A stretch of DNA of 64,000 nucleotides from a virus: the IMG/VR virus record IMGVR_UViG_3300035001_000006, positions 18,194 through 82,193 of that record. One strand, given 5' to 3'. The translations under genes and the position numbers were made by a program. Numbering within the stretch: the first letter of the stretch is position 1; every line of letters starts with the position of its first letter. The notes under the pieces are model-generated. The model searched no databases, was not told where the DNA came from, and saw only the letters and a list, made by a program, of their open reading frames with translations. Positions 1-64,000 of the stretch are shown one piece after another.

Positions 1-374
1 GACAGGCCGCTCGGCAGCACCAGGCGCGGCGCTGCCACGCGAACCTTGGCGCGCGACACCTCCTCTTCCATGCTTTCCGCGAACTGCTTGCCCACAGCCG
101 CGCCGGCCGCCTTCGCCTTGCCCTTCGCCTGAGCTCCGGCCTTCTCGACGGCAGACGTCACGCCGGTGACGAACTTCTGCATGTCGCTCGAGGTCGCGGC
201 TGCAAGGCTCTTCAGGTTGGTGACGAGGCCCCGCGTTTCCTTGTTGAGGCGGGACAGGCTGGCCTGGTCAAGCTGCTCCACCGCCACTTGGAGTTGCTTG
301 AGCGCGTCGAGCGCAGGCTTCGCCGCCGCTTGAAGGGGCGAGCCGTCTAGTCCGATCTTGATGTCGTCTGCCAT
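1..374 (-). CDS. Tail tape measure protein (partial, N-terminus only)
   Basis: The first 124 codons of a minus-strand gene that continues past the window edge. It starts with ATG at 374, reads MADDIKIGLDGSPLQAAAKP, and continues as alanine-, lysine- and glutamine-rich predicted helix and coiled coil, as expected for the start of a tape measure protein. It lies directly after the G/GT chaperone pair, the conserved place for this gene in long-tailed phages. The protein would set tail length and be threaded through the tail tube. The call rests on position and composition; the diagnostic long C-terminal part is outside the window. Confidence 0.75.
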   Translation of the reverse strand, partial: MADDIKIGLDGSPLQAAAKPALDALKQLQVAVEQLDQASLSRLNKETRGLVTNLKSLAAATSSDMQKFVTGVTSAVEKAGAQAKGKAKAAGAAVGKQFAESMEEEVSRAKVRVAAPRLVLPSGL

Positions 375-382
375 GGCCTCGA

Positions 383-745
383 TCAGCTCTTGTTGTTGTT
401 CTTGCCGCCCTTGCCGGGCGAGCTGCTCGAGGGGTTCTTGTCGGCCCAATGGCCGAGGTACACCTGATCAAGCAGTTGGATCAGGCGCAGATACTTGGAC
501 CTCTCCGCGGGGGAAGCAATCCCCTGGAATGACACGTAGGCCCAGATCTCGGCAAGAGAGATCGGGTTTGGGGCCGCTGCACCGAAGGTGCGCGCCGCGT
601 GAAGTGCGTAGAAGGCGTCCGCGAATGGGACGTCTGTGACCCTGAGCTTGGGCCGGCTGAGGAGCGCCGCCGGCTTCACACCTGTCCTGCGCGCGCGCTC
701 CTCAAGAACCTTGGCGTGGGCTGACCATTTCAGCTGCCACGCCAA
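383..745 (-). CDS. Tail assembly chaperone, GT extension (made by -1 frameshift)
   Basis: A 120-codon open frame with no ATG or GTG near its beginning; the only nearby start-like codon is TTG at 745. The frame is open upstream of that and overlaps the end of the preceding G-type gene, where a G GGA AAC slippery heptamer allows a -1 shift into it. The expected product is a fusion of about 255 residues. Tail chaperones of this kind bind the tape measure protein during tail assembly and are not part of the virion. The charged, lysine- and serine-rich C-terminus is seen directly; the function comes from gene order and the frameshift signal. Confidence 0.8.
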   Translation of the reverse strand: MAWQLKWSAHAKVLEERARRTGVKPAALLSRPKLRVTDVPFADAFYALHAARTFGAAAPNPISLAEIWAYVSFQGIASPAERSKYLRLIQLLDQVYLGHWADKNPSSSSPGKGGKNNNKS

Positions 746-753
746 GTGCGCGC

Positions 754-1149
754 TTAGGCGTTTCCCAGGTCCTTTTCGACCTTGACCTTGAAGGCCTCGA
801 AGTTGTCAGCAAACCCGGAGATCTTCCTGCGGAACTCCTTCACGCCGAGCAGGGTGCGCGCGTTCTCCGTCGAATACGGGATGGGCGGGCCCTGGAACTC
901 GAGGCCTTCCCAGCCCAGCAGGATGGTGGATGCCATCACGTCGATGAACACCTTCTCGGCGGCCTGCTCGTCTTCCTTCGTGGTGCCCTGCAGGTCGATG
1001 CCCGAAGCCTCGAGCTTCTTTCGGAGCATGTGCACGTAGTTCTCGTTGCCAGAGCGTGCGACGAGCACTTTGGCCGTCTTGCTCAGCGGGAACCAGGCGC
1101 CCTCGATTTCCTTCTTCTCGTCGGTGGCGAAAGTGTTGAAGATGTCCAT
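754..1149 (-). CDS. Tail assembly chaperone, G-type
   Basis: A 131-residue acidic protein between the tail tube gene and the tape measure gene. This is the position of lambda gpG and its analogues. It starts MDIFNTFATDEKKE and ends KVEKDLGNA, with the last codons forming a -1 slippery sequence (CTG GGA AAC GCC TAA). Ribosomes that do not slip make this short protein; those that slip make the longer GT fusion. It should act in the cytoplasm as a chaperone for the tape measure protein. Identification rests on order, size and the frameshift site. Confidence 0.82.
   Translation of the reverse strand: MDIFNTFATDEKKEIEGAWFPLSKTAKVLVARSGNENYVHMLRKKLEASGIDLQGTTKEDEQAAEKVFIDVMASTILLGWEGLEFQGPPIPYSTENARTLLGVKEFRRKISGFADNFEAFKVKVEKDLGNA
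760..766 (-). other. Programmed -1 ribosomal frameshift site (GGGAAAC)
   Basis: On the minus strand the sequence is GGGAAAC, and in the frame of the upstream gene it reads G GGA AAC, a perfect X XXY YYZ slippery heptamer. The zero-frame stop codon follows 3 nt later, at 754-756. After a -1 shift the message reads CGC CTA AGC GCG CAC TTG and continues directly in the frame of the GT extension. This is the arrangement known from lambda G/GT and many other long-tailed phages. Confidence 0.88.
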
Positions 1150-1201
1150 TTTGTTTTTCTTTTTGCGGGAGGTGAAAAGCCTAGCAGGGCCTGAGGTCCT
1201 T

Positions 1202-1223
1202 GGGGCAGCTCGAAGGCTGCCCC
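1202..1223 (-). terminator. Stem-loop after the tail tube gene
   Basis: A perfect 8-bp stem (GGGGCAGC / GCTGCCCC) with a 6-nt loop starts 10 nt beyond the tail tube stop codon in the direction of transcription. No T-run follows, so it is a weak terminator at best. It may instead protect the 3' end of an abundant structural mRNA or attenuate the downstream chaperone genes. Confidence 0.5.
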
Positions 1224-1233
1224 AGCGGATTGG

Positions 1234-2463
1234 TTACGCGGCAAGGGCGCGCGTGATGCGGATGCCACGCTGCGTTGCTGCGTCATAGAAGGCGTCGAAC
1301 GGGAGATCCAGCATCACGTCGTCGTCATTGCCGCCGGGGTTCAGACCGCCGTCACGGAACTTGACCTTGTCGAGCTCGATGAGATAGCCGTTGCCAGCTG
1401 CGTCGCAGAAACCCACGGTGAGGCTGGTCCGCTCGCCGTCCAGCCACTTCTTGTAGTAGGTGGTGTCCTGAAAGTACACCTGCATCGAGCCGGAAATCTC
1501 GAACTCGCCCAGGCCGACGCCTGCGTTGCCGAACACACCCACCGCCTTCTGGCCGCGCGCGTTGTTGTTGAGGCTCAGGGATAGGCTCTTGATGAACGAG
1601 CCGTTGGCAAGCAGGTTCGCGCCGCCCTCGTAGACCGTGCCCACGTCCGTGACGGCGTTCATCACCTCGTGCGCCTTCGATGCGACCGGCACGCCCGGCA
1701 GGTAGCTCGCGCCGTCTCGGGCGTCGTGGCTCGAGCCGATGAAGCCGAACGAGCCGGTGATGATTGAGCCCACCTCGACGTTCAGCTCCAGGGTGTTGGG
1801 CTCCATGCCGGTGTAGAGCATGCGCGAGCCGACATCCGTGAGCGAGTGCTCGAAGGAGAAGGTCTTGCGGGCGGGGCCGTTGACGATGATCGACTGGCTG
1901 ATTGCGGAGCCCGCAAGGTCCGCCGCCAGGAGGCCAGGCGCGACGATCGGGGTCGCGGCGTCCACGGCAAGGTTCGTGGTGGTCGAGCCCACGCCGACCT
2001 TGAACCAGGCGTCCGCGAAGTACGCTTTCACCGCGGCGCTGGCTGTAGGGCCCGGGACGACCTTGAACCAGCTGCCTACAGCCAGCGAGGTGAATGCCGA
2101 GGAGCCGGTGGGGGCGACAGCCGCCTTGATGGAATTGGCAGTGGTCTGGAGCGCGAACGCGGCGCCCAGTCCGGCGGTGCCGAAGTGGACGAATGTGCCG
2201 CCGACGATGGCCTCGAGGAAGGGGTCGTACTCGGCTGCCGACAGCTCGAAGTTGAACCCGCCATCGACGTTCTGGTCCACACGGGTGTTGCCCGTGGACA
2301 TCCGATTCGCATTGACCTCGCTCGACTTGGTGGTCTCGATCGAGGCTTTCATGGTGGGCTCCACCATGCGCAGGTTGATGGCGTTGCCGGCGACGGGGAC
2401 TTGGCCCCGCACGGTCTCGGGGATAAAGCGCAGTTGGCCAAACGACCCAGAAGCAAAAGGCAT
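1234..2463 (-). CDS. Major tail tube protein
   Basis: A 409-residue protein starting MPFASGSFGQLRFIPET, rich in glycine, threonine, serine and valine, as in beta-rich tail tube subunits. The N-terminal part, including the RFIPET and NLRMVEPTMKASIETTKSSE segments, resembles the phage tail tube family of long non-contractile tails. At 409 residues it is longer than a bare tube subunit, so an added surface domain is possible. It lies between the tail terminator and the G/GT genes, the standard place, and is flanked by stem-loops on both sides, fitting a highly expressed single product. Confidence 0.85.
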   Translation of the reverse strand: MPFASGSFGQLRFIPETVRGQVPVAGNAINLRMVEPTMKASIETTKSSEVNANRMSTGNTRVDQNVDGGFNFELSAAEYDPFLEAIVGGTFVHFGTAGLGAAFALQTTANSIKAAVAPTGSSAFTSLAVGSWFKVVPGPTASAAVKAYFADAWFKVGVGSTTTNLAVDAATPIVAPGLLAADLAGSAISQSIIVNGPARKTFSFEHSLTDVGSRMLYTGMEPNTLELNVEVGSIITGSFGFIGSSHDARDGASYLPGVPVASKAHEVMNAVTDVGTVYEGGANLLANGSFIKSLSLSLNNNARGQKAVGVFGNAGVGLGEFEISGSMQVYFQDTTYYKKWLDGERTSLTVGFCDAAGNGYLIELDKVKFRDGGLNPGGNDDDVMLDLPFDAFYDAATQRGIRITRALAA

Positions 2464-2509
2464 GGTGTGCTCCGCGAAATTCTTGTTCTTGTGCGGAGCA
2501 GACTAGGAA

Positions 2510-2533
2510 GGGGATTCCCAAAACGGAATCCCC
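2510..2533 (-). terminator. Intercistronic stem-loop before the tail tube gene
   Basis: A perfect 9-bp stem, GGGGATTCC / GGAATCCCC, with a 6-nt loop in the 77-nt gap between the tail terminator gene and the tail tube gene. There is no T-run on the minus strand (TTCCTAG follows). It could be an mRNA processing or stabilising element that separates expression of the abundant tail tube gene from the upstream connector genes. Confidence 0.45.
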
Positions 2534-2540
2534 CGGTACA

Positions 2541-2948
2541 TCACGCGTCGTCGAGCGTGAACGGCGTGATCAGGCCGACCTTGTGCCAGCCATTGACGAC
2601 GGTCGGGATCGTGCGCTGCGGCATGTACAGCGTGGCCGAGCCAAGGCGCCGCCCGCGTAGCAGCTCCTTGATCGCATCGAGCACCTGGTCAGGAAGCGCG
2701 GTGCCCTCTCCTTCCCGGTGGTACACGTTCGTTGCGAAGACCCCAGTGTGGCGCCCGCGCGGCCGCCCGCCGACCGTCACGAATTTCGCGCCATACCAAC
2801 GGATGGTGCAGTCGATCCAGAGCGGACCGACAGTGCTTTCATCGGCCATTGGGCCGTTCTCGTAGAAGGCCTGGACGTCCGGGAACGCGTCAGCGAGCCA
2901 GGTCGCAAGCGTCTCTTGTGCGTCTTTGCGGAATTGTTCGGTGGCCAC
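2541..2948 (-). CDS. Tail terminator / tail completion protein
   Basis: A 135-residue protein (MATEQFRKDAQETLATWLAD...) directly upstream of the tail tube gene. Size, place and the mixed alpha/beta look, with a helical N-terminus followed by strands ending in PFTLDDA, match minor tail proteins of the lambda gpU type that cap the finished tube and join it to the head. No sequence motif proves this. The assignment is by synteny. Confidence 0.6.
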   Translation of the reverse strand: MATEQFRKDAQETLATWLADAFPDVQAFYENGPMADESTVGPLWIDCTIRWYGAKFVTVGGRPRGRHTGVFATNVYHREGEGTALPDQVLDAIKELLRGRRLGSATLYMPQRTIPTVVNGWHKVGLITPFTLDDA

Positions 2949-2955
2949 GGTGCTC

Positions 2956-3513
2956 CTAAAAGTTCGAGTCGATTCCGCCGATCGGAGTGGTTCCGTCTGC
3001 GAGCAGCCCTTCGGCGATCAGCACGGCGCTCTCCATCGCGGTCTCGTACGGTTGGTTCTCTGCGCGCAGCTTGGTCATCCAGTACCCTTTTTCCTGCAGG
3101 TCCGCGAGATAGGCCGCGCTCGACTTCCCTCCGTCGGTGTCCCCGCGGGTGGCGTTGGTGATGTAGACCTTGTCGCCTCGCTTGAGCCGGCGCAGCACGA
3201 ACTTCGCGCGGTCAAGGGCCTCCGACGCCCACTTCATGTCGCCGCGCTCGCGCGCGAGCTTGTTGTTCACGTAGCCGGAACCCGTGAGCTCGAGCTCGTC
3301 GCCCATCCCAGAGTCGAACGAGAGATCCGGCGAATTGATGCCGAGATTCCAATTGGCGACCGCCCGGCCGGAGTACTGCGGAGTCTGAAGAACGATTCGC
3401 TCGAAGATCTGCCACACGACACGGCGGAACAACGCCACCGGCGCATCCTCTACGCGAGCGATCGCCGCCACGATGTCGCGGCTGACGGCGGCCCTGTTCT
3501 TCACCATCCCCAT
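2956..3513 (-). CDS. Head-tail joining / neck protein (HK97 gp10-like position)
   Basis: A 185-residue protein. The start at 3513 (MGMVKNRAAVSRD) is preferred over an ATG at 3546 because an AGGGG Shine-Dalgarno sequence sits just upstream and the start follows the previous stop codon by one base. The segment LFRRVVWQIFERIVLQTPQYSGRAVANW, with a helix then TP and SGRAVANWN, is typical of HK97 gp10-type neck proteins, which often have a TPxxTGxxRxxW-like signature after the N-terminal helix. It should sit between portal-proximal connectors and the tail terminator. Confidence 0.65.
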   Translation of the reverse strand: MGMVKNRAAVSRDIVAAIARVEDAPVALFRRVVWQIFERIVLQTPQYSGRAVANWNLGINSPDLSFDSGMGDELELTGSGYVNNKLARERGDMKWASEALDRAKFVLRRLKRGDKVYITNATRGDTDGGKSSAAYLADLQEKGYWMTKLRAENQPYETAMESAVLIAEGLLADGTTPIGGIDSNF

Positions 3514-3514
3514 G

Positions 3515-4351
3515 TCAGCCCCTACGGACGTGAACGGCGACCGCACCCTCGATCGGGTTGACGGCCAGCACGCTCAGCGACATGCCGGCGAAGGCAATCT
3601 TCGAGGACGTGTCCACCACGGTGCCGTCCGGCAGCGCAAGCGTGAAGTCGCCCTCTTGGTGCCGCGCCTCCAGCTGCGCGTCGTAGCGAAATAGGCTCTG
3701 CCACCTCACGCGCAGAGCGGCGGCGGTCGCCGAGACGCCCGGTGAATAGGCGCCGGCGCCCGGGTTGTAGGTACGGGCCTGGATCGTGGCGTTGACGGGT
3801 TCGGTCTGGTCAAGCCGTACCGCAGTCGCGCCCACGTAGTCCGAGGGGAGTCGACGGACCGAGGTCGTGATGTAGGCGACGCCCGCGCGCCAGAGGATCT
3901 GCTGCGGCTTGAGCTCTGTGCCGAGCGGCAGGATCACTTCGAACACGTTGGCCACGTCGGACGACTCCTCCTCCTGCTTGGCATCCTTCGTCCACGAGGC
4001 AAAGCCGTAGGCGGTCGCCGCGGGCGCGCTGGCCAGGAACTGGGTGATGGTGCCGAGGTTGAACTGCCCGTCTGCCGACTGGAGAACGTACTTGACCCGG
4101 TGCGCCTCATCGAGTCCGTCGATCGAGGGCTCGCCGGCCACGACATACACGGCGCCGAAGACGCGGATGCAGCGGTGCGATGGGATCTCCACGCCAGGAG
4201 CGACGGACAGCACGCGCCGATACGCGACCATCGCGTCGCGCTTGCTGTCGTCGTAGGGATCGATCTGCGCCAGGAACAGCGGGACGCCGGAGTAGGCATC
4301 GAAGACCTCCGTCCGGTCGAAGTACGAAGACGCGGCGGCAAGGGTCATCAT
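3515..4351 (-). CDS. Hypothetical virion connector protein
   Basis: A 278-residue protein between two connector genes in the head-tail region. The sequence is beta-rich with many short hydrophobic stretches (GTELKPQQILWRAGVAYITTSVRRL) and no signal peptide or membrane segment. The place suggests a head-closure or adaptor protein, but its length is above that of usual closure proteins (about 110 residues), so it may carry an extra domain. The family is not recognised. Confidence 0.55.
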   Translation of the reverse strand: MMTLAAASSYFDRTEVFDAYSGVPLFLAQIDPYDDSKRDAMVAYRRVLSVAPGVEIPSHRCIRVFGAVYVVAGEPSIDGLDEAHRVKYVLQSADGQFNLGTITQFLASAPAATAYGFASWTKDAKQEEESSDVANVFEVILPLGTELKPQQILWRAGVAYITTSVRRLPSDYVGATAVRLDQTEPVNATIQARTYNPGAGAYSPGVSATAAALRVRWQSLFRYDAQLEARHQEGDFTLALPDGTVVDTSSKIAFAGMSLSVLAVNPIEGAVAVHVRRG

Positions 4352-4356
4352 GGCGG

Positions 4357-4851
4357 CTACCCCGTGACCGGGTCGTATGAGCGCGTGGCGGCGATGAAGG
4401 CGAGCGGCGTGCGGGCTGCGGCCGCGGGCGTCTGCGCCAGCTCACCGAGAGATGTGATGAGGCTCGCGCGCGACGCCAGGTACATGGCTTCGATCCGCGA
4501 GAGCGTCTCCTTGTAGGGTGCGTCTGCAAAGCGGGAAACGGATGCTTTCCCGTCGCCCACGTCTTTGGGCATGATGCTGGCCAAGGACACGCCGACCTGG
4601 CGCGCGCTGGCATAAGCGCTGAAGAGCTTCGTTGCATCGAGCACAGCCTGCTCCGCTTCCGACCTGTCGCCCGTCGGCTTGCCGGAGATTGCAGAAAAAG
4701 AGGCAGGCAATGACGGCGCGACCTTGTTCAGCTCGCGCACCAGTCCGATCGCGTAGATCGGCAGGTTCAGGACTGCATCGGGAAGCTCGATCGCGTTCAC
4801 CCCGAGGGTCGCGCGAACCTCCGCGTTTTCACAGTAAGGCGTCAGTGCCAT
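4357..4851 (-). CDS. Head-tail connector (adaptor) protein, putative
   Basis: A 164-residue mainly helical protein beginning MALTPYCENAEVRATLGVNAIELPDAVLNLPIYAIGL. The pattern of an N-terminal segment that defines helix boundaries (C/S-x3-VRATLG-x2-ELPD) followed by helical pairs is seen in adaptor proteins that dock below the portal. It lies 5 nt upstream of the next connector gene and belongs to the same polycistron. The function is inferred from place and fold type. Confidence 0.55.
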   Translation of the reverse strand: MALTPYCENAEVRATLGVNAIELPDAVLNLPIYAIGLVRELNKVAPSLPASFSAISGKPTGDRSEAEQAVLDATKLFSAYASARQVGVSLASIMPKDVGDGKASVSRFADAPYKETLSRIEAMYLASRASLITSLGELAQTPAAAARTPLAFIAATRSYDPVTG

Positions 4852-4872
4852 GCCAAAAGCTCCCGCAAAGGA

Positions 4873-5355
4873 TCAGGACTCGCTGGGCGCGATGGCCAGC
4901 TTGCCAGCGTCAAGCTGGAGGGAAAGGAACGCGTCGATCTCGGCTGTCACGGGCGCAGCGCCGAACATGTCGCCGGTGTGCAGGTGTTGGAGCGGGCCGT
5001 GGACGGACACGAGCTCGACAACGTCGCCGATCTTCCAGGCATGTGCCTTGGCAAGGGGTTCGGCTGCAGGTGCTTCGGGCGTGGCGCCCTGATTTGCCTC
5101 TGCGGCAGCAGGGGCTTGTTCAGTTTCCTTCACGGCCAAGGCAGCGAGCGTGTGCAGGGGCAGCGTCTCGCTTTGCCCTGCGTCGGCGGTATCCTGTGAC
5201 ACGCGCGCCGGCCGCTCTTCGAAGTGAAGGGAGTTGTCGGGCGCCGGCGGGGTGGCGGCTGCCCCCTCTTCCAGCGCGGATGTGATTTCGGCGACGGGCG
5301 CTGCGGGCGCGGCGGCGGGCGCAGAGTTGAGCGTGAGGGTGTTCTTCCGGGACAT
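4873..5355 (-). CDS. Hypothetical virion-region protein with Ala/Pro-rich N-terminus
   Basis: 160 residues. The first 100 are low-complexity, rich in alanine, proline, glutamate and threonine. The last 60 (KIGDVVELVSVHGPLQHLHTGDMFG...) look like a small beta-barrel. It sits between the major capsid and connector genes. A short folded domain on a flexible stalk would suit a capsid accessory or spacer protein, but no family is recognised. The start at 5355 has an AGGAG Shine-Dalgarno sequence 6 nt upstream. Confidence 0.5.
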   Translation of the reverse strand: MSRKNTLTLNSAPAAAPAAPVAEITSALEEGAAATPPAPDNSLHFEERPARVSQDTADAGQSETLPLHTLAALAVKETEQAPAAAEANQGATPEAPAAEPLAKAHAWKIGDVVELVSVHGPLQHLHTGDMFGAAPVTAEIDAFLSLQLDAGKLAIAPSES

Positions 5356-5382
5356 GGGGGACTCCTGTTGCGGATGGAGAAA

Positions 5383-5410
5383 GGCGCCGGCCAGCGAACC
5401 GACCGGCGCC
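5383..5410 (-). terminator. Terminator/attenuator after the major capsid gene
   Basis: A GC-rich hairpin, GGCGCCGG / CCGGCGCC (8-bp stem, 12-nt loop), starts 22 nt after the capsid gene stop codon on the minus strand and is followed by TTTCTCC. It resembles an intrinsic terminator with a short U-tract and may limit read-through from the strongly expressed capsid gene into the connector genes. Confidence 0.55.
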
Positions 5411-5431
5411 CTACTGCTGGGTCTGCGCTGC

Positions 5432-6613
5432 TTAGGTGAGCGTCAGGACCTCGAACGCTTCGTCGAACAGGCGATACAGGAGCTCGCCCTTGTCGACACG
5501 CATCGCCGTGGAGCGCTTGAGCACGAACTGCTCGATGGCGCTGTACTCCGCGGTGAGCGACTTGACGCGGTGCACGGCGTAGCGCGTGTCCATGCCCATG
5601 ATCGTGCCGGCCGGCCAGTTCACGTCGTTCGTCAAGAAGATCTTGACGGTCGAGGTCCAGCTCGGGTTCACCACCTGCATCAGCGTGTCGATGCGCGGGC
5701 TGTTCGGGTTGTCGTTCTGGTTGGTCGGCTTGCCCACCCGGTTCTCGATTGCCATCGCTCCGGCAAGGTCGGTCACCACCAGGTCGATGGTCCGCTTGTG
5801 CGCGTTGCGCGCCAGCCACTTGATCCAGGCGGTCTGGGTCAGCTTGCCGGCGGTCGCGTCCGCGTCGAGCGTGCTGGCCGCGACGACCTTGCCGGCGATC
5901 GAGGAAAGCGCGGCGATGGCGTAGTCGGTGTCGCCGTTCAGGAACGACAGGATGTAGGCATAGGCCTTCTCGTTCGACTCGACCGCTGCCTGGCGACCGA
6001 CCGCAAGGCCCACCAGGTCAAGCGTGGTACTGCGCTGCGCCTGCTCGGAGATCTCCATGCCGATCGCCCAGCTGGGGATCTTGCGGGCCACGTCCGACGC
6101 GGTGATCGTCAGCATGGACTGCGGCAGCGCGAGCTGGCCGACGGGCGCGCTGCGGGCCGCTTCCGGGTTGCTGAAGTTCAGCACCGGGCGCTCGAACTTG
6201 TCGCTGGCGATGCTGTCGTCCACAGCGATCATCATGTCCAGCCCGGCGACGCTGGTCTTCAGGTCGGTGGCCAGCTTGTCCTCGATCACGCCCAGGATCA
6301 CGGCCGGGAAGAGGATGCGCGAGGCTGGCACGCCTTCCTTGGTGATGGCCGCAGCGTCCTGCTTCGGGTTCAGCACTTCGCCCACGGTCGAGGGACGGAT
6401 GCCGAATTCCTTGTTGCCCTTGACGAAGATGCCGGTCTGCTCGCACAGCTGCTCGAACGGGCTGCCGTGCTTGGCCGCGTCGGTCGGGAACTGCGTCGCG
6501 AGGTACTGCGGCACGGTCTGGCCCGCGTCTGCAGCTTCCTTGTACGTGTGGAGGCCGAGGTCGATCGCCTGGTTCTTGCCCTGCGCGTCGATGAAAACGA
6601 GTTCTTTGCCCAC
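5432..6613 (-). CDS. Major capsid protein
   Basis: A 393-residue protein (MGKELVFIDAQGKNQAIDLG...) in the canonical capsid position downstream of the maturation protease and decoration genes. Its size and composition, including regions such as EMGISEQAQ-like segments, fit an HK97-fold shell subunit. The helix-rich middle and the C-terminal LLYRLFDEAFEVLTLT are as expected. There is no obvious N-terminal scaffold arm, consistent with the scaffold being fused to the protease gene here. The start has a GGAG-containing leader and the gene is followed by a hairpin. Confidence 0.85.
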   Translation of the reverse strand: MGKELVFIDAQGKNQAIDLGLHTYKEAADAGQTVPQYLATQFPTDAAKHGSPFEQLCEQTGIFVKGNKEFGIRPSTVGEVLNPKQDAAAITKEGVPASRILFPAVILGVIEDKLATDLKTSVAGLDMMIAVDDSIASDKFERPVLNFSNPEAARSAPVGQLALPQSMLTITASDVARKIPSWAIGMEISEQAQRSTTLDLVGLAVGRQAAVESNEKAYAYILSFLNGDTDYAIAALSSIAGKVVAASTLDADATAGKLTQTAWIKWLARNAHKRTIDLVVTDLAGAMAIENRVGKPTNQNDNPNSPRIDTLMQVVNPSWTSTVKIFLTNDVNWPAGTIMGMDTRYAVHRVKSLTAEYSAIEQFVLKRSTAMRVDKGELLYRLFDEAFEVLTLT

Positions 6614-6642
6614 TTTTTTCTCCTTGTTCTGTGGGTTGGTGA

Positions 6643-7125
6643 TCAGACGCGTTCGATGACCGCGACTTGGCCGACGGCGCCGGTGCCCTTGAGGGCGACG
6701 ACGCGCCAGAGGAACGTGAGCTCCCCCTTTGCGGCGGTCGCCTTGCAGACGCGCGGGTGGCCCGGCAGCTTCGTGCCGCGCGCGGTCACAGTGCCCGCCA
6801 CGACGAAGTCGTTGACGGCGATGGCACCCACGCCGGGGGTGGCCTGCAGGCCGTCCAGCGTGACGGTCTTGCGGCCCGTCTCTTGGATCGTGCCGAGCTT
6901 GAAGCCGTCGTACAGCGCCCCGCCGGCCTCATCGGCCGTGACCAGGAAGCCTTCGATCTCGTCGCCGGCGGCGCACAGGCCGTACTGGCTGTCGCCCTTC
7001 AGCTTGACGAACTTGTTGACGTCGGCGTCGGACAGCGGGTTGGCTGCGCCGGCGCCGTCCGCGACACGAACGGTCTTGTTCGTGTCGTACGGGCGGATCA
7101 GCTCGTTGAGTTGGAACTTCGCCAT
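6643..7125 (-). CDS. Capsid decoration / stabilisation protein, putative
   Basis: A 160-residue beta-rich, glycine- and alanine-rich protein directly upstream of the capsid gene. The pattern (KLKGDSQYGLCAAGDEIEGFLVTADEAGG...) resembles small decoration-like capsid proteins that follow the protease in many siphoviruses. It has a clear Shine-Dalgarno sequence (AAGGAGAAAAACC) before its ATG. It would bind the outside of the expanded capsid. The call comes from synteny and composition. Confidence 0.6.
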   Translation of the reverse strand: MAKFQLNELIRPYDTNKTVRVADGAGAANPLSDADVNKFVKLKGDSQYGLCAAGDEIEGFLVTADEAGGALYDGFKLGTIQETGRKTVTLDGLQATPGVGAIAVNDFVVAGTVTARGTKLPGHPRVCKATAAKGELTFLWRVVALKGTGAVGQVAVIERV

Positions 7126-7136
7126 GGTTTTTCTCC

Positions 7137-8669
7137 TTAGTTGGGGCGAGTGGCTGCGATGCGGGCCATGCGCGTCGGGTCGGCCGACGCGCGATTGCCC
7201 TCCTTGTCGGACGGCGCACCCGCGGAAACCGCGGCCACACCACCCGCCTTGAACTTCTTCTCGAACTGCTCACGCAGCGAGCTGTGCGCGGCAAGCAGCT
7301 CGGCGTCGCTCATCGAGTCGGCGGCGCCACCCGAGTGGCCGAGCGCCACGCGCAGCTGATTGACTGCGGCGACCGTGATGACACGCATCGAGGCGAGTGA
7401 AGCCTTCATGTCATCGCTCGCGGCCTTCGCGTCGCGCGCTTCCACGGTGAGGTCGGTGACCTTGGCCTGCGCCGCGACCAGCTGGCCCTGCAGATAGCTC
7501 ACCACCGCGTCGTTCGAAGGCGCAGCGGCAGCAGCCGCGGGGTCACCCGCGGGAGCGGCTGCAGCGGCCTGAGCGCCGGCACCTTCACCGGCCGCAGCGG
7601 GGTCGCCGCCTTCGGCAGCGGGAGCGGCGCCGGTGGCGCCGGTGGCATCGGCGCTCGCGGCTGCGGCGCCTTCGGCTGCAGCAGCGCCTTGGGCGATGGC
7701 AGCGATTTGGGCTTCGGTGAGTGCGTTTTTCAAGGTGGTTCCTTCTGGATGCGCGCCATACTGGGAAGGCTTCATTTCGGAGGCAATCCCACCCCTAATG
7801 TTTTCCTTCGGCTTGGCCTTCTCGGCCTTGCCGATCACGGAGTCGAACGTTCCGACGGCGTCGACCAAGCCTGCTTCCTTGGCGCGCTCGCCTGGGAAAA
7901 CGCGGCCCTGAGCCATCTTTGTGTCAGCCACCTGGTAAGCGACGCCGCGCTTGTCGGCGACGTGCTGCACGAACAAGCCGTAGCTGTGGTCGACGCTCGC
8001 CTGGAGCTCTTCTTTGGCAAGCTCGCTGAGCGGCTCGTAGGGGTTGCCGAGGGCCTTGTACTTGCCCGCGCGGATGACGGTCGGCGTGATGCCAACCTTC
8101 TTCATCATTTCGCTCATCTCCTGGTGGACGATGAGGACGCCGACCGATCCGGCCTCGGCCGACTTGGAGATCGTGATGTGGCGCGCGCTGACGCCGAGGG
8201 CGTAGGCGGCGGACATCATTGCGCTGTCGCTGAACGCGGTGACCGGCTTGAGCTTCTTGTCGATGCTCGCGATCAGGTCGGCCGTGTCGAACATGCCCGA
8301 CACCGCGCCGCCGCCTGAGGCGATGTCCAGGACGATCGACTTGATCGTCTGGTCGTTGGCGGCATGGACAAGCGCCTGGCGGATCTCCGGGTAGCCGGTG
8401 AAGCCGAGGTACTCGTTGATCCAGCTCGAGCTGTTGTTCAGCGGGCCAGCGATGCGGATGGTCGCGACGCCGTCTGCCACGCGCAGCAGGCGCGGCATGT
8501 CATCGGCGGCCTGGCCGTTCGGGGCGTACGCGCCCTGCTGCGGTCGCTTGCCGCCGTTGGCCATGATCTCGCTGAACGAGGCGTCCATCGCCAGTTTGCG
8601 CAGCTGCAGCAGGTAGCCGGCGAGCGACTCCTCGGTGCCGGCCCAGAGCTTCAGGTCGAAAAGGTCCAT
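7137..8669 (-). CDS. S49-family prohead maturation protease fused to scaffold
   Basis: 510 residues. The first 290 or so form an SppA/S49-type serine peptidase: the IVLDIASGGGAVSG loop at about 112-125, the nucleophile region SDSAMMSAAYALG with Ser153, and a candidate catalytic lysine in RAGKYKALG (Lys203 or Lys205). The rest is alanine-, glycine- and proline-rich followed by a predicted coiled coil, typical of a scaffold domain. An in-frame ATG at 7775 (residue 299, MKPSQYGAHPEG) could give a separate 212-residue scaffold, as in lambda C/Nu3. The enzyme would digest scaffold inside the prohead before DNA packaging. Confidence 0.88.
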   Translation of the reverse strand: MDLFDLKLWAGTEESLAGYLLQLRKLAMDASFSEIMANGGKRPQQGAYAPNGQAADDMPRLLRVADGVATIRIAGPLNNSSSWINEYLGFTGYPEIRQALVHAANDQTIKSIVLDIASGGGAVSGMFDTADLIASIDKKLKPVTAFSDSAMMSAAYALGVSARHITISKSAEAGSVGVLIVHQEMSEMMKKVGITPTVIRAGKYKALGNPYEPLSELAKEELQASVDHSYGLFVQHVADKRGVAYQVADTKMAQGRVFPGERAKEAGLVDAVGTFDSVIGKAEKAKPKENIRGGIASEMKPSQYGAHPEGTTLKNALTEAQIAAIAQGAAAAEGAAAASADATGATGAAPAAEGGDPAAAGEGAGAQAAAAAPAGDPAAAAAAPSNDAVVSYLQGQLVAAQAKVTDLTVEARDAKAASDDMKASLASMRVITVAAVNQLRVALGHSGGAADSMSDAELLAAHSSLREQFEKKFKAGGVAAVSAGAPSDKEGNRASADPTRMARIAATRPN

Positions 8670-8711
8670 GGGGGATTGCCCTTCTTGTTGTTGTCAGTCC
8701 AGTATGTGGGC

Positions 8712-8843
8712 ATGAAACGCACACATCTATTTCTTCCGGAACCGGTTCTCGCGCAGCTGCGCTCCCTCTCACAAATGCAAGACGTATCGGTCGCCGAGAT
8801 CGTTCGAAAGGCCGTTGAGGAGTACCTCAAAACGCAGCCGTAG
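8712..8843 (+). CDS. Small ribbon-helix-helix (CopG/Arc-type) DNA-binding protein
   Basis: 43 residues, MKRTHLFLPEPVLAQLRSLS then a second helix VSVAEIVRKAVEEYLKTQP. The short N-terminal strand followed by two helices with the pattern of CopG/Arc repressors is clear. It is on the plus strand, opposite to the late operon, and directly upstream of the HNH endonuclease gene, so it may repress that gene or itself. Too short for confident family placement but the RHH pattern is good. Confidence 0.7.
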   Translation: MKRTHLFLPEPVLAQLRSLSQMQDVSVAEIVRKAVEEYLKTQP

Positions 8844-8885
8844 CTAGTTCGCGTAAGTCCGAAAAACACCCGCAAAGAGGTTGGA

Positions 8886-9452
8886 ATGGAAGAAGAAGTT
8901 TGGAGGTCGGTCGTCGGCTTCGAAGGCCTATACGAGGTATCAGACCAGGGTCGCGTGAGATCGTTGAACCGAATCGCTGCCGCAGGCCGTGGCGGTCCGA
9001 GGACGTACAAGGGGAAAGTGCTCGCCGGTTTCGTCACCGACAATGGGTATCGCGGCTTCCACTTGTACAAGAACACGCGAGCGACCTCCGTCCTCGCGCA
9101 CAGACTGGTGGCCACCGCTTTCGTAAGCGCAGCCCGCGTTGACCAAATCGAGGTCAACCACAAGAACCATGACAGGCTCGACAACCGCACGCAAAACCTC
9201 GAGTGGTGCACGCGCCAAGAGAACATGGACCATGCGAGTGCCGGAGGTCGCGTCGTTGCTGCCACTGATCCAACAACGAACCCTTTAGTGTGGAAAAAAC
9301 TGAGCCTGGAGATCGCGATTGTTGCGGTAAAGGACATCCAAAACAGGGTGCGGACCAAGGCGCAGGTCGCCGCCGATCTCGGTGTCGGTCGCTCCACCGT
9401 AACTCGGCTGTGGAAGTCGCGGGAACGGTACTTAACGGCCGACATCATTTGA
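8886..9452 (+). CDS. HNH homing endonuclease with NUMOD4 motif
   Basis: 188 residues. The N-terminus, VWRSVVGFEGLYEVSDQGRV, is a textbook NUMOD4 motif. It is followed by an HNH core (LAHRLVATAF, then VNHKNHDRLDNRTQNLEWC) and a C-terminal helix-turn-helix (TKAQVAADLGVGRSTVTRLW). Such free-standing nucleases cut alleles that lack the insertion and so spread into them. The gene lies on the plus strand between portal and protease, running against the late operon, and its stop overlaps the portal stop by 8 nt in a tail-to-tail fashion. AAGAGG lies just before its ATG. Confidence 0.93.
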   Translation: MEEEVWRSVVGFEGLYEVSDQGRVRSLNRIAAAGRGGPRTYKGKVLAGFVTDNGYRGFHLYKNTRATSVLAHRLVATAFVSAARVDQIEVNHKNHDRLDNRTQNLEWCTRQENMDHASAGGRVVAATDPTTNPLVWKKLSLEIAIVAVKDIQNRVRTKAQVAADLGVGRSTVTRLWKSRERYLTADII

Positions 9453-11028
9453 CCCGCTTCACCGCCGGAGCCTTATTTTTGGAGTTGTCCGGCTCTTTGC
9501 CTTTGTTGCTCTTGGGTGCATCCGAAGTCAAGCTCTGGTTGAGTGCGCCGGTCGTGCTCTCGGGCGCAGCGGTCGGATCGGCCGCGCCGGCCTTGAAGAA
9601 GGTGCCGCTGAGCTTCTGCGCTCCAGCCGGCGGCAGATGGCCTGTGAGCTTGATCGAGGCCTCTTCGTCCGAAATCAAGCCGATGGAGAGTTGTTCGAGC
9701 ACGCGGGATTGCTTCATCGCGCGGAAGGCCTCGAGCTCGCTGTCGGGCCGCAGGTCCACGCGGTCGAAGCCGAAGACGACGTAGACGTCGTGACCGAGCA
9801 GGCGCACGCCCAGAGTGAGCGCGCGCGAGATGATCGAGTTGACCTTGTTCTGTACGCCCTCGCAATATCGCGCAAACAGGGCACTTTCGGTCGATGCCAC
9901 GTTCTGCGAGCCCGATCCGTGACCGAGCACGGCCGGCGGAGCCTTGGCGCCCGTGGCCATCTTGGCGTTGTTGATCGCCTGAATGACCTCGTACTCCTTG
10001 TTCAGCGTGACGTTCCCGTTGTTCAGGTAGTCGAATTCAACCGAGTCGAAGTGCACCAGCGCGTCGTCGGGCTCGAGCCCGTTGACGGTGTCCGAGACTG
10101 CCTGGATGAAGGCGTCTGTCCACTCCTGCATCTTCTCGGCATCGCCAGTGATCTCCGGCGGCATCGAGTCCCTGAACTTCTCGAAGTCAATCTTCGCGTC
10201 CAGGCGCGGATGCAGAGACCTTTTGATAACACGGCGCACGTCGTTCTGGAATTCCGTGTCGGCAAGCACCGCTTGCAGCGCGGCCTCCATTGGCGAGTCG
10301 GAATAGGCCTGCAGCAGGTCCTGGTCCAGCGCCTCGTAGAAGAACGTCGGGATGTCCAGCGGGATGTCGCCGACGGTCGCCTTCTGCACCGGGTAGGTGT
10401 AGCCGGTGGCGTCCTCCATGAACTCGATCTGCGTCGTGGAGACGGGCACAAGTCGGTTCGGCAGGCGGGCCTTGTCGAGCACCAGCTCGAGCGAGCACGA
10501 GCCGTACAGGCGCAGCTCCTTCGTCAGCGACTCGGCCACCGAGTGCACGGAGGAGACGCCGCTGAAGCCGTCGACATAGTCGGTCAGGTAGTTAAAGCGT
10601 GCGAGCAGCTGTTGCACCGCGGCCGTCGCCTCCGGGTTCGGCGTGCCGTCTTCGTTGCGCGCCACCGCAGTGAAGTCGCGCGTGACGACCATGCGCTGGT
10701 AGGCCCAGACGCTCGCCGACAGGTCGGGAGACACCTGGGCCAGGTCGTGGATCGTCGACTTGGTGCTCGTGCCATTGCGCAGCGTGAGCAGGTCGAGGTT
10801 GGCCGTGCGCCGGTCGGTCGCCGTCAGGCGCTGGTCGCCGTTGGAGGTTCGCGAGCGCTTCGAGAAGCTCTGCTGCGCCTGCGGCTTTGTCGGAACCTTC
10901 GGCTCAACGATCGGCGGCAGCTGGCCGGCGCCAATCTTCTCGAGCGTGGGCTCGGCGCGCGTGGCGGCCGGCGCGCGCGAGGCGCGTCCGAACATGCCGG
11001 AGACGATTTTATTGAGGCCGAAACGCAT
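9445..11028 (-). CDS. Portal protein
   Basis: 527 residues when started at the ATG at 11028 (MRFGLNKIVSGMFGR). An upstream ATG at 11139 would add an unlikely proline-rich leader. Order between large terminase and protease, length, and features such as ALVHFDSVEFDYLNNGNVTL and the later helical NKVNSIISRALTL region fit a dodecameric portal. The C-terminus is a low-complexity lysine/serine tail. The portal forms the DNA entry channel and binds terminase and head-tail connectors. Confidence 0.85.
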   Translation of the reverse strand: MRFGLNKIVSGMFGRASRAPAATRAEPTLEKIGAGQLPPIVEPKVPTKPQAQQSFSKRSRTSNGDQRLTATDRRTANLDLLTLRNGTSTKSTIHDLAQVSPDLSASVWAYQRMVVTRDFTAVARNEDGTPNPEATAAVQQLLARFNYLTDYVDGFSGVSSVHSVAESLTKELRLYGSCSLELVLDKARLPNRLVPVSTTQIEFMEDATGYTYPVQKATVGDIPLDIPTFFYEALDQDLLQAYSDSPMEAALQAVLADTEFQNDVRRVIKRSLHPRLDAKIDFEKFRDSMPPEITGDAEKMQEWTDAFIQAVSDTVNGLEPDDALVHFDSVEFDYLNNGNVTLNKEYEVIQAINNAKMATGAKAPPAVLGHGSGSQNVASTESALFARYCEGVQNKVNSIISRALTLGVRLLGHDVYVVFGFDRVDLRPDSELEAFRAMKQSRVLEQLSIGLISDEEASIKLTGHLPPAGAQKLSGTFFKAGAADPTAAPESTTGALNQSLTSDAPKSNKGKEPDNSKNKAPAVKRVK

Positions 11029-11119
11029 GGGCGGCAGACTGGGGGCCTGCCGCCAGGAATGGAATCCCCCGGTGGATAAGCTGCGTCGATAAAATCCGGG
11101 CCCAAACAACGGAGACGAC

Positions 11120-11560
11120 ATGAATACCGAAGGCGTCAACGCACATCATGTGCTGGTCAACTGGCTAGAGGAAGCCGAAAGCAAGAGTCGCGCGTTTGCC
11201 GCGCACTTGGCTGAAGCAAGGCAGGGCGCGCTCACGTACGGTACCCTGCGGACGGTAAACGGAGAGATCCGCGTCACCGTTTTCGGCCACGAGTGCATCG
11301 CTTCGCCGCGGACCGTCATAGCAGATGAGGTCTACGTCGAGTACGAGTTCGTCGTGCATTACCGAGGCACGGACTATCCAATCGCCTGCCTCTACGTTGG
11401 GATGCGTGGGCGGCTTCACACTGGTGCCTCTAAGGACTCGGATGTCATGGACACGGGCAACATCTACGCTGACCGTGCGATCATCAACATGGTGGCGGAC
11501 GGCCTACGGCGATCTGTGGTTTTCCAACCGACATCCGGTCAACCCCGTCCAGCTGCCTGA
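11120..11560 (+). CDS. Hypothetical cargo protein in the late operon
   Basis: 146 residues, plus strand, placed between portal and large terminase and pointing against them. ATG at 11120 has a good GGAGA Shine-Dalgarno sequence. Its last base abuts the terminase stop codon with no gap. The sequence (VNGEIRVTVFGHECIASPRTV...YVEYEFVVHYRGTDYPIACLYV) looks like a compact alpha/beta protein; no signal peptide or membrane helix is seen. The family is not recognised. Placement and strand mark it as a moron that could be expressed in the lysogen. Confidence 0.6.
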   Translation: MNTEGVNAHHVLVNWLEEAESKSRAFAAHLAEARQGALTYGTLRTVNGEIRVTVFGHECIASPRTVIADEVYVEYEFVVHYRGTDYPIACLYVGMRGRLHTGASKDSDVMDTGNIYADRAIINMVADGLRRSVVFQPTSGQPRPAA

Positions 11561-13276
11561 TCAGCCCATCCCCGTGCCGGTCCTCTTGCCGGCAGGCGGC
11601 TTAAGCTTGAACGAGCCGACCATCGGCGCCATGCCGAAGCCGCGCGACGCGGCCACCCGGATCTGCGCAGCCAGCCACGTGTAGAGCAGCGCGTAGTGGA
11701 AGTGGTCGTCGCCATTGCTCGGCTTGTTCCACACCGACAGCTGCCCGTCCTCGGTCACCTTCTTCGAGCGCTTCGACGCCGTCATCTGCGCCTTGATGTC
11801 CGGCGCATCCGCGGTCTTGCGGATCAGGATCTTGCCCGCGCGCAGCTCATCGAGCAGCAGGTCAAGGGCGGCGTGCTTGTTGACCGAGATCTGGCGCAGC
11901 GCCGTCTTGCCCTCTTTCTCGTTCTCCTCGCGCGACACCGTGTCGTAGATCGCGATGCCCTTCTTCGTGACGAAGTAGGCGGCGAACAGGTTCCGATCGG
12001 TCTGCTGCAGGTTCAGCAGCGTCTCGACGTACGGCTGTGCGTCAAGCACCTTGGACGTGACCCGGTACTGGCGCGAGAGCTCGGCGTAGCGGCGGCGGAA
12101 GTCGCCGATCGGGATCTGCTCGGTGTGCACGATCACCAGCTCTTCCTTCGAGGTGATGCCGGCCACGAAGAGTCGGCACACCAGTCCCATGTCGCCGCCG
12201 ATAACGTGCGTCGAGAACGGCGACGCCTCCATCTCGATCATCGCGTTGTCGACGTCCTGCGGCGTGATGCCGGAGTCGGCGTCCTCCGCCGTGAGGCCCA
12301 GGTTGAAATTGACAAAGTCCGCCCAGCGCGCGTAGCTCGTGCTGGCCTGCACCAGGTAGGAAGTCGGGATCACGTTCGGCGCGTCGAACGGCTGCACCTG
12401 GTAGCCGGCCGCCAGGTGGTTCTCGAGCGAGTTCTCCACTACCCACTCTCGGTTCTCCGGCTGCAGGCTCGGCGCGCGGCCGCAGTGCGGGCACAGCAGC
12501 ACCGCCTCTTCCCAGCGGATGCGCGCGAGCGTCGCCTTCGTGATCCTGCGCAGCTCGTCGTCGTAGCCCGGGATCTTCACGTGCTCCAGGTAGCTCGGGC
12601 AGAACTGGTGGCCACAGTGGTGGCACTTCACGAAGTTCCAGTGCCGGCGGCTGTCCTGGAACGCGGCGTCGATCGGATCGCCCGGGTAGGTCGGCGTCGA
12701 CAGGTAGGTGCGGATCTTGTGCTGCGAGTGCGTCAAGCGCGACTGGAACTGGCCCGCGATGTCCTGGTTTGCGAAGCTGTACTCGTCGAAGATGACTGCG
12801 TCGGCCGCCACAGAGATCGCCGCGGTGTCCGAGCTCGCGCCGCGGAAGTAGAGGAAGCCGCCGGCCCCCAGCTGCTTCACCTCGGCCGAGTCCGCACCGT
12901 CGCTGTTGCGCACGGCCGACCGAAGGAACGGCGATCCGTTGATGATCGGGTTCAGCCGCGTCTTGACGTACATCTGGCTGAACGACGCCGTCGGGAAGAC
13001 GTAGATCAGGCTGAAGTTCTGCATGATCGACACCAGGCCGAGCGCCAGGCGCAGCGAGGTCTCGGACATGCCCACCTGCGAGCACTTGCGGATGACGATG
13101 ATCTGCGACTCGTCGCTGAGGATCCGCTCCTGGAACTCGTGGTCCTTGAAGCTGTAGGGCTTGCCGTTGATGAAGGTCTCGGTCTCGACCCACTTTGCAA
13201 GGTCCTTGCGCGTCAGCTTCCCGGACGTGGCCATCCGGATGCGCTGGACATGCCGTTTCCAAAGCTCGTCGCTCAC
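11561..13276 (-). CDS. Terminase large subunit
   Basis: 571 residues. It has a degenerate Walker A loop (RKCSQVGMSET, residues 63-73), Walker B VIFDE at 161-165, a YLSTPTYPGDP segment (coupling motif region) near 191-201, and two cysteine pairs forming a zinc-binding insert (C218, C221, C226 and C262, C265), as in GpA-type terminases. The C-terminal part has a conserved D in VIGGDMG and the late HFHYALLYTW typical of the nuclease domain end. The ATPase/nuclease would pump DNA through the portal and cut concatemers. It starts with an ATGA overlap with the gene before it. Confidence 0.93.
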   Translation of the reverse strand: MSDELWKRHVQRIRMATSGKLTRKDLAKWVETETFINGKPYSFKDHEFQERILSDESQIIVIRKCSQVGMSETSLRLALGLVSIMQNFSLIYVFPTASFSQMYVKTRLNPIINGSPFLRSAVRNSDGADSAEVKQLGAGGFLYFRGASSDTAAISVAADAVIFDEYSFANQDIAGQFQSRLTHSQHKIRTYLSTPTYPGDPIDAAFQDSRRHWNFVKCHHCGHQFCPSYLEHVKIPGYDDELRRITKATLARIRWEEAVLLCPHCGRAPSLQPENREWVVENSLENHLAAGYQVQPFDAPNVIPTSYLVQASTSYARWADFVNFNLGLTAEDADSGITPQDVDNAMIEMEASPFSTHVIGGDMGLVCRLFVAGITSKEELVIVHTEQIPIGDFRRRYAELSRQYRVTSKVLDAQPYVETLLNLQQTDRNLFAAYFVTKKGIAIYDTVSREENEKEGKTALRQISVNKHAALDLLLDELRAGKILIRKTADAPDIKAQMTASKRSKKVTEDGQLSVWNKPSNGDDHFHYALLYTWLAAQIRVAASRGFGMAPMVGSFKLKPPAGKRTGTGMG

Positions 13277-13719
13277 CGCGGCGCCCCGCCTTCACCTGCC
13301 TCGTACAGCTCGAGGAACTTCGCCTGCGCCACGGTTGGCAGCTGCTGCAGCGACTCGATCAGGTAGCCCTCGATTCGCTTCAGCCGCTCGCTCGTGTAGA
13401 GCTCGGCCTGCAGCTTCGCGAGCTGCGCGATGATCGCGGCGACGGCGTTCGCCACCTGCGCGCGCTGGTTGGCGGGAGTGTCCGCGTCCTTGAGCACGTC
13501 CGACTGCAGGCGCTGGGTCTGCAGCATCTGCAGCACCAGCTCTCGGTTCAGGTCGACGTCGGCCAGGTCCTTGACGGGCAGCTTTTCGTCGATCTGCGCG
13601 CGCAGCTCGAGCAATTCCGCCACCGGCATGCCGGTCAGGTCGACCTGCAGGCTATGGGTGGGCGTCGCGGTTCGGAAAAATCCGCCGGCCGAAGCCGGCG
13701 GGAGTGCTGGGAGAGCCAT
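13273..13719 (-). CDS. Putative terminase small subunit
   Basis: A helical, charged protein of up to 148 residues directly before the large terminase gene, overlapping it by 4 nt. Position and size suggest the DNA-recognition subunit of the packaging motor; no helix-turn-helix is obvious. The start is uncertain. The ATG at 13719 would place an intrinsic terminator inside the first 15 codons, so translation may begin at a later codon such as ATG 13629 (MPVAELLELRAQIDEKLP). Neither candidate has a strong Shine-Dalgarno sequence. Confidence 0.6.
   Translation of the reverse strand: MALPALPPASAGGFFRTATPTHSLQVDLTGMPVAELLELRAQIDEKLPVKDLADVDLNRELVLQMLQTQRLQSDVLKDADTPANQRAQVANAVAAIIAQLAKLQAELYTSERLKRIEGYLIESLQQLPTVAQAKFLELYEAGEGGAPR
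13675..13701 (-). terminator. Intrinsic terminator at the head of the late operon
   Basis: On the minus strand an 8-bp perfect stem, CCGCCGGC / GCCGGCGG, is closed by a TTCG tetraloop and followed at once by ATTTTTCC. This is a complete Rho-independent terminator. No minus-strand gene lies upstream for which it could serve as an end, so it appears to act in the leader of the late transcript. Confidence 0.8.
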
Positions 13720-13758
13720 GGAGCCAGGCCGCTTGAGCGGCTCTTGTTGTTGGCTCCG

Positions 13759-13788
13759 AAACTAGGGGTTCGAGCATAGAAGAGTCAA
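13759..13788 (-). promoter_or_regulatory. Candidate late promoter
   Basis: On the minus strand TTGACT (-35, 13788-13783) is followed after 18 nt by TAGTTT (-10, 13764-13759). The -35 is good and the -10 poor, which fits a promoter that needs help or a Q-type modified polymerase. A nested hairpin (GAGCCA / TGGCTC arms at 13721-13756) lies at the presumed transcript start. Weak evidence on sequence alone. Confidence 0.4.
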
Positions 13789-13879
13789 TCCCCCGGATCC
13801 AAGTGATCGAAACGGACTACTGCGGAGTGGGGGGCCCGAGTACCATCGCGGTTACATTGGGTTGCGAGGAGACGTACAC

Positions 13880-15160
13880 ATGCATGAGAAGTTCCAGCCG
13901 ATCGTTGACGCCTTGGCAAGTTTGGCCGAAACGGTAAAAGCCTCAACAACAGAAACGCGCTCGGCTCAGGAGATATCGAACGCCTGGAATTTCCCGGCTC
14001 TTGATAAGCATGACCTGATGAACAGGGCCAACATGCTTGCCTCGCTCGTGCGGGCGCGAGCCCCCGACGAGGACACGGAGGAGTCAGTGGACGTGGCAGT
14101 AGTAGTGTCCAGGATCAAGTTGCTCCAATCCCAGACAGTGCCATATTGCTTCAACGGCCATGGGAACGTTGCCATTCCCGCTTTCATGACGACGCTCGAT
14201 GGCATGCAGGCATGGATGGAAGCCTCTTGGCCCACTCGTGAGTCATTAGACCCAAGCTCATTCCCTGCAAAACTTGCCCGGCAGGCACGCGCCGCGAAAT
14301 CGCGCCTAGACTCTGTTTTAGAAGGGCTTGACGATCTTGATCACCGACTGGAGTCTATCGTTGCCGCGCATCAAGCGGCCGAGGCTTTACCGACGGACCT
14401 GGAAGAACTTAAGCAGTTGCGACTCACCCTTGTTGCTCTCAATGGCCAATCCACTGCAGACTCTCAGGCAATTGGCGAGAAGCGAGAACTGGTGCAAAAG
14501 TCCTTGGAAGCGATTCAAGAAGATGAAAGAACGGCTCAACAGCTCGTCTCAAATTGCGGGGAGGCGTACCGCATTACGACAACGAAGGGTTTAGCAAGCG
14601 CCTTCGACCAGCGTGCAAACTCCCTCGCGGTTTCAGTACGAATTTGGGTTGGAGGTCTGGTAGTAGCATTATTGGCTGTCGCGCTCATTGGACACAATCG
14701 CGTCACTGCGTTGAGTGCCCTTTTAGAAAGCGAGCCGCGGTGGGGCGCGGTTCTTTTGAATTTTCTACTCTCGGCTATCAGTGTCGGCGCCCCCCTTTGG
14801 TTCGCATGGGTTGCAACGAAACAGATTGGCCAGCGCTTTCGCCTTTCCGAGGACTATGGGTTTAAAGCAAGCGTCGCGAAGGCATACGAAGGCTATCGAC
14901 GGGAGGCGGTGCGTATCGATCCTGAGTTCGAAGCTCAGCTATTCGGAATCGCGCTCAGCCGATTGGACGAGGAACCCCTCCGACTTGTGGAAACGGAGTC
15001 TCACGGAAGTCCTTGGCACGAAATGCTTGATGCAGCTCAGCGCGTGCCGGGTTTCAAGGAGAAAGTCACTCAGCTAGCCAAGGATGCTCTCCGCAAGAAA
15101 GACGTAGCGTCGAGGGGAGTGACACCGGAGTCAAGTCCAGCCGATTCGACACCCGCTTGA
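13880..15160 (+). CDS. Coiled-coil protein with two transmembrane helices (cargo)
   Basis: 426 residues from the ATG at 13880, chosen because GAGGAGA lies 7 nt upstream. Residues up to about 240 are helical with heptad-like regions. Two membrane helices follow (VRIWVGGLVVALLAVALIGH and VLLNFLLSAISVGAPLWFAW), then a cytoplasmic tail with FKASVAKAYEGYRREAVRID. Codon use is more AT-rich than in the late genes. It sits between late operon and repressor on the opposite strand to both, a usual place for genes expressed in the lysogen. A role in superinfection exclusion or defence is possible but not shown. Confidence 0.7.
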   Translation: MHEKFQPIVDALASLAETVKASTTETRSAQEISNAWNFPALDKHDLMNRANMLASLVRARAPDEDTEESVDVAVVVSRIKLLQSQTVPYCFNGHGNVAIPAFMTTLDGMQAWMEASWPTRESLDPSSFPAKLARQARAAKSRLDSVLEGLDDLDHRLESIVAAHQAAEALPTDLEELKQLRLTLVALNGQSTADSQAIGEKRELVQKSLEAIQEDERTAQQLVSNCGEAYRITTTKGLASAFDQRANSLAVSVRIWVGGLVVALLAVALIGHNRVTALSALLESEPRWGAVLLNFLLSAISVGAPLWFAWVATKQIGQRFRLSEDYGFKASVAKAYEGYRREAVRIDPEFEAQLFGIALSRLDEEPLRLVETESHGSPWHEMLDAAQRVPGFKEKVTQLAKDALRKKDVASRGVTPESSPADSTPA

Positions 15161-15185
15161 GAGTTTCCCCTCGTTGGCAGTGCAT

Positions 15186-15995
15186 TTAATCGACCCACAT
15201 GCCAATGACGGTCCCGAGCACCTTGAACTCCTCGCGGATGGGCTCGTGCTGGGGGTTCAGTGGCATCAGCCACTGCCGTCCGTCCTCGTTTTTGTAGACC
15301 TTGAATGTCACCTCGTCGGTGCCCTCGAGCTTGGCAATGATCCGATCGCCGTTGTCGGGCGCGCGCTTCTCAGGATCGACGTAGATCAGGCTCCCTTCTG
15401 GGTAGCTGCGCTTCGCGCCACTCGGCGCGGTCATGCTGTCACCGCGCACACGAAGGACGTACGAGCTCGCGCTCATCGCTTTCGGGCTGGCGTACCACCC
15501 TTCCGCGTCGCCCGGCTGCAGATAGTCGTTCGCCGCGTCCCACTTGCCCGCACGGATCCACGAAATCAGCGGGAGCATGCGGATTTGGCTCGGGCCCGGA
15601 GAAACGTTCGTACGGGCACCTTCTGCCGCGTCCTGAACTTCGTCATCCGGGGTGTTTCTCTGGCCCTTGTGACCGCTTGGATAGGCCTTCTTCACGTGGT
15701 TCCGAACCGTCCCTTCAGACATCCCGAACGCATTTGCAACGGAGGCGATGTTCTGACCTGCCATCACGGCCTTCACATGGTCCGACTCCCGTAGCTCTTC
15801 CATCGTGTACGTGGGGCGCTGCCTGATCTTCCCCGCGGCCAGAGCCTCCGCATAGGCTGGATCAGCAATGATCAGCCGGCGCAGCTCCGTCGGATCAACT
15901 TTCGCAGCTTTAGCCTGAGAATTTATGGATAGACCGTCACGAATGACAGCTTGGACATAGGGTGAAAGGTCTTTTGCAGTCATGCGCGCCATCAT
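15186..15995 (-). CDS. CI/LexA-type prophage repressor (S24 peptidase)
   Basis: 269 residues from the first ATG; the ATG at 15983 is an alternative. The N-terminal half holds a helix-turn-helix-like region near 20-45 and a clearer one at 78-103 (QNIASVANAFGMSEGTVRNH). The C-terminal S24 domain has the Ala-Gly cleavage site in SWIRAGKW (149-150), catalytic Ser187 in RGDSM and Lys232 in VTFKVY. RecA-stimulated self-cleavage would therefore induce the prophage, as for lambda CI. The gene starts at the edge of the operator region, with hardly any leader, and a TAGAC half-site overlaps its start codon, so it probably controls itself. Confidence 0.93.
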   Translation of the reverse strand: MMARMTAKDLSPYVQAVIRDGLSINSQAKAAKVDPTELRRLIIADPAYAEALAAGKIRQRPTYTMEELRESDHVKAVMAGQNIASVANAFGMSEGTVRNHVKKAYPSGHKGQRNTPDDEVQDAAEGARTNVSPGPSQIRMLPLISWIRAGKWDAANDYLQPGDAEGWYASPKAMSASSYVLRVRGDSMTAPSGAKRSYPEGSLIYVDPEKRAPDNGDRIIAKLEGTDEVTFKVYKNEDGRQWLMPLNPQHEPIREEFKVLGTVIGMWVD

Positions 15996-16175
15996 AGACT
16001 ACTTTTGACAAATATAGACAAAAGTTCAGAAAAATCTTACCCGTTTAGTGGGCACCTGGAGCCCAAGCGATCGCCGTCTAACAGAAAAAAGCCTACCCGT
16101 CAACGCTTTGGACAAAACGCAACGCCATAGACACGGCGCAAAAATACCGTCTAAGTTGTTGTCATGGGTTGTCTA
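15995..16175. promoter_or_regulatory. Repressor operator region with six TAGAC/GTCTA half-sites
   Basis: TAGAC occurs at 15995-15999, 16015-16019 and 16128-16132, and its complement GTCTA at 16076-16080, 16149-16153 and 16171-16175. Two copies lie over the repressor start and its likely -10 (TATATT, minus strand, 16016-16011). Two copies flank and enter the rightward promoter. Spacings of 20-22 nt recur. This is the arrangement expected if one repressor controls both divergent promoters. Confidence 0.65.
16001..16025. promoter_or_regulatory. Inverted repeat operator candidate
   Basis: ACTTTTG (16001-16007) and CAAAAGT (16019-16025) form a perfect 7-bp inverted repeat with an 11-nt AT-rich spacer that includes one TAGAC half-site. 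It lies directly upstream of the repressor gene and over its likely promoter. Confidence 0.6.
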
Positions 16176-16187
16176 ACGTGACATAAT
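16159..16187 (+). promoter_or_regulatory. Rightward early promoter
   Basis: TTGTCA at 16159-16164, a 17-nt spacer and CATAAT at 16182-16187 make a good sigma-70-type promoter reading into the early region, with a start near 16195. GTCTA half-sites at 16149 and 16171 sit beside the -35 and within the spacer, where bound repressor would block polymerase. Confidence 0.75.
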
Positions 16188-16194
16188 CTGTGAA

Positions 16195-16393
16195 TGGGTT
16201 AGGCGATCGTGCCTCCCACGGCCCGCAAGGGTCTTGTTCTTCCCGTGGGCCATGCCGGCAAACCGTCGGCATGCGCTCCACCCTTGCTAAAGCCCTTGTC
16301 GGGGCCTAAGGGCGGAGCTTTGTCCGGAGCGTTTTGCTCAATGACCGACCCCCTACATATCTTCAAGATAAGTAGCAGCAAAGGAAAAAGAGA
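16195..16393 (+). other. Structured 5' leader of the early transcript
   Basis: About 200 nt between the early promoter and the first early gene. It can form several hairpins: CCCACGG / CCGTGGG (loop about 20 nt), ATGCCG / CGGCAT near 16251-16272, and GCCCTT / AAGGGC at 16292-16313 with a 10-nt loop that carries GTCGGGG, part of the dispersed motif. No convincing small gene is seen. It ends with a strong Shine-Dalgarno region (AAAGGAAAAAGAGA). It may hold regulatory or antitermination signals. Confidence 0.5.
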
Positions 16394-17197
16394 ATGTCCA
16401 AAGCCATTATCGCGGCTCCGGCTCAAAAGGCCATCAATGCCACCCGTGCCGATCTCGAAAGCGCAACCCTCTCGACCATCGCAGCCGCCTGCGGCGCCGC
16501 CGGTGCGAACCTCTCGGCCTTGAGCGGCGCCGCAAAGGCGCTGTCGGGCAGCGTGACCAAAGCCGTCCTGCGCGTCATCGCAAAGGAGCGCATCGGCGAC
16601 GTGGTCGGCCCGCTGCGCGAAGCCATCGGCAACGCTGGCAAGGGCGTATCGAACCTCTCGACCATCCGCACGGCCGTGCTGAAGATGCGCGTTGCCTACG
16701 CTGAAGGCAAGGCCGAGGACGGCGCCGGCCCTGCCCTGCCCGTGTGGGAGACCGTCGCCGAAGCGAAGGAATCCGGCGACGCGGCAGTGACAGCGGCCGT
16801 CAGCGCGTGCATTGTCTACGCTGGCAAGACGGATGCAGGCGTGCCCGTCGACCCGCGCGTCGACACTGCGACCCGCGATGCGCTCATGGCCCGCATCAAC
16901 GATGCATGCGCCGAATTCGGGCTTTCCGAAGACAGCGCGGGTAAGGTGCGCGGCGTGTATTTCACGGCGCTGCAAAACATCGTCGCCGATGCCGAGCAAG
17001 CCAGCGAGACGGCCGCCGCTGATGCCGAACAGGCGCAGCAGCAGGCAGAAGATGCCGCCATCGTGGCCGATGCGCATGCGCAATTGCTGGCCGAAGTGGA
17101 GACGCTGCGCCAGATCGCGGCCGAAGCGAAGCGCATTTTCGGCATCGAAACCGAATCCGAATTGCTGGCGGAGATGGCGATCACGGATGCGGCCTGA
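16394..17197 (+). CDS. Alanine-rich early protein of unknown function
   Basis: 267 residues, first gene of the early transcript, with a strong Shine-Dalgarno sequence. The protein is mostly helical and very rich in alanine. The C-terminal third (AEQASETAAADAEQAQQQAED...ETLRQIAAEAKRIFGI) is predicted coiled coil. No known domain is recognised. As the first product after the operator it could be a regulator or a DNA-binding structural protein, but nothing in the sequence decides this. Confidence 0.7.
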   Translation: MSKAIIAAPAQKAINATRADLESATLSTIAAACGAAGANLSALSGAAKALSGSVTKAVLRVIAKERIGDVVGPLREAIGNAGKGVSNLSTIRTAVLKMRVAYAEGKAEDGAGPALPVWETVAEAKESGDAAVTAAVSACIVYAGKTDAGVPVDPRVDTATRDALMARINDACAEFGLSEDSAGKVRGVYFTALQNIVADAEQASETAAADAEQAQQQAEDAAIVADAHAQLLAEVETLRQIAAEAKRIFGIETESELLAEMAITDAA

Positions 17198-17304
17198 ATC
17201 CGCGACGAAACCACCGACCGGGCCGCTGGCCTTGTCGGGGTTGCCGTGTGCGCTCATAGAGCGCAGACGACAGCCTTTCCCTTGGACGCGCATGGAGACC
17301 TGCG

Positions 17305-17847
17305 ATGAAGCAACCCCGCTTATTGACCGCCAACGGCAAAGCCAAAACGGCCAGCCCAAACGGTGGCCCTCGCAGTGGTTTCGAGGTGGTCGACAAACGG
17401 GGCTTTGTGCGCCTTGTTGGCAGCATGGCGACTGCACCTCAGAACGACGCCGGCATCTCGGACATATCTCCGAGATTTGAGGAGCGCGTCGACGGGGTCT
17501 GGCAGTCGGTCTCGTGGACGACGCTGAGCCAGATCCGCCGGCTGAAGACCGAGCGAGACCGCCGCGCCTTCTTCGCTGTGCGTGTGGGCCTGGTGCGTGA
17601 GCTGCCGGGGGACGCGCACGGGATCGTTGACGGGGAGGCATGGTGCTGTCCGCGCGACTACGACCGCGCCCTGGACCGGGACCAGTTCCTGGCCAAGGCG
17701 CTCAAGGTGGGCTTGCTCTCTATTGGCGGGCGCACCTACAGGCTCCGGGAGATCCGGCCCGACACGATTCAGCTGAACCGCGCCGCGGGCAGCGTCAACT
17801 ACACCCGCGAGGCGCTGCTCGAGAGCATCTCGAGCGGCTCAATCTGA
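17305..17847 (+). CDS. Hypothetical early protein
   Basis: 180 residues, plus strand, starting MKQPRLLTANGKAKTASPNG. The first 60 residues look disordered. The rest (WTTLSQIRRLKTERDRRAFFAVRVGLVRELPG...) is a compact basic mixed domain. The family is not recognised. Two near copies of the dispersed motif flank or lie in it (17230-17240 upstream and 17625-17635 inside, both on the minus strand). Confidence 0.6.
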   Translation: MKQPRLLTANGKAKTASPNGGPRSGFEVVDKRGFVRLVGSMATAPQNDAGISDISPRFEERVDGVWQSVSWTTLSQIRRLKTERDRRAFFAVRVGLVRELPGDAHGIVDGEAWCCPRDYDRALDRDQFLAKALKVGLLSIGGRTYRLREIRPDTIQLNRAAGSVNYTREALLESISSGSI

Positions 17848-17862
17848 ACTGAGGAAACCGAC

Positions 17863-18147
17863 ATGGACGAGATCATCGACGCGCGCCCCGTCAACGTCAT
17901 CAGGCTCGAGTTGGCCATTGCCAACGAGCGCCTGGCGATGTTCGGCCACGGTGCCGATGTCGATGGTCGCGACTACTGGCTCGCCAGCAACCGGGTCAAC
18001 TGCCTGACCGATGAGCTGCTCGTTGCCGAGAGCGCTGCGCAGCGCATGGTCGAGGGCGTCGTGGCGAAGTGGATGCATCGCTATGGGCCCCGACAACGTC
18101 AGCGCGAATCGACATTGGTTCAGGACTGGATCGAGGTTCTGGACTGA
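17863..18147 (+). CDS. Hypothetical early protein
   Basis: 94 residues with a GAGGAAACCGAC leader before the ATG. The protein is helical (VIRLELAIANERLAMFGHG...RMVEGVVAKWMHRYG). The gene contains one exact copy of the dispersed motif, read here as P-R-Q-R, and one near copy (17886). No family recognised. Confidence 0.6.
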   Translation: MDEIIDARPVNVIRLELAIANERLAMFGHGADVDGRDYWLASNRVNCLTDELLVAESAAQRMVEGVVAKWMHRYGPRQRQRESTLVQDWIEVLD

Positions 18148-18149
18148 GC

Positions 18150-18256
18150 CGTTGACGGGGATGCTCACCGCGCAGCGGTGAGAGCGGCGCGCAGCGCCGC
18201 GGGCCTTGTCGTTGACTGGGGCGCGGGTGTTGCGGCGGGCGGCGACGTTGACGGGA
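18150..18256 (-). repeat. Cluster of three near copies of the dispersed motif
   Basis: In the 198-nt gap between two small genes, CGTTGACGGGG at 18150-18160, CGTTGACTGGGG at 18210-18221 and CGTTGACGGGA at 18246-18256 lie in the same orientation at intervals of 60 and 36 nt. The regular, non-coding placement resembles a binding-site array. Confidence 0.6.
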
Positions 18257-18345
18257 CCGAGCCCGCGCAGCGGGCGAGGGCCCTGGGCGATGCCCATTCC
18301 AAATCACTTTTGTTAGTGCCCACCAACTGGACGCGGGGAGAAGCC

Positions 18346-18600
18346 TTGCCCACAAAAGCTGACCTGCAGCGCCGGGTGGCCTCGCTCGAGGCCAAGGTGC
18401 GCGCCGACGCGCGGCTCATCGAGTCGCTGCGCAACGAGAACTACGACCTGCGCTGGCAGCTGGGACTGACCGGCGAGCCGCAGGACGACCAGAACAGGCC
18501 ATTCGAGCCCAACGGCTTGATGGGCGTGCCCGGCTACGTGCAGGACCTGCTGGTCCGGCTGCGCGCCGAGCAGAAATCGAAAGGAAGACGCCATGCGTGA
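18346..18600 (+). CDS. Small coiled-coil protein
   Basis: 84 residues if started at TTG 18346, which has GGGGAGAAG just upstream; a start at 18178 would add a GC-driven leader and cover the repeat cluster. LQRRVASLEAKVRADARLIESLRNENYDLRWQLG is a clear coiled coil. Its C-terminus overlaps the next gene by 8 nt. Function unknown. Confidence 0.6.
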   Translation: MPTKADLQRRVASLEAKVRADARLIESLRNENYDLRWQLGLTGEPQDDQNRPFEPNGLMGVPGYVQDLLVRLRAEQKSKGRRHA

Positions 18601-18865
18601 AATGCGAGACCGTGCAGCCATCCTCTACGTGACCGTCGGCCCGTCGCCGCTCGGGATCCCGCTCGACGGCGGCGCACCGAGCTACGTGCCCACCACGCCC
18701 AAGGCGCTGGCCAGTCGGCGGCCGGTCGGCAAGCCGATCCGCCAGATGGCGTCGATCGACCGCTACCGCGAGGCCTTCAAGCCGATTCCCGCCAGACCAG
18801 CCCCGACAACGTCGATGGGCCGGTTCCTGCGCCGGATCGAGGACAGGCTGGCCGCCTGGCTCTGA
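18593..18865 (+). CDS. Hypothetical early protein
   Basis: 90 residues with an overlapping start and an AAAGGAAGACGCC leader. It is basic and proline-rich, with a helical C-terminus (GRFLRRIEDRLAAWL). It contains an exact copy of the dispersed motif at 18801, read as A-P-T-T-S. No family recognised. Confidence 0.55.
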   Translation: MREMRDRAAILYVTVGPSPLGIPLDGGAPSYVPTTPKALASRRPVGKPIRQMASIDRYREAFKPIPARPAPTTSMGRFLRRIEDRLAAWL

Positions 18866-19227
18866 GTTCTACCCGGGTACAAAGCCCCGACAAGGTCGAA
18901 AATCCCGGCTCAAGCGGCACTCCGAACTCTGATTACTTCGGTCTTTTTTGATCCCTGATTCCCTTTGTTATCAACGACTTAAGTACCGAAGAAAGAGTGA
19001 TTCATTGATTTTATAAGTGCCTGCTCCTCGGGGTACTTCACAAGAAAAACTCATCTTCCCTTCACAAGTTGGTCTCGAAATAGGGGGCCCTCGCGAACTC
19101 GAACCGCCACGGGGCCTTCTGGGCTCTTGGGCCCCCACCCTCACTGCACCTAAGTGGCTGCTCCGATTGAAGATTTCCTCTGCGACGCTTCATTTTGTTG
19201 AGTGCCACTTCAAGTGCCAATTCGGAG
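18866..19227. other. Intergenic stretch, AT-richer
   Basis: About 360 nt with no convincing gene. It starts with a CCCCGACAAGG motif copy (18885) 20 nt after a stop codon. A 7-bp inverted repeat, CTTCGGT / ACCGAAG, lies near 18938-18993, inside the lowest-GC part of the early region. It could hold a promoter or replication-related site; no clear -35/-10 pair can be pointed to. Confidence 0.4.
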
Positions 19228-19545
19228 ATGACCTTGGCTTCGTCTGACCGCATGGACTGGATCGCGCTCTACGCTTACCCCGAAAGGCTTGCCAAGCTCC
19301 TGCCTGGCGAATCGGGGGTGTTCATCTGCCCGCCGGCCTGGCGTGGGTCCCTCGGTCGCGTCTGCTCGAAGTGGGTGCGAGAGAACACGAGCTGGTCGGA
19401 GGACTTCCCTGACGGCACGCCGCCGACGTACGTCTTCTGGACCTGTGCCGCTCCGCACGGCCTGCGCGTGAACCGCGGCCACCTGCCCGGCCCGCACCGG
19501 CCGCAGCACGTGCGCTACACGTACCGCCCCCTGCCGCAGGCATAG
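19228..19545 (+). CDS. Hypothetical protein
   Basis: 105 residues from ATG 19228; an alternative ATG lies at 19252 (MDWIALYAYPERLAKLLPGE). The aromatic-rich sequence (CSKWVRENTSWSEDFPDGTPPTYVFWTC) looks like a real compact domain rather than a shadow frame. No family recognised and no strong Shine-Dalgarno sequence, so the start is unsure. Confidence 0.5.
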   Translation: MTLASSDRMDWIALYAYPERLAKLLPGESGVFICPPAWRGSLGRVCSKWVRENTSWSEDFPDGTPPTYVFWTCAAPHGLRVNRGHLPGPHRPQHVRYTYRPLPQA

Positions 19546-19890
19546 GGCGAAACCAAACTGCTGTCACGCAGCGCGCCGGGCGCCCCCGACAACGTCAACC
19601 GAACGGACCTGACCGTGAGCACCGGAACCCACCGGGGCCCGGCCTGTGTCGCTGCGACCGACGTTGTCGGGGATCCCGCCTGGCGCCCCGGCTGCGCTTG
19701 ACCCCGATCACCCCGCCCTTGCTGGCGGCTCGAGCGCTCTGAGCGCCGACGTCGAACCCGGCGCAGAGCGATCTGCACAACAGGAGGAGCCGCCGTGCAC
19801 ACCTTACCGGCATGAAGCGGGCGAGCCGCTACGCCATCCCCTGAGAGCCTTCGCAAAGCGTGAGCGTCGAAGGCTGTTCAGACCCTGCGC
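19546..19890. other. Intergenic stretch with inverted pair of the dispersed motif
   Basis: 345 nt without a convincing gene. CCCCGACAACGTC at 19584-19596 and its exact complement GACGTTGTCGGGG at 19660-19672 form a 13-bp inverted repeat with a 63-nt spacer. The open frames across it have low-complexity Arg/Pro/Ala products typical of GC-rich non-coding DNA. Confidence 0.6.
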
Positions 19891-20214
19891 TTACCGACCG
19901 GAAAAATCCCAACGATCCTTGGGCATCTGCGGGTCCGCTGGCCCCTCACGAAGCCAAGGCACTCCGCGAATTATTCGAAGGTCAAGGCGAAGCGCGGCAC
20001 CAAAAGCAAAGCCCAGTACGCCGTTTGCACCCCCAGCGCAGCTCCACAGCACAACTTCGATCTCGCTCATCTCGCACATCCAGCAAGGGAGCAAGAAGAA
20101 CGAAAGAACGAAGCACCAAAAGATGACGTGGGCAACTCGATTGATTGCCGTGTAGAGCCTTCGCTCCCGGCGCGTCAGCGGATGGGGCGAAACGTCATTT
20201 CGTGGGATCAGCAT
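19891..20214 (-). CDS. Small membrane protein (cargo)
   Basis: 107 residues on the minus strand, against the early operon. Two membrane segments are seen: VIFWCFVLSFFLLPCWMC and VLWSCAGGANGVLGFAFGAAL. The N-terminus is basic (RRERRLYTAINR). This is the first of five minus-strand genes in the 19.9-24.6 kb cassette. Its function is unknown; a superinfection-exclusion role would fit a small inner membrane protein but is only a guess. Confidence 0.55.
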   Translation of the reverse strand: MLIPRNDVSPHPLTRRERRLYTAINRVAHVIFWCFVLSFFLLPCWMCEMSEIEVVLWSCAGGANGVLGFAFGAALRLDLRIIRGVPWLREGPADPQMPKDRWDFSGR

Positions 20215-20294
20215 TTAGCTCAATCGAGTATTTCAGATCCGAGACACAGACACCACTGAAGCGAAAGCCGCAACAGCGGCACGAATGGTAAGCA

Positions 20295-20861
20295 CTATCC
20301 ATCGCCGAGTCGCGGCCCCTCGTTGACGACCGATCGGATCCACTCGATAGCAGAGGAGATGCTGGCCGCGCGTAGCGACGGGTCGCCTCCCCCGTGGTCG
20401 AACTGCCTGCCCTCGATTTCGACCAAGCGGTCGGGATCCGATTTCATACGCGACAGGGTCCACTCCCACAGATCGCGCCGTGTTGCATAGCTCCACCAGT
20501 TCGAGAAGTGGCAGATAAGCAGCGGCTGCGTGGGCGAGTTGCTCAGTTCGCCGCGGCAGTAAGGCCAGTACTTGAGGAGGTTCGACAGGGGCAGCTCTTT
20601 GCTCTCGAACTCCACAACAACCTTCCACCCGAGATACGGCGCAGTCGCATCCCCAAGCTCGAACCTCTCCGAAGTCCGGGCGCCAACCGCTCGGCGGCAG
20701 GCGTAGGGGGTCACGAACGCGGCGCAGTTCTGCGTGACTTGACCGCCGGACCAGAGGAGGCTCTCCCCGGCGGCCTGGTTGAGCGACTGCCTGAACTCCT
20801 CGAGAAACCCCGACTGCGTCAATCCCATGCCTTCTCTCCGACAGCTGTAATTCGCGGCCAT
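20295..20861 (-). CDS. Hypothetical cargo protein
   Basis: 188 residues, minus strand. A soluble, aromatic-rich sequence (LGWKVVVEFESKELPLSNLLKYWPYCRGELSNS...ICHFSNWWSYATRRDLWEW) with no membrane segment. The family is not recognised. The pattern W-K-V-V-V-E-F-E-S-K-E resembles a nuclease-type E-x-K strand, but no partner residues can be fixed with confidence. It belongs to the minus-strand cassette. Confidence 0.6.
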   Translation of the reverse strand: MAANYSCRREGMGLTQSGFLEEFRQSLNQAAGESLLWSGGQVTQNCAAFVTPYACRRAVGARTSERFELGDATAPYLGWKVVVEFESKELPLSNLLKYWPYCRGELSNSPTQPLLICHFSNWWSYATRRDLWEWTLSRMKSDPDRLVEIEGRQFDHGGGDPSLRAASISSAIEWIRSVVNEGPRLGDG

Positions 20862-20934
20862 GCCGCCATCGAAGTCTAGCGCGGCCCCCCGCGCCCAACT
20901 CGCCGCCTCGCCGGCAGCACCACCCCCCTAGACC

Positions 20935-21363
20935 ATGAACGAAGCCCGCCTCCTACTCCTCGCCGACGCGCTCGAGCATCGCATTCCCGCCGACAAGTTC
21001 GACCTGGCCGAGTGGCGCGGTCGCGAAGACTACGACCCCGATCGTGATGACCGCCCGGGGACCTACGTCACAGACGCCGCGCTGCTGCACGGCTGCGGGA
21101 CTACCGGATGCGCCGTGGGCTGGGCATGCGCGCTGCCCGAGTTCAACGCCGAGGGCTTGACCTGGGACGGAACCATGCCCGCCTACCACCAGCCCGGGCC
21201 CCTGGGCCTCAGCTTCATCCACTTCGAGGCTGTGAACCGGTTCTTCGGCATCTGCGAGGAGGACTCCAGCTACCTGTTCCTGAGCTCCTCCTACGACGAC
21301 CCGGCGGGCCCGCTTGACGTGGCGGCTCGCATTCGTGAATTCGTAGCCAATCGTCGGGCCTGA
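20935..21363 (+). CDS. Hypothetical protein with GCGTTGCAVGWA motif
   Basis: 142 residues, plus strand, within the otherwise minus-strand cassette. Helical start (EARLLLLADALEHRIPADKFDLAEW), then a central cysteine-containing loop HGCGTTGCAVGWACAL, and an acidic C-terminal half. The Cys pair and the sequence type recur in proteins of actinobacterial and proteobacterial phages, to my recollection, without known function. Confidence 0.6.
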   Translation: MNEARLLLLADALEHRIPADKFDLAEWRGREDYDPDRDDRPGTYVTDAALLHGCGTTGCAVGWACALPEFNAEGLTWDGTMPAYHQPGPLGLSFIHFEAVNRFFGICEEDSSYLFLSSSYDDPAGPLDVAARIREFVANRRA

Positions 21364-21580
21364 TCCACTGCTGGGTGCCCGGCCGTTCGAAACTCGCTAC
21401 ATTCCAGCGCTTCTGGAGGAATTGTCTATGCCGCTCTCGGCGTGTTCGGGGCAAGCTATCCGTGGGTCACAACCATTTTCCTGGACGGGGTAGCCGGCGT
21501 TGCGCCGCGGAGATCGACAGGCTTCGGAAAAAACTCGAGACGCACGGAATCGCGGAGTGGTAGCCTGAGCTGGCACAGCT

Positions 21581-22195
21581 TCAATTTCTGGCGTGTAGCC
21601 CCAACTTGATCCGAACCTTTTCCCACCGGTTCGCCTCACCCCATCGCTGCTCTTCCAGTTGAGCGCTCTCACGCACTGCCCCTCGACCCAAGTAGAACGC
21701 AGAAAGGCTCACCGAACATCTGGCCGCCGCAGTCCGGACGTCCTCCAGATTTGCGAGGACCCCACCCCTCAGGTTCTTCATCCTCGGCTCAAACGCGTTT
21801 TGAATCCAGTCGAGACTCTGTGTCGCGCTACGAAGGCGGTACAGCAGTACCGGCAAGAGTGCTAGATCGCTCGCAGTTTGTGGGTGAATCACTGCGATTC
21901 GCATGATGTGCTCCGCAGTCGGATCGCTTAGCCGCGCGATGCTGTTGGCGGCCTCGATGAAAGGCCGCCAGTTCCCCACCGGACCCGAGGCGTCGCGGTA
22001 GGCCTCCTCTGCCTCCTGTATCGCGGAGGACAGTTTGTGCAACTCTGCGTGCATCAGGACTGCTGACGCCTCAGCAAGGTTGGCGGCTTCGACTCGCCGC
22101 GCCCTCTCGCCGGACCTTGCGATCCAAATCGCCGCCAAGATCGCGGCGACCGAAAAAATGGCCTGGAACCACCCAGACCATTCCGACTTTGTCAT
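21581..22195 (-). CDS. Membrane-anchored helical protein (cargo)
   Basis: 204 residues from ATG 22195 (MTKSEWSGWFQAIFSVAAILAAIWIARSGE); the open frame goes further upstream but with an unlikely leader. One N-terminal membrane helix is followed by a long helical cytoplasmic part. The layout (short N-out, one helix, soluble helical domain) is shared by many phage and defence proteins of unknown function. Minus strand, next to the probable nuclease gene. Confidence 0.6.
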   Translation of the reverse strand: MTKSEWSGWFQAIFSVAAILAAIWIARSGERARRVEAANLAEASAVLMHAELHKLSSAIQEAEEAYRDASGPVGNWRPFIEAANSIARLSDPTAEHIMRIAVIHPQTASDLALLPVLLYRLRSATQSLDWIQNAFEPRMKNLRGGVLANLEDVRTAAARCSVSLSAFYLGRGAVRESAQLEEQRWGEANRWEKVRIKLGLHARN

Positions 22196-22430
22196 GCAGA
22201 GTGGCCACCACTCCAAGCCCAGCAGGCAGTACTCCGACGTTGGCAATCGACTTCTCCTCGTTGGCGGGATCGTAGCTCGACAGCTGCTCCCGGCCTTCGT
22301 GTCTACCGCCAGCACTTTCAACGTGATTTACAAAGCACCCCAATGCCGCAACAAACTCGCCTGACTCTCTGACCAGCCGCCCGCGCACGGCGCACGGCCA
22401 GCCCACTCCGAGTACGAGATCCGCTTGGCC

Positions 22431-23921
22431 TTACGTCTGATTAGACCGCTTGCTCGGCTTAGAAGCAGCACCTGTTGCTTTGCCTTCCAGTCGCGGAACG
22501 TCCTCTAAGCCTTTAGGAATTGGGAAAGCTACGCGTCCAGCGGTATTGACCAGCGCTTCTCGGCAAGCTTTCGCGTAGCTTAGATCTTTCGACTCGAGAA
22601 CATACTGCATGGCAAAGAACAAATCAGGGGTAAACACCAGTGCCGTTTGAGACATCTCTGCGGCCGTACAACATTTATCCGTAAACGGGTCGCCCCGCTC
22701 TGGCAGCGGAGCTAGTCGAAAGGCATTACCAAAGAGGACCGGCTTTGCAAGCTTCTGCACCTCTTCGCGTTGGAAGTCCTCTTGGATGTTCATCGCCAGT
22801 TGCCGAAGCTTCTCGATGTTCACGGCTTTGTTGTCCTTACCTTCTGCTTCTCCGATAAGGCGTCCTTCGGCGGATTCGAATACGACATCAAACTCGGAGT
22901 CCGTTAGCTTGAAGTTTGAGGCACTGAATCCTAAGCATTTGAGAGCACCGATGATCGCAGCCTCCAAAGGCCTGCCTTTCTCGAAGAGAAGCGCACGACT
23001 TACCCCTGCCTCAATTAACGAGCATTCAATGTTCTCCTTTCTTCTTTGAGCCTCCTCCACTGCTTTCTCAGCTTCCAACAAAGCAGCCTTCAAGTTTTTC
23101 TCACCGGTGAGTTCAAAGGAAGGATGCTCAGCCCAAGCGGGCGGAGGGGTCGCACCCATTTCGGAACGAAGGGACTTGTCGAGCGAAACCATTGCTGCGA
23201 TTAATCGCGCTGCAAAATGATAAGCATTCTCGGTGTATTCAAAATCTTTGGCCTCGTCGAAGAACTCGTCTGGGTTGAATTCGATGTTTGGCAGCAGCAA
23301 AAGGGAGCCCTGCGAAGTCTTGCTGCGTAATAACGCTCCTACCGCTCTGTCGCCATTCTTCGTAGTTATTAGAGGGGGCACTTCTAAGTCCGGGAGCAGA
23401 ACCTCGAAGGTCGAGGCTCCGGAAAACTCGTCCCAGTACGAAGATAAAATTTCAGCACCCTTAGATGCCAATTTCATCGAGTTTCCACGGGCTACCAACG
23501 GCGCCGTCATGCCTGGGATCATTTGATAATTGGAACAGGCCGAGACCATGCGCGTCGTCCGTGTGTTCTTACCAGTTCCAGAATACTGTTTCGCGCCAGT
23601 GTCCGCGTAGAAACCAATTGATTCTGAAAGAAAAACTACCACCATTTTTCCTGCATCGACTGCTTGTTTGATTTCGCGACGCCAATGCTCTGTGGCCTCA
23701 CGCAGCCGAAAAGATCCTGTAGTAGTTAGACTCGGCTTCCCTTGGTAATAATCGTCGTGGTAGCGCGAAAGCGCGTCAGCCACGTCCGGCTGGAACAGAA
23801 CAATATCCCAGTCAAGAAGTGACACCTTTGACTCAATGTCTTCGTAAGCGACATCATCGGACGCCAAGGAAAAGCCAACCGAAATTATCTTCTTTGCCAA
23901 GGCAGACTCCATCATGCTCAA
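22431..23921 (-). CDS. Probable PD-(D/E)XK nuclease-domain protein (cargo, possible defence)
   Basis: 496 residues with lower GC than its neighbours. The N-terminal part (KKIISVGFSLASDDVAYEDIES...DWDIVLFQPDV) looks like an alpha/beta domain. A coiled coil follows at about 265-295. The C-terminal part holds LTDSEFDVVFESAEGRLIGEAEGKDNK, which fits the D-x(n)-E-x-E-G-K core of restriction-endonuclease-like folds, as in Mrr-type domains. The lone reverse-strand placement inside an early operon, foreign composition and nuclease motif suggest an anti-phage or exclusion gene. The family is not recognised with certainty. Confidence 0.65.
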   Translation of the reverse strand: MSMMESALAKKIISVGFSLASDDVAYEDIESKVSLLDWDIVLFQPDVADALSRYHDDYYQGKPSLTTTGSFRLREATEHWRREIKQAVDAGKMVVVFLSESIGFYADTGAKQYSGTGKNTRTTRMVSACSNYQMIPGMTAPLVARGNSMKLASKGAEILSSYWDEFSGASTFEVLLPDLEVPPLITTKNGDRAVGALLRSKTSQGSLLLLPNIEFNPDEFFDEAKDFEYTENAYHFAARLIAAMVSLDKSLRSEMGATPPPAWAEHPSFELTGEKNLKAALLEAEKAVEEAQRRKENIECSLIEAGVSRALLFEKGRPLEAAIIGALKCLGFSASNFKLTDSEFDVVFESAEGRLIGEAEGKDNKAVNIEKLRQLAMNIQEDFQREEVQKLAKPVLFGNAFRLAPLPERGDPFTDKCCTAAEMSQTALVFTPDLFFAMQYVLESKDLSYAKACREALVNTAGRVAFPIPKGLEDVPRLEGKATGAASKPSKRSNQT

Positions 23922-24122
23922 TAGCTAACGTGCGACCACTTACTCGCACCAGCTAATTTAGCGTCAAATATTTTCAGATCTGTATTGCGGATCGTAGCTG
24001 AACGCCAACCCACCTTTCCTCTCTGTCGATGGCATGTGCAAGATCCCCGATGGAACCCTGGTTGTCTTCAAGGTCCACACCGGCAATTCGCGAGATGGGC
24101 GCGGACGCTAGCAGCATTAAAG

Positions 24123-24605
24123 CTAAATCCTTCGGTGCAGTTCTCCAGCAGGTCGGCGATCCAAGCTTTTTAGAGCGTCAAGGGATTGCTGAATTCGGGC
24201 ATTCGCTTCTCTCGCCCGTTTTATCGATCGACTCTGAAAAAATTCCGAGATGATAAGTACAGGACTAAGAAGTAGCCCAGCAACGTGAAACGACATGGAG
24301 ATTAGCTCAATCCTTGAAGGCGCACCAGGCCGAATTGCAAAGATGAGCAAACTGTAGAAGGCGAAAGCTCCTAAGCAAAAGTAGACCAGATAGGCGATGA
24401 GGCTTTCAACATACGAACGCTCCTCCGCGGAGAGTTTAGCGTGGGCATAGATCGCGGCTACCGCGATTGCCAAGATCGGAATTGCGTACGACACGGCTTC
24501 TCCTCGTAGTTTGACATCCAATTGTCGCTGAGCCGAGTCAGCACGCGCCAGTCGACGAAGTGCCTTCCGCCGCACGTCATCACACCGGGGAGTTTCCAAG
24601 AGCAT
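24123..24605 (-). CDS. Membrane protein with about three transmembrane helices (cargo)
   Basis: 160 residues. Hydrophobic segments: AVSYAIPILAIAVAAIYAHA, AYLVYFCLGAFAFYSLLIFAI and ISMSFHVAGLLLSPVLIISEF. A basic, helical C-terminus follows. It is the last gene of the minus-strand cassette and its start lies 48 nt from a bidirectional terminator that separates it from the plus-strand genes. It may work together with the nuclease-like protein next to it, but that is inference from closeness only. Confidence 0.6.
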   Translation of the reverse strand: MLLETPRCDDVRRKALRRLARADSAQRQLDVKLRGEAVSYAIPILAIAVAAIYAHAKLSAEERSYVESLIAYLVYFCLGAFAFYSLLIFAIRPGAPSRIELISMSFHVAGLLLSPVLIISEFFQSRSIKRAREANARIQQSLDALKSLDRRPAGELHRRI

Positions 24606-24652
24606 TCAGACCTGTTCCGGCAGCAGTGCTAGCCCGACAACGACAACTCCAA

Positions 24653-24675
24653 AGCCCGCCTTGAGCGGGCTTTTT
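24653..24675 (+). terminator. Intrinsic terminator T1 (AGCCCGC-N5-GCGGGCT, T5)
   Basis: A 7-bp stem with loop CTTGA and a run of five T; the AAA before the stem makes it able to work in both directions. A variant copy of the dispersed motif (24632) lies 11 nt upstream. It stands between the minus-strand cassette and the lipoprotein gene. Confidence 0.85.
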
Positions 24676-24694
24676 CATGCCCGAAAGGACTTCA

Positions 24695-25432
24695 ATGACC
24701 CAGTTCAAGATCGCTTCCCTACTGCTGGCGGCGTGCCTCGCCGCGTGCGGCGGCGGAGGCGGCGGCGGTGGCTCGGCCAGCATGCCGATCCTGCCTGTCA
24801 CTGCCGTGCCGCCCGCATCGCAGGCGCCCAGCGCCCCCGCCGCGCCGGGCCCCGGCAACGCCAAGGATTGCTCCGTGGCCCTGTACGGCGACTCGATCCT
24901 GCACGGAGCCTACAACGACGCCGCGGGCGAGCGCCGCCTGGCCGAGCCGCCAGCGGCCGCGCTGAAGCGCCTGCGGCCCGCCTACACCGTCACGGACCAC
25001 ACGCTCTCCGGCCAGTCCGCCCGCGCGCTGTCGATGACGTTCAACAACGCAACGCGCACCGCGAAGATCGTGGTGATCGAAAGCGGCGTGATCGATGCCT
25101 GGCGCAACGACCCGCCGGTCGAGACCGTGAAGGCGATGGCCGAGTACGCCCGGGCTGAGGGCCGCAAGGTCGTGATCACGGGCTTCTCCCGCATGCTGGT
25201 GTCGACGCGCATGGGCGTGACCGAGGCCGCCCTCGACCGCCGAGACGAGTTCAACCTGGCCATGAAGGCCATGGCCTCCGCGATGGGCTACGGCTTCGCC
25301 GACTTCGGCGCGGCCGCCTTCGACGACGGCTCCGTCGTCGACCAGATCCACCCCGGACAGACGTACTCGCTGCGCCTGGTCGACCAACTCGTGGCAGCGC
25401 TCGACCGCGCCGCGCCGGGATGCGCGCAATGA
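24695..25432 (+). CDS. SGNH/GDSL-type hydrolase lipoprotein
   Basis: 245 residues from ATG 24695, chosen for the AAAGGAC Shine-Dalgarno sequence and because it gives a proper signal peptide, MTQFKIASLLLAACLAAC, with lipobox LAAC. A run of eight glycines follows as a linker. The hydrolase part shows the block I GDS motif (ALYGDSILHG), an ES-x-V-I-D segment in place of block III GxND, and DQIHPG carrying the catalytic Asp-x2-His. Such enzymes remove or move acyl groups from lipids or sugars at the cell surface. A surface lipoprotein inside an early phage operon is unusual and points to lysogenic conversion. Confidence 0.8.
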   Translation: MTQFKIASLLLAACLAACGGGGGGGGSASMPILPVTAVPPASQAPSAPAAPGPGNAKDCSVALYGDSILHGAYNDAAGERRLAEPPAAALKRLRPAYTVTDHTLSGQSARALSMTFNNATRTAKIVVIESGVIDAWRNDPPVETVKAMAEYARAEGRKVVITGFSRMLVSTRMGVTEAALDRRDEFNLAMKAMASAMGYGFADFGAAAFDDGSVVDQIHPGQTYSLRLVDQLVAALDRAAPGCAQ

Positions 25433-25719
25433 ATCAACCCATCAAATCCGGGGACAAATGCCGGGTGATCCGCGGCATGGCCCGCCACCTCAGCCCGAAC
25501 GTCGGCCTCGAAGTCACCGTCGGGCCCCAGATGGGCGAGCACAGCAAGTTTGGCCGTGTCGTCCGCATCACCGGCGAAAAGCTACAGCAGCTGCACCCCG
25601 AAAGCGGCGAGTTCATCGTCACCGGCTGGGCTGACATCCCGATGGCCTGGCTCGAGAAGGCCACGCCGCCAACTCCGCCGGCCCGCATGCAGGCCCGGCA
25701 TCGCGAGGTGACCCTGTGA
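25429..25719 (+). CDS. Hypothetical small protein (SH3-like barrel possible)
   Basis: 96 residues; the ATG overlaps the previous stop codon (ATGA), which suggests translational coupling. IKSGDKCRVIRGMARHLSPNVGLEVTV and KFGRVVRITGE resemble a KOW/SH3-like small barrel. No enzyme motif is seen. Function unknown. Confidence 0.6.
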   Translation: MNQPIKSGDKCRVIRGMARHLSPNVGLEVTVGPQMGEHSKFGRVVRITGEKLQQLHPESGEFIVTGWADIPMAWLEKATPPTPPARMQARHREVTL

Positions 25720-25907
25720 AGGTGCTCATCGGAACCGTGGCCGGCAGCTACTACGCGAGCCTCGTCGCGCACCGTCTGATCGACGAGAGCCGCTGGTGCG
25801 TGCTCACGCCGCTCCCCGGCGAGACCTACGAGTTCGTGGTGAAGGACGAGCCCGGCGCGCGAGTCGCACTTGCGGGCTGCGACAGCGTCGAGAAAGGAAC
25901 GAGATGA
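25716..25907 (+). CDS. Hypothetical small protein
   Basis: 63 residues starting with GTG that overlaps the previous stop (GTGA). MKVLIGTVAGSYYASLVAHRLIDESRW... is a short alpha/beta sequence without recognised family. Tight coupling to both neighbours supports a real gene. Confidence 0.5.
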   Translation: MKVLIGTVAGSYYASLVAHRLIDESRWCVLTPLPGETYEFVVKDEPGARVALAGCDSVEKGTR

Positions 25908-26254
25908 GTGCCCACATCAAGCAGCTTGCCCAGAAGATCCTGAACCTGCAGGCGAAGGAGCATTCGCCGGCGGATGAAGAGCTCTTTCAAACGCTCGTCG
26001 AGCTCGGCGACCAGGCGCAGACCCTCGTGCGTCTGTGCACCCCAACCGAGCCGGGCCCCGACAACGTCGAAGGCAACCTCGCGGTGTTCAGCTACTGGAT
26101 CGCGGCAGACAGCGGCTACACGGCCGAGGCGACCTACGCCGGCATCACTCCCGCGCAGTACACCAACGTGGTCGGCGCGCTGAACGGCAACCTGAAGCTG
26201 GTGACGCCCGAGATCGAGGAACAACTCGCACGGCTTTCCGGGCTGGACAAGTAA
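25904..26254 (+). CDS. Hypothetical protein
   Basis: 116 residues with an AAAGGAACGAG leader; the ATG overlaps the preceding stop. Helical (KQLAQKILNLQAKEHSPADEELFQTLVELGDQA). Carries an exact dispersed motif at 26056, read as G-P-D-N-V. No family recognised. Confidence 0.6.
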   Translation: MSAHIKQLAQKILNLQAKEHSPADEELFQTLVELGDQAQTLVRLCTPTEPGPDNVEGNLAVFSYWIAADSGYTAEATYAGITPAQYTNVVGALNGNLKLVTPEIEEQLARLSGLDK

Positions 26255-26317
26255 AACCGCCCGCAAGTAGGGCCTGCAGCTAACATGACACCGCTTGTTC
26301 AAAACCCAAGGATCACC

Positions 26318-26548
26318 ATGCCTGAACGCATCATTGCCGTCGAGTCAATTGCAGCCGCCGCCGCTGGATGGAAGCAGACCAGTTCGGGGCTCCCGGTCGC
26401 TTGCTTCGCGCTCGTGCGAACCATCCCCGAGGACACGCCGGCAATTCAGAACACGTACATCGTGCCGATCACTTCCGAAATGGTCGGCACCGACCTTGTC
26501 GGCTACGAGATCGGGTACACAGAATTCGAAGTGAATTTCGACGCCTAG
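26318..26548 (+). CDS. Hypothetical small protein
   Basis: 76 residues from ATG 26318 (MPERIIAVESIAAAAAGWKQ) with AAGGATCACC upstream; an ATG at 26285 is less well placed. Two tandem terminators follow within 25-80 nt of its stop, so it closes a transcription unit. Function unknown. Confidence 0.55.
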   Translation: MPERIIAVESIAAAAAGWKQTSSGLPVACFALVRTIPEDTPAIQNTYIVPITSEMVGTDLVGYEIGYTEFEVNFDA

Positions 26549-26570
26549 TAGGCGACACAGCGCCTTACTA

Positions 26571-26593
26571 AGCCCGCTGACCGCGGGCTTTTT
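26571..26593 (+). terminator. Intrinsic terminator T2 (AGCCCGC-N5-GCGGGCT, T5)
   Basis: Same stem arms as T1, loop TGACC, five T residues. It is the first of two tandem terminators between 26548 and 26643. Confidence 0.85.
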
Positions 26594-26607
26594 CATTCCC
26601 AGAACCA

Positions 26608-26630
26608 AGCCCGCCGCGCGCGGGCTTTTT
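26608..26630 (+). terminator. Intrinsic terminator T3 (AGCCCGC-N5-GCGGGCT, T5)
   Basis: Same stem arms as T1 and T2, loop CGCGC, five T residues, 14 nt after T2. The next early gene starts 12 nt later. Confidence 0.85.
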
Positions 26631-26642
26631 CACGCCTGGACC

Positions 26643-26906
26643 ATGGACAAGATCATCCTCAAAAGCCGGCGCCTCGGCATCGGAGCGCTCGTCACGGCAG
26701 CCGCCGGCCTCTCCTGCGCCCACTTCCCGACTGGCATCACCGACAACGGCCGCGGCACCGCGCTGCGCCGCGGCCGCCGCCATCGCCCCATGGTCGTCGA
26801 CACGTCGGCGCGCCAGGTCAGCGACCCCGAGATCGCAGCCTGGAACGCGGCTGTCGACCGCAAGAGGGCCGAAAAGCGCCGAGCCAAGCTCTCGCGGGAG
26901 GCATGA
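26643..26906 (+). CDS. Hypothetical basic protein
   Basis: 87 residues, MDKIILKSRRLGIGALVTAAAGL..., with a possible short N-terminal hydrophobic stretch and a very basic remainder (RRGRRHRP, KRAEKRRAKLSREA). No clear Shine-Dalgarno sequence; the gene begins 12 nt after terminator T3. Function unknown. Confidence 0.45.
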   Translation: MDKIILKSRRLGIGALVTAAAGLSCAHFPTGITDNGRGTALRRGRRHRPMVVDTSARQVSDPEIAAWNAAVDRKRAEKRRAKLSREA

Positions 26907-26907
26907 C

Positions 26908-27465
26908 ATGGGCTGGTCCTTCAGCTGCGACGTGAACTACACGATCGCCGATCAGCTCGCTGACTTCCGCAAGCCCGGCCGCTACTCAGCAGGCTACACC
27001 CTGCTGCGCAGCGTGCGCGTCGGCAACAACCACTGGGCGCTGCTCGAGATGGCCAACGGCCATCACGTCATCGCGCTGGATCTCATGAAAGGGCCGAGCA
27101 AGAAGCACGGCGAAGGTGCCGGCTACAAGGGGATCGACGAAATGTGGGGCCCGGTCGAGGTCAACTGCCCGCTTTCGATCCTCGACAACGCCAGGGCACC
27201 CGAGAACCAGTTCGCCTACGAGTGGCGGAAGAAGGTCCGCGCCTATCACGAGGCGAAGAAGGCAAAGAAGAAGGCGATCGAGCCCGGCACCGTCGTTGAG
27301 TACGGCGGCATCAAGTACCGGCTGGAAAGCCCGCGCGGCCCGCGTAAAGGCTGGAACGTGACACGACTTGACCAGCCGGGCTCTGCCTATCGCATGAGGG
27401 CGAACCAGATCGCAACCGCCAGGGTCATCGGGGAGGAAATCTGTGAACAACCTGCAACCGCTTGA
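26908..27465 (+). CDS. Phage protein, putative DUF6927-like
   Basis: 185 residues starting MGWSFSCDVNYTIADQLADF, with GGAGGCATGAC upstream. The N-terminal pattern M-G-W-S-F, the central HHVIALDLMKGPSKKHGEGAGYKGIDEMWGP, and the C-terminal KAIEPGTVVEYGGIKYRLESPRG match my memory of a phage family whose function is unknown. It lies in a run of small, closely spaced early genes. Confidence 0.6.
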   Translation: MGWSFSCDVNYTIADQLADFRKPGRYSAGYTLLRSVRVGNNHWALLEMANGHHVIALDLMKGPSKKHGEGAGYKGIDEMWGPVEVNCPLSILDNARAPENQFAYEWRKKVRAYHEAKKAKKKAIEPGTVVEYGGIKYRLESPRGPRKGWNVTRLDQPGSAYRMRANQIATARVIGEEICEQPATA

Positions 27466-27733
27466 CACGGTGCCCCCCTTCACCCGCGACCTCCAGGATC
27501 GCTTGAACCTGAAGTGGTCGGCATCCTTCGACCCGCCGGCCATCGGGACGGACGTCATCCTGAGCATCAACGCAATCGGACGCGCGAAGGTCGTCGGCTA
27601 CGCCGAGCTGGACGGCTACCTCGGCCTGATGACGGTCCCCTACAGCCCGCCTGCATGGTGGATCGAGCAGAACGGGCGGCCCGGCGAGGCTGCTCCGGCA
27701 CTCGCATTCGGCGCCGAGGTGTCCCTCCCATGA
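27443..27733 (+). CDS. Hypothetical small protein
   Basis: 96 residues starting at GTG 27443 with GGGGAGGAAATCT upstream, a strong ribosome site that lies within the preceding gene (23-nt overlap). The middle (IGTDVILSINAIGRAKVVGYAELDGYLGLMTVP) is typical of small phage proteins with an SH3-like barrel. Function unknown. Confidence 0.6.
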   Translation: MNNLQPLDTVPPFTRDLQDRLNLKWSASFDPPAIGTDVILSINAIGRAKVVGYAELDGYLGLMTVPYSPPAWWIEQNGRPGEAAPALAFGAEVSLP

Positions 27734-27957
27734 AGCGCACCTTCATCATCTCGATCGAAGTCGAGGTCAACGACGAAGACCTGCTGCGCGCCGCCGCGCT
27801 GCGGCGAGCCCTCGCAGATGGCGTCGACGAGCTGGACTGGCTGGAAACGCAGGCCGCCGGCGGCCCCGGCGCCGACCTGCAGATGCTGCTCGACCCTGGC
27901 TCTATGTGGGACGAGGGCTGCTCGATCAATCAGTCCTACGTGGAGGAGCAACTGTGA
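27730..27957 (+). CDS. Hypothetical small acidic protein
   Basis: 75 residues with an ATGA start overlapping the previous stop. MKRTFIISIEVEVNDEDLLRAAALRRA... begins with one strand followed by helices. Not recognised. The coupled start and the acidic, non-repetitive sequence support a real gene. Confidence 0.55.
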   Translation: MKRTFIISIEVEVNDEDLLRAAALRRALADGVDELDWLETQAAGGPGADLQMLLDPGSMWDEGCSINQSYVEEQL

Positions 27958-28217
27958 AGCGCAGTGATGCCCTGCCCTATGTCGGCTACTGCGTCGACGA
28001 CTCGCTCAACTCCTTCGAGGGTACCGAGGCAACGATCCCCGACAACGCCAGGCTCGTGGGCTGGCAGTGCGGCTTCGAACCCATGTTCGTCGCCGTCTGG
28101 TCGTACCTCGGCAGCCGGCTCGACGACGACGACGCGATCGACATCGCAACGGACCTGCTCGACGAAATGGGCTGGTTCGGCGACGAGATGCCGCGCGAAC
28201 CCGACTACGTGATCTGA
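27954..28217 (+). CDS. Hypothetical protein
   Basis: 87 residues starting at GTG 27954, which overlaps the preceding stop (GTGA). Acidic; ends in DDDDAIDIATDLLDEMGWFGDEMPREPDYVI. Contains an exact dispersed motif at 28037, read I-P-D-N-A. Function unknown. Confidence 0.6.
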   Translation: MKRSDALPYVGYCVDDSLNSFEGTEATIPDNARLVGWQCGFEPMFVAVWSYLGSRLDDDDAIDIATDLLDEMGWFGDEMPREPDYVI

Positions 28218-28227
28218 AAGACACAGC

Positions 28228-28527
28228 ATGAACATCCCCATTACCGTGATCGATCCGCAATCCCTGGCGCTCTACGAGCTAAACGGGAATCTCTATAGCG
28301 GACAACAACTGCAAGCAGCACTGCGCGTCTGCTTCGACATGGCCGTCAGCTACGCGATGGCGGAGCCGAGGAACGGCGGCAACGAGCACATCGAATGGGA
28401 GTGGCTCGACGAGGTCGCGGAGCTCGCCGACGAGGTGATGGCCGACCGGATGGACGAGGTCACGCAGGAGGCCCGCGATAACAACGAGTACGTTGAAGAG
28501 ACCGAGCGCGAAGGCGAGGAGGACTGA
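28228..28527 (+). CDS. Hypothetical acidic protein
   Basis: 99 residues, MNIPITVIDPQSLALYELNG..., with a very acidic helical C-terminal half (WLDEVAELADEVMADRMDEVTQEARDN). Acidic helical proteins in early phage regions may act as DNA mimics or inhibitors, but no evidence beyond charge is available here. Confidence 0.55.
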   Translation: MNIPITVIDPQSLALYELNGNLYSGQQLQAALRVCFDMAVSYAMAEPRNGGNEHIEWEWLDEVAELADEVMADRMDEVTQEARDNNEYVEETEREGEED

Positions 28528-28528
28528 G

Positions 28529-28828
28529 ATGGCACACATGAAACCCGAGATCTTCGAAGGCGAGTACTTCCAGGTCGACACTTCCACCGGCACCGAAATT
28601 GTCTCAGCGAGCGACTTCGGCGTGCTGCGAGCTGATGTCGAGGCAGCGCTACTCACCCCCTACCTCGAAGGCGAACCCACCGATCCGTTGGAAGTCGTAC
28701 AGCGTAAGAGCGGTTGGCTGGGCCGCATGTCCGCGCCCGGCTACATGGACCGTACCGACTGGAACGTGTTCGACACGCAGTGGCAGGCGCGGACGTACCT
28801 CATCGCCAACTACCAAGACGACGACTAA
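28529..28828 (+). CDS. Hypothetical protein, upstream half of a possible stop-interrupted gene
   Basis: 99 residues from ATG 28529 (MAHMKPEIFEGEYFQVDTS), start 2 nt after the preceding stop. The region STGTEIVSASDFG...GWLGRMSAPGYMDRTDWNVFD is typical of a small phage protein family that I recognise in pattern but cannot name. It ends at TAA 28826-28828, and the same frame stays open for another 144 codons without a usable ATG, GTG or TTG near the junction. Confidence 0.6.
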   Translation: MAHMKPEIFEGEYFQVDTSTGTEIVSASDFGVLRADVEAALLTPYLEGEPTDPLEVVQRKSGWLGRMSAPGYMDRTDWNVFDTQWQARTYLIANYQDDD

Positions 28829-28831
28829 ATC

Positions 28832-29260
28832 CTGGTCGATGTCCCGTCGCACTTCCTATGGGCGCTGATCAACGACGACCGCACGGGGCTGAGCGACCAA
28901 GACGAGGCCGACCTCGAAGCATTTCTTGCGAACAACCCCGAGGCCCAACGGATCGTCGACACCGCGCCACAGGCCCATTTCGACGGCTACCAAGACGTCA
29001 CCGAGTGCATCTGCCAGCTCGAGAACGACCCGATGCCTCAAGGACCGAAGAGCAACACCGAGTTCGTCCGCGACCTGATGGAGTACAGCCGCAACGGGCC
29101 GCTGATCCAGGCTTTCATCATCCAGGCACTCGATCGCTTTTCGAAGCGGGTGGCCGCCGGCAAGCCCGAGGACTTCGACAGCGCCATGGTGAGCGGGCGG
29201 GCCTGGCACGACTGCGGCGCGGAGCTGCAGGAGAAGCTCAACGCCCGCTTGGGCGCCTGA
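28832..29260 (+). CDS. Hypothetical protein, non-canonical start or stop read-through
   Basis: About 142 residues in the same frame as the preceding gene, beginning directly after its TAA: ATC CTG GTC GAT GTC CCG. The protein (LVDVPSHFLWALINDDRTGLSDQDEADLEAFL...) is well formed from its first residues, so the coding sequence clearly starts at the junction. The nearest in-frame ATG is far inside, at 29033. The options are initiation at CTG 28832, read-through of TAA, or a nonsense mutation in a fused gene. No Shine-Dalgarno sequence is evident. Confidence 0.5.
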   Translation: MVDVPSHFLWALINDDRTGLSDQDEADLEAFLANNPEAQRIVDTAPQAHFDGYQDVTECICQLENDPMPQGPKSNTEFVRDLMEYSRNGPLIQAFIIQALDRFSKRVAAGKPEDFDSAMVSGRAWHDCGAELQEKLNARLGA

Positions 29261-29316
29261 CCCCCGACAACGTCAATCACTTCGCGCCCGAGACCGCTCG
29301 GGTGCTGGGAGAACTC

Positions 29317-29862
29317 ATGCTGCAAGCCATGAAGCCGAAGCTCACCGAAACGGACCAGCGTGTAGAAGACGCACTGGTCGAGATGGGGATCACCTACGAC
29401 ACCCAGTACCTCGGCGAGCGCGAGGAAGTCAGCGACGACGGTCGTCCTTGGAAGCATGATCTATGGACCATCACCTTCGTGCGTCGCGAGGGCGAGATCT
29501 TCGCCAAGAAGGTTGGGGAGCTGCGCCAAGACTACCGCACCGGGATCGGCCAGCGAGCATTTCCGCCTGGCGCAGTCACTCCAAGACCGCCTTACACACC
29601 CAATACGCTCGCCTGGCACGACTGGCAAGCCACCAAGCGCGCAGTGCGGCCAACGGCCGCCGCCGTTCTCCACAGCATGTTCATGGACACACTGAGTGTT
29701 CAAGCCACTTTCGAGGACTGGTGTGATGAATGCGGGGCCTGCTCTGACTCAATCAAGGCTCTCTGCACCTACCGGAGCTGCCAACAACTACTGATCGAAC
29801 TGCGCACGTTCTTTGCGCGCGGACAGTCTGAGCGACTGGCGTCACTCGTGGAGGACTATTAA
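29317..29862 (+). CDS. Hypothetical protein
   Basis: 181 residues from ATG 29317, with GGGAGAA 5 nt upstream. Sequence: MLQAMKPKLTETDQRVEDALVEMGITYDTQYLGE... The C-terminal part has several cysteines (FEDWCDECGACSDSIKALCTYRSC) that may bind a metal. The 56-nt gap before it carries an exact dispersed motif (29262) placed 1 nt after the previous stop. Not recognised. Confidence 0.6.
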   Translation: MLQAMKPKLTETDQRVEDALVEMGITYDTQYLGEREEVSDDGRPWKHDLWTITFVRREGEIFAKKVGELRQDYRTGIGQRAFPPGAVTPRPPYTPNTLAWHDWQATKRAVRPTAAAVLHSMFMDTLSVQATFEDWCDECGACSDSIKALCTYRSCQQLLIELRTFFARGQSERLASLVEDY

Positions 29863-30230
29863 TGTTCCACGAACACGAAGCAATCATCTGCACGGTGCTG
29901 GAAGGCGGCAACCTCGAGCTGACGTTGTCCTGCCCGGAGGCTCGAGACTGGCTGATCGAGGGGATGCAGTCGAGACCAAGCGACGACCTGCTGTGGGAGG
30001 GCATGGAGCACTACTGGTGCAACGGCCAGTTCGAGCCATTCTGCGCAGGCCTCGGCAACCCGTTCGTAGGGCTGACCGATGCCCCGTGTATCGCCGAGGC
30101 GATGGACCTAGACGACAACGGCCTGAAGACCATCCACGGCCGCTGCTGGTGGTTCCCCGCCTACATGGTCCGTGACTTCGCACAAGACCTGCTCGAGTGG
30201 GGTCGAGCCATCTTTCAACTCGCCCCATGA
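29862..30230 (+). CDS. Hypothetical protein
   Basis: 122 residues; start codon overlaps the preceding stop by one base (TAATG). Acidic and aromatic-rich (CNGQFEPFCAGLGNPFVGLTDAPCIAEAM...GRCWWFPAYMVRDFAQDLLEWG). No known domain. Confidence 0.6.
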   Translation: MFHEHEAIICTVLEGGNLELTLSCPEARDWLIEGMQSRPSDDLLWEGMEHYWCNGQFEPFCAGLGNPFVGLTDAPCIAEAMDLDDNGLKTIHGRCWWFPAYMVRDFAQDLLEWGRAIFQLAP

Positions 30231-30844
30231 ACTACTTCGATCCGCACGGCGAATCGATCAGCGTCTTCGACGTCTGCCACGCCTACCAGTTGCTGGAGGC
30301 CAACTACAGCCATGGCGGATGGCTGCGCGAGCGCCCCTCGAATAAGCGCCGCATGGAATCCATCGGCTGCCAGCTTGGCCGACTCGGCTACTCGGACGTC
30401 TACCGCACGGTAGATCTATGGGCGGACGAGGAAGAAGTCTCCGACGAGTTGGAGACCTCCAGCGACAACGAGAGCGTTCGTTACGTCTACTTCAAAAAGG
30501 TGCTCGAGTGGGGGCTTCCGCTCGACGATGACGACCGCGCAGTGATCGACCGCACTTTCACGATCGAAGCCATCGAGAGATGGAGGCCCGACTACTTCCG
30601 CATGCGGCCCTGGCGAGCCGTTGTGCGACCCGACTACTGCCCTGGGGATCTGGACATGCCTGTCTGGCAGGTCCACCTCCCCGACAACGCCACTGACATC
30701 AAGGCCGTCCTCTGCGATGGCAACGGCCCAATCAACTTCCACAGCTACAGCGAAGCAACCCAGAAGGCGAAAAGCCTCACAGAGGAAATGAATGCACGCA
30801 ACCAAGGAGCCGGCGCGCAAGACGCGCAACGCCCCGGCGCATAA
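30227..30844 (+). CDS. Hypothetical protein
   Basis: 205 residues with an ATGA overlap start (MNYFDPHGESISVFDVCHAY). Acidic in the middle and with a small beta-like C-terminal domain. Contains an exact dispersed motif at 30679, read L-P-D-N-A. Its end overlaps the next gene by 53 nt. Function unknown. Confidence 0.6.
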   Translation: MNYFDPHGESISVFDVCHAYQLLEANYSHGGWLRERPSNKRRMESIGCQLGRLGYSDVYRTVDLWADEEEVSDELETSSDNESVRYVYFKKVLEWGLPLDDDDRAVIDRTFTIEAIERWRPDYFRMRPWRAVVRPDYCPGDLDMPVWQVHLPDNATDIKAVLCDGNGPINFHSYSEATQKAKSLTEEMNARNQGAGAQDAQRPGA

Positions 30845-31532
30845 GCCGGCCACCTACAGCTACCACTTCACCCGCGTCAGCGGGAATCAGAAGACCGGCC
30901 CGATGCCTGTCACCACGACAAGCAGCAACTCGTGCCCTCCCACCTGCAGCTTCAAGAAGAATGGATGCTACGCCGAGCACGGCCCGCTTGCCATTCACTG
31001 GCGGCAGATCGACGCAGGCAAGCGCGGCACCCCGTTCGATGAGCTTCTCGAGGAGGTGCGCACCATTCGCCGCAACGCACTGTGGCGCCACAACCAAGCG
31101 GGCGACCTGACCCCGACAACGCCGGGGAAGATCGACGGGCAGCTGCTCACACGGCTTGCGATCGCGAATAGGGGTCGCCGCGGGTTCACTTACACCCACT
31201 ACAAGCCGACGCCGCACAACCGCGCAGCGATCCGGACGGCGAACCTCATGGGGTTCACGATCAACCTGAGCGCCGAGACGCTCGAACAGGCCGACGAGTA
31301 CGCGGATATCGGCATCGCGCCGGTGGTCGTCGTGCTCCCAGCCGACGCCACGAAGGCGACAAAGACGCCGAACGGCCGGCTGGTAATCGTCTGCCCCGCC
31401 ACCACCGGCAACACCGACTGCTTGAACTGCGGCATCTGCCAGCAGGTCGATCGCAAGGCGATCGTCGGGTTCCCTGCACACGGCAGTGGCCAGAAAAAGG
31501 CCCAGGCTGTTTTCTTCATGGAGCGAAAGTGA
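30792..31532 (+). CDS. Cysteine-rich protein resembling phage gp88-type family
   Basis: 246 residues. The N-terminal SNSCPPTCSFKKNGCYAEHGP cluster and a second one near the C-terminus (GNTDCLNCGICQQVDRKAIVGFPAHGSGQKK) are the marks of a family best known from mycobacteriophages (gene product 88 type). The cysteines probably bind a metal or iron-sulfur cluster. Between them lie TPHNRAAIRTAN and INLSAETLEQADEY, which suggest a barrel-like fold. Function is unknown. An exact dispersed motif at 31111 is read L-T-P-T-T. Confidence 0.7.
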   Translation: MHATKEPARKTRNAPAHKPATYSYHFTRVSGNQKTGPMPVTTTSSNSCPPTCSFKKNGCYAEHGPLAIHWRQIDAGKRGTPFDELLEEVRTIRRNALWRHNQAGDLTPTTPGKIDGQLLTRLAIANRGRRGFTYTHYKPTPHNRAAIRTANLMGFTINLSAETLEQADEYADIGIAPVVVVLPADATKATKTPNGRLVIVCPATTGNTDCLNCGICQQVDRKAIVGFPAHGSGQKKAQAVFFMERK

Positions 31533-31876
31533 AAACTGCACGCATCACATTCCTGATCGAGCTCGGCGTCGAGCCACGATCGGACCACATCGTGTCCGAC
31601 AAGGGCGCCGGATTCGGCCTGGCCCTGAAGCCTGTGCAAGGCTGCCAGGTCATCGGGGAGCCGAGGATCGAAGTCGACGACCACCACCGGTGCTCGATGA
31701 GCGCGGCGCAGCTGCTGGCTGCGCTCAGGGCCATGCGCCAGTACGGCGGCGGCTTCGCGGGACGACTTGCCGACCTGCTCGAAGTATCCGACGGCGGCAA
31801 CACCGAGAAGCTGCTCGACGCGTTCCACGACCTGCTGTGGGGCTATGTGCCCATGGGCCTGGAGGTGCGCGGATGA
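31529..31876 (+). CDS. Hypothetical protein
   Basis: 115 residues from GTG 31529, which overlaps the previous stop. It is hydrophobic at the start (ARITFLIELGVEP) and helical at the end. No family recognised. Confidence 0.55.
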   Translation: MKTARITFLIELGVEPRSDHIVSDKGAGFGLALKPVQGCQVIGEPRIEVDDHHRCSMSAAQLLAALRAMRQYGGGFAGRLADLLEVSDGGNTEKLLDAFHDLLWGYVPMGLEVRG

Positions 31877-32382
31877 GCAGCATCAGCTGGAACTCGAAGT
31901 ACATCGATGGCCGCCAAGTCGAAGCCCGCATCGCGGAGTTGGAGAACGACGTCTCCGATTTCGAAAAGATGGCTGCGAACGCCGGATGGTCTTTCCGAAC
32001 CGAAGGCGATCTCTGGGTGGCAGTAGGTCCCGAGGTCGATGGCTCACCTGGCAACGTCTACACCGACGAATCGCGCGATGTGGTCGTGGTGTGCGCGGCC
32101 GAGGATGCCGGCGCGCGATGGGCCGACGTCACAGACGTTGAAGAGCTACACGACCTCCGCCAGCTGCGCGAAGAGGCCCAGAGCTACGGTGGCTGGCCCA
32201 ACTGCACGCTGATCAACGAGGACAACTGGGTCGAATACGCGCAACAGTACGCCGATGACCTCGGCGGGGTTACCGACGAGTGGCCGCCTCGGCACATCGA
32301 CTGGGACGCAGCGGCTGAGGCCCTACGCGAGGACTACACCGAGGTGCAGTTCTCCGGCAGTTCTTTCTACGTGAGGACGTGA
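31873..32382 (+). CDS. Phage protein of a widespread unknown family
   Basis: 169 residues from ATG 31873, overlapping the previous stop (ATGA). The helical start (RQVEARIAELENDVSDFEK) is followed by SYGGWPNCTLINEDNWVEYAQQYADDLG and a C-terminal block WPPRHIDWDAAAEALREDYTEVQF. The last two blocks resemble a pattern common in phage and plasmid proteins, similar to the end of ArdA-like anti-restriction proteins, but I cannot confirm this. It is acidic overall. Confidence 0.6.
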   Translation: MSSISWNSKYIDGRQVEARIAELENDVSDFEKMAANAGWSFRTEGDLWVAVGPEVDGSPGNVYTDESRDVVVVCAAEDAGARWADVTDVEELHDLRQLREEAQSYGGWPNCTLINEDNWVEYAQQYADDLGGVTDEWPPRHIDWDAAAEALREDYTEVQFSGSSFYVRT

Positions 32383-32555
32383 TGGAAGTTCTCGAAGCGC
32401 CCACCACCGCAGATGCGTACGGCCTCGACCAGGACTTCCTGGAACGCGTGGACCGCGCCACTCACCACTACAAGGTGCACGACCCGCTACAGCTTGACCG
32501 CGTGCACCTCGCGATCGAGGAAGAGCTGCGCATGAACAGATCTGGAGGCTACTGA
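32382..32555 (+). CDS. Small hypothetical protein
   Basis: 57 residues, MEVLEAPTTADAYGLDQDFL..., start overlapping the preceding stop (TGATG). Acidic and helical. The coupled start and tight spacing to the next gene (1 nt) support it as a real gene. Function unknown. Confidence 0.5.
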   Translation: MEVLEAPTTADAYGLDQDFLERVDRATHHYKVHDPLQLDRVHLAIEEELRMNRSGGY

Positions 32556-32556
32556 C

Positions 32557-32853
32557 ATGGCGAAACTGATTGGAAGCAAGTCCTTCGAGGCAGAGATGGT
32601 CCTCGAGGGTAGTTGGGGCAGCCGGAGGCATGGGAAGCACAGCTCGACCATGGAGCTCTGGCAGCTCGATGACCCGGGCCGCTACTTCATCGAATGGGAC
32701 ATCCCCGACATGGACCGCACCGAAGAGATCGGCATCTGGGTCGATCACGGCACGCGCGAGTTGACTGACTACGACGGCGTCTTCTCGCTCCCCGTCGAGG
32801 CAATCGCGCTGCTCGAGAAGCACGGCATCAAGGTGGGAGACGACTTCCGTTGA
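32557..32853 (+). CDS. Hypothetical protein
   Basis: 98 residues with TGGAGGCTACTGAC before the ATG. Sequence MAKLIGSKSFEAEMVLEGSW... is beta-rich (MELWQLDDPGRYFIEWDIPD). Not recognised. Confidence 0.6.
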   Translation: MAKLIGSKSFEAEMVLEGSWGSRRHGKHSSTMELWQLDDPGRYFIEWDIPDMDRTEEIGIWVDHGTRELTDYDGVFSLPVEAIALLEKHGIKVGDDFR

Positions 32854-33101
32854 AGCTGGACCTCCGACCGAACCGCATCCGATCCGCGCACCGACGCGAG
32901 CCTCTCTACACCCTCACCGAAGTTGCCGAGCGCCTGAAGACCTCCACAAACCGGATCGTGGCCGTCTGTCGCCACCATCCCGGGCTTCAGTGCGAGAAGG
33001 TCATCGGCGCGTCCACCGTCGCGCCGCGGCGTCGGCTCTACCGCATGTCCGCGGTCCGAGCCTGGTGGGCCGCCGCGCCACCACACATGAAAGGGTCCTG
33101 A
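32850..33101 (+). CDS. Small DNA-binding-like protein
   Basis: 83 residues from TTG 32850, overlapping the preceding stop. The core LYTLTEVAERLKTSTNRIVAVCRHHPG followed by RRRLYRMSAVRAWW looks like a winged-helix excisionase/AlpA-type fold: helix-turn-helix, then a strand, then the AVRAWW helix. It may regulate early transcription. A further Xis-like protein lies near the integrase. Confidence 0.55.
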   Translation: MKLDLRPNRIRSAHRREPLYTLTEVAERLKTSTNRIVAVCRHHPGLQCEKVIGASTVAPRRRLYRMSAVRAWWAAAPPHMKGS

Positions 33102-33102
33102 C

Positions 33103-33333
33103 ATGCCACGAACCATCCGAGTCAGTGTCCGCGAAGACGTGACCGAGCGACAGACGCTCGACTTCGAGATCCCCGACGAACTCGATGTCAACGACACCGA
33201 CGCACTGCAGGAGTACTTCGAGGAGGCCTTCATCGAAGGTAGCTATCGCGAAGTGCCGAACACCAAGGACCTCGCCATCGAAGAGCGAGTGTTCTACGAC
33301 CCCGAGATTCTGACCCAGGGGAAAACCGCATGA
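33103..33333 (+). CDS. Small acidic protein
   Basis: 76 residues, MPRTIRVSVREDVTERQTLDFEIPDEL..., starting 1 nt after the previous stop. An N-terminal beta hairpin and an acidic helix (ALQEYFEEAFIEG). Function unknown. Confidence 0.55.
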   Translation: MPRTIRVSVREDVTERQTLDFEIPDELDVNDTDALQEYFEEAFIEGSYREVPNTKDLAIEERVFYDPEILTQGKTA

Positions 33334-33587
33334 AGTTCTTCGCCCGAACCGACACCGAACCCGCCCGCTACTTCGGAACGCAGGCTGAAGCCCACAACGA
33401 CGGCCGGACCGAGGCCCCCCAGTGGCGATCCGCCGTTCGCATCAAGGAGGTCGACCTCAAGTGCGACAAGGACGCCATCCTGCGTCTGCTGCAAGAAGGG
33501 CCCGCCGGCGCCGAGGACCTCCTGGGAGGCCGGGGCCGCACCTGGACCCTCACATCACGCGGAGGCTTGAAGGAACTCGACGCATGA
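33330..33587 (+). CDS. Hypothetical protein
   Basis: 85 residues with an ATGA overlap start (MKFFARTDTEPARYFGTQAEA). The middle KEVDLKCDKDAILRLLQEGP looks like a small alpha/beta fold. Not recognised. Confidence 0.55.
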   Translation: MKFFARTDTEPARYFGTQAEAHNDGRTEAPQWRSAVRIKEVDLKCDKDAILRLLQEGPAGAEDLLGGRGRTWTLTSRGGLKELDA

Positions 33588-33895
33588 TCTGCGAGGTGTG
33601 CGGCAGGCCTACCCGTGTGCTCGCCACCCGCGAGGGGGAGCACGGGACCGTGACGCGACGGCGCGAGTGCACGAACGAGCACCCACACCGCTTCACGACG
33701 TTCGAGATCCATGAAGCGCCTTTCCGAAACGTCGCGAAGCGCGTCGGTCGATACGCCTTCGGGCGAGAACTCCGGCTTGCCTTGCGCCGCAGGGACGAAT
33801 CGATCATTTCCGACCCTCGCCAGGCGCGGGAGGTTGCCGCTGCCCACGGCATTCACCCCGCGCATGTCCGGCGCATCCGGCGGATGCAACTCTGA
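33584..33895 (+). CDS. NrdR-like zinc-ribbon protein with C-terminal helix-turn-helix-like tail
   Basis: 103 residues, start overlapping the previous stop (ATGA). The N-terminal C-E-V-C-G at 3-7, then VTRRRECTNEHPHRFTTFE, closely follows the zinc ribbon of NrdR repressors (Cys pair, a basic RRR stretch, a second Cys/His pair, RFTTxE). The ATP-cone domain of NrdR is missing. Instead the C-terminus ends with ISDPRQAREVAAAHGIHPAHVRRIRR, a helix-turn-helix-like tail. It may bind DNA to control nucleotide metabolism or transcription. This is inference from the ribbon only. Confidence 0.65.
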   Translation: MICEVCGRPTRVLATREGEHGTVTRRRECTNEHPHRFTTFEIHEAPFRNVAKRVGRYAFGRELRLALRRRDESIISDPRQAREVAAAHGIHPAHVRRIRRMQL

Positions 33896-33903
33896 CAGGA
33901 ACC

Positions 33904-34188
33904 ATGCCTCACCAACACGCAAGGGACGCCCTTCTCCGCGCGCTCAGCGCACTTCGCTTACCCCTCACCGCGCTGCAGCTTGCCGGCGTCATTGAGACCG
34001 TTCTGGACCAGATCGCCCAGGAGCTGCAGGACGCAGAGATGTTCCGTTGGATCTCCGACAACGCAACGATTAGCTGGGACACCGCCCACGAGAACGCCCA
34101 GGTCTGCTTCCCCCTCAAGGCCGACTTCTTCGACACGATCGAGGACGCGGTTCGAAAAGCAATGGGCGACGAGCCCGAGGATTCATGA
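33904..34188 (+). CDS. Hypothetical helical protein
   Basis: 94 residues with CAGGAACC before the ATG. Helical and acidic (TALQLAGVIETVLDQIAQELQDAEMFRW). Has a partial motif copy (CTCCGACAACG at 34053). Not recognised. Confidence 0.55.
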   Translation: MPHQHARDALLRALSALRLPLTALQLAGVIETVLDQIAQELQDAEMFRWISDNATISWDTAHENAQVCFPLKADFFDTIEDAVRKAMGDEPEDS

Positions 34189-34448
34189 TGAACTTCAACG
34201 ACACCACTTCGCACGAGCGCCAGGTGAACTGCACCGTGCCCCAGAAGGAGATGTTCCGGTTGGTGGCTGAACACGTCGCGAAGGAGGCGAACTTCGACTT
34301 CAACGCGCCGATCGGCGTTCGTGCTCGCGTTTACATCAGCGAGAGCAACCGCGGCAGCATCACGGGCTCCGTCGAGCGCAACGTGCGCGTGGAGCTCACG
34401 CAGGACCTGCTGCCGACGGCCGGCCCTTCCCGGTACGAGTTCACCTGA
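34185..34448 (+). CDS. Hypothetical protein
   Basis: 87 residues; ATGATGA start region overlaps the previous stop. Beta-rich C-terminal half (IGVRARVYISESNRGSITGSVERNVRVEL). Function unknown. Confidence 0.55.
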   Translation: MMNFNDTTSHERQVNCTVPQKEMFRLVAEHVAKEANFDFNAPIGVRARVYISESNRGSITGSVERNVRVELTQDLLPTAGPSRYEFT

Positions 34449-34765
34449 TGGGCAGCGTCGACCGTCGCCTCCGACGCGAGTTCGACTCGCACGTCGACAC
34501 CATCATGGATCGCTCATCCAAGGCTGCCGCCTATGCAGCCGACCCGCAGTGGAAGGTCCGCGCCTACCACCAATGGCTTGGGGAGCGCGACGACGTGTTC
34601 GTCTCGCCCGAACCTGAGCCCGTGCTCTCTGGCTTCGAACTCGAAGTCGAACTGCGCGGGATCATCTCCTTCTGCGAAGACTTCCTTTGCGGCTTCGAGG
34701 ACGACCGCGACCAGCACGGCGTCGTGGAGACGCTCGAGCGAATCAGAAAACTTCCGCCGCTCTGA
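34448..34765 (+). CDS. Hypothetical protein
   Basis: 105 residues, start overlapping the previous stop (TGATG). Helical and acidic in its second half (FELEVELRGIISFCEDFLCGFEDDRDQ). It is the last gene of this run of small genes; a motif variant (CCCCGACATCG, 34774) follows 9 nt after its stop. Confidence 0.55.
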   Translation: MGSVDRRLRREFDSHVDTIMDRSSKAAAYAADPQWKVRAYHQWLGERDDVFVSPEPEPVLSGFELEVELRGIISFCEDFLCGFEDDRDQHGVVETLERIRKLPPL

Positions 34766-34981
34766 GCGGCGCACCCCGACATCGTCAACGACACCGGCCA
34801 CCTGCACAGGTCTGGCCAGCCTGACCCTGCTTGACTGAGAGACAAAGATCTCTACTGCGCGGACCTCTTGCGCAATCGGCGACCGCGGCCGAGACAAGAA
34901 GAGGTGGATGCCTTGAGCTGACATAGAGCAGCGCAGCGCGATATTGCGCTAGGGAGCACCCCCCTTACATGCGGACAAACA

Positions 34982-35284
34982 TTGAACAACGCCAACGCAC
35001 TCATCCGTGCTGAATTTCGTCAAGGCACCTGGGAGATCGTAATCCCAGGCTCGAACCCTATCAGCGTCGACCAGCTCCTCATGGACGTCGAAAGCTCGGG
35101 TGACGGATTCGCCGTCGGAACGGTACTCGCCGTCCACGGACTTCCCCAAGACATCGTCGCCGACCCTCCGCCGCGCATGCTGCGCGCACTTGGTGTCGGC
35201 TTCCCCATCCGGATCTCCAACACGCCCCGAGGCTGCAGCCGCGTTCGCTGCGTCGCCGGCAAGAGCCGCCCTGTGAGGGCCTGA
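34982..35284 (+). CDS. Hypothetical protein
   Basis: 100 residues from TTG 34982. A 216-nt gap before it holds no gene; it includes an inverted repeat, AGCGC / GCGCT, around GATATT near 34939-34954, so a promoter or operator may be present, but no good -35/-10 pair is seen. The protein (MNNANALIRAEFRQGTWEIVI...) is not recognised. It lies 4 nt before the ligase gene. Confidence 0.5.
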   Translation: MNNANALIRAEFRQGTWEIVIPGSNPISVDQLLMDVESSGDGFAVGTVLAVHGLPQDIVADPPPRMLRALGVGFPIRISNTPRGCSRVRCVAGKSRPVRA

Positions 35285-35288
35285 CACC

Positions 35289-36524
35289 ATGTACAACTCG
35301 AACGACACCCACAAGCTGCTCTCGAAGCTGGCCGCTACAAAGAGCAAGAACGAGAAGCTGCAGATCCTCAAGTCGGCGAGCCAGATCGACCGCAACACGA
35401 TGCACCAGGCGATGAACCCGCTCATCACCTACGGCATCGCCAAGATCGACCCGCCCGCCGAGTTCGGCACCCTGCCCCTCGGCCCCGAGGAGGCGCTGCT
35501 GCTGGAGAGGCTCGCCTCCCGCGAGCTGTCCGGGAACGCCGCCAAGCGAGCGATCTCGATTGCGATGGAGCGACTCACTCCCGAAAGCGCAGAGGTCCTC
35601 AAGCGCATCATCACCAAGGACCTGAAGTGCGGCACTGGCACGACGCTGATCAACGAAATCTGGCCAGGCCTGATCCCCAAGTTCGCCGTCCAGCTGAGCG
35701 AGGTCTACGAACCCAAGCGTGTCACAGAGTGGCCTGTCGGCTTCCAGCGCAAGCTCGACGGCATGCGCGCCGTCGCCATCATCGACCCCGACAAGGGCGA
35801 GGTGAACATGGTGAGCCGCGAAGGTCGACCGCTGCCCGCGCTCGAGCCCATCGCCGAGTTGCTGCGCTCCAAGCTGGACATCTTCCGCCCCTGGCGCGAG
35901 AAGCCGATCTTCCTCGACGGCGAAGCCACCAGCGGGACGTTCAACGACACCGTGAGCCAGGTGCGCCGCAAGTCGAAGACTGCCGAAGACGCGGTGTTCA
36001 ACATCTTCGACGTGTTCGGGCCGGGCGGTTCGACGATCGAGCTCTCGAGGCGACTCGAGCTGGTCGACTCCATCGTGCCCGCCTACGACGATCCGCGCAT
36101 CGGCCGTGTCCCCATGAAGCTGTGCTACTCCGACGAGGAGGTGCAGGCCGCAGTCAACGTGGAGTGGGATGCGGGCGAAGAAGGCGGCATGGTCAAGCGC
36201 CTCGACGCGCCCTACGAGCTCAAGCGCGGCTACAACTGGATGAAGATCAAGGGCTACGACTCGGCCGAGTTCGAGGTGCTCGGCGTGTTCGAAGGCACCG
36301 GCCAGTACGTCGGAACTGCCGGCGGGTTCATCGTGCGGCTCGAGAACGGCGGCGAGTGCCGCGTGGCGGGCATCACCGAGAAGCTGCGCAGCCTCATCTG
36401 GAACAACCCCGAGGTCATCGGCCGGCTCATCGAAGTCGGCTTCCACGAGCGCACCCCCGACGGTTCGCTCCGCCACCCCCGGTTCGTCAAGTTCCGGGAT
36501 ACCTTCACCGGAGAAAGGGAATAA
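35289..36524 (+). CDS. ATP-dependent DNA ligase
   Basis: 411 residues. Motif I is QRKLDGMR with the adenylated Lys155. Motif III-like FDVFGPG, motif IV EEGGMVKR and motif V NWMKIKG with its two lysines are all present. A C-terminal OB-fold (GFIVRLENGGECRVAGITEKL...) follows. It is of the compact T7-like type with a helical N-terminal extension of about 130 residues. It would seal nicks during phage replication and repair. First gene of the replication module, followed within 3 nt by the next gene. Confidence 0.93.
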   Translation: MYNSNDTHKLLSKLAATKSKNEKLQILKSASQIDRNTMHQAMNPLITYGIAKIDPPAEFGTLPLGPEEALLLERLASRELSGNAAKRAISIAMERLTPESAEVLKRIITKDLKCGTGTTLINEIWPGLIPKFAVQLSEVYEPKRVTEWPVGFQRKLDGMRAVAIIDPDKGEVNMVSREGRPLPALEPIAELLRSKLDIFRPWREKPIFLDGEATSGTFNDTVSQVRRKSKTAEDAVFNIFDVFGPGGSTIELSRRLELVDSIVPAYDDPRIGRVPMKLCYSDEEVQAAVNVEWDAGEEGGMVKRLDAPYELKRGYNWMKIKGYDSAEFEVLGVFEGTGQYVGTAGGFIVRLENGGECRVAGITEKLRSLIWNNPEVIGRLIEVGFHERTPDGSLRHPRFVKFRDTFTGERE

Positions 36525-36526
36525 TC

Positions 36527-37033
36527 CTGCCCACAGCCACTGTCACGCCCCAACCCATCATGCGTTACTCGCCCCGCCCTATCGAAGACTACGGTCGCGT
36601 CGCTGGCGGGAAGTTCATAGGGCCCGCAACGTCGCTCCTCCTCAAGGAAGAAGTCGAGCGGTGGAACCTCGCGTTCCTCTCGTTCGACTACGACGCGCGC
36701 CCCGTGCCGCAGAACCCGCAGTTCACCTCCCTGGTGGTGAAGACTGTGGCCACGCGGCTGGACACAGGCGAGATCGACTACAGCGCGAGCGGCCCGATGT
36801 TGGTCCGCAGCCTGCTCAAGCTGCCCGCACCGCAGTTCGTGAAGGTGATTGAGGTCCACTCGATCCTTGCACAGTTGCCGCTCTACAAGGCGCTCGGCAA
36901 CGCATGGCTTGCGACCATCAAGGAGCGCAGCTGGCTGTGCTCCACCTCTGACGACGGCACCGACCTCGAGGCAGACCCTCGCGCCGTCGCGGAAGCGCAG
37001 AAGCTCTTCGCCGCGCTCATGTCCCGACGATAA
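36527..37033 (+). CDS. Hypothetical protein, probable CTG start
   Basis: 168 residues if started at CTG 36527, which has AAGGGA 6 nt upstream. The first ATG, at 36560 (157 residues), has no ribosome site. The protein (MRYSPRPIEDYGRVAGGKFIGPATSLLLKEEVERWN...) is well formed and lies between ligase and helicase, with 'KTVATRLDTGEIDYSASGPM' and a helical C-terminus. No family recognised. The start hexamer ATCCTG beside a TAA stop is shared with the gene at 28832. Confidence 0.55.
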   Translation: MPTATVTPQPIMRYSPRPIEDYGRVAGGKFIGPATSLLLKEEVERWNLAFLSFDYDARPVPQNPQFTSLVVKTVATRLDTGEIDYSASGPMLVRSLLKLPAPQFVKVIEVHSILAQLPLYKALGNAWLATIKERSWLCSTSDDGTDLEADPRAVAEAQKLFAALMSRR

Positions 37034-38665
37034 GTGACCGGGCCGGTCACCAACCCCTTCGAGCAGCTCACCAAGCTACTCGAAGCGGCCATCCACGGCC
37101 AGGATCTTCCTGGCCCGTCTCCACCTGCTCTCAAAGAAAACACCATGACGCCATACGAAGCGGTCAGGGAGCGATTCGTCTTTCCGTTCGAACTACGCCC
37201 CTATCAAATCGAGGAGGTCAACCGACTCTCAGAAGGAAACATCGGAGTCTTCCACTACTCCGGCTCTGCCGGCGACCAGGGCGACGGCCTGCACGCGGGC
37301 CACTACGACGAGCCTGGCACCGGCAAGACCGCGATCTCCACCCACCAGATGCTCTACCAGTTCGAGTTCCACGGCCTCGCGCACTACATCGTGCTGATGC
37401 CGCCGATCTTGATCCCGCAGTGGGCGCGGTGGCTGCGGAGCATCACCCGCAAGGCGACGGGCAAACGCCTGACCGTGACCGAGTGGGTCGGCACGCCGGC
37501 GCAGCGCAAGAAGCTCGACACAACGAGCGAGTTCCTCCTCATGTCGTACCAGATGTTCAAGAACGACTGGGAGCGGCTGTGGGGTATCGCTGAAGGCAAG
37601 GTGGTCGGGCTCAACGCGGACGAGGGGCATGCGCTCAAGAACATCGAGTCGGCCAACCACAAGGCCTTCTACCAGTTCGTGGGCCATGAGCGACCGCGCA
37701 TGATCCTGACCGGCACCCCGCTGACAAAGCCCGGCGACGCCTACGGGCTGTGCCGGCTGATCGCGCCAGGTCGGTATCGGAACCGTCGCCACTTCGAGCA
37801 GATCCACGCAGGCGAGCGTGACGACTACGACAAGATCCTCACCTGGCAGAACCTCGACGTTCTCGCCGAGAGCATGCGGATCAACTCGAGCCGGATCCTT
37901 CGCCGCGAGGTTCAATCGCAGCTGCCGCCGGTCCAGTTCACGCCCATCGTCTACAAGCTCGACTCCGCCCATCAGAAGCTCTACGAGCGGCTGTCGGTGG
38001 AGAAGCTGCTGGAGTACGACGATGGGCGCGAGATCAACGCGATCAACGAGTCGGCACTCTACGCGGCGCTGCAGCAGATCGTGGTGAACTGGGCCTACTT
38101 CGAGGACGACCCGGGCATGCGGCCGGCCATCCTCGATGTCATCGACGAGATCTTCGAAGAGATCGGCGAAGGCAAGAAGTTGGCCATCGCGGCGCACTTC
38201 GTGCGCTCGAACCAAACGCTCCTTGGGGCGCTGCAGAAGTACGGCGTCGTGGCCGTATACGGTGAGGTCTCAGCCAAGCAGAAGCAGGCGGCGATCTCAC
38301 GATTCATCGACGACCCCTCGTGCCGCTGCATCCTGCTGCAGCCCTCCTCCGCCGGATTCGGCGTGGACGGGCTGCAGCACGTGTGCAGCGACATGCTGAT
38401 CGTCGAGGCGCCAACAACGGCGCCCCCGTTCTGGCAGGTGGTCGCGCGACTTGACCGCGACGGCCAGAAGGATCCCGTCAACTGCCGGATTGCAATCGCC
38501 GACAAGACCGTCCAGGTGCGGATGTTCAAGAACCTGTTGGCCAACGATGCACAGATCAACGCTGTGCAGCGCGGCTACCAGGACCTGAAGGACGCCGTCC
38601 TCGGCAATGAAGAGGTGCCGCTCCAGATCGACGCGACCCAGCCGCAGGAGGCGGAGGTGGCCTAG
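37034..38665 (+). CDS. SNF2-type DEAD/H helicase
   Basis: 543 residues from GTG 37034; the ATG at 37145 (MTPYEAVRERFVFPFELRPYQ) is an alternative. Q-motif-like RPYQIEEVNRL, Walker A EPGTGKT, motif Ia region LMPPILIPQW, Walker B NADEGH (DEGH in place of DEAH), motif III ILTGTPL, and C-terminal motifs up to VARLDRDGQKDPV are in the right order. It should translocate on double-stranded DNA and could act in replication fork remodelling or recombination. The gene lies between ligase and primase-helicase. Confidence 0.88.
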   Translation: MTGPVTNPFEQLTKLLEAAIHGQDLPGPSPPALKENTMTPYEAVRERFVFPFELRPYQIEEVNRLSEGNIGVFHYSGSAGDQGDGLHAGHYDEPGTGKTAISTHQMLYQFEFHGLAHYIVLMPPILIPQWARWLRSITRKATGKRLTVTEWVGTPAQRKKLDTTSEFLLMSYQMFKNDWERLWGIAEGKVVGLNADEGHALKNIESANHKAFYQFVGHERPRMILTGTPLTKPGDAYGLCRLIAPGRYRNRRHFEQIHAGERDDYDKILTWQNLDVLAESMRINSSRILRREVQSQLPPVQFTPIVYKLDSAHQKLYERLSVEKLLEYDDGREINAINESALYAALQQIVVNWAYFEDDPGMRPAILDVIDEIFEEIGEGKKLAIAAHFVRSNQTLLGALQKYGVVAVYGEVSAKQKQAAISRFIDDPSCRCILLQPSSAGFGVDGLQHVCSDMLIVEAPTTAPPFWQVVARLDRDGQKDPVNCRIAIADKTVQVRMFKNLLANDAQINAVQRGYQDLKDAVLGNEEVPLQIDATQPQEAEVA

Positions 38666-38678
38666 CGGGCGGCTTTTT
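38641..38678 (+). terminator. Weak terminator candidate after the SNF2 gene
   Basis: GCCGC at 38641-38645 can pair with GCGGC at 38669-38673 around a 23-nt loop, followed by TTTTT. The large loop makes this uncertain; the stem partly lies inside the coding sequence. Confidence 0.35.
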
Positions 38679-38698
38679 AGGGTACGCGGGGTGCGGGT

Positions 38699-38727
38699 TT
38701 GCGGAGTCAGAGATTGACCCCTAGAAT
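38699..38727 (+). promoter_or_regulatory. Candidate promoter before the primase-helicase gene
   Basis: TTGCGG (38699-38704), 17-nt spacer, TAGAAT (38722-38727) in the 173-nt gap upstream of the primase-helicase gene. The -10 matches well; the -35 is moderate. No operator-like sequence is seen nearby. Confidence 0.4.
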
Positions 38728-38838
38728 CTGCAGCCTTCGGCGCGAAGACGCCGAGCAACCCCGCACAAAAATGAGCGCGGTGAGGCCTAGAGCCCTCCGC
38801 CGCTCAGCCCGATAAGAAGAAAAACAAAGTGGGCGTCA

Positions 38839-41712
38839 ATGAGTTTTCTCTGGTACCAGAAGACAGGCGGTGAAGACGCCTGGGTGGAAGGCCTTGCCGA
38901 ACACCGACAAAAGATCATCGCCGAGCTCCACCCCGCATTCGTGACGGTGCTCGACGCACACACCGCCCCCGACGCAACGTGGGGCCGTGAGGAATACTCG
39001 AAGATGAAGTACAGCGGCCCGCTGTACTTCGACTGGGATGCGGAAGACGTCAAGGAGACGATCCCCCAATTCCAGCTGTTCCTGGCCAAGTTCCAGGACG
39101 AACAGGGCGTGGACCTCAAGCAGTTGCGCCTGTACGCCACCGGCGGCCGCGGCTTCCACTGCGAGGTGCCCGAGGACGTCTTCATGCCGAAGGTGCCCCG
39201 CACCGGCGTGCAGAGCCTGCCCTACATCTACAAGGAAATGGCGCTCGAGCTGGTCGTGGACACGCTCGACCTACGCGTCTACACGGGCCGCAAGGGGCGC
39301 ATGTGGCGCACCCCGAACATCGTTCGCAGCAACGGCAAGTACAAGGTGCCGATCACGCTGGAAGAGGCGTTGAAGATGACGCCGGAGCGCTACGACGAGA
39401 TCTGCAGCGCGCCGCGCGCGGAACCCGAGCGTGCCGCCCCGACAACGGCGATGGGCCTGACGGCCCTCTACGTCAAGGCACAGCACAAGATCAACGAGGC
39501 GGTGAAGCGCCAGGCCAAGGCCGGTGTTGACACTGCGCTCCTGGCCAAGTTCAAGGGCGAGTTCCCCGCAACGATGCAGCGCATCATGGCCGGCGAAGGC
39601 ATCATGCCCGGCACCGGCTTCCAGAAGCTCTCGATGCAGCTGGCCATCGCCGCCAACGCGCTCGGCAAGTCCGCGGACGAGCTGGTCGCGGCGGCCGAAG
39701 GCCTCTGCAAGACGCACTCGAGCGACTCGAGCCGCTACAACAGCCCACGCAAGCGCAAGGAAGAGTTGCGGCGGATGTGGGACTACACGCACGACAACCC
39801 GTGCTACTCCTTCTCCGCAGGCGGCCTCCGCTCGCTGCTCGAGCCCGGCGCGCCCTCCGGCGATCTGGACGTCGTCAACCGTTCGCTCGAAGGCCACGTG
39901 CCGATGGACGACGAGGAGACGCTCACCGAGGAGCAGCAGGCCGAAATCGAGCTGGCCAACCGCGGCCAGATGGCCAACGTGATGATCCACCGCCAGGGCA
40001 TCTTCCTGCGCGGGCCTGAGGGCCTCAAGCCGCTCAGCCACATCGCGCTGACCAAGCCAACCAGGCTGCTGTCCGCCGAGGACCGCATGCACATCGGGTT
40101 CGAGTGCGACGTGCTCGCCGGCGGCGTGCGCCACTCCACCGCCTACGTCTCCCTCGAGACGTTCAAGTCCCGCGCCAAGATGCACGAGACCTTCTCGAGC
40201 TACGGCGGGACCTTCATGGGAAACGACATTCAAGCAGGAGCAATCTTGACCGCACTCGACAGCGCCGCGAAGAAGGCCAATCGCGAGGTCTTCGTGGTGC
40301 ACCGCGAGGGGCTGGACCTTGTCCAGAACCCGAACGTGACCGACCAGATCCAGCGTGACGTCATCTGGGCATCGCCCGACGGCGTCCTCTCTCACAACCC
40401 CGAGGTGAACTATCGCTTCCGCGCACGTCTCTCCAACGAGCCGGTGTACCGCAGCGACGTTCACGCCTGCCCGCCGATCGAGGACACCCCCGATACGCGA
40501 GCATGGCTGCATCACCTCTTCCAGATCAACGAGCCGCTGGTCGTCGCCCAGATGGTCGGATGGTTCGTTTCGACGCTGCACAAGCAGTTCTACCAGGAGG
40601 CAACCAACCAGTTTCCGCTCCTTCACCCCAACGGCAGCGCCGGCTCCGGCAAGACGCAGACCACCGCACTGCTCGCGCGGCTCTGGCACCACACCACGAA
40701 ACCCCTGCAGTACGGCTGCGGCGTCGCGATGACACCCTTCATGCTCAAGTCGGCATGCCAGGGCAGCGCTTCGATCCCGCTGATCCTGGACGAGTACAAG
40801 CCGGCCGAACTCGGCCCGGTGCGCACCGACCTCCTGCTGCAGACGTTCCGCCTCTCCTACAACCAGGCGCGCGGCGCAACCGGTGGCATCTCCCGCGGCG
40901 GCGCCGCGAGCAGCTTCCGGGACGTGACCAACTTCGACTACAGCGCGCCGATCGTCTTCATGGCTGAGTCGCAGGAGACGCAGACCGCCATCGTGCAGCG
41001 CTCGCTGCCCGTCAGCTTCACCCAACGTGGAAAGGACACCCACTCCGAGCACTTCTACGCGGCTCAGGCCGGCGTCGACTACCTGCCCCGCCTTGGCGCG
41101 GCGTTGCTGCGCGCGGGAATGGTCGAGACAGTCGAGAGCCGCAAGCAGGCGCTGGCGCCACTCGTCAAGGATCTGCGCGCCTCGCTTGACCACTACGTGC
41201 ACGACCGCCAGGTCTACAACTTGGCCGTCGTCCTCGCAGGCCTGAATTTCCTCGACGACGTGCTGCAGATCATCTTCGGTGCCGAGTTGCGCCCAGACCT
41301 GGATCGCCTCAAGGAGGCGGTCTACACCAACAAGCAGGAGATCGCAGCTCAGGCAGTGAACGAAGCAGCAAAGGCGTTGAACGACATGTCGCTCATCAGC
41401 CGAACCGAGGCCCCCGACAGCGAGTTCGCCCTCCGCGAAGGCGTGGACTACCTGCACGGCGAAGGCTTCATCGAGATCTTGATGCGCGAGTCGTTCGTCA
41501 AGTACTTCGCATGGAACAAGAGAAAGGGGTTCAACGCCCTCTTCTCCAGTGCAGATGCATTCATCGTGGCGATGGCCAAGTTCGACGCCACGATCGACAA
41601 ACTTTGCCTTAACTCTCCGCTTCGGAAGGGTGGGCAATCAAGGATCTACCGATTCAGCCTTGAACGGCTGGCGGCAGAAGGCGTCGAGATGTTCCGCCAA
41701 GGGCGGGACTGA
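38839..41712 (+). CDS. Primase-helicase (archaeo-eukaryotic-type primase plus helicase)
   Basis: 957 residues. The N-terminal primase domain has the DxD catalytic pair in PLYFDWDAED (Asp65, Asp67) and the TGGRGFH motif at 101-107, as in small-subunit-type primases. A middle helical region and a linker follow. The helicase part has Walker A NGSAGSGKT near residue 600 and ILDEYKPAE as Walker B, of the superfamily-3 or related type. One protein would thus prime and unwind at the phage origin. It starts the second half of the replication module and has an exact dispersed motif at 39437 (A-P-T-T-A). Confidence 0.88.
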   Translation: MSFLWYQKTGGEDAWVEGLAEHRQKIIAELHPAFVTVLDAHTAPDATWGREEYSKMKYSGPLYFDWDAEDVKETIPQFQLFLAKFQDEQGVDLKQLRLYATGGRGFHCEVPEDVFMPKVPRTGVQSLPYIYKEMALELVVDTLDLRVYTGRKGRMWRTPNIVRSNGKYKVPITLEEALKMTPERYDEICSAPRAEPERAAPTTAMGLTALYVKAQHKINEAVKRQAKAGVDTALLAKFKGEFPATMQRIMAGEGIMPGTGFQKLSMQLAIAANALGKSADELVAAAEGLCKTHSSDSSRYNSPRKRKEELRRMWDYTHDNPCYSFSAGGLRSLLEPGAPSGDLDVVNRSLEGHVPMDDEETLTEEQQAEIELANRGQMANVMIHRQGIFLRGPEGLKPLSHIALTKPTRLLSAEDRMHIGFECDVLAGGVRHSTAYVSLETFKSRAKMHETFSSYGGTFMGNDIQAGAILTALDSAAKKANREVFVVHREGLDLVQNPNVTDQIQRDVIWASPDGVLSHNPEVNYRFRARLSNEPVYRSDVHACPPIEDTPDTRAWLHHLFQINEPLVVAQMVGWFVSTLHKQFYQEATNQFPLLHPNGSAGSGKTQTTALLARLWHHTTKPLQYGCGVAMTPFMLKSACQGSASIPLILDEYKPAELGPVRTDLLLQTFRLSYNQARGATGGISRGGAASSFRDVTNFDYSAPIVFMAESQETQTAIVQRSLPVSFTQRGKDTHSEHFYAAQAGVDYLPRLGAALLRAGMVETVESRKQALAPLVKDLRASLDHYVHDRQVYNLAVVLAGLNFLDDVLQIIFGAELRPDLDRLKEAVYTNKQEIAAQAVNEAAKALNDMSLISRTEAPDSEFALREGVDYLHGEGFIEILMRESFVKYFAWNKRKGFNALFSSADAFIVAMAKFDATIDKLCLNSPLRKGGQSRIYRFSLERLAAEGVEMFRQGRD

Positions 41713-41750
41713 TCGACAGACAAGTGTGTAAATCGACTAGGAAAAAAACC

Positions 41751-42626
41751 ATGGCACTCAAGAAGCCCGCATTCGAAAACGAACCCACCAACAACGCCAC
41801 AGATGCCGCCGCCGACACCGGCGCAGACACGGCCGTGATGGAGCGCTCGACGCCTTCGAATGCGAACCCCGCAGCAGACGCTGCTGAAACGCCGGTGGCC
41901 GCCGCCACCGAAGCGCCCGCCGCTGCCTCGACCGCTCCCGCGATCGTGAAGGCGGTCAACACCGCCGTCGGCGCGGTGAACGACGCGGCCGCAAAGGCCA
42001 AGGCGTTCCAGAAGGAGTTCGACGCCATGCGCGGCGCAAGCGACTTCAGCTTCGGCAACTACCGCACCTTCAAGGGCAACCAAGGCACGATCTCCGAGTC
42101 CGGCGGCGACAAGGCGGATCTGGGCCGCTGGGCCCAGGTGCGCCTGATCTCCTGGGACGAGCATTTCGAGGTCTCGCCCGGCGAGCAATCGGCTTCGACC
42201 AAGGACTTCGTCGCCTACTCGAAGGATGGCAAGGTCATCGACTCGGCGATCGGCGAGGACGTCAAGGAGTGGGTCGGCCGCTCGGTCGCAGAGTATGTCG
42301 AGTACCTGCGGTCCGAGGAAGACTTCAAGAACGCCAAGTGCCGCCGCTTCATCGACGTGGCGGGCGCCCTGCTGACCTGCGAAAACGGCGACGACTCCCC
42401 CCTCGGGACCGTGATCCAGATCACACTGGCCGAGTCGTCGATTCCGTCGTTCTCCCGCTACCAGCAGGAGCTCAACGACAAGGCGCGCTGCGTCGCGATG
42501 GGCATTCCCGGCTTCAAGCTGCCGGATGACCCGTTCACCTTCTACTTCATCCGCGAGGCGGCCGAGAAGGGCACCAACAAGTGGACGAAGCTGAAGATCT
42601 CGGGCACGCTGCCGGCGAAGATCTGA
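41751..42626 (+). CDS. Putative single-stranded DNA-binding protein
   Basis: 291 residues from ATG 41751, with AGGA upstream. The first 95 residues are alanine- and threonine-rich linker. The rest (NYRTFKGNQGTISESGGDKADLGRWAQVRLISWDEHFEVSPG...) is a beta-rich domain with an acidic, aromatic composition. Its position between primase-helicase and exonuclease, a strong leader and a terminator hairpin right after suggest a highly made replication accessory protein such as an SSB. That function is inferred from context. Confidence 0.55.
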   Translation: MALKKPAFENEPTNNATDAAADTGADTAVMERSTPSNANPAADAAETPVAAATEAPAAASTAPAIVKAVNTAVGAVNDAAAKAKAFQKEFDAMRGASDFSFGNYRTFKGNQGTISESGGDKADLGRWAQVRLISWDEHFEVSPGEQSASTKDFVAYSKDGKVIDSAIGEDVKEWVGRSVAEYVEYLRSEEDFKNAKCRRFIDVAGALLTCENGDDSPLGTVIQITLAESSIPSFSRYQQELNDKARCVAMGIPGFKLPDDPFTFYFIREAAEKGTNKWTKLKISGTLPAKI

Positions 42627-42642
42627 TCTCGCAGTGAACCCT

Positions 42643-42660
42643 GGGGGCCTTCGGGCCCCC
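42643..42660 (+). terminator. Terminator hairpin with TTCG loop
   Basis: GGGGGCC / GGCCCCC, 7-bp stem closed by TTCG, followed by TTC. It stands 16 nt after the putative SSB gene and 12 nt before the exonuclease gene. Very stable, but the T-run is short. Confidence 0.65.
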
Positions 42661-42671
42661 TTCACACGAGC

Positions 42672-43415
42672 ATGAGCTTCCCCGACAACGTCCGCTTCTT
42701 CGTAGCGGACACAGAAACCACTGGCGCCGGGCCCGAGGACAAGGTCTGCGAGTTGGGATGGATCGAGATCGACGAGAACATGAACGTTCTCTCCGAGGTC
42801 CAGAGCCTGATCGACCCGCAGTACATGATCTCGCCCAGCGCGTCAGGCATTCACGGCCTGACCAACGCCGACGTCGAACAGGCGCCGACGATCGAGGAGT
42901 TCTTCAGCGTCGACGACCCCAGCTGCTACGGCCGCAAGGTCACCGACCCGATCGTCCTCATCGGCCACCGCATCTCATTCGACTACCGCTTCCTGTCGCC
43001 CTACATCAACGTGACGCAGGAGCTGTGCACGCTGAGGTGGGCGCGCAAGCTGTACCCGCACGCCGACGACCACAAGCTGTCGACGCTGATGTTCGCCCTT
43101 GGCCTCCCGCGGCCCGAAGGCGCGCACCGGGTGATGTCCGACATCTACTCCGCTTTCCACCTCGTGAAGCACATTTGCGAGCGGACGGGCACGACCATCC
43201 GACAGCTTGCCGAAGCGAGCATTGCGCCCATGGAGGTGGCGATGATGCCGTTCGGAAAGCACAAGGGGCAACCGATCTCCGACGTGCCGAAATCGTATAT
43301 CCGCTGGGCCATGGACAACATGAAAGACCTGGACGCCGATTTCGTGCATACTTTTCAGCTCGCTCTCAATAAAAAGAAAAATAATGAGCAATCTACTGCA
43401 GGCGCAGGAGCCTAG
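42672..43415 (+). CDS. DnaQ-like 3'-5' exonuclease with DUF3820-like C-terminus
   Basis: 247 residues. The DEDDh exonuclease core is clear: DTETTG (Asp13, Glu15), SGIHGL, GHRISFDYRFL, and HRVMSD with the catalytic His and Asp. A C-terminal block MPFGKHKGQPISDVPKSYIRWAMDN matches the small DUF3820-type domain often attached to such nucleases. It could proofread or digest DNA and RNA ends. The start codon lies 8 nt before an exact dispersed motif (42680, read F-P-D-N-V). Confidence 0.9.
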   Translation: MSFPDNVRFFVADTETTGAGPEDKVCELGWIEIDENMNVLSEVQSLIDPQYMISPSASGIHGLTNADVEQAPTIEEFFSVDDPSCYGRKVTDPIVLIGHRISFDYRFLSPYINVTQELCTLRWARKLYPHADDHKLSTLMFALGLPRPEGAHRVMSDIYSAFHLVKHICERTGTTIRQLAEASIAPMEVAMMPFGKHKGQPISDVPKSYIRWAMDNMKDLDADFVHTFQLALNKKKNNEQSTAGAGA

Positions 43416-43983
43416 CTATCCCGCATTCGTCCGCAAGCTGTTCAACCGCAGCGGCGACCCCTCCAAAGACTTCGCCCACGCCGTGCTCGGCATCGCGACG
43501 GAGAACCACGAGCTTCTCAGCGCAACCGATCGCGTGAACGCGATCGAAGAAATCGGCGACGCCGAGTTCTACGCAGTGGCTCTTCAGCAGGTCATCGAGG
43601 ACCGCTGGCAGCATCCGCTGGAGATGGCCGCGCTGGAGGACACCATCCAAGAGGACGTCGACCTGATCCTCTCGTCGACAGAGCCGTACGCACTGCTCCA
43701 GGACACCACGAACGAGCTTCTCGACCACGCGAAGCGCTGGGTCGGCTACGGGCGCGCACCCGAGCGGCTCGAGGCCTCCTACACGCTGGCGATAGTCGCG
43801 CAGCGTGTGGCCCGCGAACTCAGCCTCGTGAAGCATGCCGACGCCACCCAGGCGCACATCCGATCCGTGAACATGGCCAAGCTGCTCAAGCGCTACCCCG
43901 GTGGCGACTTCGATCAGTTCCGAGCCTTGCAACGCGACCTGGGTGCCGAGCGTGCGACTCTGGAATCTGCCGTCCTGGGTTGA
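43384..43983 (+). CDS. MazG-like nucleotide pyrophosphohydrolase
   Basis: 199 residues; start lies inside the end of the exonuclease gene. The helical core FAHAVLGIATENHELLSATDR followed by AIEEIGDAEFYAVAL shows the E-x2-E (Glu40, Glu43) and E-x2-D (Glu56, Asp59) metal-binding pairs of the all-alpha NTP pyrophosphatases. Phage MazG proteins hydrolyse noncanonical nucleoside triphosphates or lower alarmone or nucleotide levels. It fits the nucleotide metabolism genes around it. Confidence 0.82.
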   Translation: MSNLLQAQEPSYPAFVRKLFNRSGDPSKDFAHAVLGIATENHELLSATDRVNAIEEIGDAEFYAVALQQVIEDRWQHPLEMAALEDTIQEDVDLILSSTEPYALLQDTTNELLDHAKRWVGYGRAPERLEASYTLAIVAQRVARELSLVKHADATQAHIRSVNMAKLLKRYPGGDFDQFRALQRDLGAERATLESAVLG

Positions 43984-44935
43984 CCCGAAGAAGGCCCTCC
44001 AGACGCTGAACCGCGCTGCCGTTGACGGCGGCGTCGCTTTAGCGGTGAAGGAGCGCGCGCGGGAGCTTGGCCGCAAGCCACTCTCTAGCGTGCTACTGCC
44101 CGGCTTCCACCTCTTCGAGGGCCCCTGCCCCGTCGCCCCCTACAGCTGGCTGCTGCCGAAGCCCAAGGGCGACGTGCAGGATCTGCTCGGCCTATGGGAG
44201 GCGTATGTGGATCAGGACCTCGGCGCGCGCTATAGCCGGCGGTCACCGCTCGAGGCGATCCAGCGCGACCGCTTCGTCTTGGGGTCGGCAGCCTTCAAGC
44301 GCGTCTTCGGCGGACCACGGCACCCCCGCGATTGGGCGCAGCCGGCGGCAATGATCATCGCCCTCGCGCAACACCTGGAAGGCCAGGAGAACCTGCAGTT
44401 CACCCTCTCGAACGCAGCGTTGATGCACGAGCGCACGCTGCAGCTGCGAATGCACCTGTCCGGCTACATGCTCGAGGTGAGCCACCGAGGCATCTTCTCG
44501 AACATGCACCGAAAGGTGGTCTCTCCGCGCTACCAGGCCTCCGACGCCAAGCTGGAAGGTCTGTGCATCCGTCCGCTGCGATCGGCGCACCCGCTTGCCG
44601 TTGCGTTGATGGAGAACGAGGACACCCCGCACGCTTGCCTGCAGGCCGCCAACGTGGTGCTTCGGGCCGTCCGGCAGGGTCTGCTCGATGAGCAAGACGT
44701 GAGGCTCTCAGCTGGCGCAGCGCCGCGCGCTGCGAGAGAAGAGGCGGTCGTGGCAGCGCTGCAGCTGCTGGACCGCGAAAAGAACCTGCGCCTGGTGTAC
44801 GACAAGGTCGTGCCCCGCGTGGTTTCTGCAGCGGAGTTCCGAAATCTCTTCGGGAACCCATTCAGAGGTGTCTCAGCGCCGCGGGCCGACACGGTCGACA
44901 AGTGGCGGGCTCACCTCTACTCGCTCGTTCCATAA
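43943..44935 (+). CDS. Hypothetical protein
   Basis: 330 residues from GTG 43943 (MPSVRLWNLPSWVDPKKALQ); an ATG at 43901 is possible too. The gene overlaps the MazG gene by 41 nt. Mixed composition with no membrane helix; has GGPRHPRDWAQPAAMIIALAQHLEGQENLQF and a helical C-terminal half. No catalytic motif is apparent. It lies among DNA and nucleotide genes, so a role there is possible but unsupported. Confidence 0.55.
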   Translation: MPSVRLWNLPSWVDPKKALQTLNRAAVDGGVALAVKERARELGRKPLSSVLLPGFHLFEGPCPVAPYSWLLPKPKGDVQDLLGLWEAYVDQDLGARYSRRSPLEAIQRDRFVLGSAAFKRVFGGPRHPRDWAQPAAMIIALAQHLEGQENLQFTLSNAALMHERTLQLRMHLSGYMLEVSHRGIFSNMHRKVVSPRYQASDAKLEGLCIRPLRSAHPLAVALMENEDTPHACLQAANVVLRAVRQGLLDEQDVRLSAGAAPRAAREEAVVAALQLLDREKNLRLVYDKVVPRVVSAAEFRNLFGNPFRGVSAPRADTVDKWRAHLYSLVP

Positions 44936-44952
44936 CAAGAAGAAGAACAAAA

Positions 44953-45255
44953 ATGGACCAGACAAACGAACAAAAGGTAGCGGCCGCCCGGCAGAAGCAG
45001 GCTGCCGTTGCCGAGACCATCCGCGCCGTGCAGGGTGAGCAGTACCTCGAAATCACGTTCGCACTCGCCGGCATCCTGATGCTGGGCCGTGCGCTCGCTA
45101 TCGTGGGCCACGCCGAGACCTCCAGGATGCTTACACAGCAAGCCCTGGTCAACGCCTTCAAAGCGTTCGGGGTCGAGGAGGACGAACAGCTGACGGCGAG
45201 CCTTGGCAAGGACGCCCTGTCCCTGGCTGAAGTGAGCTACGTGCCGGCGACCTGA
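44953..45255 (+). CDS. Hypothetical helical protein
   Basis: 100 residues from ATG 44953, AAGAAGAAGAACAAAA leader. Helical (QKVAAARQKQAAVAETIRAVQGEQYLEITFALAGILMLGRALAIVG) with a moderately hydrophobic middle. Function unknown. Its last base is shared with the next start (TGATG). Confidence 0.55.
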   Translation: MDQTNEQKVAAARQKQAAVAETIRAVQGEQYLEITFALAGILMLGRALAIVGHAETSRMLTQQALVNAFKAFGVEEDEQLTASLGKDALSLAEVSYVPAT

Positions 45256-45506
45256 TGCAGACCCGGCGCGGCTCCCTCGTCGAGGTGGTGAGCGGGACTG
45301 CGGTCGCCTTCGCCATCTCCCTGATTCTCCAGCACTGCGTGGTCGACCCTCTGTGGAACCTGAACACGTCGTTCTTCGAGAACCTGAGCATCACGGTGCT
45401 CTTCACCGTCGTCAGCGTGGCTCGCAGCTACGTCTGGCGGCGCTTCTTCAACTGGCTCCAAAACAAAAACAACAACAGCCATGTCACTTCAAGGAATCAC
45501 CGGTAA
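45255..45506 (+). CDS. Small membrane protein, DUF7220-like
   Basis: 83 residues with two membrane segments (VVSGTAVAFAISLILQHCVV and ENLSITVLFTVVSVARSYVW), then a basic tail (RRFFNWLQNKN). The pattern of SLVE-x(7)-G near the N-terminus and FTVVSVARSYxxRRxF near the end matches a small family of phage membrane proteins of unknown function. Starts overlapping the previous stop. Confidence 0.65.
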   Translation: MQTRRGSLVEVVSGTAVAFAISLILQHCVVDPLWNLNTSFFENLSITVLFTVVSVARSYVWRRFFNWLQNKNNNSHVTSRNHR

Positions 45507-46035
45507 GGCCTACAGCGGCAAAGACACCTTCGGCGAGGCATTCATCCGCGCGGGTTACCGCCGGATCTCGTTCGCAGAGCCGCTCAAGGAAGCAGTCGCC
45601 ATCATCGCCGGCGAGCCCACGCATCTCTATCACTCAGCCGAGGGCAAGGAGGGCTTCTCGCCCGTCCTGAATTGCACACGGCGCCACGCCCTTCAGGCGG
45701 TCGGCAAGGGTGTGCGCGATGTGCTCGACCAGGACATCTGGGTGCGACGCGCGCTGGATGCGTGGGACCGAATGGGCCGACCCAACGCCGTCATCACGGA
45801 TGTTCGCTACGACAACGAAGCGGATCTTATTCGGCAGTACGGCGGCACGGTCGTGAAGATCGAACGCCCCAACCAGCAGCAGGGCCTCGAAGGCGCTGCC
45901 GCGCTGCACGAGTCCGAGCGCGGCATCAGCGAGCACCTCATCGACATCGTCATCGTGAATGACGGGACGATCGGCGAGCTCCACGCCGAGGCGCGCAAGC
46001 TCATCGACGCGGTGCCGGCCGACGGAGGTCTCTGA
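45481..46035 (+). CDS. Deoxynucleoside monophosphate kinase
   Basis: 184 residues. GITGKAYSGKDT (residues 5-16) is the phosphate-binding loop typical of T4 gp1-like dNMP kinases. FAEPLKEAV, ITDVRYDNEADLI and VVKIERPN fit the LID and NMP-binding parts of this family. It would phosphorylate dNMPs for phage DNA synthesis and joins ThyX and MazG in the nucleotide supply set. The start overlaps the end of the previous gene. Confidence 0.85.
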   Translation: MSLQGITGKAYSGKDTFGEAFIRAGYRRISFAEPLKEAVAIIAGEPTHLYHSAEGKEGFSPVLNCTRRHALQAVGKGVRDVLDQDIWVRRALDAWDRMGRPNAVITDVRYDNEADLIRQYGGTVVKIERPNQQQGLEGAAALHESERGISEHLIDIVIVNDGTIGELHAEARKLIDAVPADGGL

Positions 46036-46280
46036 TGGCCGCCGAAGCCGACAACCTTGACAGGGCTGCGGACCTCACCCGCGCGCGGACGGACACGCAG
46101 ATCGCCGCGGTGCGGAGCTTGGCCGCTCCCGAGCAGATCCAGAACTCCGACGGCACCTGGCCCGAGACCGAGTGCGTCGTGTGCGGCGTCGACCTCGGGA
46201 AGCGGGCGGAGCTCGGGAAGATCCGCTGCGTTCACTGCCAGGGCCAGATCGAAGCCAGGGGCGCGCGATGGCCAAGGTGA
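46035..46280 (+). CDS. DksA/TraR-type zinc finger protein
   Basis: 81 residues starting on the last base of the preceding stop codon. The C-terminal ETECVVCGVDLGKRAELGKIRCVHCQ is a DksA/TraR C4 zinc finger. The short N-terminal helix (NLDRAADLTRARTDTQIAAV) matches TraR, which enters the RNA polymerase secondary channel without needing ppGpp. It may redirect host transcription during phage growth. Confidence 0.85.
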   Translation: MAAEADNLDRAADLTRARTDTQIAAVRSLAAPEQIQNSDGTWPETECVVCGVDLGKRAELGKIRCVHCQGQIEARGARWPR

Positions 46281-46648
46281 ACCCCAACTCCAAGGCATCC
46301 AAGTTGCGGCGCGCCAAGGCCCTGCTAGAGGCCCTGCTGCGCGCCCCGAAGACCCAGGCTGGCCTGATCGCCGCCGCGCGGACCAAGGGCGTCACCCGCA
46401 ACTTCGTCTATGGCTGGCTGACGAACGCGGTTCAGACCGCTGTGGTCGTGAAGCACAAGAGCACCGACCCACCGACTTTCCAGCTCGCCGCTACCGCGGC
46501 GACCGAACAACCCTCCGCCGGCGACTACCCCCCATGGCTTGAGCCGCGGGGCCTGCCGGCTTTCACCGGCCGCACCGCCTTCATCGGCGGAGCGCGCCGA
46601 ACGCGAACCGCAAAGGAGACCACATGCGCTTCAACATCGACCATCTGA
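46268..46648 (+). CDS. Hypothetical basic protein, helix-turn-helix-like
   Basis: 126 residues from ATG 46268. The basic N-terminus (KVNPNSKASKLRRAKALLEALL) and KTQAGLIAAARTKGVTRNFVYGWL suggest a winged-helix or HTH protein. The C-terminal part is low-complexity and overlaps the polymerase start by 25 nt, so its end is certain only if the overlap is real. Possible regulator of the polymerase gene. Confidence 0.5.
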   Translation: MAKVNPNSKASKLRRAKALLEALLRAPKTQAGLIAAARTKGVTRNFVYGWLTNAVQTAVVVKHKSTDPPTFQLAATAATEQPSAGDYPPWLEPRGLPAFTGRTAFIGGARRTRTAKETTCASTSTI

Positions 46649-49600
46649 TCATCGACGGCAACAGCTACCTGAACTCCGCCCTGCTGAAGGGCACCGACCA
46701 CGACGCCGGCTACAAGGTCAAGACCGAAGACGGCAAGGAGGTGCAGGTCAACGGCGCCGAATACGGCGTCGAGAACTTCTTCGACAAGGTCACCGCGGAC
46801 ATCGAGCACTTCGGCGTTCCCCCGCGCAAGATCATCCTCGTGTGGGACGGCAAGAACGCGAAGATGCGCCGGCGCGCCGTGCTGGCTCGCTACAAGGAGG
46901 GCCGCGACAAGATCGAGGAGGTCAACATCGAGCTGAACAAGGCTCGCGAAATCTGCACCCAGATGATGCTCGACCTGGGCGCCACCGTGATGCAGCAGAA
47001 GGGGATGGAGGCCGACGACGTCATCGGCTACCTCACCAAGACCCTCCCGGGTTGCAAGGTCGTCGCCACCAACGACGGCGACCTGAGCGTGCTGGTGGAC
47101 GAAGTGACCGACACTCACGTCTGGCGCCTCGGCGAGCTAGACAAGCAGCCCTACGGCCCCTTTCCGCACCGCTACATCACGCTGTACAAGGCGTTGGTCG
47201 GCGATTCGGGCGACAAGATTCCCGGCGCGGCCGGGTTCGGTGATGCGAAGTTCGTCGACCTGGTGCGGATCTTCGGCATGGACGGCCTCGAGCTCATGCA
47301 GGACTTGATCCTGACCGGCAAGCTGGCGCGCCTGCGCGAGGACGTGGCCGACTTCCCTGCCCTGCAGAAGATCATCGACGGCGCCGACCAGGTCGCGATC
47401 TCGTGGCGCTGCGCGGAGCTGCACGTCGAGGACGTGAACACGCTCCACAGCCCCCTGGAGATCCAGGCCGGCATGGTGAAGACTTGGGCGTCGCTGCCCG
47501 ACGAACGCCGAGCCACCAGCCTGCGCCGCTTCTACGGCACCAACACGCTGATGCACGCCGCGAACTACGACGAGGTGAAGGCCAAGCTGGCCGCGCGCCT
47601 CGCCGAGTCGCCGTTCGTCGCGCTCGACATCGAGACCTCGTCGACCGAAGAGTCCGACGAGTGGGTGGCGGCAGTGGCCGACGCAATGGACAAAGACGAG
47701 AAGCTGGACGCGCTCGGCCACGAGCTCACCGGCGGATCGCTGACCTTCGGCGACAACACTCAGCACACCATCTACATGACGGTGGACCACCTGGAGACGC
47801 CTGACCACAAGAATCTCACCAAGGACCAGTTCCGCGAGGTGGTCGAGCTGATCCCGTCGGACAAGATGCACACGGTCATCCACAACCGTGCGTTCGAGTT
47901 CAACGTCCTGTACCGAACTTTCGGCGAGGCCTGGAAGGACAACGGCTGGGGCGGCTTTGTGCCAAACGCGATCGACACCCAACTCGGCAGCTCCTACGTC
48001 AACGAGAACCTGCCGCTGGGCCTGAAGGATCGCAGCGCGACCCACCTGGGCTACAAGCAGACCACGTACGAGGAAGTGACCACGATGCGCGGCAAGGTGG
48101 GCTCCCTTTTGGGTGGCGTTGTGAAGTCCATCTATCCGGTCGAGCTTGTGCCCGCCGTCATGGCCCCGAACCCGAAGTCGACCGAGAAGAAGCCGCTGAA
48201 GGACATCGTCATCACGCCGGCGGTGACTGAGGACTGGGAGCTGCGCGAGTACAAGATGAACCAGCTGACCGCCCAGCACGTGCTGAGCTACGGCTGCGAC
48301 GACACGATGTGCACGGCCGCGCTGCACACCTACTACCGGCTCGTGATGGACATCGAGGGAACCTGGGACGTGTACCTCGAGGTCGAGCAGCGCCCGCAGT
48401 ACCTGACCAGCCTTGCCAACCTGCAGGGCGTCAAGATCTCGATGTCCAAGCTCAAGGAGATGGAGCGGAAAGACGACCAGCGCTACGCCGAAGGCTGGGA
48501 CACGCTCCGCGCGTTTCTGCTTGACCATGGTTGGGAGGGCACGGTGTGCCCCGAGTTCGAGGGCAGCCTGGAGCCGTCCGACGTCAAGCTGGCCGCCGGC
48601 ATCATCCTGCCGGACGGCGAGTTCACGACGAAGAAGCGCAAGCACAACGCGATGGCGTTTGACCTGCGCGAGCAGTTCCCCGACAGCGACGTGGCAAGCG
48701 TGCTGGCCAACTTCGTCGAAGCGGACGATGTGGAGGGAGTGAACAAGCTGGTCCGCCGGCACTTCACCGGCGAGCCTCAGATCAAGTTCAACTCGGCCAA
48801 GCAGATGCAGAACCTGTTCTACAACGTGCTGGGCATGACGCCGCGGAAGTTCAACGCGCTGACCGAAAAGCAGCGCGAGATCCCCGAGATGGCCTCCGCG
48901 TTCAAGAAGCTGCGCTCGATCAAGGACGGCAAGATGACGATGGCCGACCTCACGAAGGAGGAGCGCGACATCCTGATCTCGAAGGCATCGACGGACGACG
49001 ACCTGGTCGAGTTCTCGCTGGCGCGCGACACTCTGACGGACGAGAACCGGAAGGCTCTGAAGGCCTACCAATCCGTGCGCTCGGTGATGACTCGCCGAAG
49101 CCTGTTCTACAAGACCTACAAGGCGCTCCCGCACTGGCGCACCGGCCGCATTCACAGCGCCATGAACCAGTGCCAGGCGGTGACGCGACGCTACTCGAGC
49201 AGCGGGCCCAACCTGCAGCAGCTGCCCAAGCTGGATGAGGGCTCGGAGTTCCGAGGCATCATCCAACCGCACAAGCCGACGGCCGTGATCGTATCGTGCG
49301 ACTTCTCCGGTCAGGAGCTGCGTTTGATGGCGCACTTGTCGGAAGACGAGAACCTGACGTCCTGCTACGTTGGCGACAACCTGAAGGACGTGCACAGCCT
49401 GACGGCAGCCGCCGTGTCGGAGTACCTCTGGGACCGACGCCTGGCGTACGAGGAGTTCGTGGCGCGCCGCGAGGGAGAGGAGAAGACTGTCTCCGACAAG
49501 GCGGAGAAGCTGCGCAAGGACTCGAAGATCGTGAACTTCGGCACCAACTACGACATGCAGGCGGAAGCGCTTGCCATGAAGCTGAAGGTCGAAGCGGAGA

Positions 49601-50136
49601 TCGCGCAGCAGTTCATCGACGCGAAGGACGCCGCGATGCCTGGAATCGGCGTCTGGAAGGACGATGTGCGCCAAAAGGTAGAGGAGACTGGATTCGCATC
49701 CACCCTGCTCGGCGCGCGCCGCCACCTCCAGGAGGTCCTTCGCAGCGACAACCACTGGGACCGCGCGAAGGCTGGTCGCCAGGGCCCGAACTTCGAGATC
49801 CAGGGCTCCGGCGCCGAGCAGTCGAAGCTCTCCATGGGCTCTATGTGGGACCAGGGCCTGTTCACGGGCAGGTACGACGCACAGTTCATCGCGCCGATCC
49901 ACGACGAGTGCGTGGCCAGCGTCGATGCGGCTGACCCGGACCACGCAGTTGAGTTCATCCGCGAGTTCCATGCCTGCATGGCGCAGCCCTACGGCGGCAT
50001 GACCATCCCGGTCGTCTCGTCGATCTCGATCGGGCCGGACTTCAAGCACCAGATCGAGTGTGGCGACTACTTCGACGAGGCCGCGATCCGCGCAGCCTTG
50101 GCGAAGATCTTCAGCAAAGAGGAGGTGGCCGCTTGA
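46624..50136 (+). CDS. DNA polymerase, family A, with 5' nuclease and 3'-5' exonuclease domains
   Basis: 1170 residues, longer than E. coli Pol I. Residues 1-230 form a FEN-type 5' nuclease (IIDGNSYLNSALL, VVATNDGDLSVLV, GDSGDKIPG). The 3'-5' exonuclease begins with FVALDIETSS near 335. Polymerase motif A is SCDFSGQELRLMAHL near 890, motif B KLRKDSKIVNFGTNYDMQ near 962, motif C IHDECVAS near 1093. The fused 5' nuclease is unusual for a phage enzyme, where it is mostly separate. It would replicate phage DNA with the primase-helicase and remove RNA primers itself. Confidence 0.94.
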   Translation: MRFNIDHLIIDGNSYLNSALLKGTDHDAGYKVKTEDGKEVQVNGAEYGVENFFDKVTADIEHFGVPPRKIILVWDGKNAKMRRRAVLARYKEGRDKIEEVNIELNKAREICTQMMLDLGATVMQQKGMEADDVIGYLTKTLPGCKVVATNDGDLSVLVDEVTDTHVWRLGELDKQPYGPFPHRYITLYKALVGDSGDKIPGAAGFGDAKFVDLVRIFGMDGLELMQDLILTGKLARLREDVADFPALQKIIDGADQVAISWRCAELHVEDVNTLHSPLEIQAGMVKTWASLPDERRATSLRRFYGTNTLMHAANYDEVKAKLAARLAESPFVALDIETSSTEESDEWVAAVADAMDKDEKLDALGHELTGGSLTFGDNTQHTIYMTVDHLETPDHKNLTKDQFREVVELIPSDKMHTVIHNRAFEFNVLYRTFGEAWKDNGWGGFVPNAIDTQLGSSYVNENLPLGLKDRSATHLGYKQTTYEEVTTMRGKVGSLLGGVVKSIYPVELVPAVMAPNPKSTEKKPLKDIVITPAVTEDWELREYKMNQLTAQHVLSYGCDDTMCTAALHTYYRLVMDIEGTWDVYLEVEQRPQYLTSLANLQGVKISMSKLKEMERKDDQRYAEGWDTLRAFLLDHGWEGTVCPEFEGSLEPSDVKLAAGIILPDGEFTTKKRKHNAMAFDLREQFPDSDVASVLANFVEADDVEGVNKLVRRHFTGEPQIKFNSAKQMQNLFYNVLGMTPRKFNALTEKQREIPEMASAFKKLRSIKDGKMTMADLTKEERDILISKASTDDDLVEFSLARDTLTDENRKALKAYQSVRSVMTRRSLFYKTYKALPHWRTGRIHSAMNQCQAVTRRYSSSGPNLQQLPKLDEGSEFRGIIQPHKPTAVIVSCDFSGQELRLMAHLSEDENLTSCYVGDNLKDVHSLTAAAVSEYLWDRRLAYEEFVARREGEEKTVSDKAEKLRKDSKIVNFGTNYDMQAEALAMKLKVEAEIAQQFIDAKDAAMPGIGVWKDDVRQKVEETGFASTLLGARRHLQEVLRSDNHWDRAKAGRQGPNFEIQGSGAEQSKLSMGSMWDQGLFTGRYDAQFIAPIHDECVASVDAADPDHAVEFIREFHACMAQPYGGMTIPVVSSISIGPDFKHQIECGDYFDEAAIRAALAKIFSKEEVAA

Positions 50137-50294
50137 ACGAAATCCGCGAGATCCACGGCGACGACATCATCCTTTGGCCAGACGGCAACTGGGCCTTCCG
50201 CCGAGACATCCAAGAACACGAGTTCCAGGGCATCTACGACTTCGAGGTCATCGAGGTTGATTCCCCGAGGTGGTTGGAGATGCTCGATGGCTGA
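50133..50294 (+). CDS. Small hypothetical protein
   Basis: 53 residues from TTG 50133 (TTGA overlap with the polymerase stop); GAGGTGG upstream. MNEIREIHGDDIILWPDGNWAFRRD... is a compact beta-type sequence common among small phage proteins. Function unknown. Confidence 0.55.
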   Translation: MNEIREIHGDDIILWPDGNWAFRRDIQEHEFQGIYDFEVIEVDSPRWLEMLDG

Positions 50295-50562
50295 CCGCAA
50301 TGTGCTGACCGCGCCGGTCAGCGTCTGCTTCGATCCAGAGACTCACCCCGCCCCGCGCGGCGTGACTCTCTGGGTCGTCGGGCCGGGTGGATCCGGCTAC
50401 AAGGGGCATTGGTACGAGGGCGCCATCGCCTGGGCGTACCTGCCCCAACTTCCTGAGAGCGTGAAGGCACGCCAGGACCAGCGCACAAAACAACAACAAG
50501 AAAACGAGCGCAACCGTGACCAACACCATCATTCCGAGCTTCCGGAAGAGCAAGTTCGCTGA
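50287..50562 (+). CDS. Hypothetical protein
   Basis: 91 residues from ATG 50287, overlapping the previous gene. Small beta-type N-terminal part (VTLWVVGPGGSGYKGHWYEG) and a very polar Gln/Glu/Arg C-terminus that overlaps the nuclease gene. Not recognised. Confidence 0.5.
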   Translation: MADRNVLTAPVSVCFDPETHPAPRGVTLWVVGPGGSGYKGHWYEGAIAWAYLPQLPESVKARQDQRTKQQQENERNRDQHHHSELPEEQVR

Positions 50563-51010
50563 CCGGGGCAAAGAGGCCGAGAACGCGGCCTCCAAGTACC
50601 TTTCGCTGTGGGCGAAAGATCGCTCCAACCGAGAGTTCAACCGCCTTCTCGACTCCAAGGCCGCGGGCCGGATCGTCAAGGCCTCGAAGGCGGACTTCGA
50701 GTTCTTCTATAGCCCCACGAACGGGAGCTTCTCCTTCTTCGGTCTGCTCGAAGTGAAGGAGACCGAGCACGAGTACCGCCTCGCGCGATCCAAGGTCTCG
50801 CAGATGCCGAGCTTGATCAAGCGCATGAAGTGCGGCGGCACCTGCCACGTCCTCGTGCATCACAGCACCATCAAGAAGTGGCGCTGCATCAACGCCGCCT
50901 GGCTGCGGGACAACGGCGACAAGGGCAGCTGGAACATCGGGCAGTTCCCTGCGTTCGACACACCAGGGGAGGCCTTGCGCCAGACCAACCTGCTGCTGTG
51001 GTCGCTGTGA
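50516..51010 (+). CDS. Resolvase-like PD-(D/E)XK nuclease
   Basis: 164 residues from GTG 50516 (MTNTIIPSFRKSKFADRGKEAE). The core ASKADFEFFYSPTNGSFSFFGLLEVKE has Asp then, after about 17 residues, Glu-x-Lys, the active site pattern of RecU-like Holliday junction resolvases and VRR-NUC nucleases. An N-terminal helix with Glu precedes it. It lies between polymerase and SbcCD genes and probably handles branched DNA before packaging. Confidence 0.75.
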   Translation: MTNTIIPSFRKSKFADRGKEAENAASKYLSLWAKDRSNREFNRLLDSKAAGRIVKASKADFEFFYSPTNGSFSFFGLLEVKETEHEYRLARSKVSQMPSLIKRMKCGGTCHVLVHHSTIKKWRCINAAWLRDNGDKGSWNIGQFPAFDTPGEALRQTNLLLWSL

Positions 51011-51255
51011 CCAAGGAGCGCTACTGCCCCTACCACCAGGGCTTTGTCGCCGACGAGGGCTTCCGCATCGTCGTCGACGTCCGCTCGAACACCAAGCGCG
51101 GCATGTGCCCGGCCTGTCAGGAGAAGCGGCGCCAGCCGCGCGCCGCGCTGCAGGCCCTCGCCGATCGCGATCGATCCGAGCGCGCCGCCAAGTCTCAACG
51201 CATCACCGCGGAAGCGCGCGAAAGGAATTCCAATGCGAACCCTGATCATCAATGA
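51007..51255 (+). CDS. Small zinc-ribbon-like protein
   Basis: 82 residues from GTG 51007, overlapping the previous stop. C-P-Y-H at 7-10 and C-P-A-C at about 34-37 could bind zinc. The rest is basic and helical (QEKRRQPRAALQALADRDRSERAAKSQR). Function unknown. Confidence 0.55.
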   Translation: MTKERYCPYHQGFVADEGFRIVVDVRSNTKRGMCPACQEKRRQPRAALQALADRDRSERAAKSQRITAEARERNSNANPDHQ

Positions 51256-52339
51256 CCTGCACCTGGGCGTGAACCGCTCGGGCGGCACCACCCTCGCCTC
51301 TCTCACTTCGCTCCGCGAGTATGGGCACACGAAGCACCGGGAGCTCCTCGACCTGGCCAAGGACGGTGACACCGTCGTCGTCAACGGGGACCTCTCGGAC
51401 GTCTACGACATCCCGCTCGGCCAGGCGATCGAGATCTACGCCGTTGTCGGGGAGTTCCTGCGCGCGCAGAAGAGCTCGCGTGTTGTCTGGGCCGTGGGCA
51501 ACCACGACTTGAGCAAGGACTCGAGCAAGCTGGGTACGGTGGCCTTCCTGGGCGCCCTGCTCGAGGCCCAGTTCCCCGGGCGCTTCCAGCTCCTGGACAA
51601 GCCCGGCCTGCTGGGCAGCGACACCTACATCATCCCGCACGTGGCGAACCAGGAGATGTTCGACATGGAGCTGACGCGCATCCCGACGGGCGTCACCTTC
51701 GTGCTGCTCCACTGCAACTACGACAACGAGTTCGCCGGCGCGATGGACCACTCGCTGAATCTGTCGCGCAAGCAGGCGAAGGCGCTCAAGGACCGCGGCA
51801 TCACCATGGTGTTCGGTCACGAGCACCAGCAGCGCGACCTCATCGGCGGGGCCGTGGCCATCGTTGGCAACCAGTTCCCGAGCTCGGTGAGCGACTGCCT
51901 GAACAACGAAACGAAGCGCTGCGCAGTGATCGAGGACGGCCGGCTCTCGTTCATCCAGACCTGGTCGCGCGACGACAAGGTCGGCTACTTCAAGGAGGTC
52001 GACTGGCGCGACGTCGCCAGCTTCATCCACGAGCCGAGCGGCTTCATTCGCGTGGTCGGCAACGCCAAGGGCGAAGAGGCAGCCGAGATGATCAAGGCGA
52101 TCTCGACGCTGCGCTCCAAGAGCGAGGCTTTCGTCATCACCAACGCGGTGCAGGTCGAGCAGGCAGAGGGCCTGGGCGAGATCGCCGCCAGTGTCGAGGA
52201 CGTGCGCAGCGTGAACGTGATCGACCTGCTGCTCGAGCTGGTCACGCCCGAGCAGGCGCGCGTCATCAAGCAGCTCACCGGCCGCGAGGTCGAGCTCGAG
52301 ATCGCCCAAGAAGAAGAACACGAGGAAGCAACCGCATGA
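51233..52339 (+). CDS. SbcD/Mre11-like nuclease
   Basis: 368 residues from ATG 51233 with AAAGGAATTCCA upstream. Metallophosphoesterase motifs in order: NDLHLG (8-12), NGDLSD, GNHD, HCNYDNE, and GHEHQ. It should form a complex with the SbcC-like ATPase encoded two genes downstream, as Mre11-Rad50 or T4 gp47-gp46 do, for recombination and end processing. A reverse copy of the dispersed motif lies at 51442. Confidence 0.9.
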   Translation: MRTLIINDLHLGVNRSGGTTLASLTSLREYGHTKHRELLDLAKDGDTVVVNGDLSDVYDIPLGQAIEIYAVVGEFLRAQKSSRVVWAVGNHDLSKDSSKLGTVAFLGALLEAQFPGRFQLLDKPGLLGSDTYIIPHVANQEMFDMELTRIPTGVTFVLLHCNYDNEFAGAMDHSLNLSRKQAKALKDRGITMVFGHEHQQRDLIGGAVAIVGNQFPSSVSDCLNNETKRCAVIEDGRLSFIQTWSRDDKVGYFKEVDWRDVASFIHEPSGFIRVVGNAKGEEAAEMIKAISTLRSKSEAFVITNAVQVEQAEGLGEIAASVEDVRSVNVIDLLLELVTPEQARVIKQLTGREVELEIAQEEEHEEATA

Positions 52340-53184
52340 CCGCAAAAATCATCGCTCATTCCATCTCGCCCGACGGCAAGGAGATCGTCACCTTTCAGCT
52401 CGCCTACTGGCGCGCCATCCACGGCGAGCTGAAGACGCACCGCGCGTTCTCGACCAGTTCGATGTCCTCGCGCGCCGTGCCGGTTGCAAAGATGATCGCG
52501 CAGGTGCGCAACGACCCATTCATCCCGAAGCACATCGGGCGCAACACTGGGGGCATGCAGGCTCACACCCCGCTGTCCTCGGAGGAGCGAGAGAAAGCCG
52601 TCCGCATCTGGCAAGGGGCCGCACTCGAGGCAGCCGACGCCGCACAGATGCTCGACGAGATCGGCGTGGCCAAGCAGATCGCGAACCGGGTGCTTGAGCC
52701 CTTCCAGATCATGCACACCGTGGTCACGGCGACGGAGCTCGACAATTTCTGGGCGCTGCGTCGGCACCCGGACGCCGAGCCGCACTTCCACGACCTTGCC
52801 GATGAGATGTTCGCCGCGCTGGCGAAGTCCGGCGCGGTGGAGCGCGGCGGCACCGCATGGGACGAGTCGTCGTGGCATCTGCCTTACGTCTCGGACGCTG
52901 AGCGCTCCGCCAACAGCCCTGCCACGCTGTTGCGGCTGAGCGCAGCGCGATGCGCTCGTGTCAGCTACCTCAACCACGACAGCAGCGCACCGAGCGTGGA
53001 AAAGGATCTCGCGCTTTTCGACCGGCTGGCCGGCAGCGCGCCGATACACGCGTCGCCGCTGGAGCACCAGGCCCTGCCTCAGTTCCACGCCGACCTCTCC
53101 AGCCGCAGTTTCCGCGGCTGGCTCCAGTTCCGCGAGGTCTTCGAAGAGGACATCGCCGTCATGAAGGCCCTCACTCATGCTTAA
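52336..53184 (+). CDS. thyX: Flavin-dependent thymidylate synthase (ThyX-like)
   Basis: 282 residues; ATGA overlap with the SbcD stop. The region ELKTHRAFSTSSMSSRAVP is a variant of the ThyX signature RHRxxSxNxxSxR, with Thr in the place of the first Arg and SS for N-E. Later blocks CARVSYLNHDS and APIHASPLEHQA agree with ThyX. It would make dTMP from dUMP with FAD and folate. Phage-encoded ThyX supports DNA synthesis in hosts that use ThyA. The gene sits between the sbcD and sbcC homologues. Confidence 0.82.
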   Translation: MTAKIIAHSISPDGKEIVTFQLAYWRAIHGELKTHRAFSTSSMSSRAVPVAKMIAQVRNDPFIPKHIGRNTGGMQAHTPLSSEEREKAVRIWQGAALEAADAAQMLDEIGVAKQIANRVLEPFQIMHTVVTATELDNFWALRRHPDAEPHFHDLADEMFAALAKSGAVERGGTAWDESSWHLPYVSDAERSANSPATLLRLSAARCARVSYLNHDSSAPSVEKDLALFDRLAGSAPIHASPLEHQALPQFHADLSSRSFRGWLQFREVFEEDIAVMKALTHA

Positions 53185-55306
53185 CAAGATCATCCTGACC
53201 AACTTCCAGCGCCACCGCCACCTCGAGGTGGTGTTCAACGCGGGCATCAGCGCCCTGCGCGGCTCGAACGAGGCCGGCAAGTCGACTCTGATCCGCGCGA
53301 TCTGCTACGCGCTTTTCGGCGCGAAAGCGCTCCCGATGTCGCTTTCCGAAGCCGTGACCTGGGGCGAGCCCGAGGCGTCGCTGAAGGTCCTGCTCGAGTT
53401 CGTCGTCGACTCGGTCGTCTACACGATCAAGCGCGGCAAGTCCGGCGCCGAGATCACCTACGACGGCGGCATCGTCACCGGCCAAAACGAGTGCACGGCC
53501 TTCGTGGCCAAGCTGCTGAAGGCGGACGCCGTCAGCGCCTCGCGCCTGATGCTGGCCAACCAGAACGAGATCCGAGGTGCGCTCGAGAAGGGTGCGGCCG
53601 AGACCACCAAGCTGATCGAGCAGCTCGCCGAGTTCGACCAGATCGACAACCTGATCGAGACGATGGAAGGCACGCTCACCCTGGGCAGCCCGAAGGTGGC
53701 GGAAGCCGCCATCGCCAACGCCGAGATCCAGCTCGACCAGGCGCGCGCCGAGGCCACCCCCGTCGACGTCGAGGCCTACGGCCGGGAGATCGCCGCCCGG
53801 CAGGCTGAGCTTGCCGCGGCCGAGGACGCCCTTGCGCAGCTTGACGCGCAGATCGCCGAGCTGCACACCGAAGCGAACAAGCTCACCGACCAGGCCAAGG
53901 AGCGCGCAGCTGCTGACGGCGCCGTCGGGACGGCCGCCGCGCGCCTTCAGCGCGCACGGCTGAAGCTCGAGGAAGCCCGCGGCGTCGCCGAACCGGCCGC
54001 CGTAGACCTAGCCGCACTGCGCGCCCGGGTGCTCCAGCTGAGCCAGCTCGAGGTCGTGCGCGGTGCGCGCGCGGCCGCCGAGCCGTTCCTGGGTGAACCA
54101 CAGCTCGCGAAGGACGACCGCTACGAGGGCGTCTACGAGGCATTGGTGGCTGACATCACCGCAACCCGCAGGGACGTGCAGGCCAAGTCCTCCACGATTT
54201 CCGGCCTGGAGCGAACCGCAGCCCTTGCTGAGTCGAAGATCTCCACCGGAAGCTGCGCGACTTGCGGCCAGGACATCAGCCACCTGCCCGAGGTGGCAGC
54301 GCGCAACGCCGAGCTGAAGGCGGAAGCAGATGCCGCCCGCCTCAAGCTCGAGACTGCCACGAAAGAGCACACCGAACTGCTCGAGTACCTGCGTGCGCTC
54401 GAGGCGGTCCAGAAGGAGTCGGCCCCGCGTCTGCAAGCGGTCGACCGTCTGGGCAAGTATCTGAAGGTGTCGGACGCACTCCTCCCCCCGACGCTCGAGT
54501 GGATCGGTGGCGAGATCCCCGACAACGCCGCGGCCGAGATCGCAACCATCGAGCAGCAGATCGTCGCGCACGAGAAGGCCGTGCGGGCGTTCGACATCGC
54601 TTCTGGCCAGGCCGATGCAGCCGCCAAGGAGTTCGACGCCTACCAGGCCGAGCTCGAAGCCGCCAAGGCTAAGTGCTCGGCGCTGCCGATCGTCGATCCG
54701 GAGCCGGCGCAGAAGGCCTGCGTGGCCGCCCAGGCGCGCCGCGCAGAGGTCAATGGCGAGGTTCGCGCGTGCCAGCGCAACCTCGACAACGAGGTGCGTG
54801 GCAAGCAGGCAGCGCTCGAGGCCTACCAGCGCGCCGTGAACGCCGCGGACATGGCCGAGCGCACGCTGTCTGCCCGCCGCAAGGAGCTGACCGAGCTGGC
54901 CTTCAACAACGGCCTGCTGAAGGCGGTGCGCGCGGCGCGCCCGGTCATTGCCGACAAGCTGTGGAACCTGGTGCTGGCGGCGGTCGGCAAGTACTTCTCG
55001 GAAATGCGCGGTGTGAAGTCGCGCGTCACCAAGGACTCGGACGGCTTCAAGGTGGATGGACACACGGCTACGACGTTGTCGGGGTCGACGCTGGACATCC
55101 TGGGCCTGGCCATCCGGGTGGCGCTGACCCGCACCTTCCTGCCCACGGCGCCGTTCCTCGTTCTTGACGAGCCGGCGGCGGCCATGGACGGCGAACGCAC
55201 CGAGCTGATGCTCGGCTTCCTGGTGACCTGCGGCTTTCCGCAGACCCTGCTGGTGACCCACGAGGACATCAGCGAGTCGGTCGCCGACAACGTGATCACG
55301 ATCTGA
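53177..55306 (+). CDS. SbcC/Rad50-like ATPase
   Basis: 709 residues, overlapping ThyX by 8 nt. Walker A GSNEAGKST at 29-37. Long coiled coils around a CATCGQD zinc hook near residue 361 separate the halves. A C-terminal Walker B FLVLDEPAAAMDG is at about 661. It is shorter than host SbcC but close to phage T4 gp46 type. With the SbcD-like protein it would process double-strand ends and drive recombination-dependent replication. Motif copies at 54517 (I-P-D-N-A) and antisense at 55074. Confidence 0.9.
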   Translation: MLNKIILTNFQRHRHLEVVFNAGISALRGSNEAGKSTLIRAICYALFGAKALPMSLSEAVTWGEPEASLKVLLEFVVDSVVYTIKRGKSGAEITYDGGIVTGQNECTAFVAKLLKADAVSASRLMLANQNEIRGALEKGAAETTKLIEQLAEFDQIDNLIETMEGTLTLGSPKVAEAAIANAEIQLDQARAEATPVDVEAYGREIAARQAELAAAEDALAQLDAQIAELHTEANKLTDQAKERAAADGAVGTAAARLQRARLKLEEARGVAEPAAVDLAALRARVLQLSQLEVVRGARAAAEPFLGEPQLAKDDRYEGVYEALVADITATRRDVQAKSSTISGLERTAALAESKISTGSCATCGQDISHLPEVAARNAELKAEADAARLKLETATKEHTELLEYLRALEAVQKESAPRLQAVDRLGKYLKVSDALLPPTLEWIGGEIPDNAAAEIATIEQQIVAHEKAVRAFDIASGQADAAAKEFDAYQAELEAAKAKCSALPIVDPEPAQKACVAAQARRAEVNGEVRACQRNLDNEVRGKQAALEAYQRAVNAADMAERTLSARRKELTELAFNNGLLKAVRAARPVIADKLWNLVLAAVGKYFSEMRGVKSRVTKDSDGFKVDGHTATTLSGSTLDILGLAIRVALTRTFLPTAPFLVLDEPAAAMDGERTELMLGFLVTCGFPQTLLVTHEDISESVADNVITI

Positions 55307-55450
55307 ATCGAAAGTGCCGCCAATTGACTTAGCGGCGTCGTTGCTGGGCGAGATTGAGTTTCTTGCCCAATCCAGCAATAGCGATGCGAATGTCGAAAAC
55401 GAAAGGATTCGAACTAGCGCGCTTTTATGCAATGTACCATTTTGGACTAC

Positions 55451-55464
55451 TTCACGCGCGTGAA
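55451..55464. repeat. 14-bp perfect palindrome TTCACGCGCGTGAA
   Basis: Lies in the 248-nt gap between the SbcC gene and the tailspike gene, about 90 nt before the tailspike ribosome site. A perfect palindrome of this length in an intergenic region is a likely dimeric-protein site. No clear promoter can be assigned next to it. Confidence 0.6.
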
Positions 55465-55554
55465 ACAACTTGATGCAGAACGTGAAAGGAAGCAACATTG
55501 CTGCGGCGGCCGCTGTCTAGGTCAAGCCATCCCTTCACCTCAAAGGAACTTCAC

Positions 55555-57195
55555 ATGAGCTTCGAAAAAAATGAGCAATTGTCTTCAGTCCCGATGGTAG
55601 ACGACGATGCGGCCGTCCTCGCGATCTTAGCTGCGCCTGACGGCGATTCAAAAATCGGAGTGGTACAACCAGAGACTGGCGCGACCGTGCAAACCCAGCG
55701 TGAGTTTAATAGGCGTACATTAAACGTGATGGACTATATTGACAGAACGATGTGGTCCGCTATTGAGTCGGGAAACTTATCCGGTCAAAACGCCACACTC
55801 ATTACAAGTGGAATCACGAACGCAATTAACGCAGCGATCGCTCGTCGAAAGCGTTTAAAATTTAACGGAGGATCGTATTTGCACAATTCGTTGAGCATAA
55901 ACGGCCCTTTAGAGGTGGACGGCGAAGGGCGGATTGCCACGAGGCTGCATATCAATTCAGCCAACACAAATAGCATAGTCATTAACAGCTCTAGTCCTTG
56001 CGCAATCCGCTCAATGACTATCAATGGCCAGAACACATCCACAACCGGGGACATAATTCAGGTAAACGGCAGCATACCGACTGAATACAATAGCTATTCG
56101 GAATTTGCGAACCTGACGCTCGCTGAAGGCTGGAATGGATTCCACGGGCGCAGCGCCGGTGGATTTATTCTACGAGACAGTTATCTGGTGAACTGCAAGG
56201 GAACGCTTGTCATCGTCGAAAACCAGGCAACCCCCGACAACGGAGATAGCACCATCACGGGGTGCATCCTGGCAAACGCTAACGGCGTAGGCAAAATCAT
56301 TGTACAACTCGGCAGCGGGGGACTCCGAATAGTTAACAACAAGGGTCTCGGTGGCACGCATTTCTATCAATTAAACGCTGGCAGCGGAGTCGCCACATCG
56401 ATCCTTGTCGCAACTGGAAACTCTCTTGAAGGATTTACACAAGCAGGGTTTAGCATCGGATCGAGTGGAGGCACGCTTGGAAATATTTCTCTTGCCTCAA
56501 ACGAAATCACCGTAATCGGTGCGAACTGCCGAGGAATCGAACTAAATAGCCAACAGAACATTAACGTCAGTTCGAACGTTTTTAGGCTCGGCGGCGGTAG
56601 CGAACGCGGTGTTGTAGTGACCGCCGCCTCCGAGTGGCTGATCGGCGGCAACTCGTTTCAAGCCAATGATGGGAATAGCGGCCCCGCGATCCAAGTAGCA
56701 GCAACTTCCGGCAGCGGGCTCATTTTGCAGCAGAAGTTCGCAGGCTTTGCGACCAATGTCCAAAGCGCCGCACCAAGCTCCGTTGTCCGAAATTACTCCA
56801 CAACGGGCTCTCTGGCGTCGCAGGATGCCAACAACGTCGCTATCACTGGTGGTGCGGCAAGCCTCAACAACCTAAAAGTTATTTCTGCCGTTGCAAAGAC
56901 TGGCACCGATGCGGGAGCCCTGACCGTTAGTTCTTCTGACACGAGCAATCCGATCCAACTGCTAATGGGCTTTGGTCCGGGTAAAAACTACATCACAAGT
57001 ATCGAGCAAGGAGTAGCTTTCCGTCCGCTAGTGCTAAATGAGGGCGGTGGATCGATTCAACTTGGCATGGGTAATTGGCAGAATCCAGTTTACCTAGGCA
57101 CGAGAGCCCTCTGGTTCACTTCGTCCGGCCAGATGCGATCGAAAACGGGCGCACCCACCAGCGAAACGGATGGTGTGGGGTATGTAACTTCGTAA
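55555..57195 (+). CDS. Tailspike / beta-helix receptor-binding protein
   Basis: 546 residues from ATG 55555 with AAAGGAAC upstream. AT-richer than its neighbours. After a head-binding-like N-terminal part (residues 1-95), the rest has the Asn-, Gly-, Ser- and Val-rich repeats of a right-handed parallel beta-helix (for example NSIVINSSSPCAIRSMTING, GNISLASNEITVIGANCRG). The C-terminus (GVGYVTS) may form a trimer tip. Such proteins bind and often cut surface polysaccharide. It stands far from the other tail genes, beside O-antigen modification genes, as in P22 and Sf6. Confidence 0.78.
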   Translation: MSFEKNEQLSSVPMVDDDAAVLAILAAPDGDSKIGVVQPETGATVQTQREFNRRTLNVMDYIDRTMWSAIESGNLSGQNATLITSGITNAINAAIARRKRLKFNGGSYLHNSLSINGPLEVDGEGRIATRLHINSANTNSIVINSSSPCAIRSMTINGQNTSTTGDIIQVNGSIPTEYNSYSEFANLTLAEGWNGFHGRSAGGFILRDSYLVNCKGTLVIVENQATPDNGDSTITGCILANANGVGKIIVQLGSGGLRIVNNKGLGGTHFYQLNAGSGVATSILVATGNSLEGFTQAGFSIGSSGGTLGNISLASNEITVIGANCRGIELNSQQNINVSSNVFRLGGGSERGVVVTAASEWLIGGNSFQANDGNSGPAIQVAATSGSGLILQQKFAGFATNVQSAAPSSVVRNYSTTGSLASQDANNVAITGGAASLNNLKVISAVAKTGTDAGALTVSSSDTSNPIQLLMGFGPGKNYITSIEQGVAFRPLVLNEGGGSIQLGMGNWQNPVYLGTRALWFTSSGQMRSKTGAPTSETDGVGYVTS

Positions 57196-57214
57196 CTCAC
57201 ACGCCAAATCATTC

Positions 57215-57243
57215 GCCCACCGATTCAAGAAGACCCGGTGGGC
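57215..57243. terminator. Hairpin between convergent tailspike and acyltransferase genes
   Basis: GCCCACCG / CGGTGGGC, 8-bp stem with a 13-nt loop, in the 52-nt gap between two convergent genes. Could end transcription from both sides, though T-runs are poor. Confidence 0.6.
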
Positions 57244-57247
57244 CCTC

Positions 57248-58270
57248 TTAGCGGAGGATAGCGCGGAAGGGTTTAAAGTGTGAAAGAAGTAGGACCGTGG
57301 CACTGGAGGAAACAATCACCAGAAGTGAAAGTATGAGAACTTCAACCATGCCAAATTGGTGAAACAGCTTCGAAAATAGCCATATGTAAGCGACATGCAC
57401 GCAATACAGCCCCAAGCTCCATTCGCCTAGCAGTTGCAGCACGGAAGTGCGGCGACCTTTAACTTCGGCGCTGCTTAACGCCATAGCGAAAACACCTACA
57501 GCGAAGGGCACTGTGCCAAGGCTGAACTCATTGGCGGCAAACGGCAGAACATTGAAAGCGTTAAGCATTATCGACTCCCCTAGATGCACAGCGAGGCCTA
57601 AGATCGCAACGCTGAATGCTAGGAGGGGCGAGATGCGAGGCTTTGAGGTGGCCAGCAAGAATCCAGTGGCAACGAACAGCGTTCCAAGAAATGGGCCGTT
57701 ATGGGTATTGAACCGAATGTCCGGCAGACCGAGCGCGGATCTATAGGCACCAAATGCCACACCGAAAAAATAAAGAGCCAGCGCAAATAACCAAACCTTC
57801 TTCGGAGAGAAAAGCGCAAGCAATGATAAGAATACCGCGAGGCATATCAGCAAAGACGGGAGGAACCATAAATGATAGCCAGGTCCGCCACTCAGAGCCC
57901 ACTTCGCTAAATACTTGAGACTAAGCAGTTCCTGAGCGGACGGCTGGTCAAGAAGAACATAGAAAAGGGACCACACCCCAAAAATGAGAAGTATGCGTTT
58001 CGCGCGCCTTCTGAATGCTATCAGTCCCTCTCGCCCTTTCAAGCCGAGGAAGTATCCGCTCGCCAAGAAAAAGAATGGTACTGCGAATCGGCTGATCTGA
58101 TCCAGGAAGCCTAGGGCACTCAGTCCGTTTGTTTCCAGTGCGTGCGAGGTGTGAATAAAAACGACGGCCACGAAGGCCATGAATTTGTATTGATCAATTG
58201 CACCGCTGCGTGTGAGCAGGGACGATGGTGGGTCTGTCGAGACCTGCGCTATAGAGTCGTACGTGGTCAT
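57248..58270 (-). CDS. Acyltransferase family 3 membrane protein (O-antigen acetylase type)
   Basis: 340 residues with about ten membrane segments. The N-terminal DQYKFMAFVAVVFIHTSHA fits the acyltransferase-3 start (R/K-x(10)-H region with conserved His), and RFAVPFFFLASGYFL is the typical second helix. Similar phage enzymes (Oac of Sf6) acetylate O-antigen sugars and so block further infection by the same phage. The gene is convergent with the tailspike gene and 0-1 nt downstream of the SGNH hydrolase gene, so the two probably form one operon that is active in the lysogen. Confidence 0.88.
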   Translation of the reverse strand: MTTYDSIAQVSTDPPSSLLTRSGAIDQYKFMAFVAVVFIHTSHALETNGLSALGFLDQISRFAVPFFFLASGYFLGLKGREGLIAFRRRAKRILLIFGVWSLFYVLLDQPSAQELLSLKYLAKWALSGGPGYHLWFLPSLLICLAVFLSLLALFSPKKVWLFALALYFFGVAFGAYRSALGLPDIRFNTHNGPFLGTLFVATGFLLATSKPRISPLLAFSVAILGLAVHLGESIMLNAFNVLPFAANEFSLGTVPFAVGVFAMALSSAEVKGRRTSVLQLLGEWSLGLYCVHVAYIWLFSKLFHQFGMVEVLILSLLVIVSSSATVLLLSHFKPFRAILR

Positions 58271-59005
58271 CTAACGCTCCAAAAATTCGTGCACAATTCG
58301 ATTAAGGACGGCATACCCGCGACGGTTCAAATGTAAGTAGTCTTTTTGGTAGTACGTGCAGTCCCCGTCACTGGCTGTGCATACGAGTTGAGCGTCGGGT
58401 AGGCCGATCAACTCGAAACGATGTCCATGTTGAGACAGGCTCGCGAGAGCCGAGTTGACCTGCGTCCGCTCAGTCAGAAATTCAGAGTTGTTTTTCCCTC
58501 TTGGGGGAATCGAGATAACGCCGATGCTGGCTCGCGGCCACTTGCGCTCTATGAGACGCACGATCGCTTCGATTCCAAAGACAGTTTCGCAGGGCGTACG
58601 GCCCAGGTTTAGGTCGTTCGTCCCGACAAGCAAGAAGACCTTCGTAGGATCCACACGCTCTAGCGGGGCCTCAGCCATACGCCACAGAACGTTGCTAGTG
58701 GTGTCTCCAGGGAAGCCAAAATTCCAGTATTTGTCGAACTTCTTCGGGATCGTCAGCAAATCTACAGGCCAGCCGGCTACCAAAGAATCACCAATGCCGA
58801 TTACTTGCGCGTTCTCTGGCATCGTTTGAATCAGCTTAGTCGATGCTGACTGACGAACCCCTGGCGGCCCAGGATCTGCTTGGACCTGGCGCGATGACAT
58901 GGGGCAATTCGGATCGGCGCTAGCCTCGGCGTGAGCCAGCAACATGGAGAGCAGACATACGATCGATCCCGCGGCAGAGTTCAAGGGGGATAGAGGTTGA
59001 CGCAT
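58271..59005 (-). CDS. Secreted SGNH hydrolase
   Basis: 244 residues. N-terminal signal peptide (MRQPLSPLNSAAGSIVCLLSMLLAHAEASA). SGNH blocks are all present: GIGDSL (Ser), NFGFPGDT (Gly), LVGTNDL (Asn) and KDYLHLNRRGY with the catalytic Asp-x2-His. Resembles acyl-hexose esterases that work on surface polysaccharides. It lies just upstream of the acyltransferase gene and may remove or move acyl groups at the cell surface. Low GC compared with the late genes. Confidence 0.87.
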   Translation of the reverse strand: MRQPLSPLNSAAGSIVCLLSMLLAHAEASADPNCPMSSRQVQADPGPPGVRQSASTKLIQTMPENAQVIGIGDSLVAGWPVDLLTIPKKFDKYWNFGFPGDTTSNVLWRMAEAPLERVDPTKVFLLVGTNDLNLGRTPCETVFGIEAIVRLIERKWPRASIGVISIPPRGKNNSEFLTERTQVNSALASLSQHGHRFELIGLPDAQLVCTASDGDCTYYQKDYLHLNRRGYAVLNRIVHEFLER

Positions 59006-59232
59006 GCTTCAATATACAAACCCGGTTTCAAGTTGCTCTCACTTCTTACCAACCTTTGCAGAAAGATGCGAGTTGTATCTACCCTGCAGTTCCCAACCGA
59101 CACGGGTCACGCGAAGAAAAGCCAACAGGGAAAGCCTCCCGCGGGCAGTGATGTACTGACAACCTGAACAAATCTCTAGCAACCGATGGCTGCACAACTC
59201 CCGACAAGAACAAGAATAAACGGGCTCTCACA
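59006..59232. other. Divergent intergenic region between SGNH hydrolase and excisionase genes
   Basis: 227 nt separating the minus-strand conversion operon from the plus-strand excisionase-integrase pair. Holds the promoters of both, but no clear -35/-10 can be assigned. A partial motif (TCCCGACAAG at 59203) occurs about 20 nt before the excisionase start. Confidence 0.45.
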
Positions 59233-59436
59233 ATGGACAACACAGTTCTATTGACACCAGCGAGATTCGTGACCGTACGGCTGGCGGCGACCTTGACGGG
59301 TCTCACACCAAAAGCCATCGACCGCAAGCGCGAACGCGGCATCTGGCTGGAAGGCAAGCACTGGCGCAAAGTGGACGGCAACGTCCTCATCGACATGAAG
59401 GAATACGAGCGATGGGTCGAGAAGGCAACGGCGTAG
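59233..59436 (+). CDS. xis: Excisionase
   Basis: 67 residues. LTPARFVTVRLAATLTGLTPKAIDRKRERGIWLEG followed by a strand (KVDGNVLIDMKEYERWVE) is the winged-helix pattern of lambda-type excisionases. It overlaps the integrase gene by 25 nt. It would bend DNA at the attachment site to favour excision on induction. Confidence 0.85.
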   Translation: MDNTVLLTPARFVTVRLAATLTGLTPKAIDRKRERGIWLEGKHWRKVDGNVLIDMKEYERWVEKATA

Positions 59437-60680
59437 AGCCGCGTGGGAAATCTATCCGGGTGAATTTCACCCTGGACGGCGCTTGGGAGCGCGTCACATT
59501 GAAGATGCCGCCCACGACGGCCAACATGCGGTACGCAGAAAAGCTGGTGATCCGCGTGCGGCAGGCAATCGCCAACGGCACCTTCACCTGGGCGGACTGG
59601 TTCCCTGACGCGCCCCAGGCGAAGAAGGAAGTCGAGCCCGAACGCAACTTCGGCCAGTGGTGCGACCTCTGGTTCGAGACCAAGGGCCAGCTCGCCACCA
59701 AGACCCTTGTCCAGTACCGCAACGCGCTGGGGGTCTGGAAGGGCCTGTTCGGCGCCGAGACGCCCATGAGGAAGCTGGACCACGCTGTGGTTGCCGCCAA
59801 GATCGGGAAGGAGCCGTGGGCGTCCGCGAAGCTCCTCAACAATTACCTCATCGTGCTGCGCGGCGTCTTCAAATTGGCCGGCCGTACGCTGAAGACCGAC
59901 AACCCCATGGACGGCATCGAGAACAGCAAGCACCAGGCGCCGAAGCCTGACCCGCTGAGCCCGCCCGAAATGGAACAGATCCTGGCCTACATGAAGCGCA
60001 AGCTCGACGTGCGCGCCTGGGCCTACTTCGAGTTCGCCTTCATGACCGGCATGCGGCCCGAGGAGCTGATCGCGCTGCGCTGGGGCGACGTCGACTGGAA
60101 CAGCGGCAGCATCCGGGTGGAGCGGGCCAAGACCACCGGCGAGGAGAAGCCGCTGAAGACCTACAACGCGCGCGATGTGGATCTCGTGGAGCGCGCGCTT
60201 GCGGCGCTCGAAGCGATGAAGCCGTGGACCTCCGTCGGCGCCGAGACCGAGCAGGACAAGGCGCAGGGCCGCTACATCTTCGAGAACCCGATCACAGGCC
60301 GCCCCTGGCACGACGAGCGCAGCCAGCGCGACACCTTCTGGCGCCCCACCCTGCGCGCCTGCGGTATCCGCTGGCGCCGGCCGTATCAGACCCGCCACAC
60401 CTACGCGACGAACGCGCTGCGCGGCGAGGTCAACCCGACGTATGTCTCACGGCAGATGGGGCACGCGAACGCGAAGATGCTGTTCACGGTCTATGCGAAG
60501 TGGATCGATGGTGCCGACCGAGGCCGCGAAAGGGCCAAGCTCGAGGCAATGTTGAAGGGAGAAGAAATCTCCCCTAAATCTCCCCGAGAACCTGAAGACT
60601 GGTCTTCTTCAGAGGGGAAATCTGGTAGGCGCGATTGGACTCGAACCAACGACCCCCACCATGTCAAGGTGGTGCTCTAA
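59412..60680 (+). CDS. int: Tyrosine-type integrase
   Basis: 422 residues. N-terminal arm-binding part of the DUF3596 type (KSIRVNFTLDGAWERVTLKMPPT), a SAM-like core-binding domain, and a catalytic part with TGMRPEELIALRWGD (first Arg), RRPYQTRHTYATNAL (second Arg and His), QMGHANAKMLFTVYAKWI with the nucleophile Tyr. The last 18 or so codons (RRDWTRTNDPHHVKVVL) are the antisense strand of the tRNA-Val gene, so the frame runs through the attachment site. The C-terminus of the enzyme thus depends on the DNA joined at attR or attL. Confidence 0.95.
   Translation: MGREGNGVEPRGKSIRVNFTLDGAWERVTLKMPPTTANMRYAEKLVIRVRQAIANGTFTWADWFPDAPQAKKEVEPERNFGQWCDLWFETKGQLATKTLVQYRNALGVWKGLFGAETPMRKLDHAVVAAKIGKEPWASAKLLNNYLIVLRGVFKLAGRTLKTDNPMDGIENSKHQAPKPDPLSPPEMEQILAYMKRKLDVRAWAYFEFAFMTGMRPEELIALRWGDVDWNSGSIRVERAKTTGEEKPLKTYNARDVDLVERALAALEAMKPWTSVGAETEQDKAQGRYIFENPITGRPWHDERSQRDTFWRPTLRACGIRWRRPYQTRHTYATNALRGEVNPTYVSRQMGHANAKMLFTVYAKWIDGADRGRERAKLEAMLKGEEISPKSPREPEDWSSSEGKSGRRDWTRTNDPHHVKVVL
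60623..60665. other. Likely phage attachment site (att, 3' half of tRNA-Val)
   Basis: The integrase gene ends inside this tRNA gene and phage DNA begins at its 3' side. Integration into the 3' half of tRNA genes, with the phage carrying a copy that restores the tRNA, is the usual rule. The exact core needs the other prophage end, which lies outside the window. Confidence 0.7.
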
Positions 60681-60699
60681 CCAGCTGAGCTACGCGCCT
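60623..60699 (-). tRNA. tRNA-Val (GAC anticodon)
   Basis: On the minus strand AGGCGCG pairs with CGCGCCT to form a full 7-bp acceptor stem, followed by A and an encoded CCA. D-arm GCTCAGCTGGTTAGAGC, anticodon stem CCACC / GGTGG with loop TTGACAT (anticodon GAC at 60665-60663), and T-arm with GGTTCGAGTCC are all present. The tRNA is intact, with its 3' end pointing into the prophage. Confidence 0.95.
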
Positions 60700-60750
60700 A
60701 AGGATGTGTCCGAGAAGCCGCTATTGTAGCAGGAGAAAACACTGTTTTTT

Positions 60751-62994
60751 TTAGCGGCGGCGTGCAGATCGCACGCCGGCCACTGCCGTCACTGCGCCGA
60801 GCACCTGCGCAAGGCGGGCCGCGTCGGTGATCTCGACGGTGAACGTCATCCATGCCGTGCCCTTGACCGACTGCGTCTGCACGCCGATCACGTTCATCTT
60901 CTCGCGTGCGAACACATCGGAAATGTCGCGCAGCAGGCCTTGCCGGTCCGACGCTTCGACCGCCACGTCGACGGCATACATCGGGGACTCGCCGCCCTTC
61001 GTGGCGCCCCACTCCACGTCGATCACACGCCCGTCGTCGCGTGAGGCCATCGTGCGAAAGTTGCTGCAGTCGCTGCGGTGCACGCTCACGCCGTGGCCAC
61101 GCGTCACGAAGCCGCTGATGGCATCGGGCGGTGCCGGTTTGCAGCACTTGGCAAGCTGCGTCATCAGCGACGAAACGCCCACCACCAGCACGCCGCCCTT
61201 GCCCGACTTCTCGCTGGCGCGCGGCTTCTTGAAGTGCACGCCGTCGTCGGGGTTGGGCGCGGGCTCGGGCGGACGCAGCAGCATCTCGATGTTGCGCAAC
61301 GAGAACTCGTCCTTGCCCACCACCTCGAACAGCTGGTCCGCCGACTTGAATCCAAGCTGCGACGCGAGGTCTTCGAGCCGCGTCGCGGTCTTGCCTTCGC
61401 GCTGCAGCAGCTTCTCGACCGCCTCGCGTCCGCGCGCCACCGTCTCGTGCGTGATCTGCGCATTGAACCAGGCGCGCACCTTGGCGCGCGCGCGGTGGCT
61501 GGCGAGATAGCCCAGTTCGGCATTGAGCCAATCCCGCGAAGGGCCGCCTTCCTTGGCCGCGATGATCTCGACGGTCTGGCCGTTGGACAGCGGCGTGTTG
61601 AGCGGCACCATCGCGCCGTCCACGCGCGCACCGCGGCACCGGTGCCCGAGCGAGGTGTGCACGGTGTAGGCGAAGTCGACCGCCGTGGCGCCCTGCGGCA
61701 ACTCGACGATGGCCGCATCGGGCGTGAGCACGTAGATCCGGTCGTCGAAAAGCCCCTGCCCCTGCAACCCGCCCGAGAGATCGCGCTCCCAGGCCAGCAG
61801 TTGCCGCAGCACGGCGATCTTCGCGTCGTATTCGCCGCTGGCCCACACGCCCGCATAGCCCTTGTGGCCCGCTTCCTTGTAGGCCCAGTGGGCGGCCACG
61901 CCGTGCTCGGCATGGTCGTGCATCTCCTCGGTGCGAATCTGGATCTCGATCGGCTTGCCGGGCTTGCCGTCGACGAGTTCGCGCACCACGGTGTGCAGCG
62001 ACTGGTAGCCGTTCGGCTTGGGCCGCGCGATGTAGTCGTCGAACTCCTCGTCGATCGGCTCGAAATGCGAATGCACCCAGGCGAGCGCGGCGTAGCAGTC
62101 CTTGACGTCGGGCACCACCACGCGCAGCGCGAGGATGTCGAACACCTGCCCGAAGTCGAGCGACTTGCCGCGCATCTTCTTGACGATGCTGTAGATGTTC
62201 TTCGGCCGGCCCTGCACGGCGGCGCGCACACCTTCGGCCTGCAGCTCGCTTTCGAGCTGCGAACGCAACTGCTCGACGTGCCCTTCGCGCTCGACGCGCT
62301 TCTCGTCGAGCAGGCGTGCGATCAGCTTGTAGGTCTCGGGCTCGAGAAAGCGGAACGAGAGGTCTTCGAGCTCCCACTTGACCTGCCAGATGCCGAGGCG
62401 GTTGGCGAGCGGCGCAAACACCTGCAGCGACTCGCGCGCCACGCTCTCGGGCGCGGGCCGCTTGCTGGCCGCCGCATGCCGCAGCGTCTGCAGCCGCGAG
62501 GCCAGGCGCAGCATCACCACGCGCAGGTCGCGCGAGAACGCCAGCAGCATCTTGCGCACGTTCTCGGTTTGCGCGGCACCGACCCCTTCGCCCAGGTGTT
62601 GCCCCTGCGAAGCCGAGCGCGCCTGCTCTTGCACCCGCACCAGCTTGGTGGTCTCGACGGCCAGCGCGGCAAAGTTCTCGCCGAACACCTTGGCAATCAC
62701 TTCCTGCGGGCGGTTGAGGTGCGGGCAGGCATACACCAGGTAGCTCGCTGCCTGCATGGCCTCGGAGCCACCCATCTTCGCGACGATGGCCGCCACCGCG
62801 TCGGCGTGGGCGAGCGTGTTCTCGCCGGTGTCGAGGGTTTCGTCGGCAATCAACGGCTCGGCGAATGCGCGCGCGCGCGCCAGCATGTTCGCCATCACCG
62901 GCGTGCGGTCGGCCGTGGCGGCGGACAAGGGATAGTCGACCACAGCCAGCTCGGGCGTGGTGACCGTTTGAAGGCTCGAGGACTCTCGCTTCAC
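60751..62994 (-). CDS. relA: RelA-type (p)ppGpp synthetase, host gene
   Basis: 747 residues from GTG 62994; an ATG at 63063 would overlap the preceding gene. The HD hydrolase motif is absent: the region reads VYACPHLNRPQ where active hydrolases have HDVVED. The synthetase core RPKNIYSIVKKM and ARPKPNGYQSLHT and EIQIRT is intact. TGS (VYVLTP-type), helical and C-terminal ACT domains follow, with conserved KCCKPAPPD. Hence it should make, not degrade, (p)ppGpp. Host gene next to the prophage, 50 nt upstream of the tRNA. Confidence 0.92.
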   Translation of the reverse strand: MKRESSSLQTVTTPELAVVDYPLSAATADRTPVMANMLARARAFAEPLIADETLDTGENTLAHADAVAAIVAKMGGSEAMQAASYLVYACPHLNRPQEVIAKVFGENFAALAVETTKLVRVQEQARSASQGQHLGEGVGAAQTENVRKMLLAFSRDLRVVMLRLASRLQTLRHAAASKRPAPESVARESLQVFAPLANRLGIWQVKWELEDLSFRFLEPETYKLIARLLDEKRVEREGHVEQLRSQLESELQAEGVRAAVQGRPKNIYSIVKKMRGKSLDFGQVFDILALRVVVPDVKDCYAALAWVHSHFEPIDEEFDDYIARPKPNGYQSLHTVVRELVDGKPGKPIEIQIRTEEMHDHAEHGVAAHWAYKEAGHKGYAGVWASGEYDAKIAVLRQLLAWERDLSGGLQGQGLFDDRIYVLTPDAAIVELPQGATAVDFAYTVHTSLGHRCRGARVDGAMVPLNTPLSNGQTVEIIAAKEGGPSRDWLNAELGYLASHRARAKVRAWFNAQITHETVARGREAVEKLLQREGKTATRLEDLASQLGFKSADQLFEVVGKDEFSLRNIEMLLRPPEPAPNPDDGVHFKKPRASEKSGKGGVLVVGVSSLMTQLAKCCKPAPPDAISGFVTRGHGVSVHRSDCSNFRTMASRDDGRVIDVEWGATKGGESPMYAVDVAVEASDRQGLLRDISDVFAREKMNVIGVQTQSVKGTAWMTFTVEITDAARLAQVLGAVTAVAGVRSARRR

Positions 62995-63001
62995 CTGGGA
63001 C

Positions 63002-63958
63002 TCACTCGAACAGAAAGGAAACGACGGCGGACACCTGCGCGGGATCGACGAAGGTGGGCGCATGGCCCACGCCCTCGAACTCGACCAGCGCCGCGCGCGG
63101 CCCGCGCTGCGTCATGGCTTGCGCGGTGGCGCGCGACAGCAGATCGGAGTCGGCGCCGCGCGTCACGAGCGTGCGTGCCTCGATGGCGTCGTAGAGGCTC
63201 CACATCACGGCGCCGCCGTGCGCCGCAGCTTCCGGCGTGATGGCACGCAGTGCGATGGCGATGGCCGGGTCGTAGTGAAGCACACAGGGGCCGCCCTCGT
63301 CATCGCCGCCGCCACCATCGAGCTTGGCTTTGCCGTCGGCGGTGCGCCGCGACGCCGGCACCACCATGTGCCGCGAGAGCGCCAGCCACTCCTCGGGTGT
63401 GTGCGGACCGAAGCTGGTGGAGATCGCCCACATCGCGTCGGCAGCGGCCTGGAGACTGGCATGGCGGCCGCCCTGCCCCACATAGGCCGCAATGCGCTGG
63501 AGCGCTGCGGCTTCGATCGTCGGACCGACGTCGTTCACCACGAAGCGGCGTATCGGCCGAGCGATCGGCAGCTCGCGATGGCCTGCGAGCACAAAGCCGA
63601 TCAGCCCGCCCATGCTGGTGCCGACGTAGTCGAGCGTCTCGACCGGCTGTTCGCGGTGCAGTTGCGCGACCAGCGCGAGCATGTCGGCCGCATAGACCGG
63701 CACCTGGTAGAGCGCCGGATCGCGCAGCCACTCGCTGCGGCCACGGCCCACGACGTCGGGGCAGACCACGCGCACATCGCCGCCAGCCCGCGCCACGATG
63801 GCGCGCGCCAGCACGTCGAAGTCGCGCCCTTGCCGCGTCAGGCCATGCACGCAAACCACCACGCGCGAACTGCGCGCGTCGCCCCACTGCCAATACGACA
63901 TGCGATGGCCGCCCTGGGCGTCATCGCACGCCACGTCACGAAGCGTCGGGTCGGTCAT
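63002..63958 (-). CDS. Alpha/beta hydrolase, host gene
   Basis: 318 residues from ATG 63958; an ATG at the last base of the window (64000) would add 14 residues, so the true start is open. The oxyanion region VVVCVHGLTRQGRDFD, nucleophile elbow GTSMGGLIG (Ser) and the late GVGHAPTF (His) are clear. It follows the usual esterase/lipase layout. It is the last visible host gene and reads into relA with 7 nt between them, so the two may be co-transcribed. Confidence 0.85.
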   Translation of the reverse strand: MTDPTLRDVACDDAQGGHRMSYWQWGDARSSRVVVCVHGLTRQGRDFDVLARAIVARAGGDVRVVCPDVVGRGRSEWLRDPALYQVPVYAADMLALVAQLHREQPVETLDYVGTSMGGLIGFVLAGHRELPIARPIRRFVVNDVGPTIEAAALQRIAAYVGQGGRHASLQAAADAMWAISTSFGPHTPEEWLALSRHMVVPASRRTADGKAKLDGGGGDDEGGPCVLHYDPAIAIALRAITPEAAAHGGAVMWSLYDAIEARTLVTRGADSDLLSRATAQAMTQRGPRAALVEFEGVGHAPTFVDPAQVSAVVSFLFE

Positions 63959-64000
63959 GAAAACGAAATCGTTCTGGTGCGGATAATGGTCTCGTCGCAT

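Follow-up and report, generated by a model that had tools for sequence, protein, structure and literature searches.

The window, by which we mean the whole 64-kb stretch of DNA analyzed here, forms the right-hand part of an 82-kb virus record and contains the full replication module of a phage, which encodes a ligase, a helicase, a primase-like protein, an exonuclease, polA, SbcD/SbcC-like proteins and ThyX. Since an integrase gene (59460-60680) overlaps the end of a tRNA-Val gene and a gene for an S24-type repressor is also present, the phage is temperate. Dispersed through its early region are copies of an 11-mer, CCCCGACAACG, which are listed with the associated genes in Table 1.

Table 1. 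Core sites and associated features along the window
Feature	Position	Strand	Remarks
S24-type repressor gene	15186..15995	-	Long ORF; start by our own caller, 15776
Hub: exact and near copies clustered in both orientations	16294..19672		Next to the repressor gene and to the strand switch between late and early genes (about 15.8 kb)
Exact core CCCCGACAACGTC, P-R-Q-R	18088..18100	+	Aligned copy exact in G2
Variant CCCCGTCAACGGC	18148..18160	-	Inside a conserved, hairpin-rich non-coding stretch (18148-18340)
Exact core, P-T-T	18801..18813	+	Conserved in G3
Variant CCCCGACAAGGTC	18885..18897	+	84 bp (14 x 6) past the 18801 copy
Exact core, intergenic, left half of inverted pair	19584..19596	+	Conserved in G2 and G3
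Exact core, right half of inverted pair	19660..19672 (11-mer at 19662)	-	Offset 78 bp (13 x 6)
Exact core, P-D-N	26056..26068	+	
Exact core, P-D-N	28037..28049	+	Conserved in G3
Exact core, intergenic, directly past a stop codon	29262..29274	+	
Exact core, P-D-N frame of an uncalled ORF	30679..30691	+	
Exact core, P-T-T	31111..31123	+	
Exact core, primase-like gene	39437..39449	+	Found in 3/3 close phages
Exact core, start of exonuclease gene	42680..42692	+	Found in 3/3 close phages
330-aa fast-evolving "slot" protein, candidate reader 2 or partner	43943..44935	+	No family or fold match
126-aa winged-helix protein, candidate reader 1	46268..46648	+	Directly 5' of polA
polA of the replication operon	46624..50136	+	Query for relatives
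Exact core, antisense in SbcD-like gene	51440..51452 (11-mer at 51442)	-	Conserved in G3
Exact core, P-D-N, SbcC-like gene	54517..54529	+	
Exact core, antisense in SbcC-like gene	55072..55084 (11-mer at 55074)	-	
Exact core, P-D-N frame of ORF 55498-57195	56232..56244	+	Position 13 is not C, unlike in the other 14 exact copies

All 15 exact copies reported by the initial annotation, 12 on the plus strand and 3 on the minus strand, are present where it had placed them. Base composition predicts about 0.1 exact copy in the window, in agreement with its estimate of well under one per 64 kb. The near copies that it described also exist, in larger number than the ten or so it had counted: 19 further sites differ from CCCCGACAACG by one mismatch, giving 34 sites in total, whereas 100 dinucleotide-preserving shuffles of the window gave 2.29 sites on average and at most 7. 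No exact copy occurs in the late module or the host flank, as had been claimed, or in the 18.2 kb of the record to the left of the window. With our own reading frames we obtained the same partition of the exact copies, which are read as P-D-N (6), P-T-T (3) or P-R-Q-R (1), lie antisense to genes (2) or are intergenic (3).

The conserved word is wider than the 11-mer first noted and consists of an almost invariant 13-base core, CCCCGACAACGNC. Within the core, changes are tolerated best at positions 6 (A to T), 9 and 10 and are very rare at positions 4, 5 and 7. Of the 45 copies in the three closest phages, 44 have C at position 13, irrespective of the reading frame and also between genes. Synonymous-codon shuffling within genes, a control that the initial annotation had suggested, failed to reproduce the counts, yielding 0.94, 0.95 and 2.0 copies of CCCCGACAACGNC in three phages in which 8, 7 and 10 are observed. 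The data support a constraint on the word family that is not at the protein level.

Searches with polA identified two close relatives, G2 (from IMG/VR) and G3 (a Variovorax paradoxus prophage on two contigs), which are colinear with the phage of the window and whose aligned DNA is mostly 65-88% identical to it. G2 and G3 carry 14 and 16 exact copies, respectively, and CCCCGACAACG is the top-ranked 11-mer by count in all three phages. Many copies have no aligned counterpart or lie in unaligned DNA, and since few positions (39437 and 42680) are common to all three, the family is maintained while single sites turn over. The 6.6-Mb Variovorax genome contains 27 copies, 16 in the prophage and 11 elsewhere. 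As the latter number is close to the composition estimate of about 9.5, the density on the host chromosome, which the initial annotation had proposed to check, is near chance outside the prophage, supporting a family that is phage-specific.

The word is also retained at greater distances. G404 (polA 56% identical) has 18 copies, and the G058 prophage, whose primase is 43% and 38% identical over two pieces, has about 14; another 8 lie elsewhere in that 3.3-Mb genome. A search of viral contigs with the winged-helix protein of Table 1 as sole query returned eight new records, five of which have 10-30 exact copies, and the reversed word used as control is absent from all eight. A second search added G805, with 11 copies, and the fragments G803, G804 and G806, with 1-4. 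The identical 11-mer is thus kept among phages whose proteins are only about 40-50% identical. The exact word is absent from G001, G405, G796 and G797, and we found no substitute dispersed motif when we looked for one in the last three. Words enriched in G001 proved to be a local tandem repeat and ribosome-binding sites rather than a dispersed family, and those enriched in G796 an alanine-rich coding repeat. Gene boundaries in the relatives are those of our own simple gene caller.

Pooling nine phages gave 153 copies, of which 67 are in the P-D-N frame, 17 in other sense frames, 19 antisense and 50 intergenic. In these copies a 6-bp register is directly visible, as G-N-C recurs at +4, +10, +16, +22, +28 and +34. 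When counted in six mutually diverged phages at the four places from +16 to +34, G-N-C is found in phase in 56/132 cases for intergenic copies and 30/68 for antisense copies, versus 6/132 and 4/68 after a shift of 3 bp; downstream of intergenic copies, the pattern has faded by about +64. The phage of the window itself shows the pattern weakly (13/60 versus 3/60). Decoy words, such as GACAACG without CCC, have little G-N-C pattern, and these and the out-of-phase controls rule out a general coding periodicity. Neighboring sites within 130 bp are spaced by a multiple of 6 bp in 22 of 47 co-oriented pairs and 9 of 22 opposed pairs, some of which come from one array, such that not all are independent. 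Since a G-N-C triplet also reads as G-N-C on the opposite strand, opposed sites separated by multiples of 6 share one grid. Covariation of the free bases in inverted pairs, judged by eye, was inconsistent.

A hub of clustered sites is directly observed in most genomes. In most phages, the densest 2 kb holds 5-11 sites in mixed orientation, is 32-69% non-coding and is found no more than about 5 kb from the strand switch between late and early genes; in the phage of the window it begins at 17886 and is 47% non-coding. By this measure G2 is an exception, with three co-oriented sites located elsewhere, and G799 may be circularly permuted. Outside the clusters the sites follow an orientation rule: all 15 intergenic copies point in the same direction as the nearest gene, and genic copies are sense in 70 cases and antisense in 10. 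The ten single antisense copies are nonetheless well above the reversed-word control. Since antisense copies are both enriched and accompanied by the 6-bp grid, the constraint is on DNA rather than RNA, which upholds the first half of the earlier proposal of a constraint "on DNA or RNA" and argues against the second.

Which protein might read the word? One candidate is the 126-aa protein, for which AlphaFold predicts three helices and a wing (mean pLDDT 70). The best PDB matches to this model found with Foldseek, all weak, are winged-helix regulators including AspA; a Pfam Fur domain and a PDB sequence relative were not found, and tblastn of 50,697 phage records gave zero matches. The gene is present in all motif-bearing phages that cover the region and missing from G001 and G405. 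It also occurs in motif-free G796 and G797, which weakens the case for this protein as sole reader. The second candidate, the 330-aa protein, is encoded in a slot flanked on one side by a MazG-like gene and on the other by a gene for DUF7220 or a kinase. Every motif-bearing phage that covers the slot has a gene there, and the slot is vacant in G796 and G797. The slot protein is highly divergent (about 26%) even though the word does not change: it is diverged in G058 and hardly recognizable in G805, with homology that is weak or undetectable in these two phages, and G405, which lacks the winged-helix gene, encodes a weakly similar one. The AlphaFold model of the 330-aa protein (mean pLDDT 74) gave no credible fold match. 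The motif is seen only where the winged-helix and slot genes co-occur, although this association is based on few independent events, about two. An S24 repressor was not detectable in G404, G795, G798, G799 or G805, all of which bear the motif, and we rejected it as the reader on this phyletic ground; judging from gene content, the motif in these relatives does not require one.

Dispersed operator families are known from other phages, such as the P1 C1 operators, which are asymmetric, and the phiC31 repressor sites; both are bound by repressors and lie mostly at promoters, and we know of no 6-bp extension at either. It could be that a lysogenic repressor bound to polar sites forms road-blocks that halt early transcription, much as in the stoperators of mycobacteriophages to which the initial annotation had compared the word. 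Cluster A stoperators are asymmetric 13-bp sites in tens of copies, mainly in short intergenic spaces and with an orientation tied to transcription, at which the immunity repressor binds and blocks elongation (PMC9283540, PMC6550527). The sites described here share the asymmetric 13-bp consensus in tens of copies and, as orientation matters likewise for stoperators (PMC9283540), the alignment with transcription (15/15 single intergenic copies; mixed in the hub); their number of 10-30 and their confinement to the early region would also suit road-blocks. However, the stoperator consensus diverges with the repressor of the phage (PMC6550527), whereas this word is constant among diverged phages, and most of its copies (103/153) overlap genes. 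The 6-bp extension, the different host group, the position of the candidate readers in a lytic operon and the persistence of the motif in five relatives without a detectable S24-type repressor also set the family apart from mycobacteriophage-type stoperators, and we regard road-blocks as unlikely.

Chi and KOPS are short polar words of skewed orientation that are enriched across host chromosomes. A polar signal of similar logic, acting in replication, recombination or packaging and read by phage machinery such as the SbcCD-like nuclease or the helicase, would fit the skewed orientation of the word, the tendency of sites to be directed away from the hub and the presence of replication and SbcC/SbcD-like genes in the phage itself. 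However, motif-free phages possess these enzymes too, sites in this record are confined to the early region, the 13-bp core with its 6-bp extension is long for such a signal, and the word is at chance level in the Variovorax chromosome, such that we give this explanation a lower standing than road-blocks. Lower again we place a signal in early transcripts, such as a target of antisense or small RNA, a site for an RNA-binding ring protein or an antitermination signal. Although the sense bias of genic copies (84 to 19) and the conserved hub hairpins that bear the complementary word would fit such a signal, codon use by itself favors sense reading, orientation in the hub is mixed, and antisense copies exceed their control and carry the 6-bp pattern. 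In addition, an Rfam search of the window returned one tRNA only, folding near sites resembles the control, and an upstream hairpin was rejected as a general feature of the sites, since folding energies are similar to those of control intergenic DNA. We found no support for antitermination, nor for the boundary of module exchange that had also been suggested. RNA-guided recognition by a Cas7-like complex would also produce a 6-nt periodicity, and the free or tolerant positions are indeed the 6th, 12th, 18th, 24th and 30th. Such recognition is very improbable, as only the G and C flanking the free base, not the whole 5-nt segment, are kept from the second unit on, and PADLOC matched none of the nine early proteins tested. 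The explanation to which we give the least credence is that the word is a by-product of coding, with P-D-N as a favored peptide written in codons that end in C, or of the common descent of small paralogous genes. Although 67/153 pooled copies are read as P-D-N and several fall in small early proteins, with comparable distances to the stop codon, copies also occur between genes, antisense and in other frames, the C beyond the free base is near-invariant, synonymous shuffles do not give the counts, and close relatives mostly differ in positions. The word family is too regular and too widely conserved for chance or protein coding.

An asymmetric protein-binding site, one of the possibilities raised by the initial annotation, is the kind of explanation that the data support best, and the dispersed word looks like the landing site of a phage DNA-coating protein. 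We tentatively favor the possibility that CCCCGACAACGNC is a nucleation site for an oligomerizing phage DNA-binding protein, with the winged-helix and slot proteins as its readers and a role at the hub and along the early region in lytic growth. Here, the core would be a polar recognition site in double-stranded DNA at which a phage-encoded oligomer nucleates and from which it extends in 6-bp steps, reading one G-N-C per step. The reader would most likely be the winged-helix protein encoded before polA together with the fast-evolving slot protein, whose gene lies a few genes further upstream. Acting during lytic growth, these proteins may build a nucleoprotein structure at the non-coding hub, which lies by the late/early divide and is probably an origin or a control region, and smaller structures along the early region. 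We infer the protein oligomer as the source of the register, as well as the identity of the reader and the role in replication or in the early region. A role in replication or recombination is somewhat favored by the non-coding hub and by the fact that the replication operon contains the candidate genes.

Precedents exist for the parts of such a system. Fur/PerR proteins, which are of winged-helix type, have been modeled to polymerize as hexamer arrays with a 6-bp step (PMC3293774), and the DNA described here shows a 6-bp repeat register, although its sequence differs, the candidate has no Pfam Fur match and the sites belong to a phage rather than to the host. AspA of plasmid pNOB8 is a winged-helix protein that nucleates at one site, spreads and has a partner (PMC5120986), resembling the nucleation, spreading and partner protein proposed here. 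However, its centromere is a 23-bp palindrome at one locus, with partition genes (ParB/ParA partners) (PMC5120986), whereas the phage sites are dispersed. A literature search on the word itself returned unrelated papers only; since the searched literature does not discuss the word and the winged-helix candidate had no tblastn match in the phage records, the system seems to be undescribed.

Dispersed families of binding sites with a strict register are rare. That phages with about 40-50% protein identity keep the word letter for letter while its positions shift points to an important DNA-organizing step. It is conceivable, though we hold this fuller version with less confidence than nucleation as such, that this step is carried out by a new two-protein phage system, made up of the winged-helix protein and its fast-evolving partner. 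The two would form a nucleoprotein filament in register with the sequence, starting from the invariant polar 13-mer and advancing by 6 bp per step, and would organize the early half of the genome and the origin region during lytic growth.

Two parts of the hub, the mixed-orientation cluster of motif copies near the repressor gene, are shared among the three close phages (the window phage, its IMG/VR relative G2 and the Variovorax paradoxus prophage G3). One of its GCGCAGCG-core hairpins, GAGCCCGCGCAGCGGGCGAGGGCC, is almost identical in all three and adjoins reverse-orientation motif copies. All three have also kept a TGCTGTCACGCA block with two motif copies after it, arranged as an inverted pair; in G2 and G3 these lie at matching places. 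The hub also includes a non-coding AT-rich stretch (63% AT, in a genome of 64% GC), which is possibly an unwinding element.

To the right of the repressor, repeated GTCTAA-type words accompany a good match to a sigma-70-like promoter with an extended -10 (TTGTCA-17-CATAAT); these are probably the early promoter and repressor operators.

Other features stand out in relatives. Long conserved ribosome-binding words (GGAGTTTCACATG, TTTGGAGTCCA, AAGGAGAACTGA) precede start codons in the G058 prophage, G799, G796 and G001, and resemble start-associated sequences. The SNF2-type helicase of G797, a relative without the exact word, has 810 aa versus 470–543 aa in relatives, and has an insertion, beginning CVDSDTEYLSPTGWIKI, that looks like an intein. 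G799 (IMGVR_UViG_3300037420_001796), which bears the motif, has a second dispersed motif, a palindrome centred on GTTACCGGTAACG (~10 copies), which may be an operator.

Coordinates of the features discussed
Feature	Genome	Position
Promoter and GTCTAA-type words	window	16073-16187
Hub hairpins	window	18160-18300
AT-rich stretch	window	18916-19020
TGCTGTCACGCA block and inverted pair	window	19570-19672
SNF2-type helicase gene	G797 (L055)	3809-6241

Follow-up and report, generated by a model that had tools for sequence, protein, structure and literature searches.

A variable cargo locus among the early genes of a temperate phage lineage and its putative anti-phage nuclease

Introduction

In Cap4-type CBASS and other sensor-nuclease effectors, a ligand-binding domain is fused to a PD-(D/E)XK nuclease. 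At the level of phage genomes, the region between gpA and gpQ (old/tin) of P2-like phages is an anti-phage hotspot (Rousset et al. 2022, PMC9122126). In this study, we analyzed a window of 64,000 nucleotides (IMG/VR record IMGVR_UViG_3300035001_000006) and followed up the stretch 19891-24605, which a preliminary description had read as a five-gene minus-strand cassette inside the early operon. On the one hand, this locus resembles the P2 hotspot, since both span a few kb between conserved genes of the phage, show a high turnover of genes and contain nuclease and membrane genes; the P2 hotspot itself houses one homologue of the window nuclease, in a P2-like prophage. On the other hand, the present locus lies between early genes of an unrelated temperate phage of ~80 kb, and it is bordered by a non-coding element with secondary structure on one side and by a terminator on the other.

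Results

The locus and its two borders

The window belongs to an integrated temperate phage that encodes its own DNA polymerase. As had been described, 19891-24605 is located within the plus-strand early region, where the genes after the S24 repressor (Table 1) encode a ligase, a helicase, a primase and the DNA polymerase. The DNA identity to a sister phage (record G001) ends at 19815 and restarts at 24633. Between these points, 19816-24632 (about 4.8 kb) is replaced in the sister phage by 6.8 kb with other genes, mostly on the minus strand, while the flanks are conserved. The genes that fill the slot there include, both on the minus strand, an 857-aa SEC-C protein, whose plasmid relatives are annotated SEC-C or NERD, and a Schlafen AlbA_2 protein. 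The 493-aa nuclease is absent from all three backbone relatives that were found. A GDSL gene in G614 was ruled out as a member of a related prophage. The presence of different genes between shared borders in the sister phage indicates that 19816-24632 is a variable cargo locus and not core phage, and that it is swapped as a block between fixed borders; this variability is that of two alleles, because a single close sister phage was found.

The inverted motif pair proposed as the left border was confirmed at ~19572-19690 and is common to the sister phage, whereas the DNA between the two borders is not. The non-coding element at this border is 87% identical in the sister phage, higher than the flanking genes, and its stem is retained there; its fold z is -3.9, and Rfam gave no match for it. 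Its 3' end holds a Shine-Dalgarno sequence and a 6-codon ORF (GTG at 19795, TGA ending 19815), which is the point where the homology ends. On the right, the hairpin (-16.6 and -21.3 kcal/mol) is conserved in the sister phage. The terminator described for this border is therefore present, but the term bidirectional was generous, as its U-tract is good in the rightward direction (TTTTT) and weak in the leftward direction (TTT). The motif CCCGACAACG, which occurs at both borders, was considered as a recombination site and dropped, because it has many copies in the window, mostly within ORFs, in which its letters can form codons for Pro-Asp-Asn.

Table 1. Coordinates of the locus, its borders and the preceding repressor gene in the window
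Feature	Position	Strand	Remarks
S24 repressor	15186-15995	-	ahead of early-region genes
Left border, non-coding element	19550-19815		long inverted repeat CCCCCGACAACGTC ... GACGTTGTCGGGG within larger stem
Small putative membrane protein, 107 aa	19891-20214	-	one predicted helix (hydropathy); length within chance
Soluble protein, family not assigned, 177 aa from ATG	20295-20828	-	Shine-Dalgarno
Small protein, 142 aa	20935-21363	+	CGTTGCAVGW motif; similar to small genes on the plus strand of the sister-phage slot
Protein with one predicted N-terminal membrane helix, 204 aa from ATG	21581-22195	-	long cytoplasmic part; hydropathy
Nuclease gene (key gene), 493 aa	22431-23912	-	predicted GATase1-like domain about 3-252; long helix 269-309; predicted FokI-like PD-(D/E)XK nuclease about 302-463
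Putative three-helix membrane protein, 160 aa	24123-24605	-	hydropathy; upstream of nuclease
Right border	24633-24676		homology to G001 restored from 24633; terminator hairpin 24651-24673

Genes of the locus

The ORFs are present as described, five on the minus strand and one, at 20935, on the plus strand; predicted helices account for the three membrane proteins that had been reported among the minus-strand genes (at 19891, 21581 and 24123). The description of a single five-gene cassette was too strong. The GC content is 0.51 for 22431-24605 and 0.62 for 19816-22430, compared with 0.65 around the nuclease part, so that the stretch is composite; in addition, the genes are separated by gaps of 80 to 750 bp, and homologues of the nuclease occur alone, without the other four minus-strand genes. 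No convincing minus-strand promoter was found for the stretch.

The gene at 20295-20828 likely starts at an ATG preceded by GGAGAGAAGG, and its GC3 of 0.80 is of coding type, compared with 0.57 in the opposing ORF. The likely start of the gene at 21581-22195 is an ATG directly ahead of the membrane segment. Its product shows a weak match to phrog_33632 (E=5e-7) in the first ~65 residues, over the membrane segment, and its N terminus looks like that of a 195-aa protein of the sister phage, in a match that is not significant (E=0.16). The plus-strand 142-aa protein matches L020:8749-9162 (BLASTP E=2e-5) and shows 32% over 82 aa in G002. Relatives were found neither for the 107-aa protein in family libraries, its only search, nor for the 177-aa protein in Pfam, PADLOC, PHROGs, NCBIfam and further searches, nor for the 160-aa protein in its searches; for these three and the 204-aa protein, no informative relative was obtained. 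None of the families of PADLOC-DB 2.0.0 was matched by any protein of the locus.

Four ORFs of the stretch score poorly as coding under the phage's own model, and those of 160 aa and 107 aa are no longer than expected by chance (1.2 and 6 expected per region), their membrane profiles alone suggesting that they may be genes. These features would fit a stretch of decaying DNA without function, in which most ORFs are spurious. However, the ORF of the nuclease is intact, and its catalytic residues show no variation even between distant bacteria. An ORF of at least 490 aa was seen in none of 300 simulated regions, which places the length of 493 aa far outside chance. We consider decay of the stretch to be extremely improbable.

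Predicted fold and active site of the nuclease

The likely start of the nuclease gene is the ATG that gives 22431-23912, where the homologues also start. The 493-aa protein had no match in Pfam, PADLOC, PHROGs or NCBIfam, and PDB sequence searches, both with the single protein and with an alignment, gave chance-level matches only. Its structure was modeled with AlphaFold2 at a pLDDT of 82.9 after three more divergent members were added, and an earlier model with a pLDDT of 53 was discarded. The best Foldseek E-value of this model to the PDB was only 1.4e-3. In comparisons with VIA-align, residues about 302-463 matched the FokI cleavage domain with a Z of 12.0 over 145 residues, AF1548 with a Z of 10.9 and HindIII with a Z of 9.2, which points to a PD-(D/E)XK core fold. 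D342, E357 and K359 (E357-G-K359) are invariant in all 12 aligned members and lie on or beside the predicted strands 343-346 and 351-359, giving the D ... (D/E)xK arrangement on core strands of a PD-(D/E)XK active site; E311/E317 are further candidate residues. The predicted fold and this arrangement are shared with FokI, HindIII, AF1548 and EndoMS, and motif and fold thus agree with the nuclease-like character noticed earlier.

Residues about 3-252 of the model show a GATase1-like fold, with Z of about 9-11 (up to 10.9) against many GATases, and resemble aminodeoxychorismate synthase, GMP synthase, HisH and the N-terminal domain of IFT52. In contrast to class I glutamine amidotransferases, with their catalytic cysteine, this domain has no invariant cysteine in residues 1-255 among the 12 members, and accordingly it cannot be a usual working amidotransferase. 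We class it only as a GATase-like fold, an assignment made on the predicted fold. Compared with FokI-type PD-(D/E)XK enzymes, to which the sequence identity is about 8-15%, the GATase-like domain replaces the DNA-recognition domain. By sequence and prediction, the protein consists of an amidotransferase-like domain without the catalytic cysteine, a long helix and a PD-(D/E)XK nuclease with intact catalytic residues. We did not find this combination of a GATase-like domain and a nuclease in a search of the literature outside subscription journals.

Distribution and neighborhoods of the nuclease family

The protein is conserved in other phyla, and the listed full-length relatives are 45-53% identical to it. 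The family is conserved but patchy and occurs on phages, plasmids and scattered chromosomes, with full-length homologues on Enterobacter plasmids adjoining an integrase. The family is rare (1/399 genomes of one order and 2/249 of one genus). Pattern scans of viral and genome contigs gave no matches with the nuclease as a single sequence and succeeded only from an alignment, and the E. coli genomes held no close DNA match to the copy in the P2 prophage.

The position within the early region, adjoining replication genes, could suggest a nuclease that serves the phage itself in lytic growth (breakdown of host DNA, recombination or packaging), its place on the opposite strand being incidental. This is very unlikely, considering that all three backbone relatives lack the nuclease, that the gene is opposed to early transcription and differs in GC, and that some homologues reside on plasmids and chromosomes without phage neighbors.

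The homologue of the P2-like prophage (L029) is located between gpA and the portal gene, which is the published hotspot (PMC9122126), and adjoins HEC-08/DUF3644 (E=2e-134). Other homologues adjoin PifA-like genes together with Septu PtuA/PtuB (L040; E=4e-77 and 5e-47), a SIR2/ThsA-like gene (L007), PDC-S60 (L033), an Mrr-like/PDC-M36A gene (L027) and a type II methyltransferase (L041). Near-neighbor PADLOC matches below 1e-7 were seen in 7 of 14 loci and for 0 of 10 distal control genes (Fisher p 0.019), an enrichment that is biased upwards, as the neighbors were partly chosen by eye. The immediate neighbors at L004, L005, L006, L008 and L009 gave no PADLOC match below 1e-7. The family moves on phages and plasmids, and its members are located among defense genes. 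The suggestion that the opposing island serves exclusion or defense withstood its main test, in that its genes are absent from the relatives found. In addition, homologues of the nuclease lie in a hotspot and beside defense genes.

The Mrr-like and methyltransferase neighbors, and the proximity of the C-terminal domain to FokI and HindIII, would also fit a modification-dependent (type IV-like) or restriction-type enzyme whose N-terminal part recognizes DNA, instead of a ligand-gated effector. We regard this as unlikely, because most members have no accompanying methyltransferase and the fold of the N-terminal domain is GATase-like; we know of no role of the GATase-like family in DNA recognition. 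The chromosomal homologues at L004 and L005 adjoin toxin-antitoxin-like small gene pairs, as judged from their translations, and could be read as part of a selfish addiction module, in which a nuclease toxin and an adjacent antitoxin keep the prophage without defending it. However, there is no candidate antitoxin, since no conserved partner gene accompanies the nuclease across the loci examined, and the two-domain design of 493 aa better suits a sensor-effector. An addiction module is therefore quite unlikely.

Discussion

We consider that 19816-24632 is probably a variable cargo hotspot of this temperate phage lineage, with a stand-alone mobile anti-phage nuclease as its principal resident. 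The 493-aa protein is most likely a single-gene anti-phage nuclease whose first domain would act as a sensor. In its general sensor-nuclease logic it is like Cap4 of CBASS, and Cap4 chains were weak matches in the Foldseek results. This is a resemblance only: in contrast to Cap4, the window nuclease has no SAVED domain, and no nucleotide cyclase was seen next to its homologues.

Expression of the nuclease gene would take place from the prophage and would not depend on the early operon. A pocket in the GATase-like domain may sense a small molecule or a protein of the infecting phage, and ligand binding could free or dimerize the nuclease. The activated nuclease would then cut phage DNA, or host DNA too in an abortive response. 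The neighboring membrane proteins may be separate exclusion genes.

In summary, we tentatively propose that the family of 22431-23912 is an undescribed one-protein immune effector, in which an amidotransferase fold without its catalytic cysteine senses infection and gates a FokI-like nuclease, and which is shuttled between cargo slots by temperate phages of several unrelated kinds (this ~80-kb phage, P2-like and Mu-like). If this is true, an uncatalogued family of defense nucleases would join the phage-borne arsenal, and an amidotransferase fold would have been re-used as an infection sensor. The locus would be a new hotspot, clearly delimited on both its left and its right side, which could be mined in further phages of the lineage.

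Variable slot in the early region

We compared the window with three related virus records found by a primase search. The closest of them, the sister phage G001 (primase 91%), retains the flanking early genes (83% in 17305-17847 and 74% in 24677-25432, among others); its alignment runs to 19815 and restarts at 24633, and the intervening 4.8 kb of the window are swapped for 6.8 kb carrying different genes. On the minus strand, these encode an AlbA_2 (Schlafen) protein carrying a membrane helix at its C terminus, a protein of 113 aa, an SEC-C protein of 857 aa with a D...ExK-like stretch (by eye) and relatives annotated as SEC-C or NERD, and a 195-aa protein; small genes lie on the plus strand. 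The nuclease of the window is absent from all three relatives. Judged from these comparisons, the slot is variable, a possibility that the preliminary description had raised.

The left border carries a long stem with arms of about 27 bp, and is 87% conserved in the sister phage, above its flanking genes. It ends with an AGGAGG ribosome-binding site followed by an ORF of six codons (GTG CAC ACC TTA CCG GCA TGA), the stop of which is the exact endpoint of homology; possible identities are an RNA element, a leader peptide and a disrupted-gene remnant. The right border is a terminator. Considering that homology to the sister phage is limited by these two features, the borders previously drawn by eye delimit the exchanged block.

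Features in bases 18194-82193 of the source virus record (82,193 bases), in window coordinates
Position	Strand or direction	Feature
below 13.7 kb	leftward	late genes (terminase, portal, tail)
13862-15160	+	432-aa membrane protein (phrog_34659)
15186-15995	-	peptidase-S24 repressor
from 16394 on	rightward	small early genes, then ligase, helicase, primase, DNA polymerase
19550-19815		non-coding left-border element, 266 bp
19816-24632		exchanged block
22431-23912	-	nuclease
51044-55306		SbcD/SbcC-like pair: calcineurin-type phosphoesterase, then SMC-like ATPase
55498-59005		large repetitive protein of beta-helix-like look, acyltransferase (PF01757), SGNH-hydrolase-like ORF
59412-60680		tyrosine integrase
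60623-60699		tRNA-Val gene
60751-63063		host RelA/SpoT gene

The five minus-strand ORFs opposing early transcription lie exactly where they had been described. The nuclease gene is certain, since no simulated region held an ORF as large and conservation of the protein extends to distant bacteria. Third-position GC of the 20295 gene (-) is of the coding type, and the 21581 gene (-) shows a weak PHROG match across its membrane segment. ORFs 24123 and 19891 (-), of lengths within chance expectation, are only probable genes, accepted because of their predicted membrane helices. The 20935 gene (+) is similar to small plus-strand genes of the same slot in the sister phage, and thus seems to come from the small-gene repertoire of the phage itself. 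The ORFs for membrane proteins may be independent exclusion genes. GC is 0.51 in 22431-24605 versus 0.62 in 19816-22430, a contrast that points to a composite history. The interpretation as an opposing defence or exclusion island is largely upheld, but given this composition the term "five-gene cassette" overstates its unity.

The phage is temperate, because its integrase ends at the tRNA-Val gene adjoining host RelA/SpoT. A second low-GC block, close to the integrase, has the appearance of cargo for surface modification (seroconversion), and the phage also bears the SbcD/SbcC-like pair. The membrane protein gene between the late genes and the repressor (GC ~0.55) is a possible further cargo gene.

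Nuclease family

A search of the nuclease against Pfam, PADLOC, PHROG and NCBIfam gave no model match with E of 1 or below. Full-length homologues (45-53% identity) occur on Enterobacter plasmids, in five genomes, among them Pseudomonas, Marinomonas and Sulfuricurvum, and in six virus records and two further genomes; the family is rare in sampled genomes (1/399 of one order, 2/249 of one genus). The Enterobacter plasmid copy (L002:9992-11395) is interrupted by an in-frame stop roughly 20 codons short of the usual C-terminal end, past which the frame still codes the conserved tail.

An AlphaFold2 model built on a twelve-member alignment reached pLDDT 82.9 and pTM 0.51, the low pTM making the relative placement of the predicted domains uncertain. 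With VIA-align, residues 302-463 matched the cleavage domain of FokI (Z 12.0 over 145 residues at 3.0 A) as well as further PD-(D/E)XK enzymes, and residues 3-252 matched folds of class I glutamine amidotransferases (Z up to 10.9; 167 residues at 3.6 A); Foldseek by itself was weaker (best E 1.4e-3). E311, E317, D342, E357 and K359 are invariant in the 12 members. No conserved cysteine was found among them in the GATase-like domain, which we therefore read as a probable binding domain rather than an enzyme.

Neighbourhoods of the homologues

In one P2-like prophage (L029, record shared with L011), the homologue lies between the replication protein A and portal genes, an interval known as an anti-phage hotspot (Rousset et al., PMC9122126), and adjoins a HEC-08/DUF3644 protein. 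In another with tail genes (L027), it adjoins an Mrr-like endonuclease. At L040, it adjoins Septu PtuA/PtuB and a PifA-like KAP pair in a phage defence cluster (L040:969-7097), with an apparent P2 gpD gene farther along (by inspection). Elsewhere, it lies on the opposite strand between apparent gpD and tape-measure genes (L039), beside a methyltransferase at the apparent left end of a phage assigned as Mu-like from the weak TnsB match of a transposase-like gene (L041), beside a SIR2/ThsA-like protein (L007), near PDC-S60 (L033), or on a plasmid with an adjoining integrase (L002).

A near neighbour had a PADLOC match below 1e-7 at 7 of 14 loci, versus 0 of 10 distal control genes; because near neighbours were partly picked by eye, this excess is supportive of a defence context and not a clean test. 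Across the loci examined, the homologues shared no conserved partner gene, which suggests a single-gene module.

Proposed role

Prophage defence hotspots as a kind are already known; the 19816-24632 slot and the nuclease family appear undescribed in the family libraries and literature searched. A variable slot, a mobile family, an intact nuclease site, a cysteine-less GATase-like domain and defence neighbourhoods, shown or predicted, are the basis for the mechanism we propose. The nuclease would be expressed from the prophage, its GATase-like domain would sense an infection cue, dimerisation would occur via the long helix, and DNA cleavage would halt the invader or kill the infected cell.
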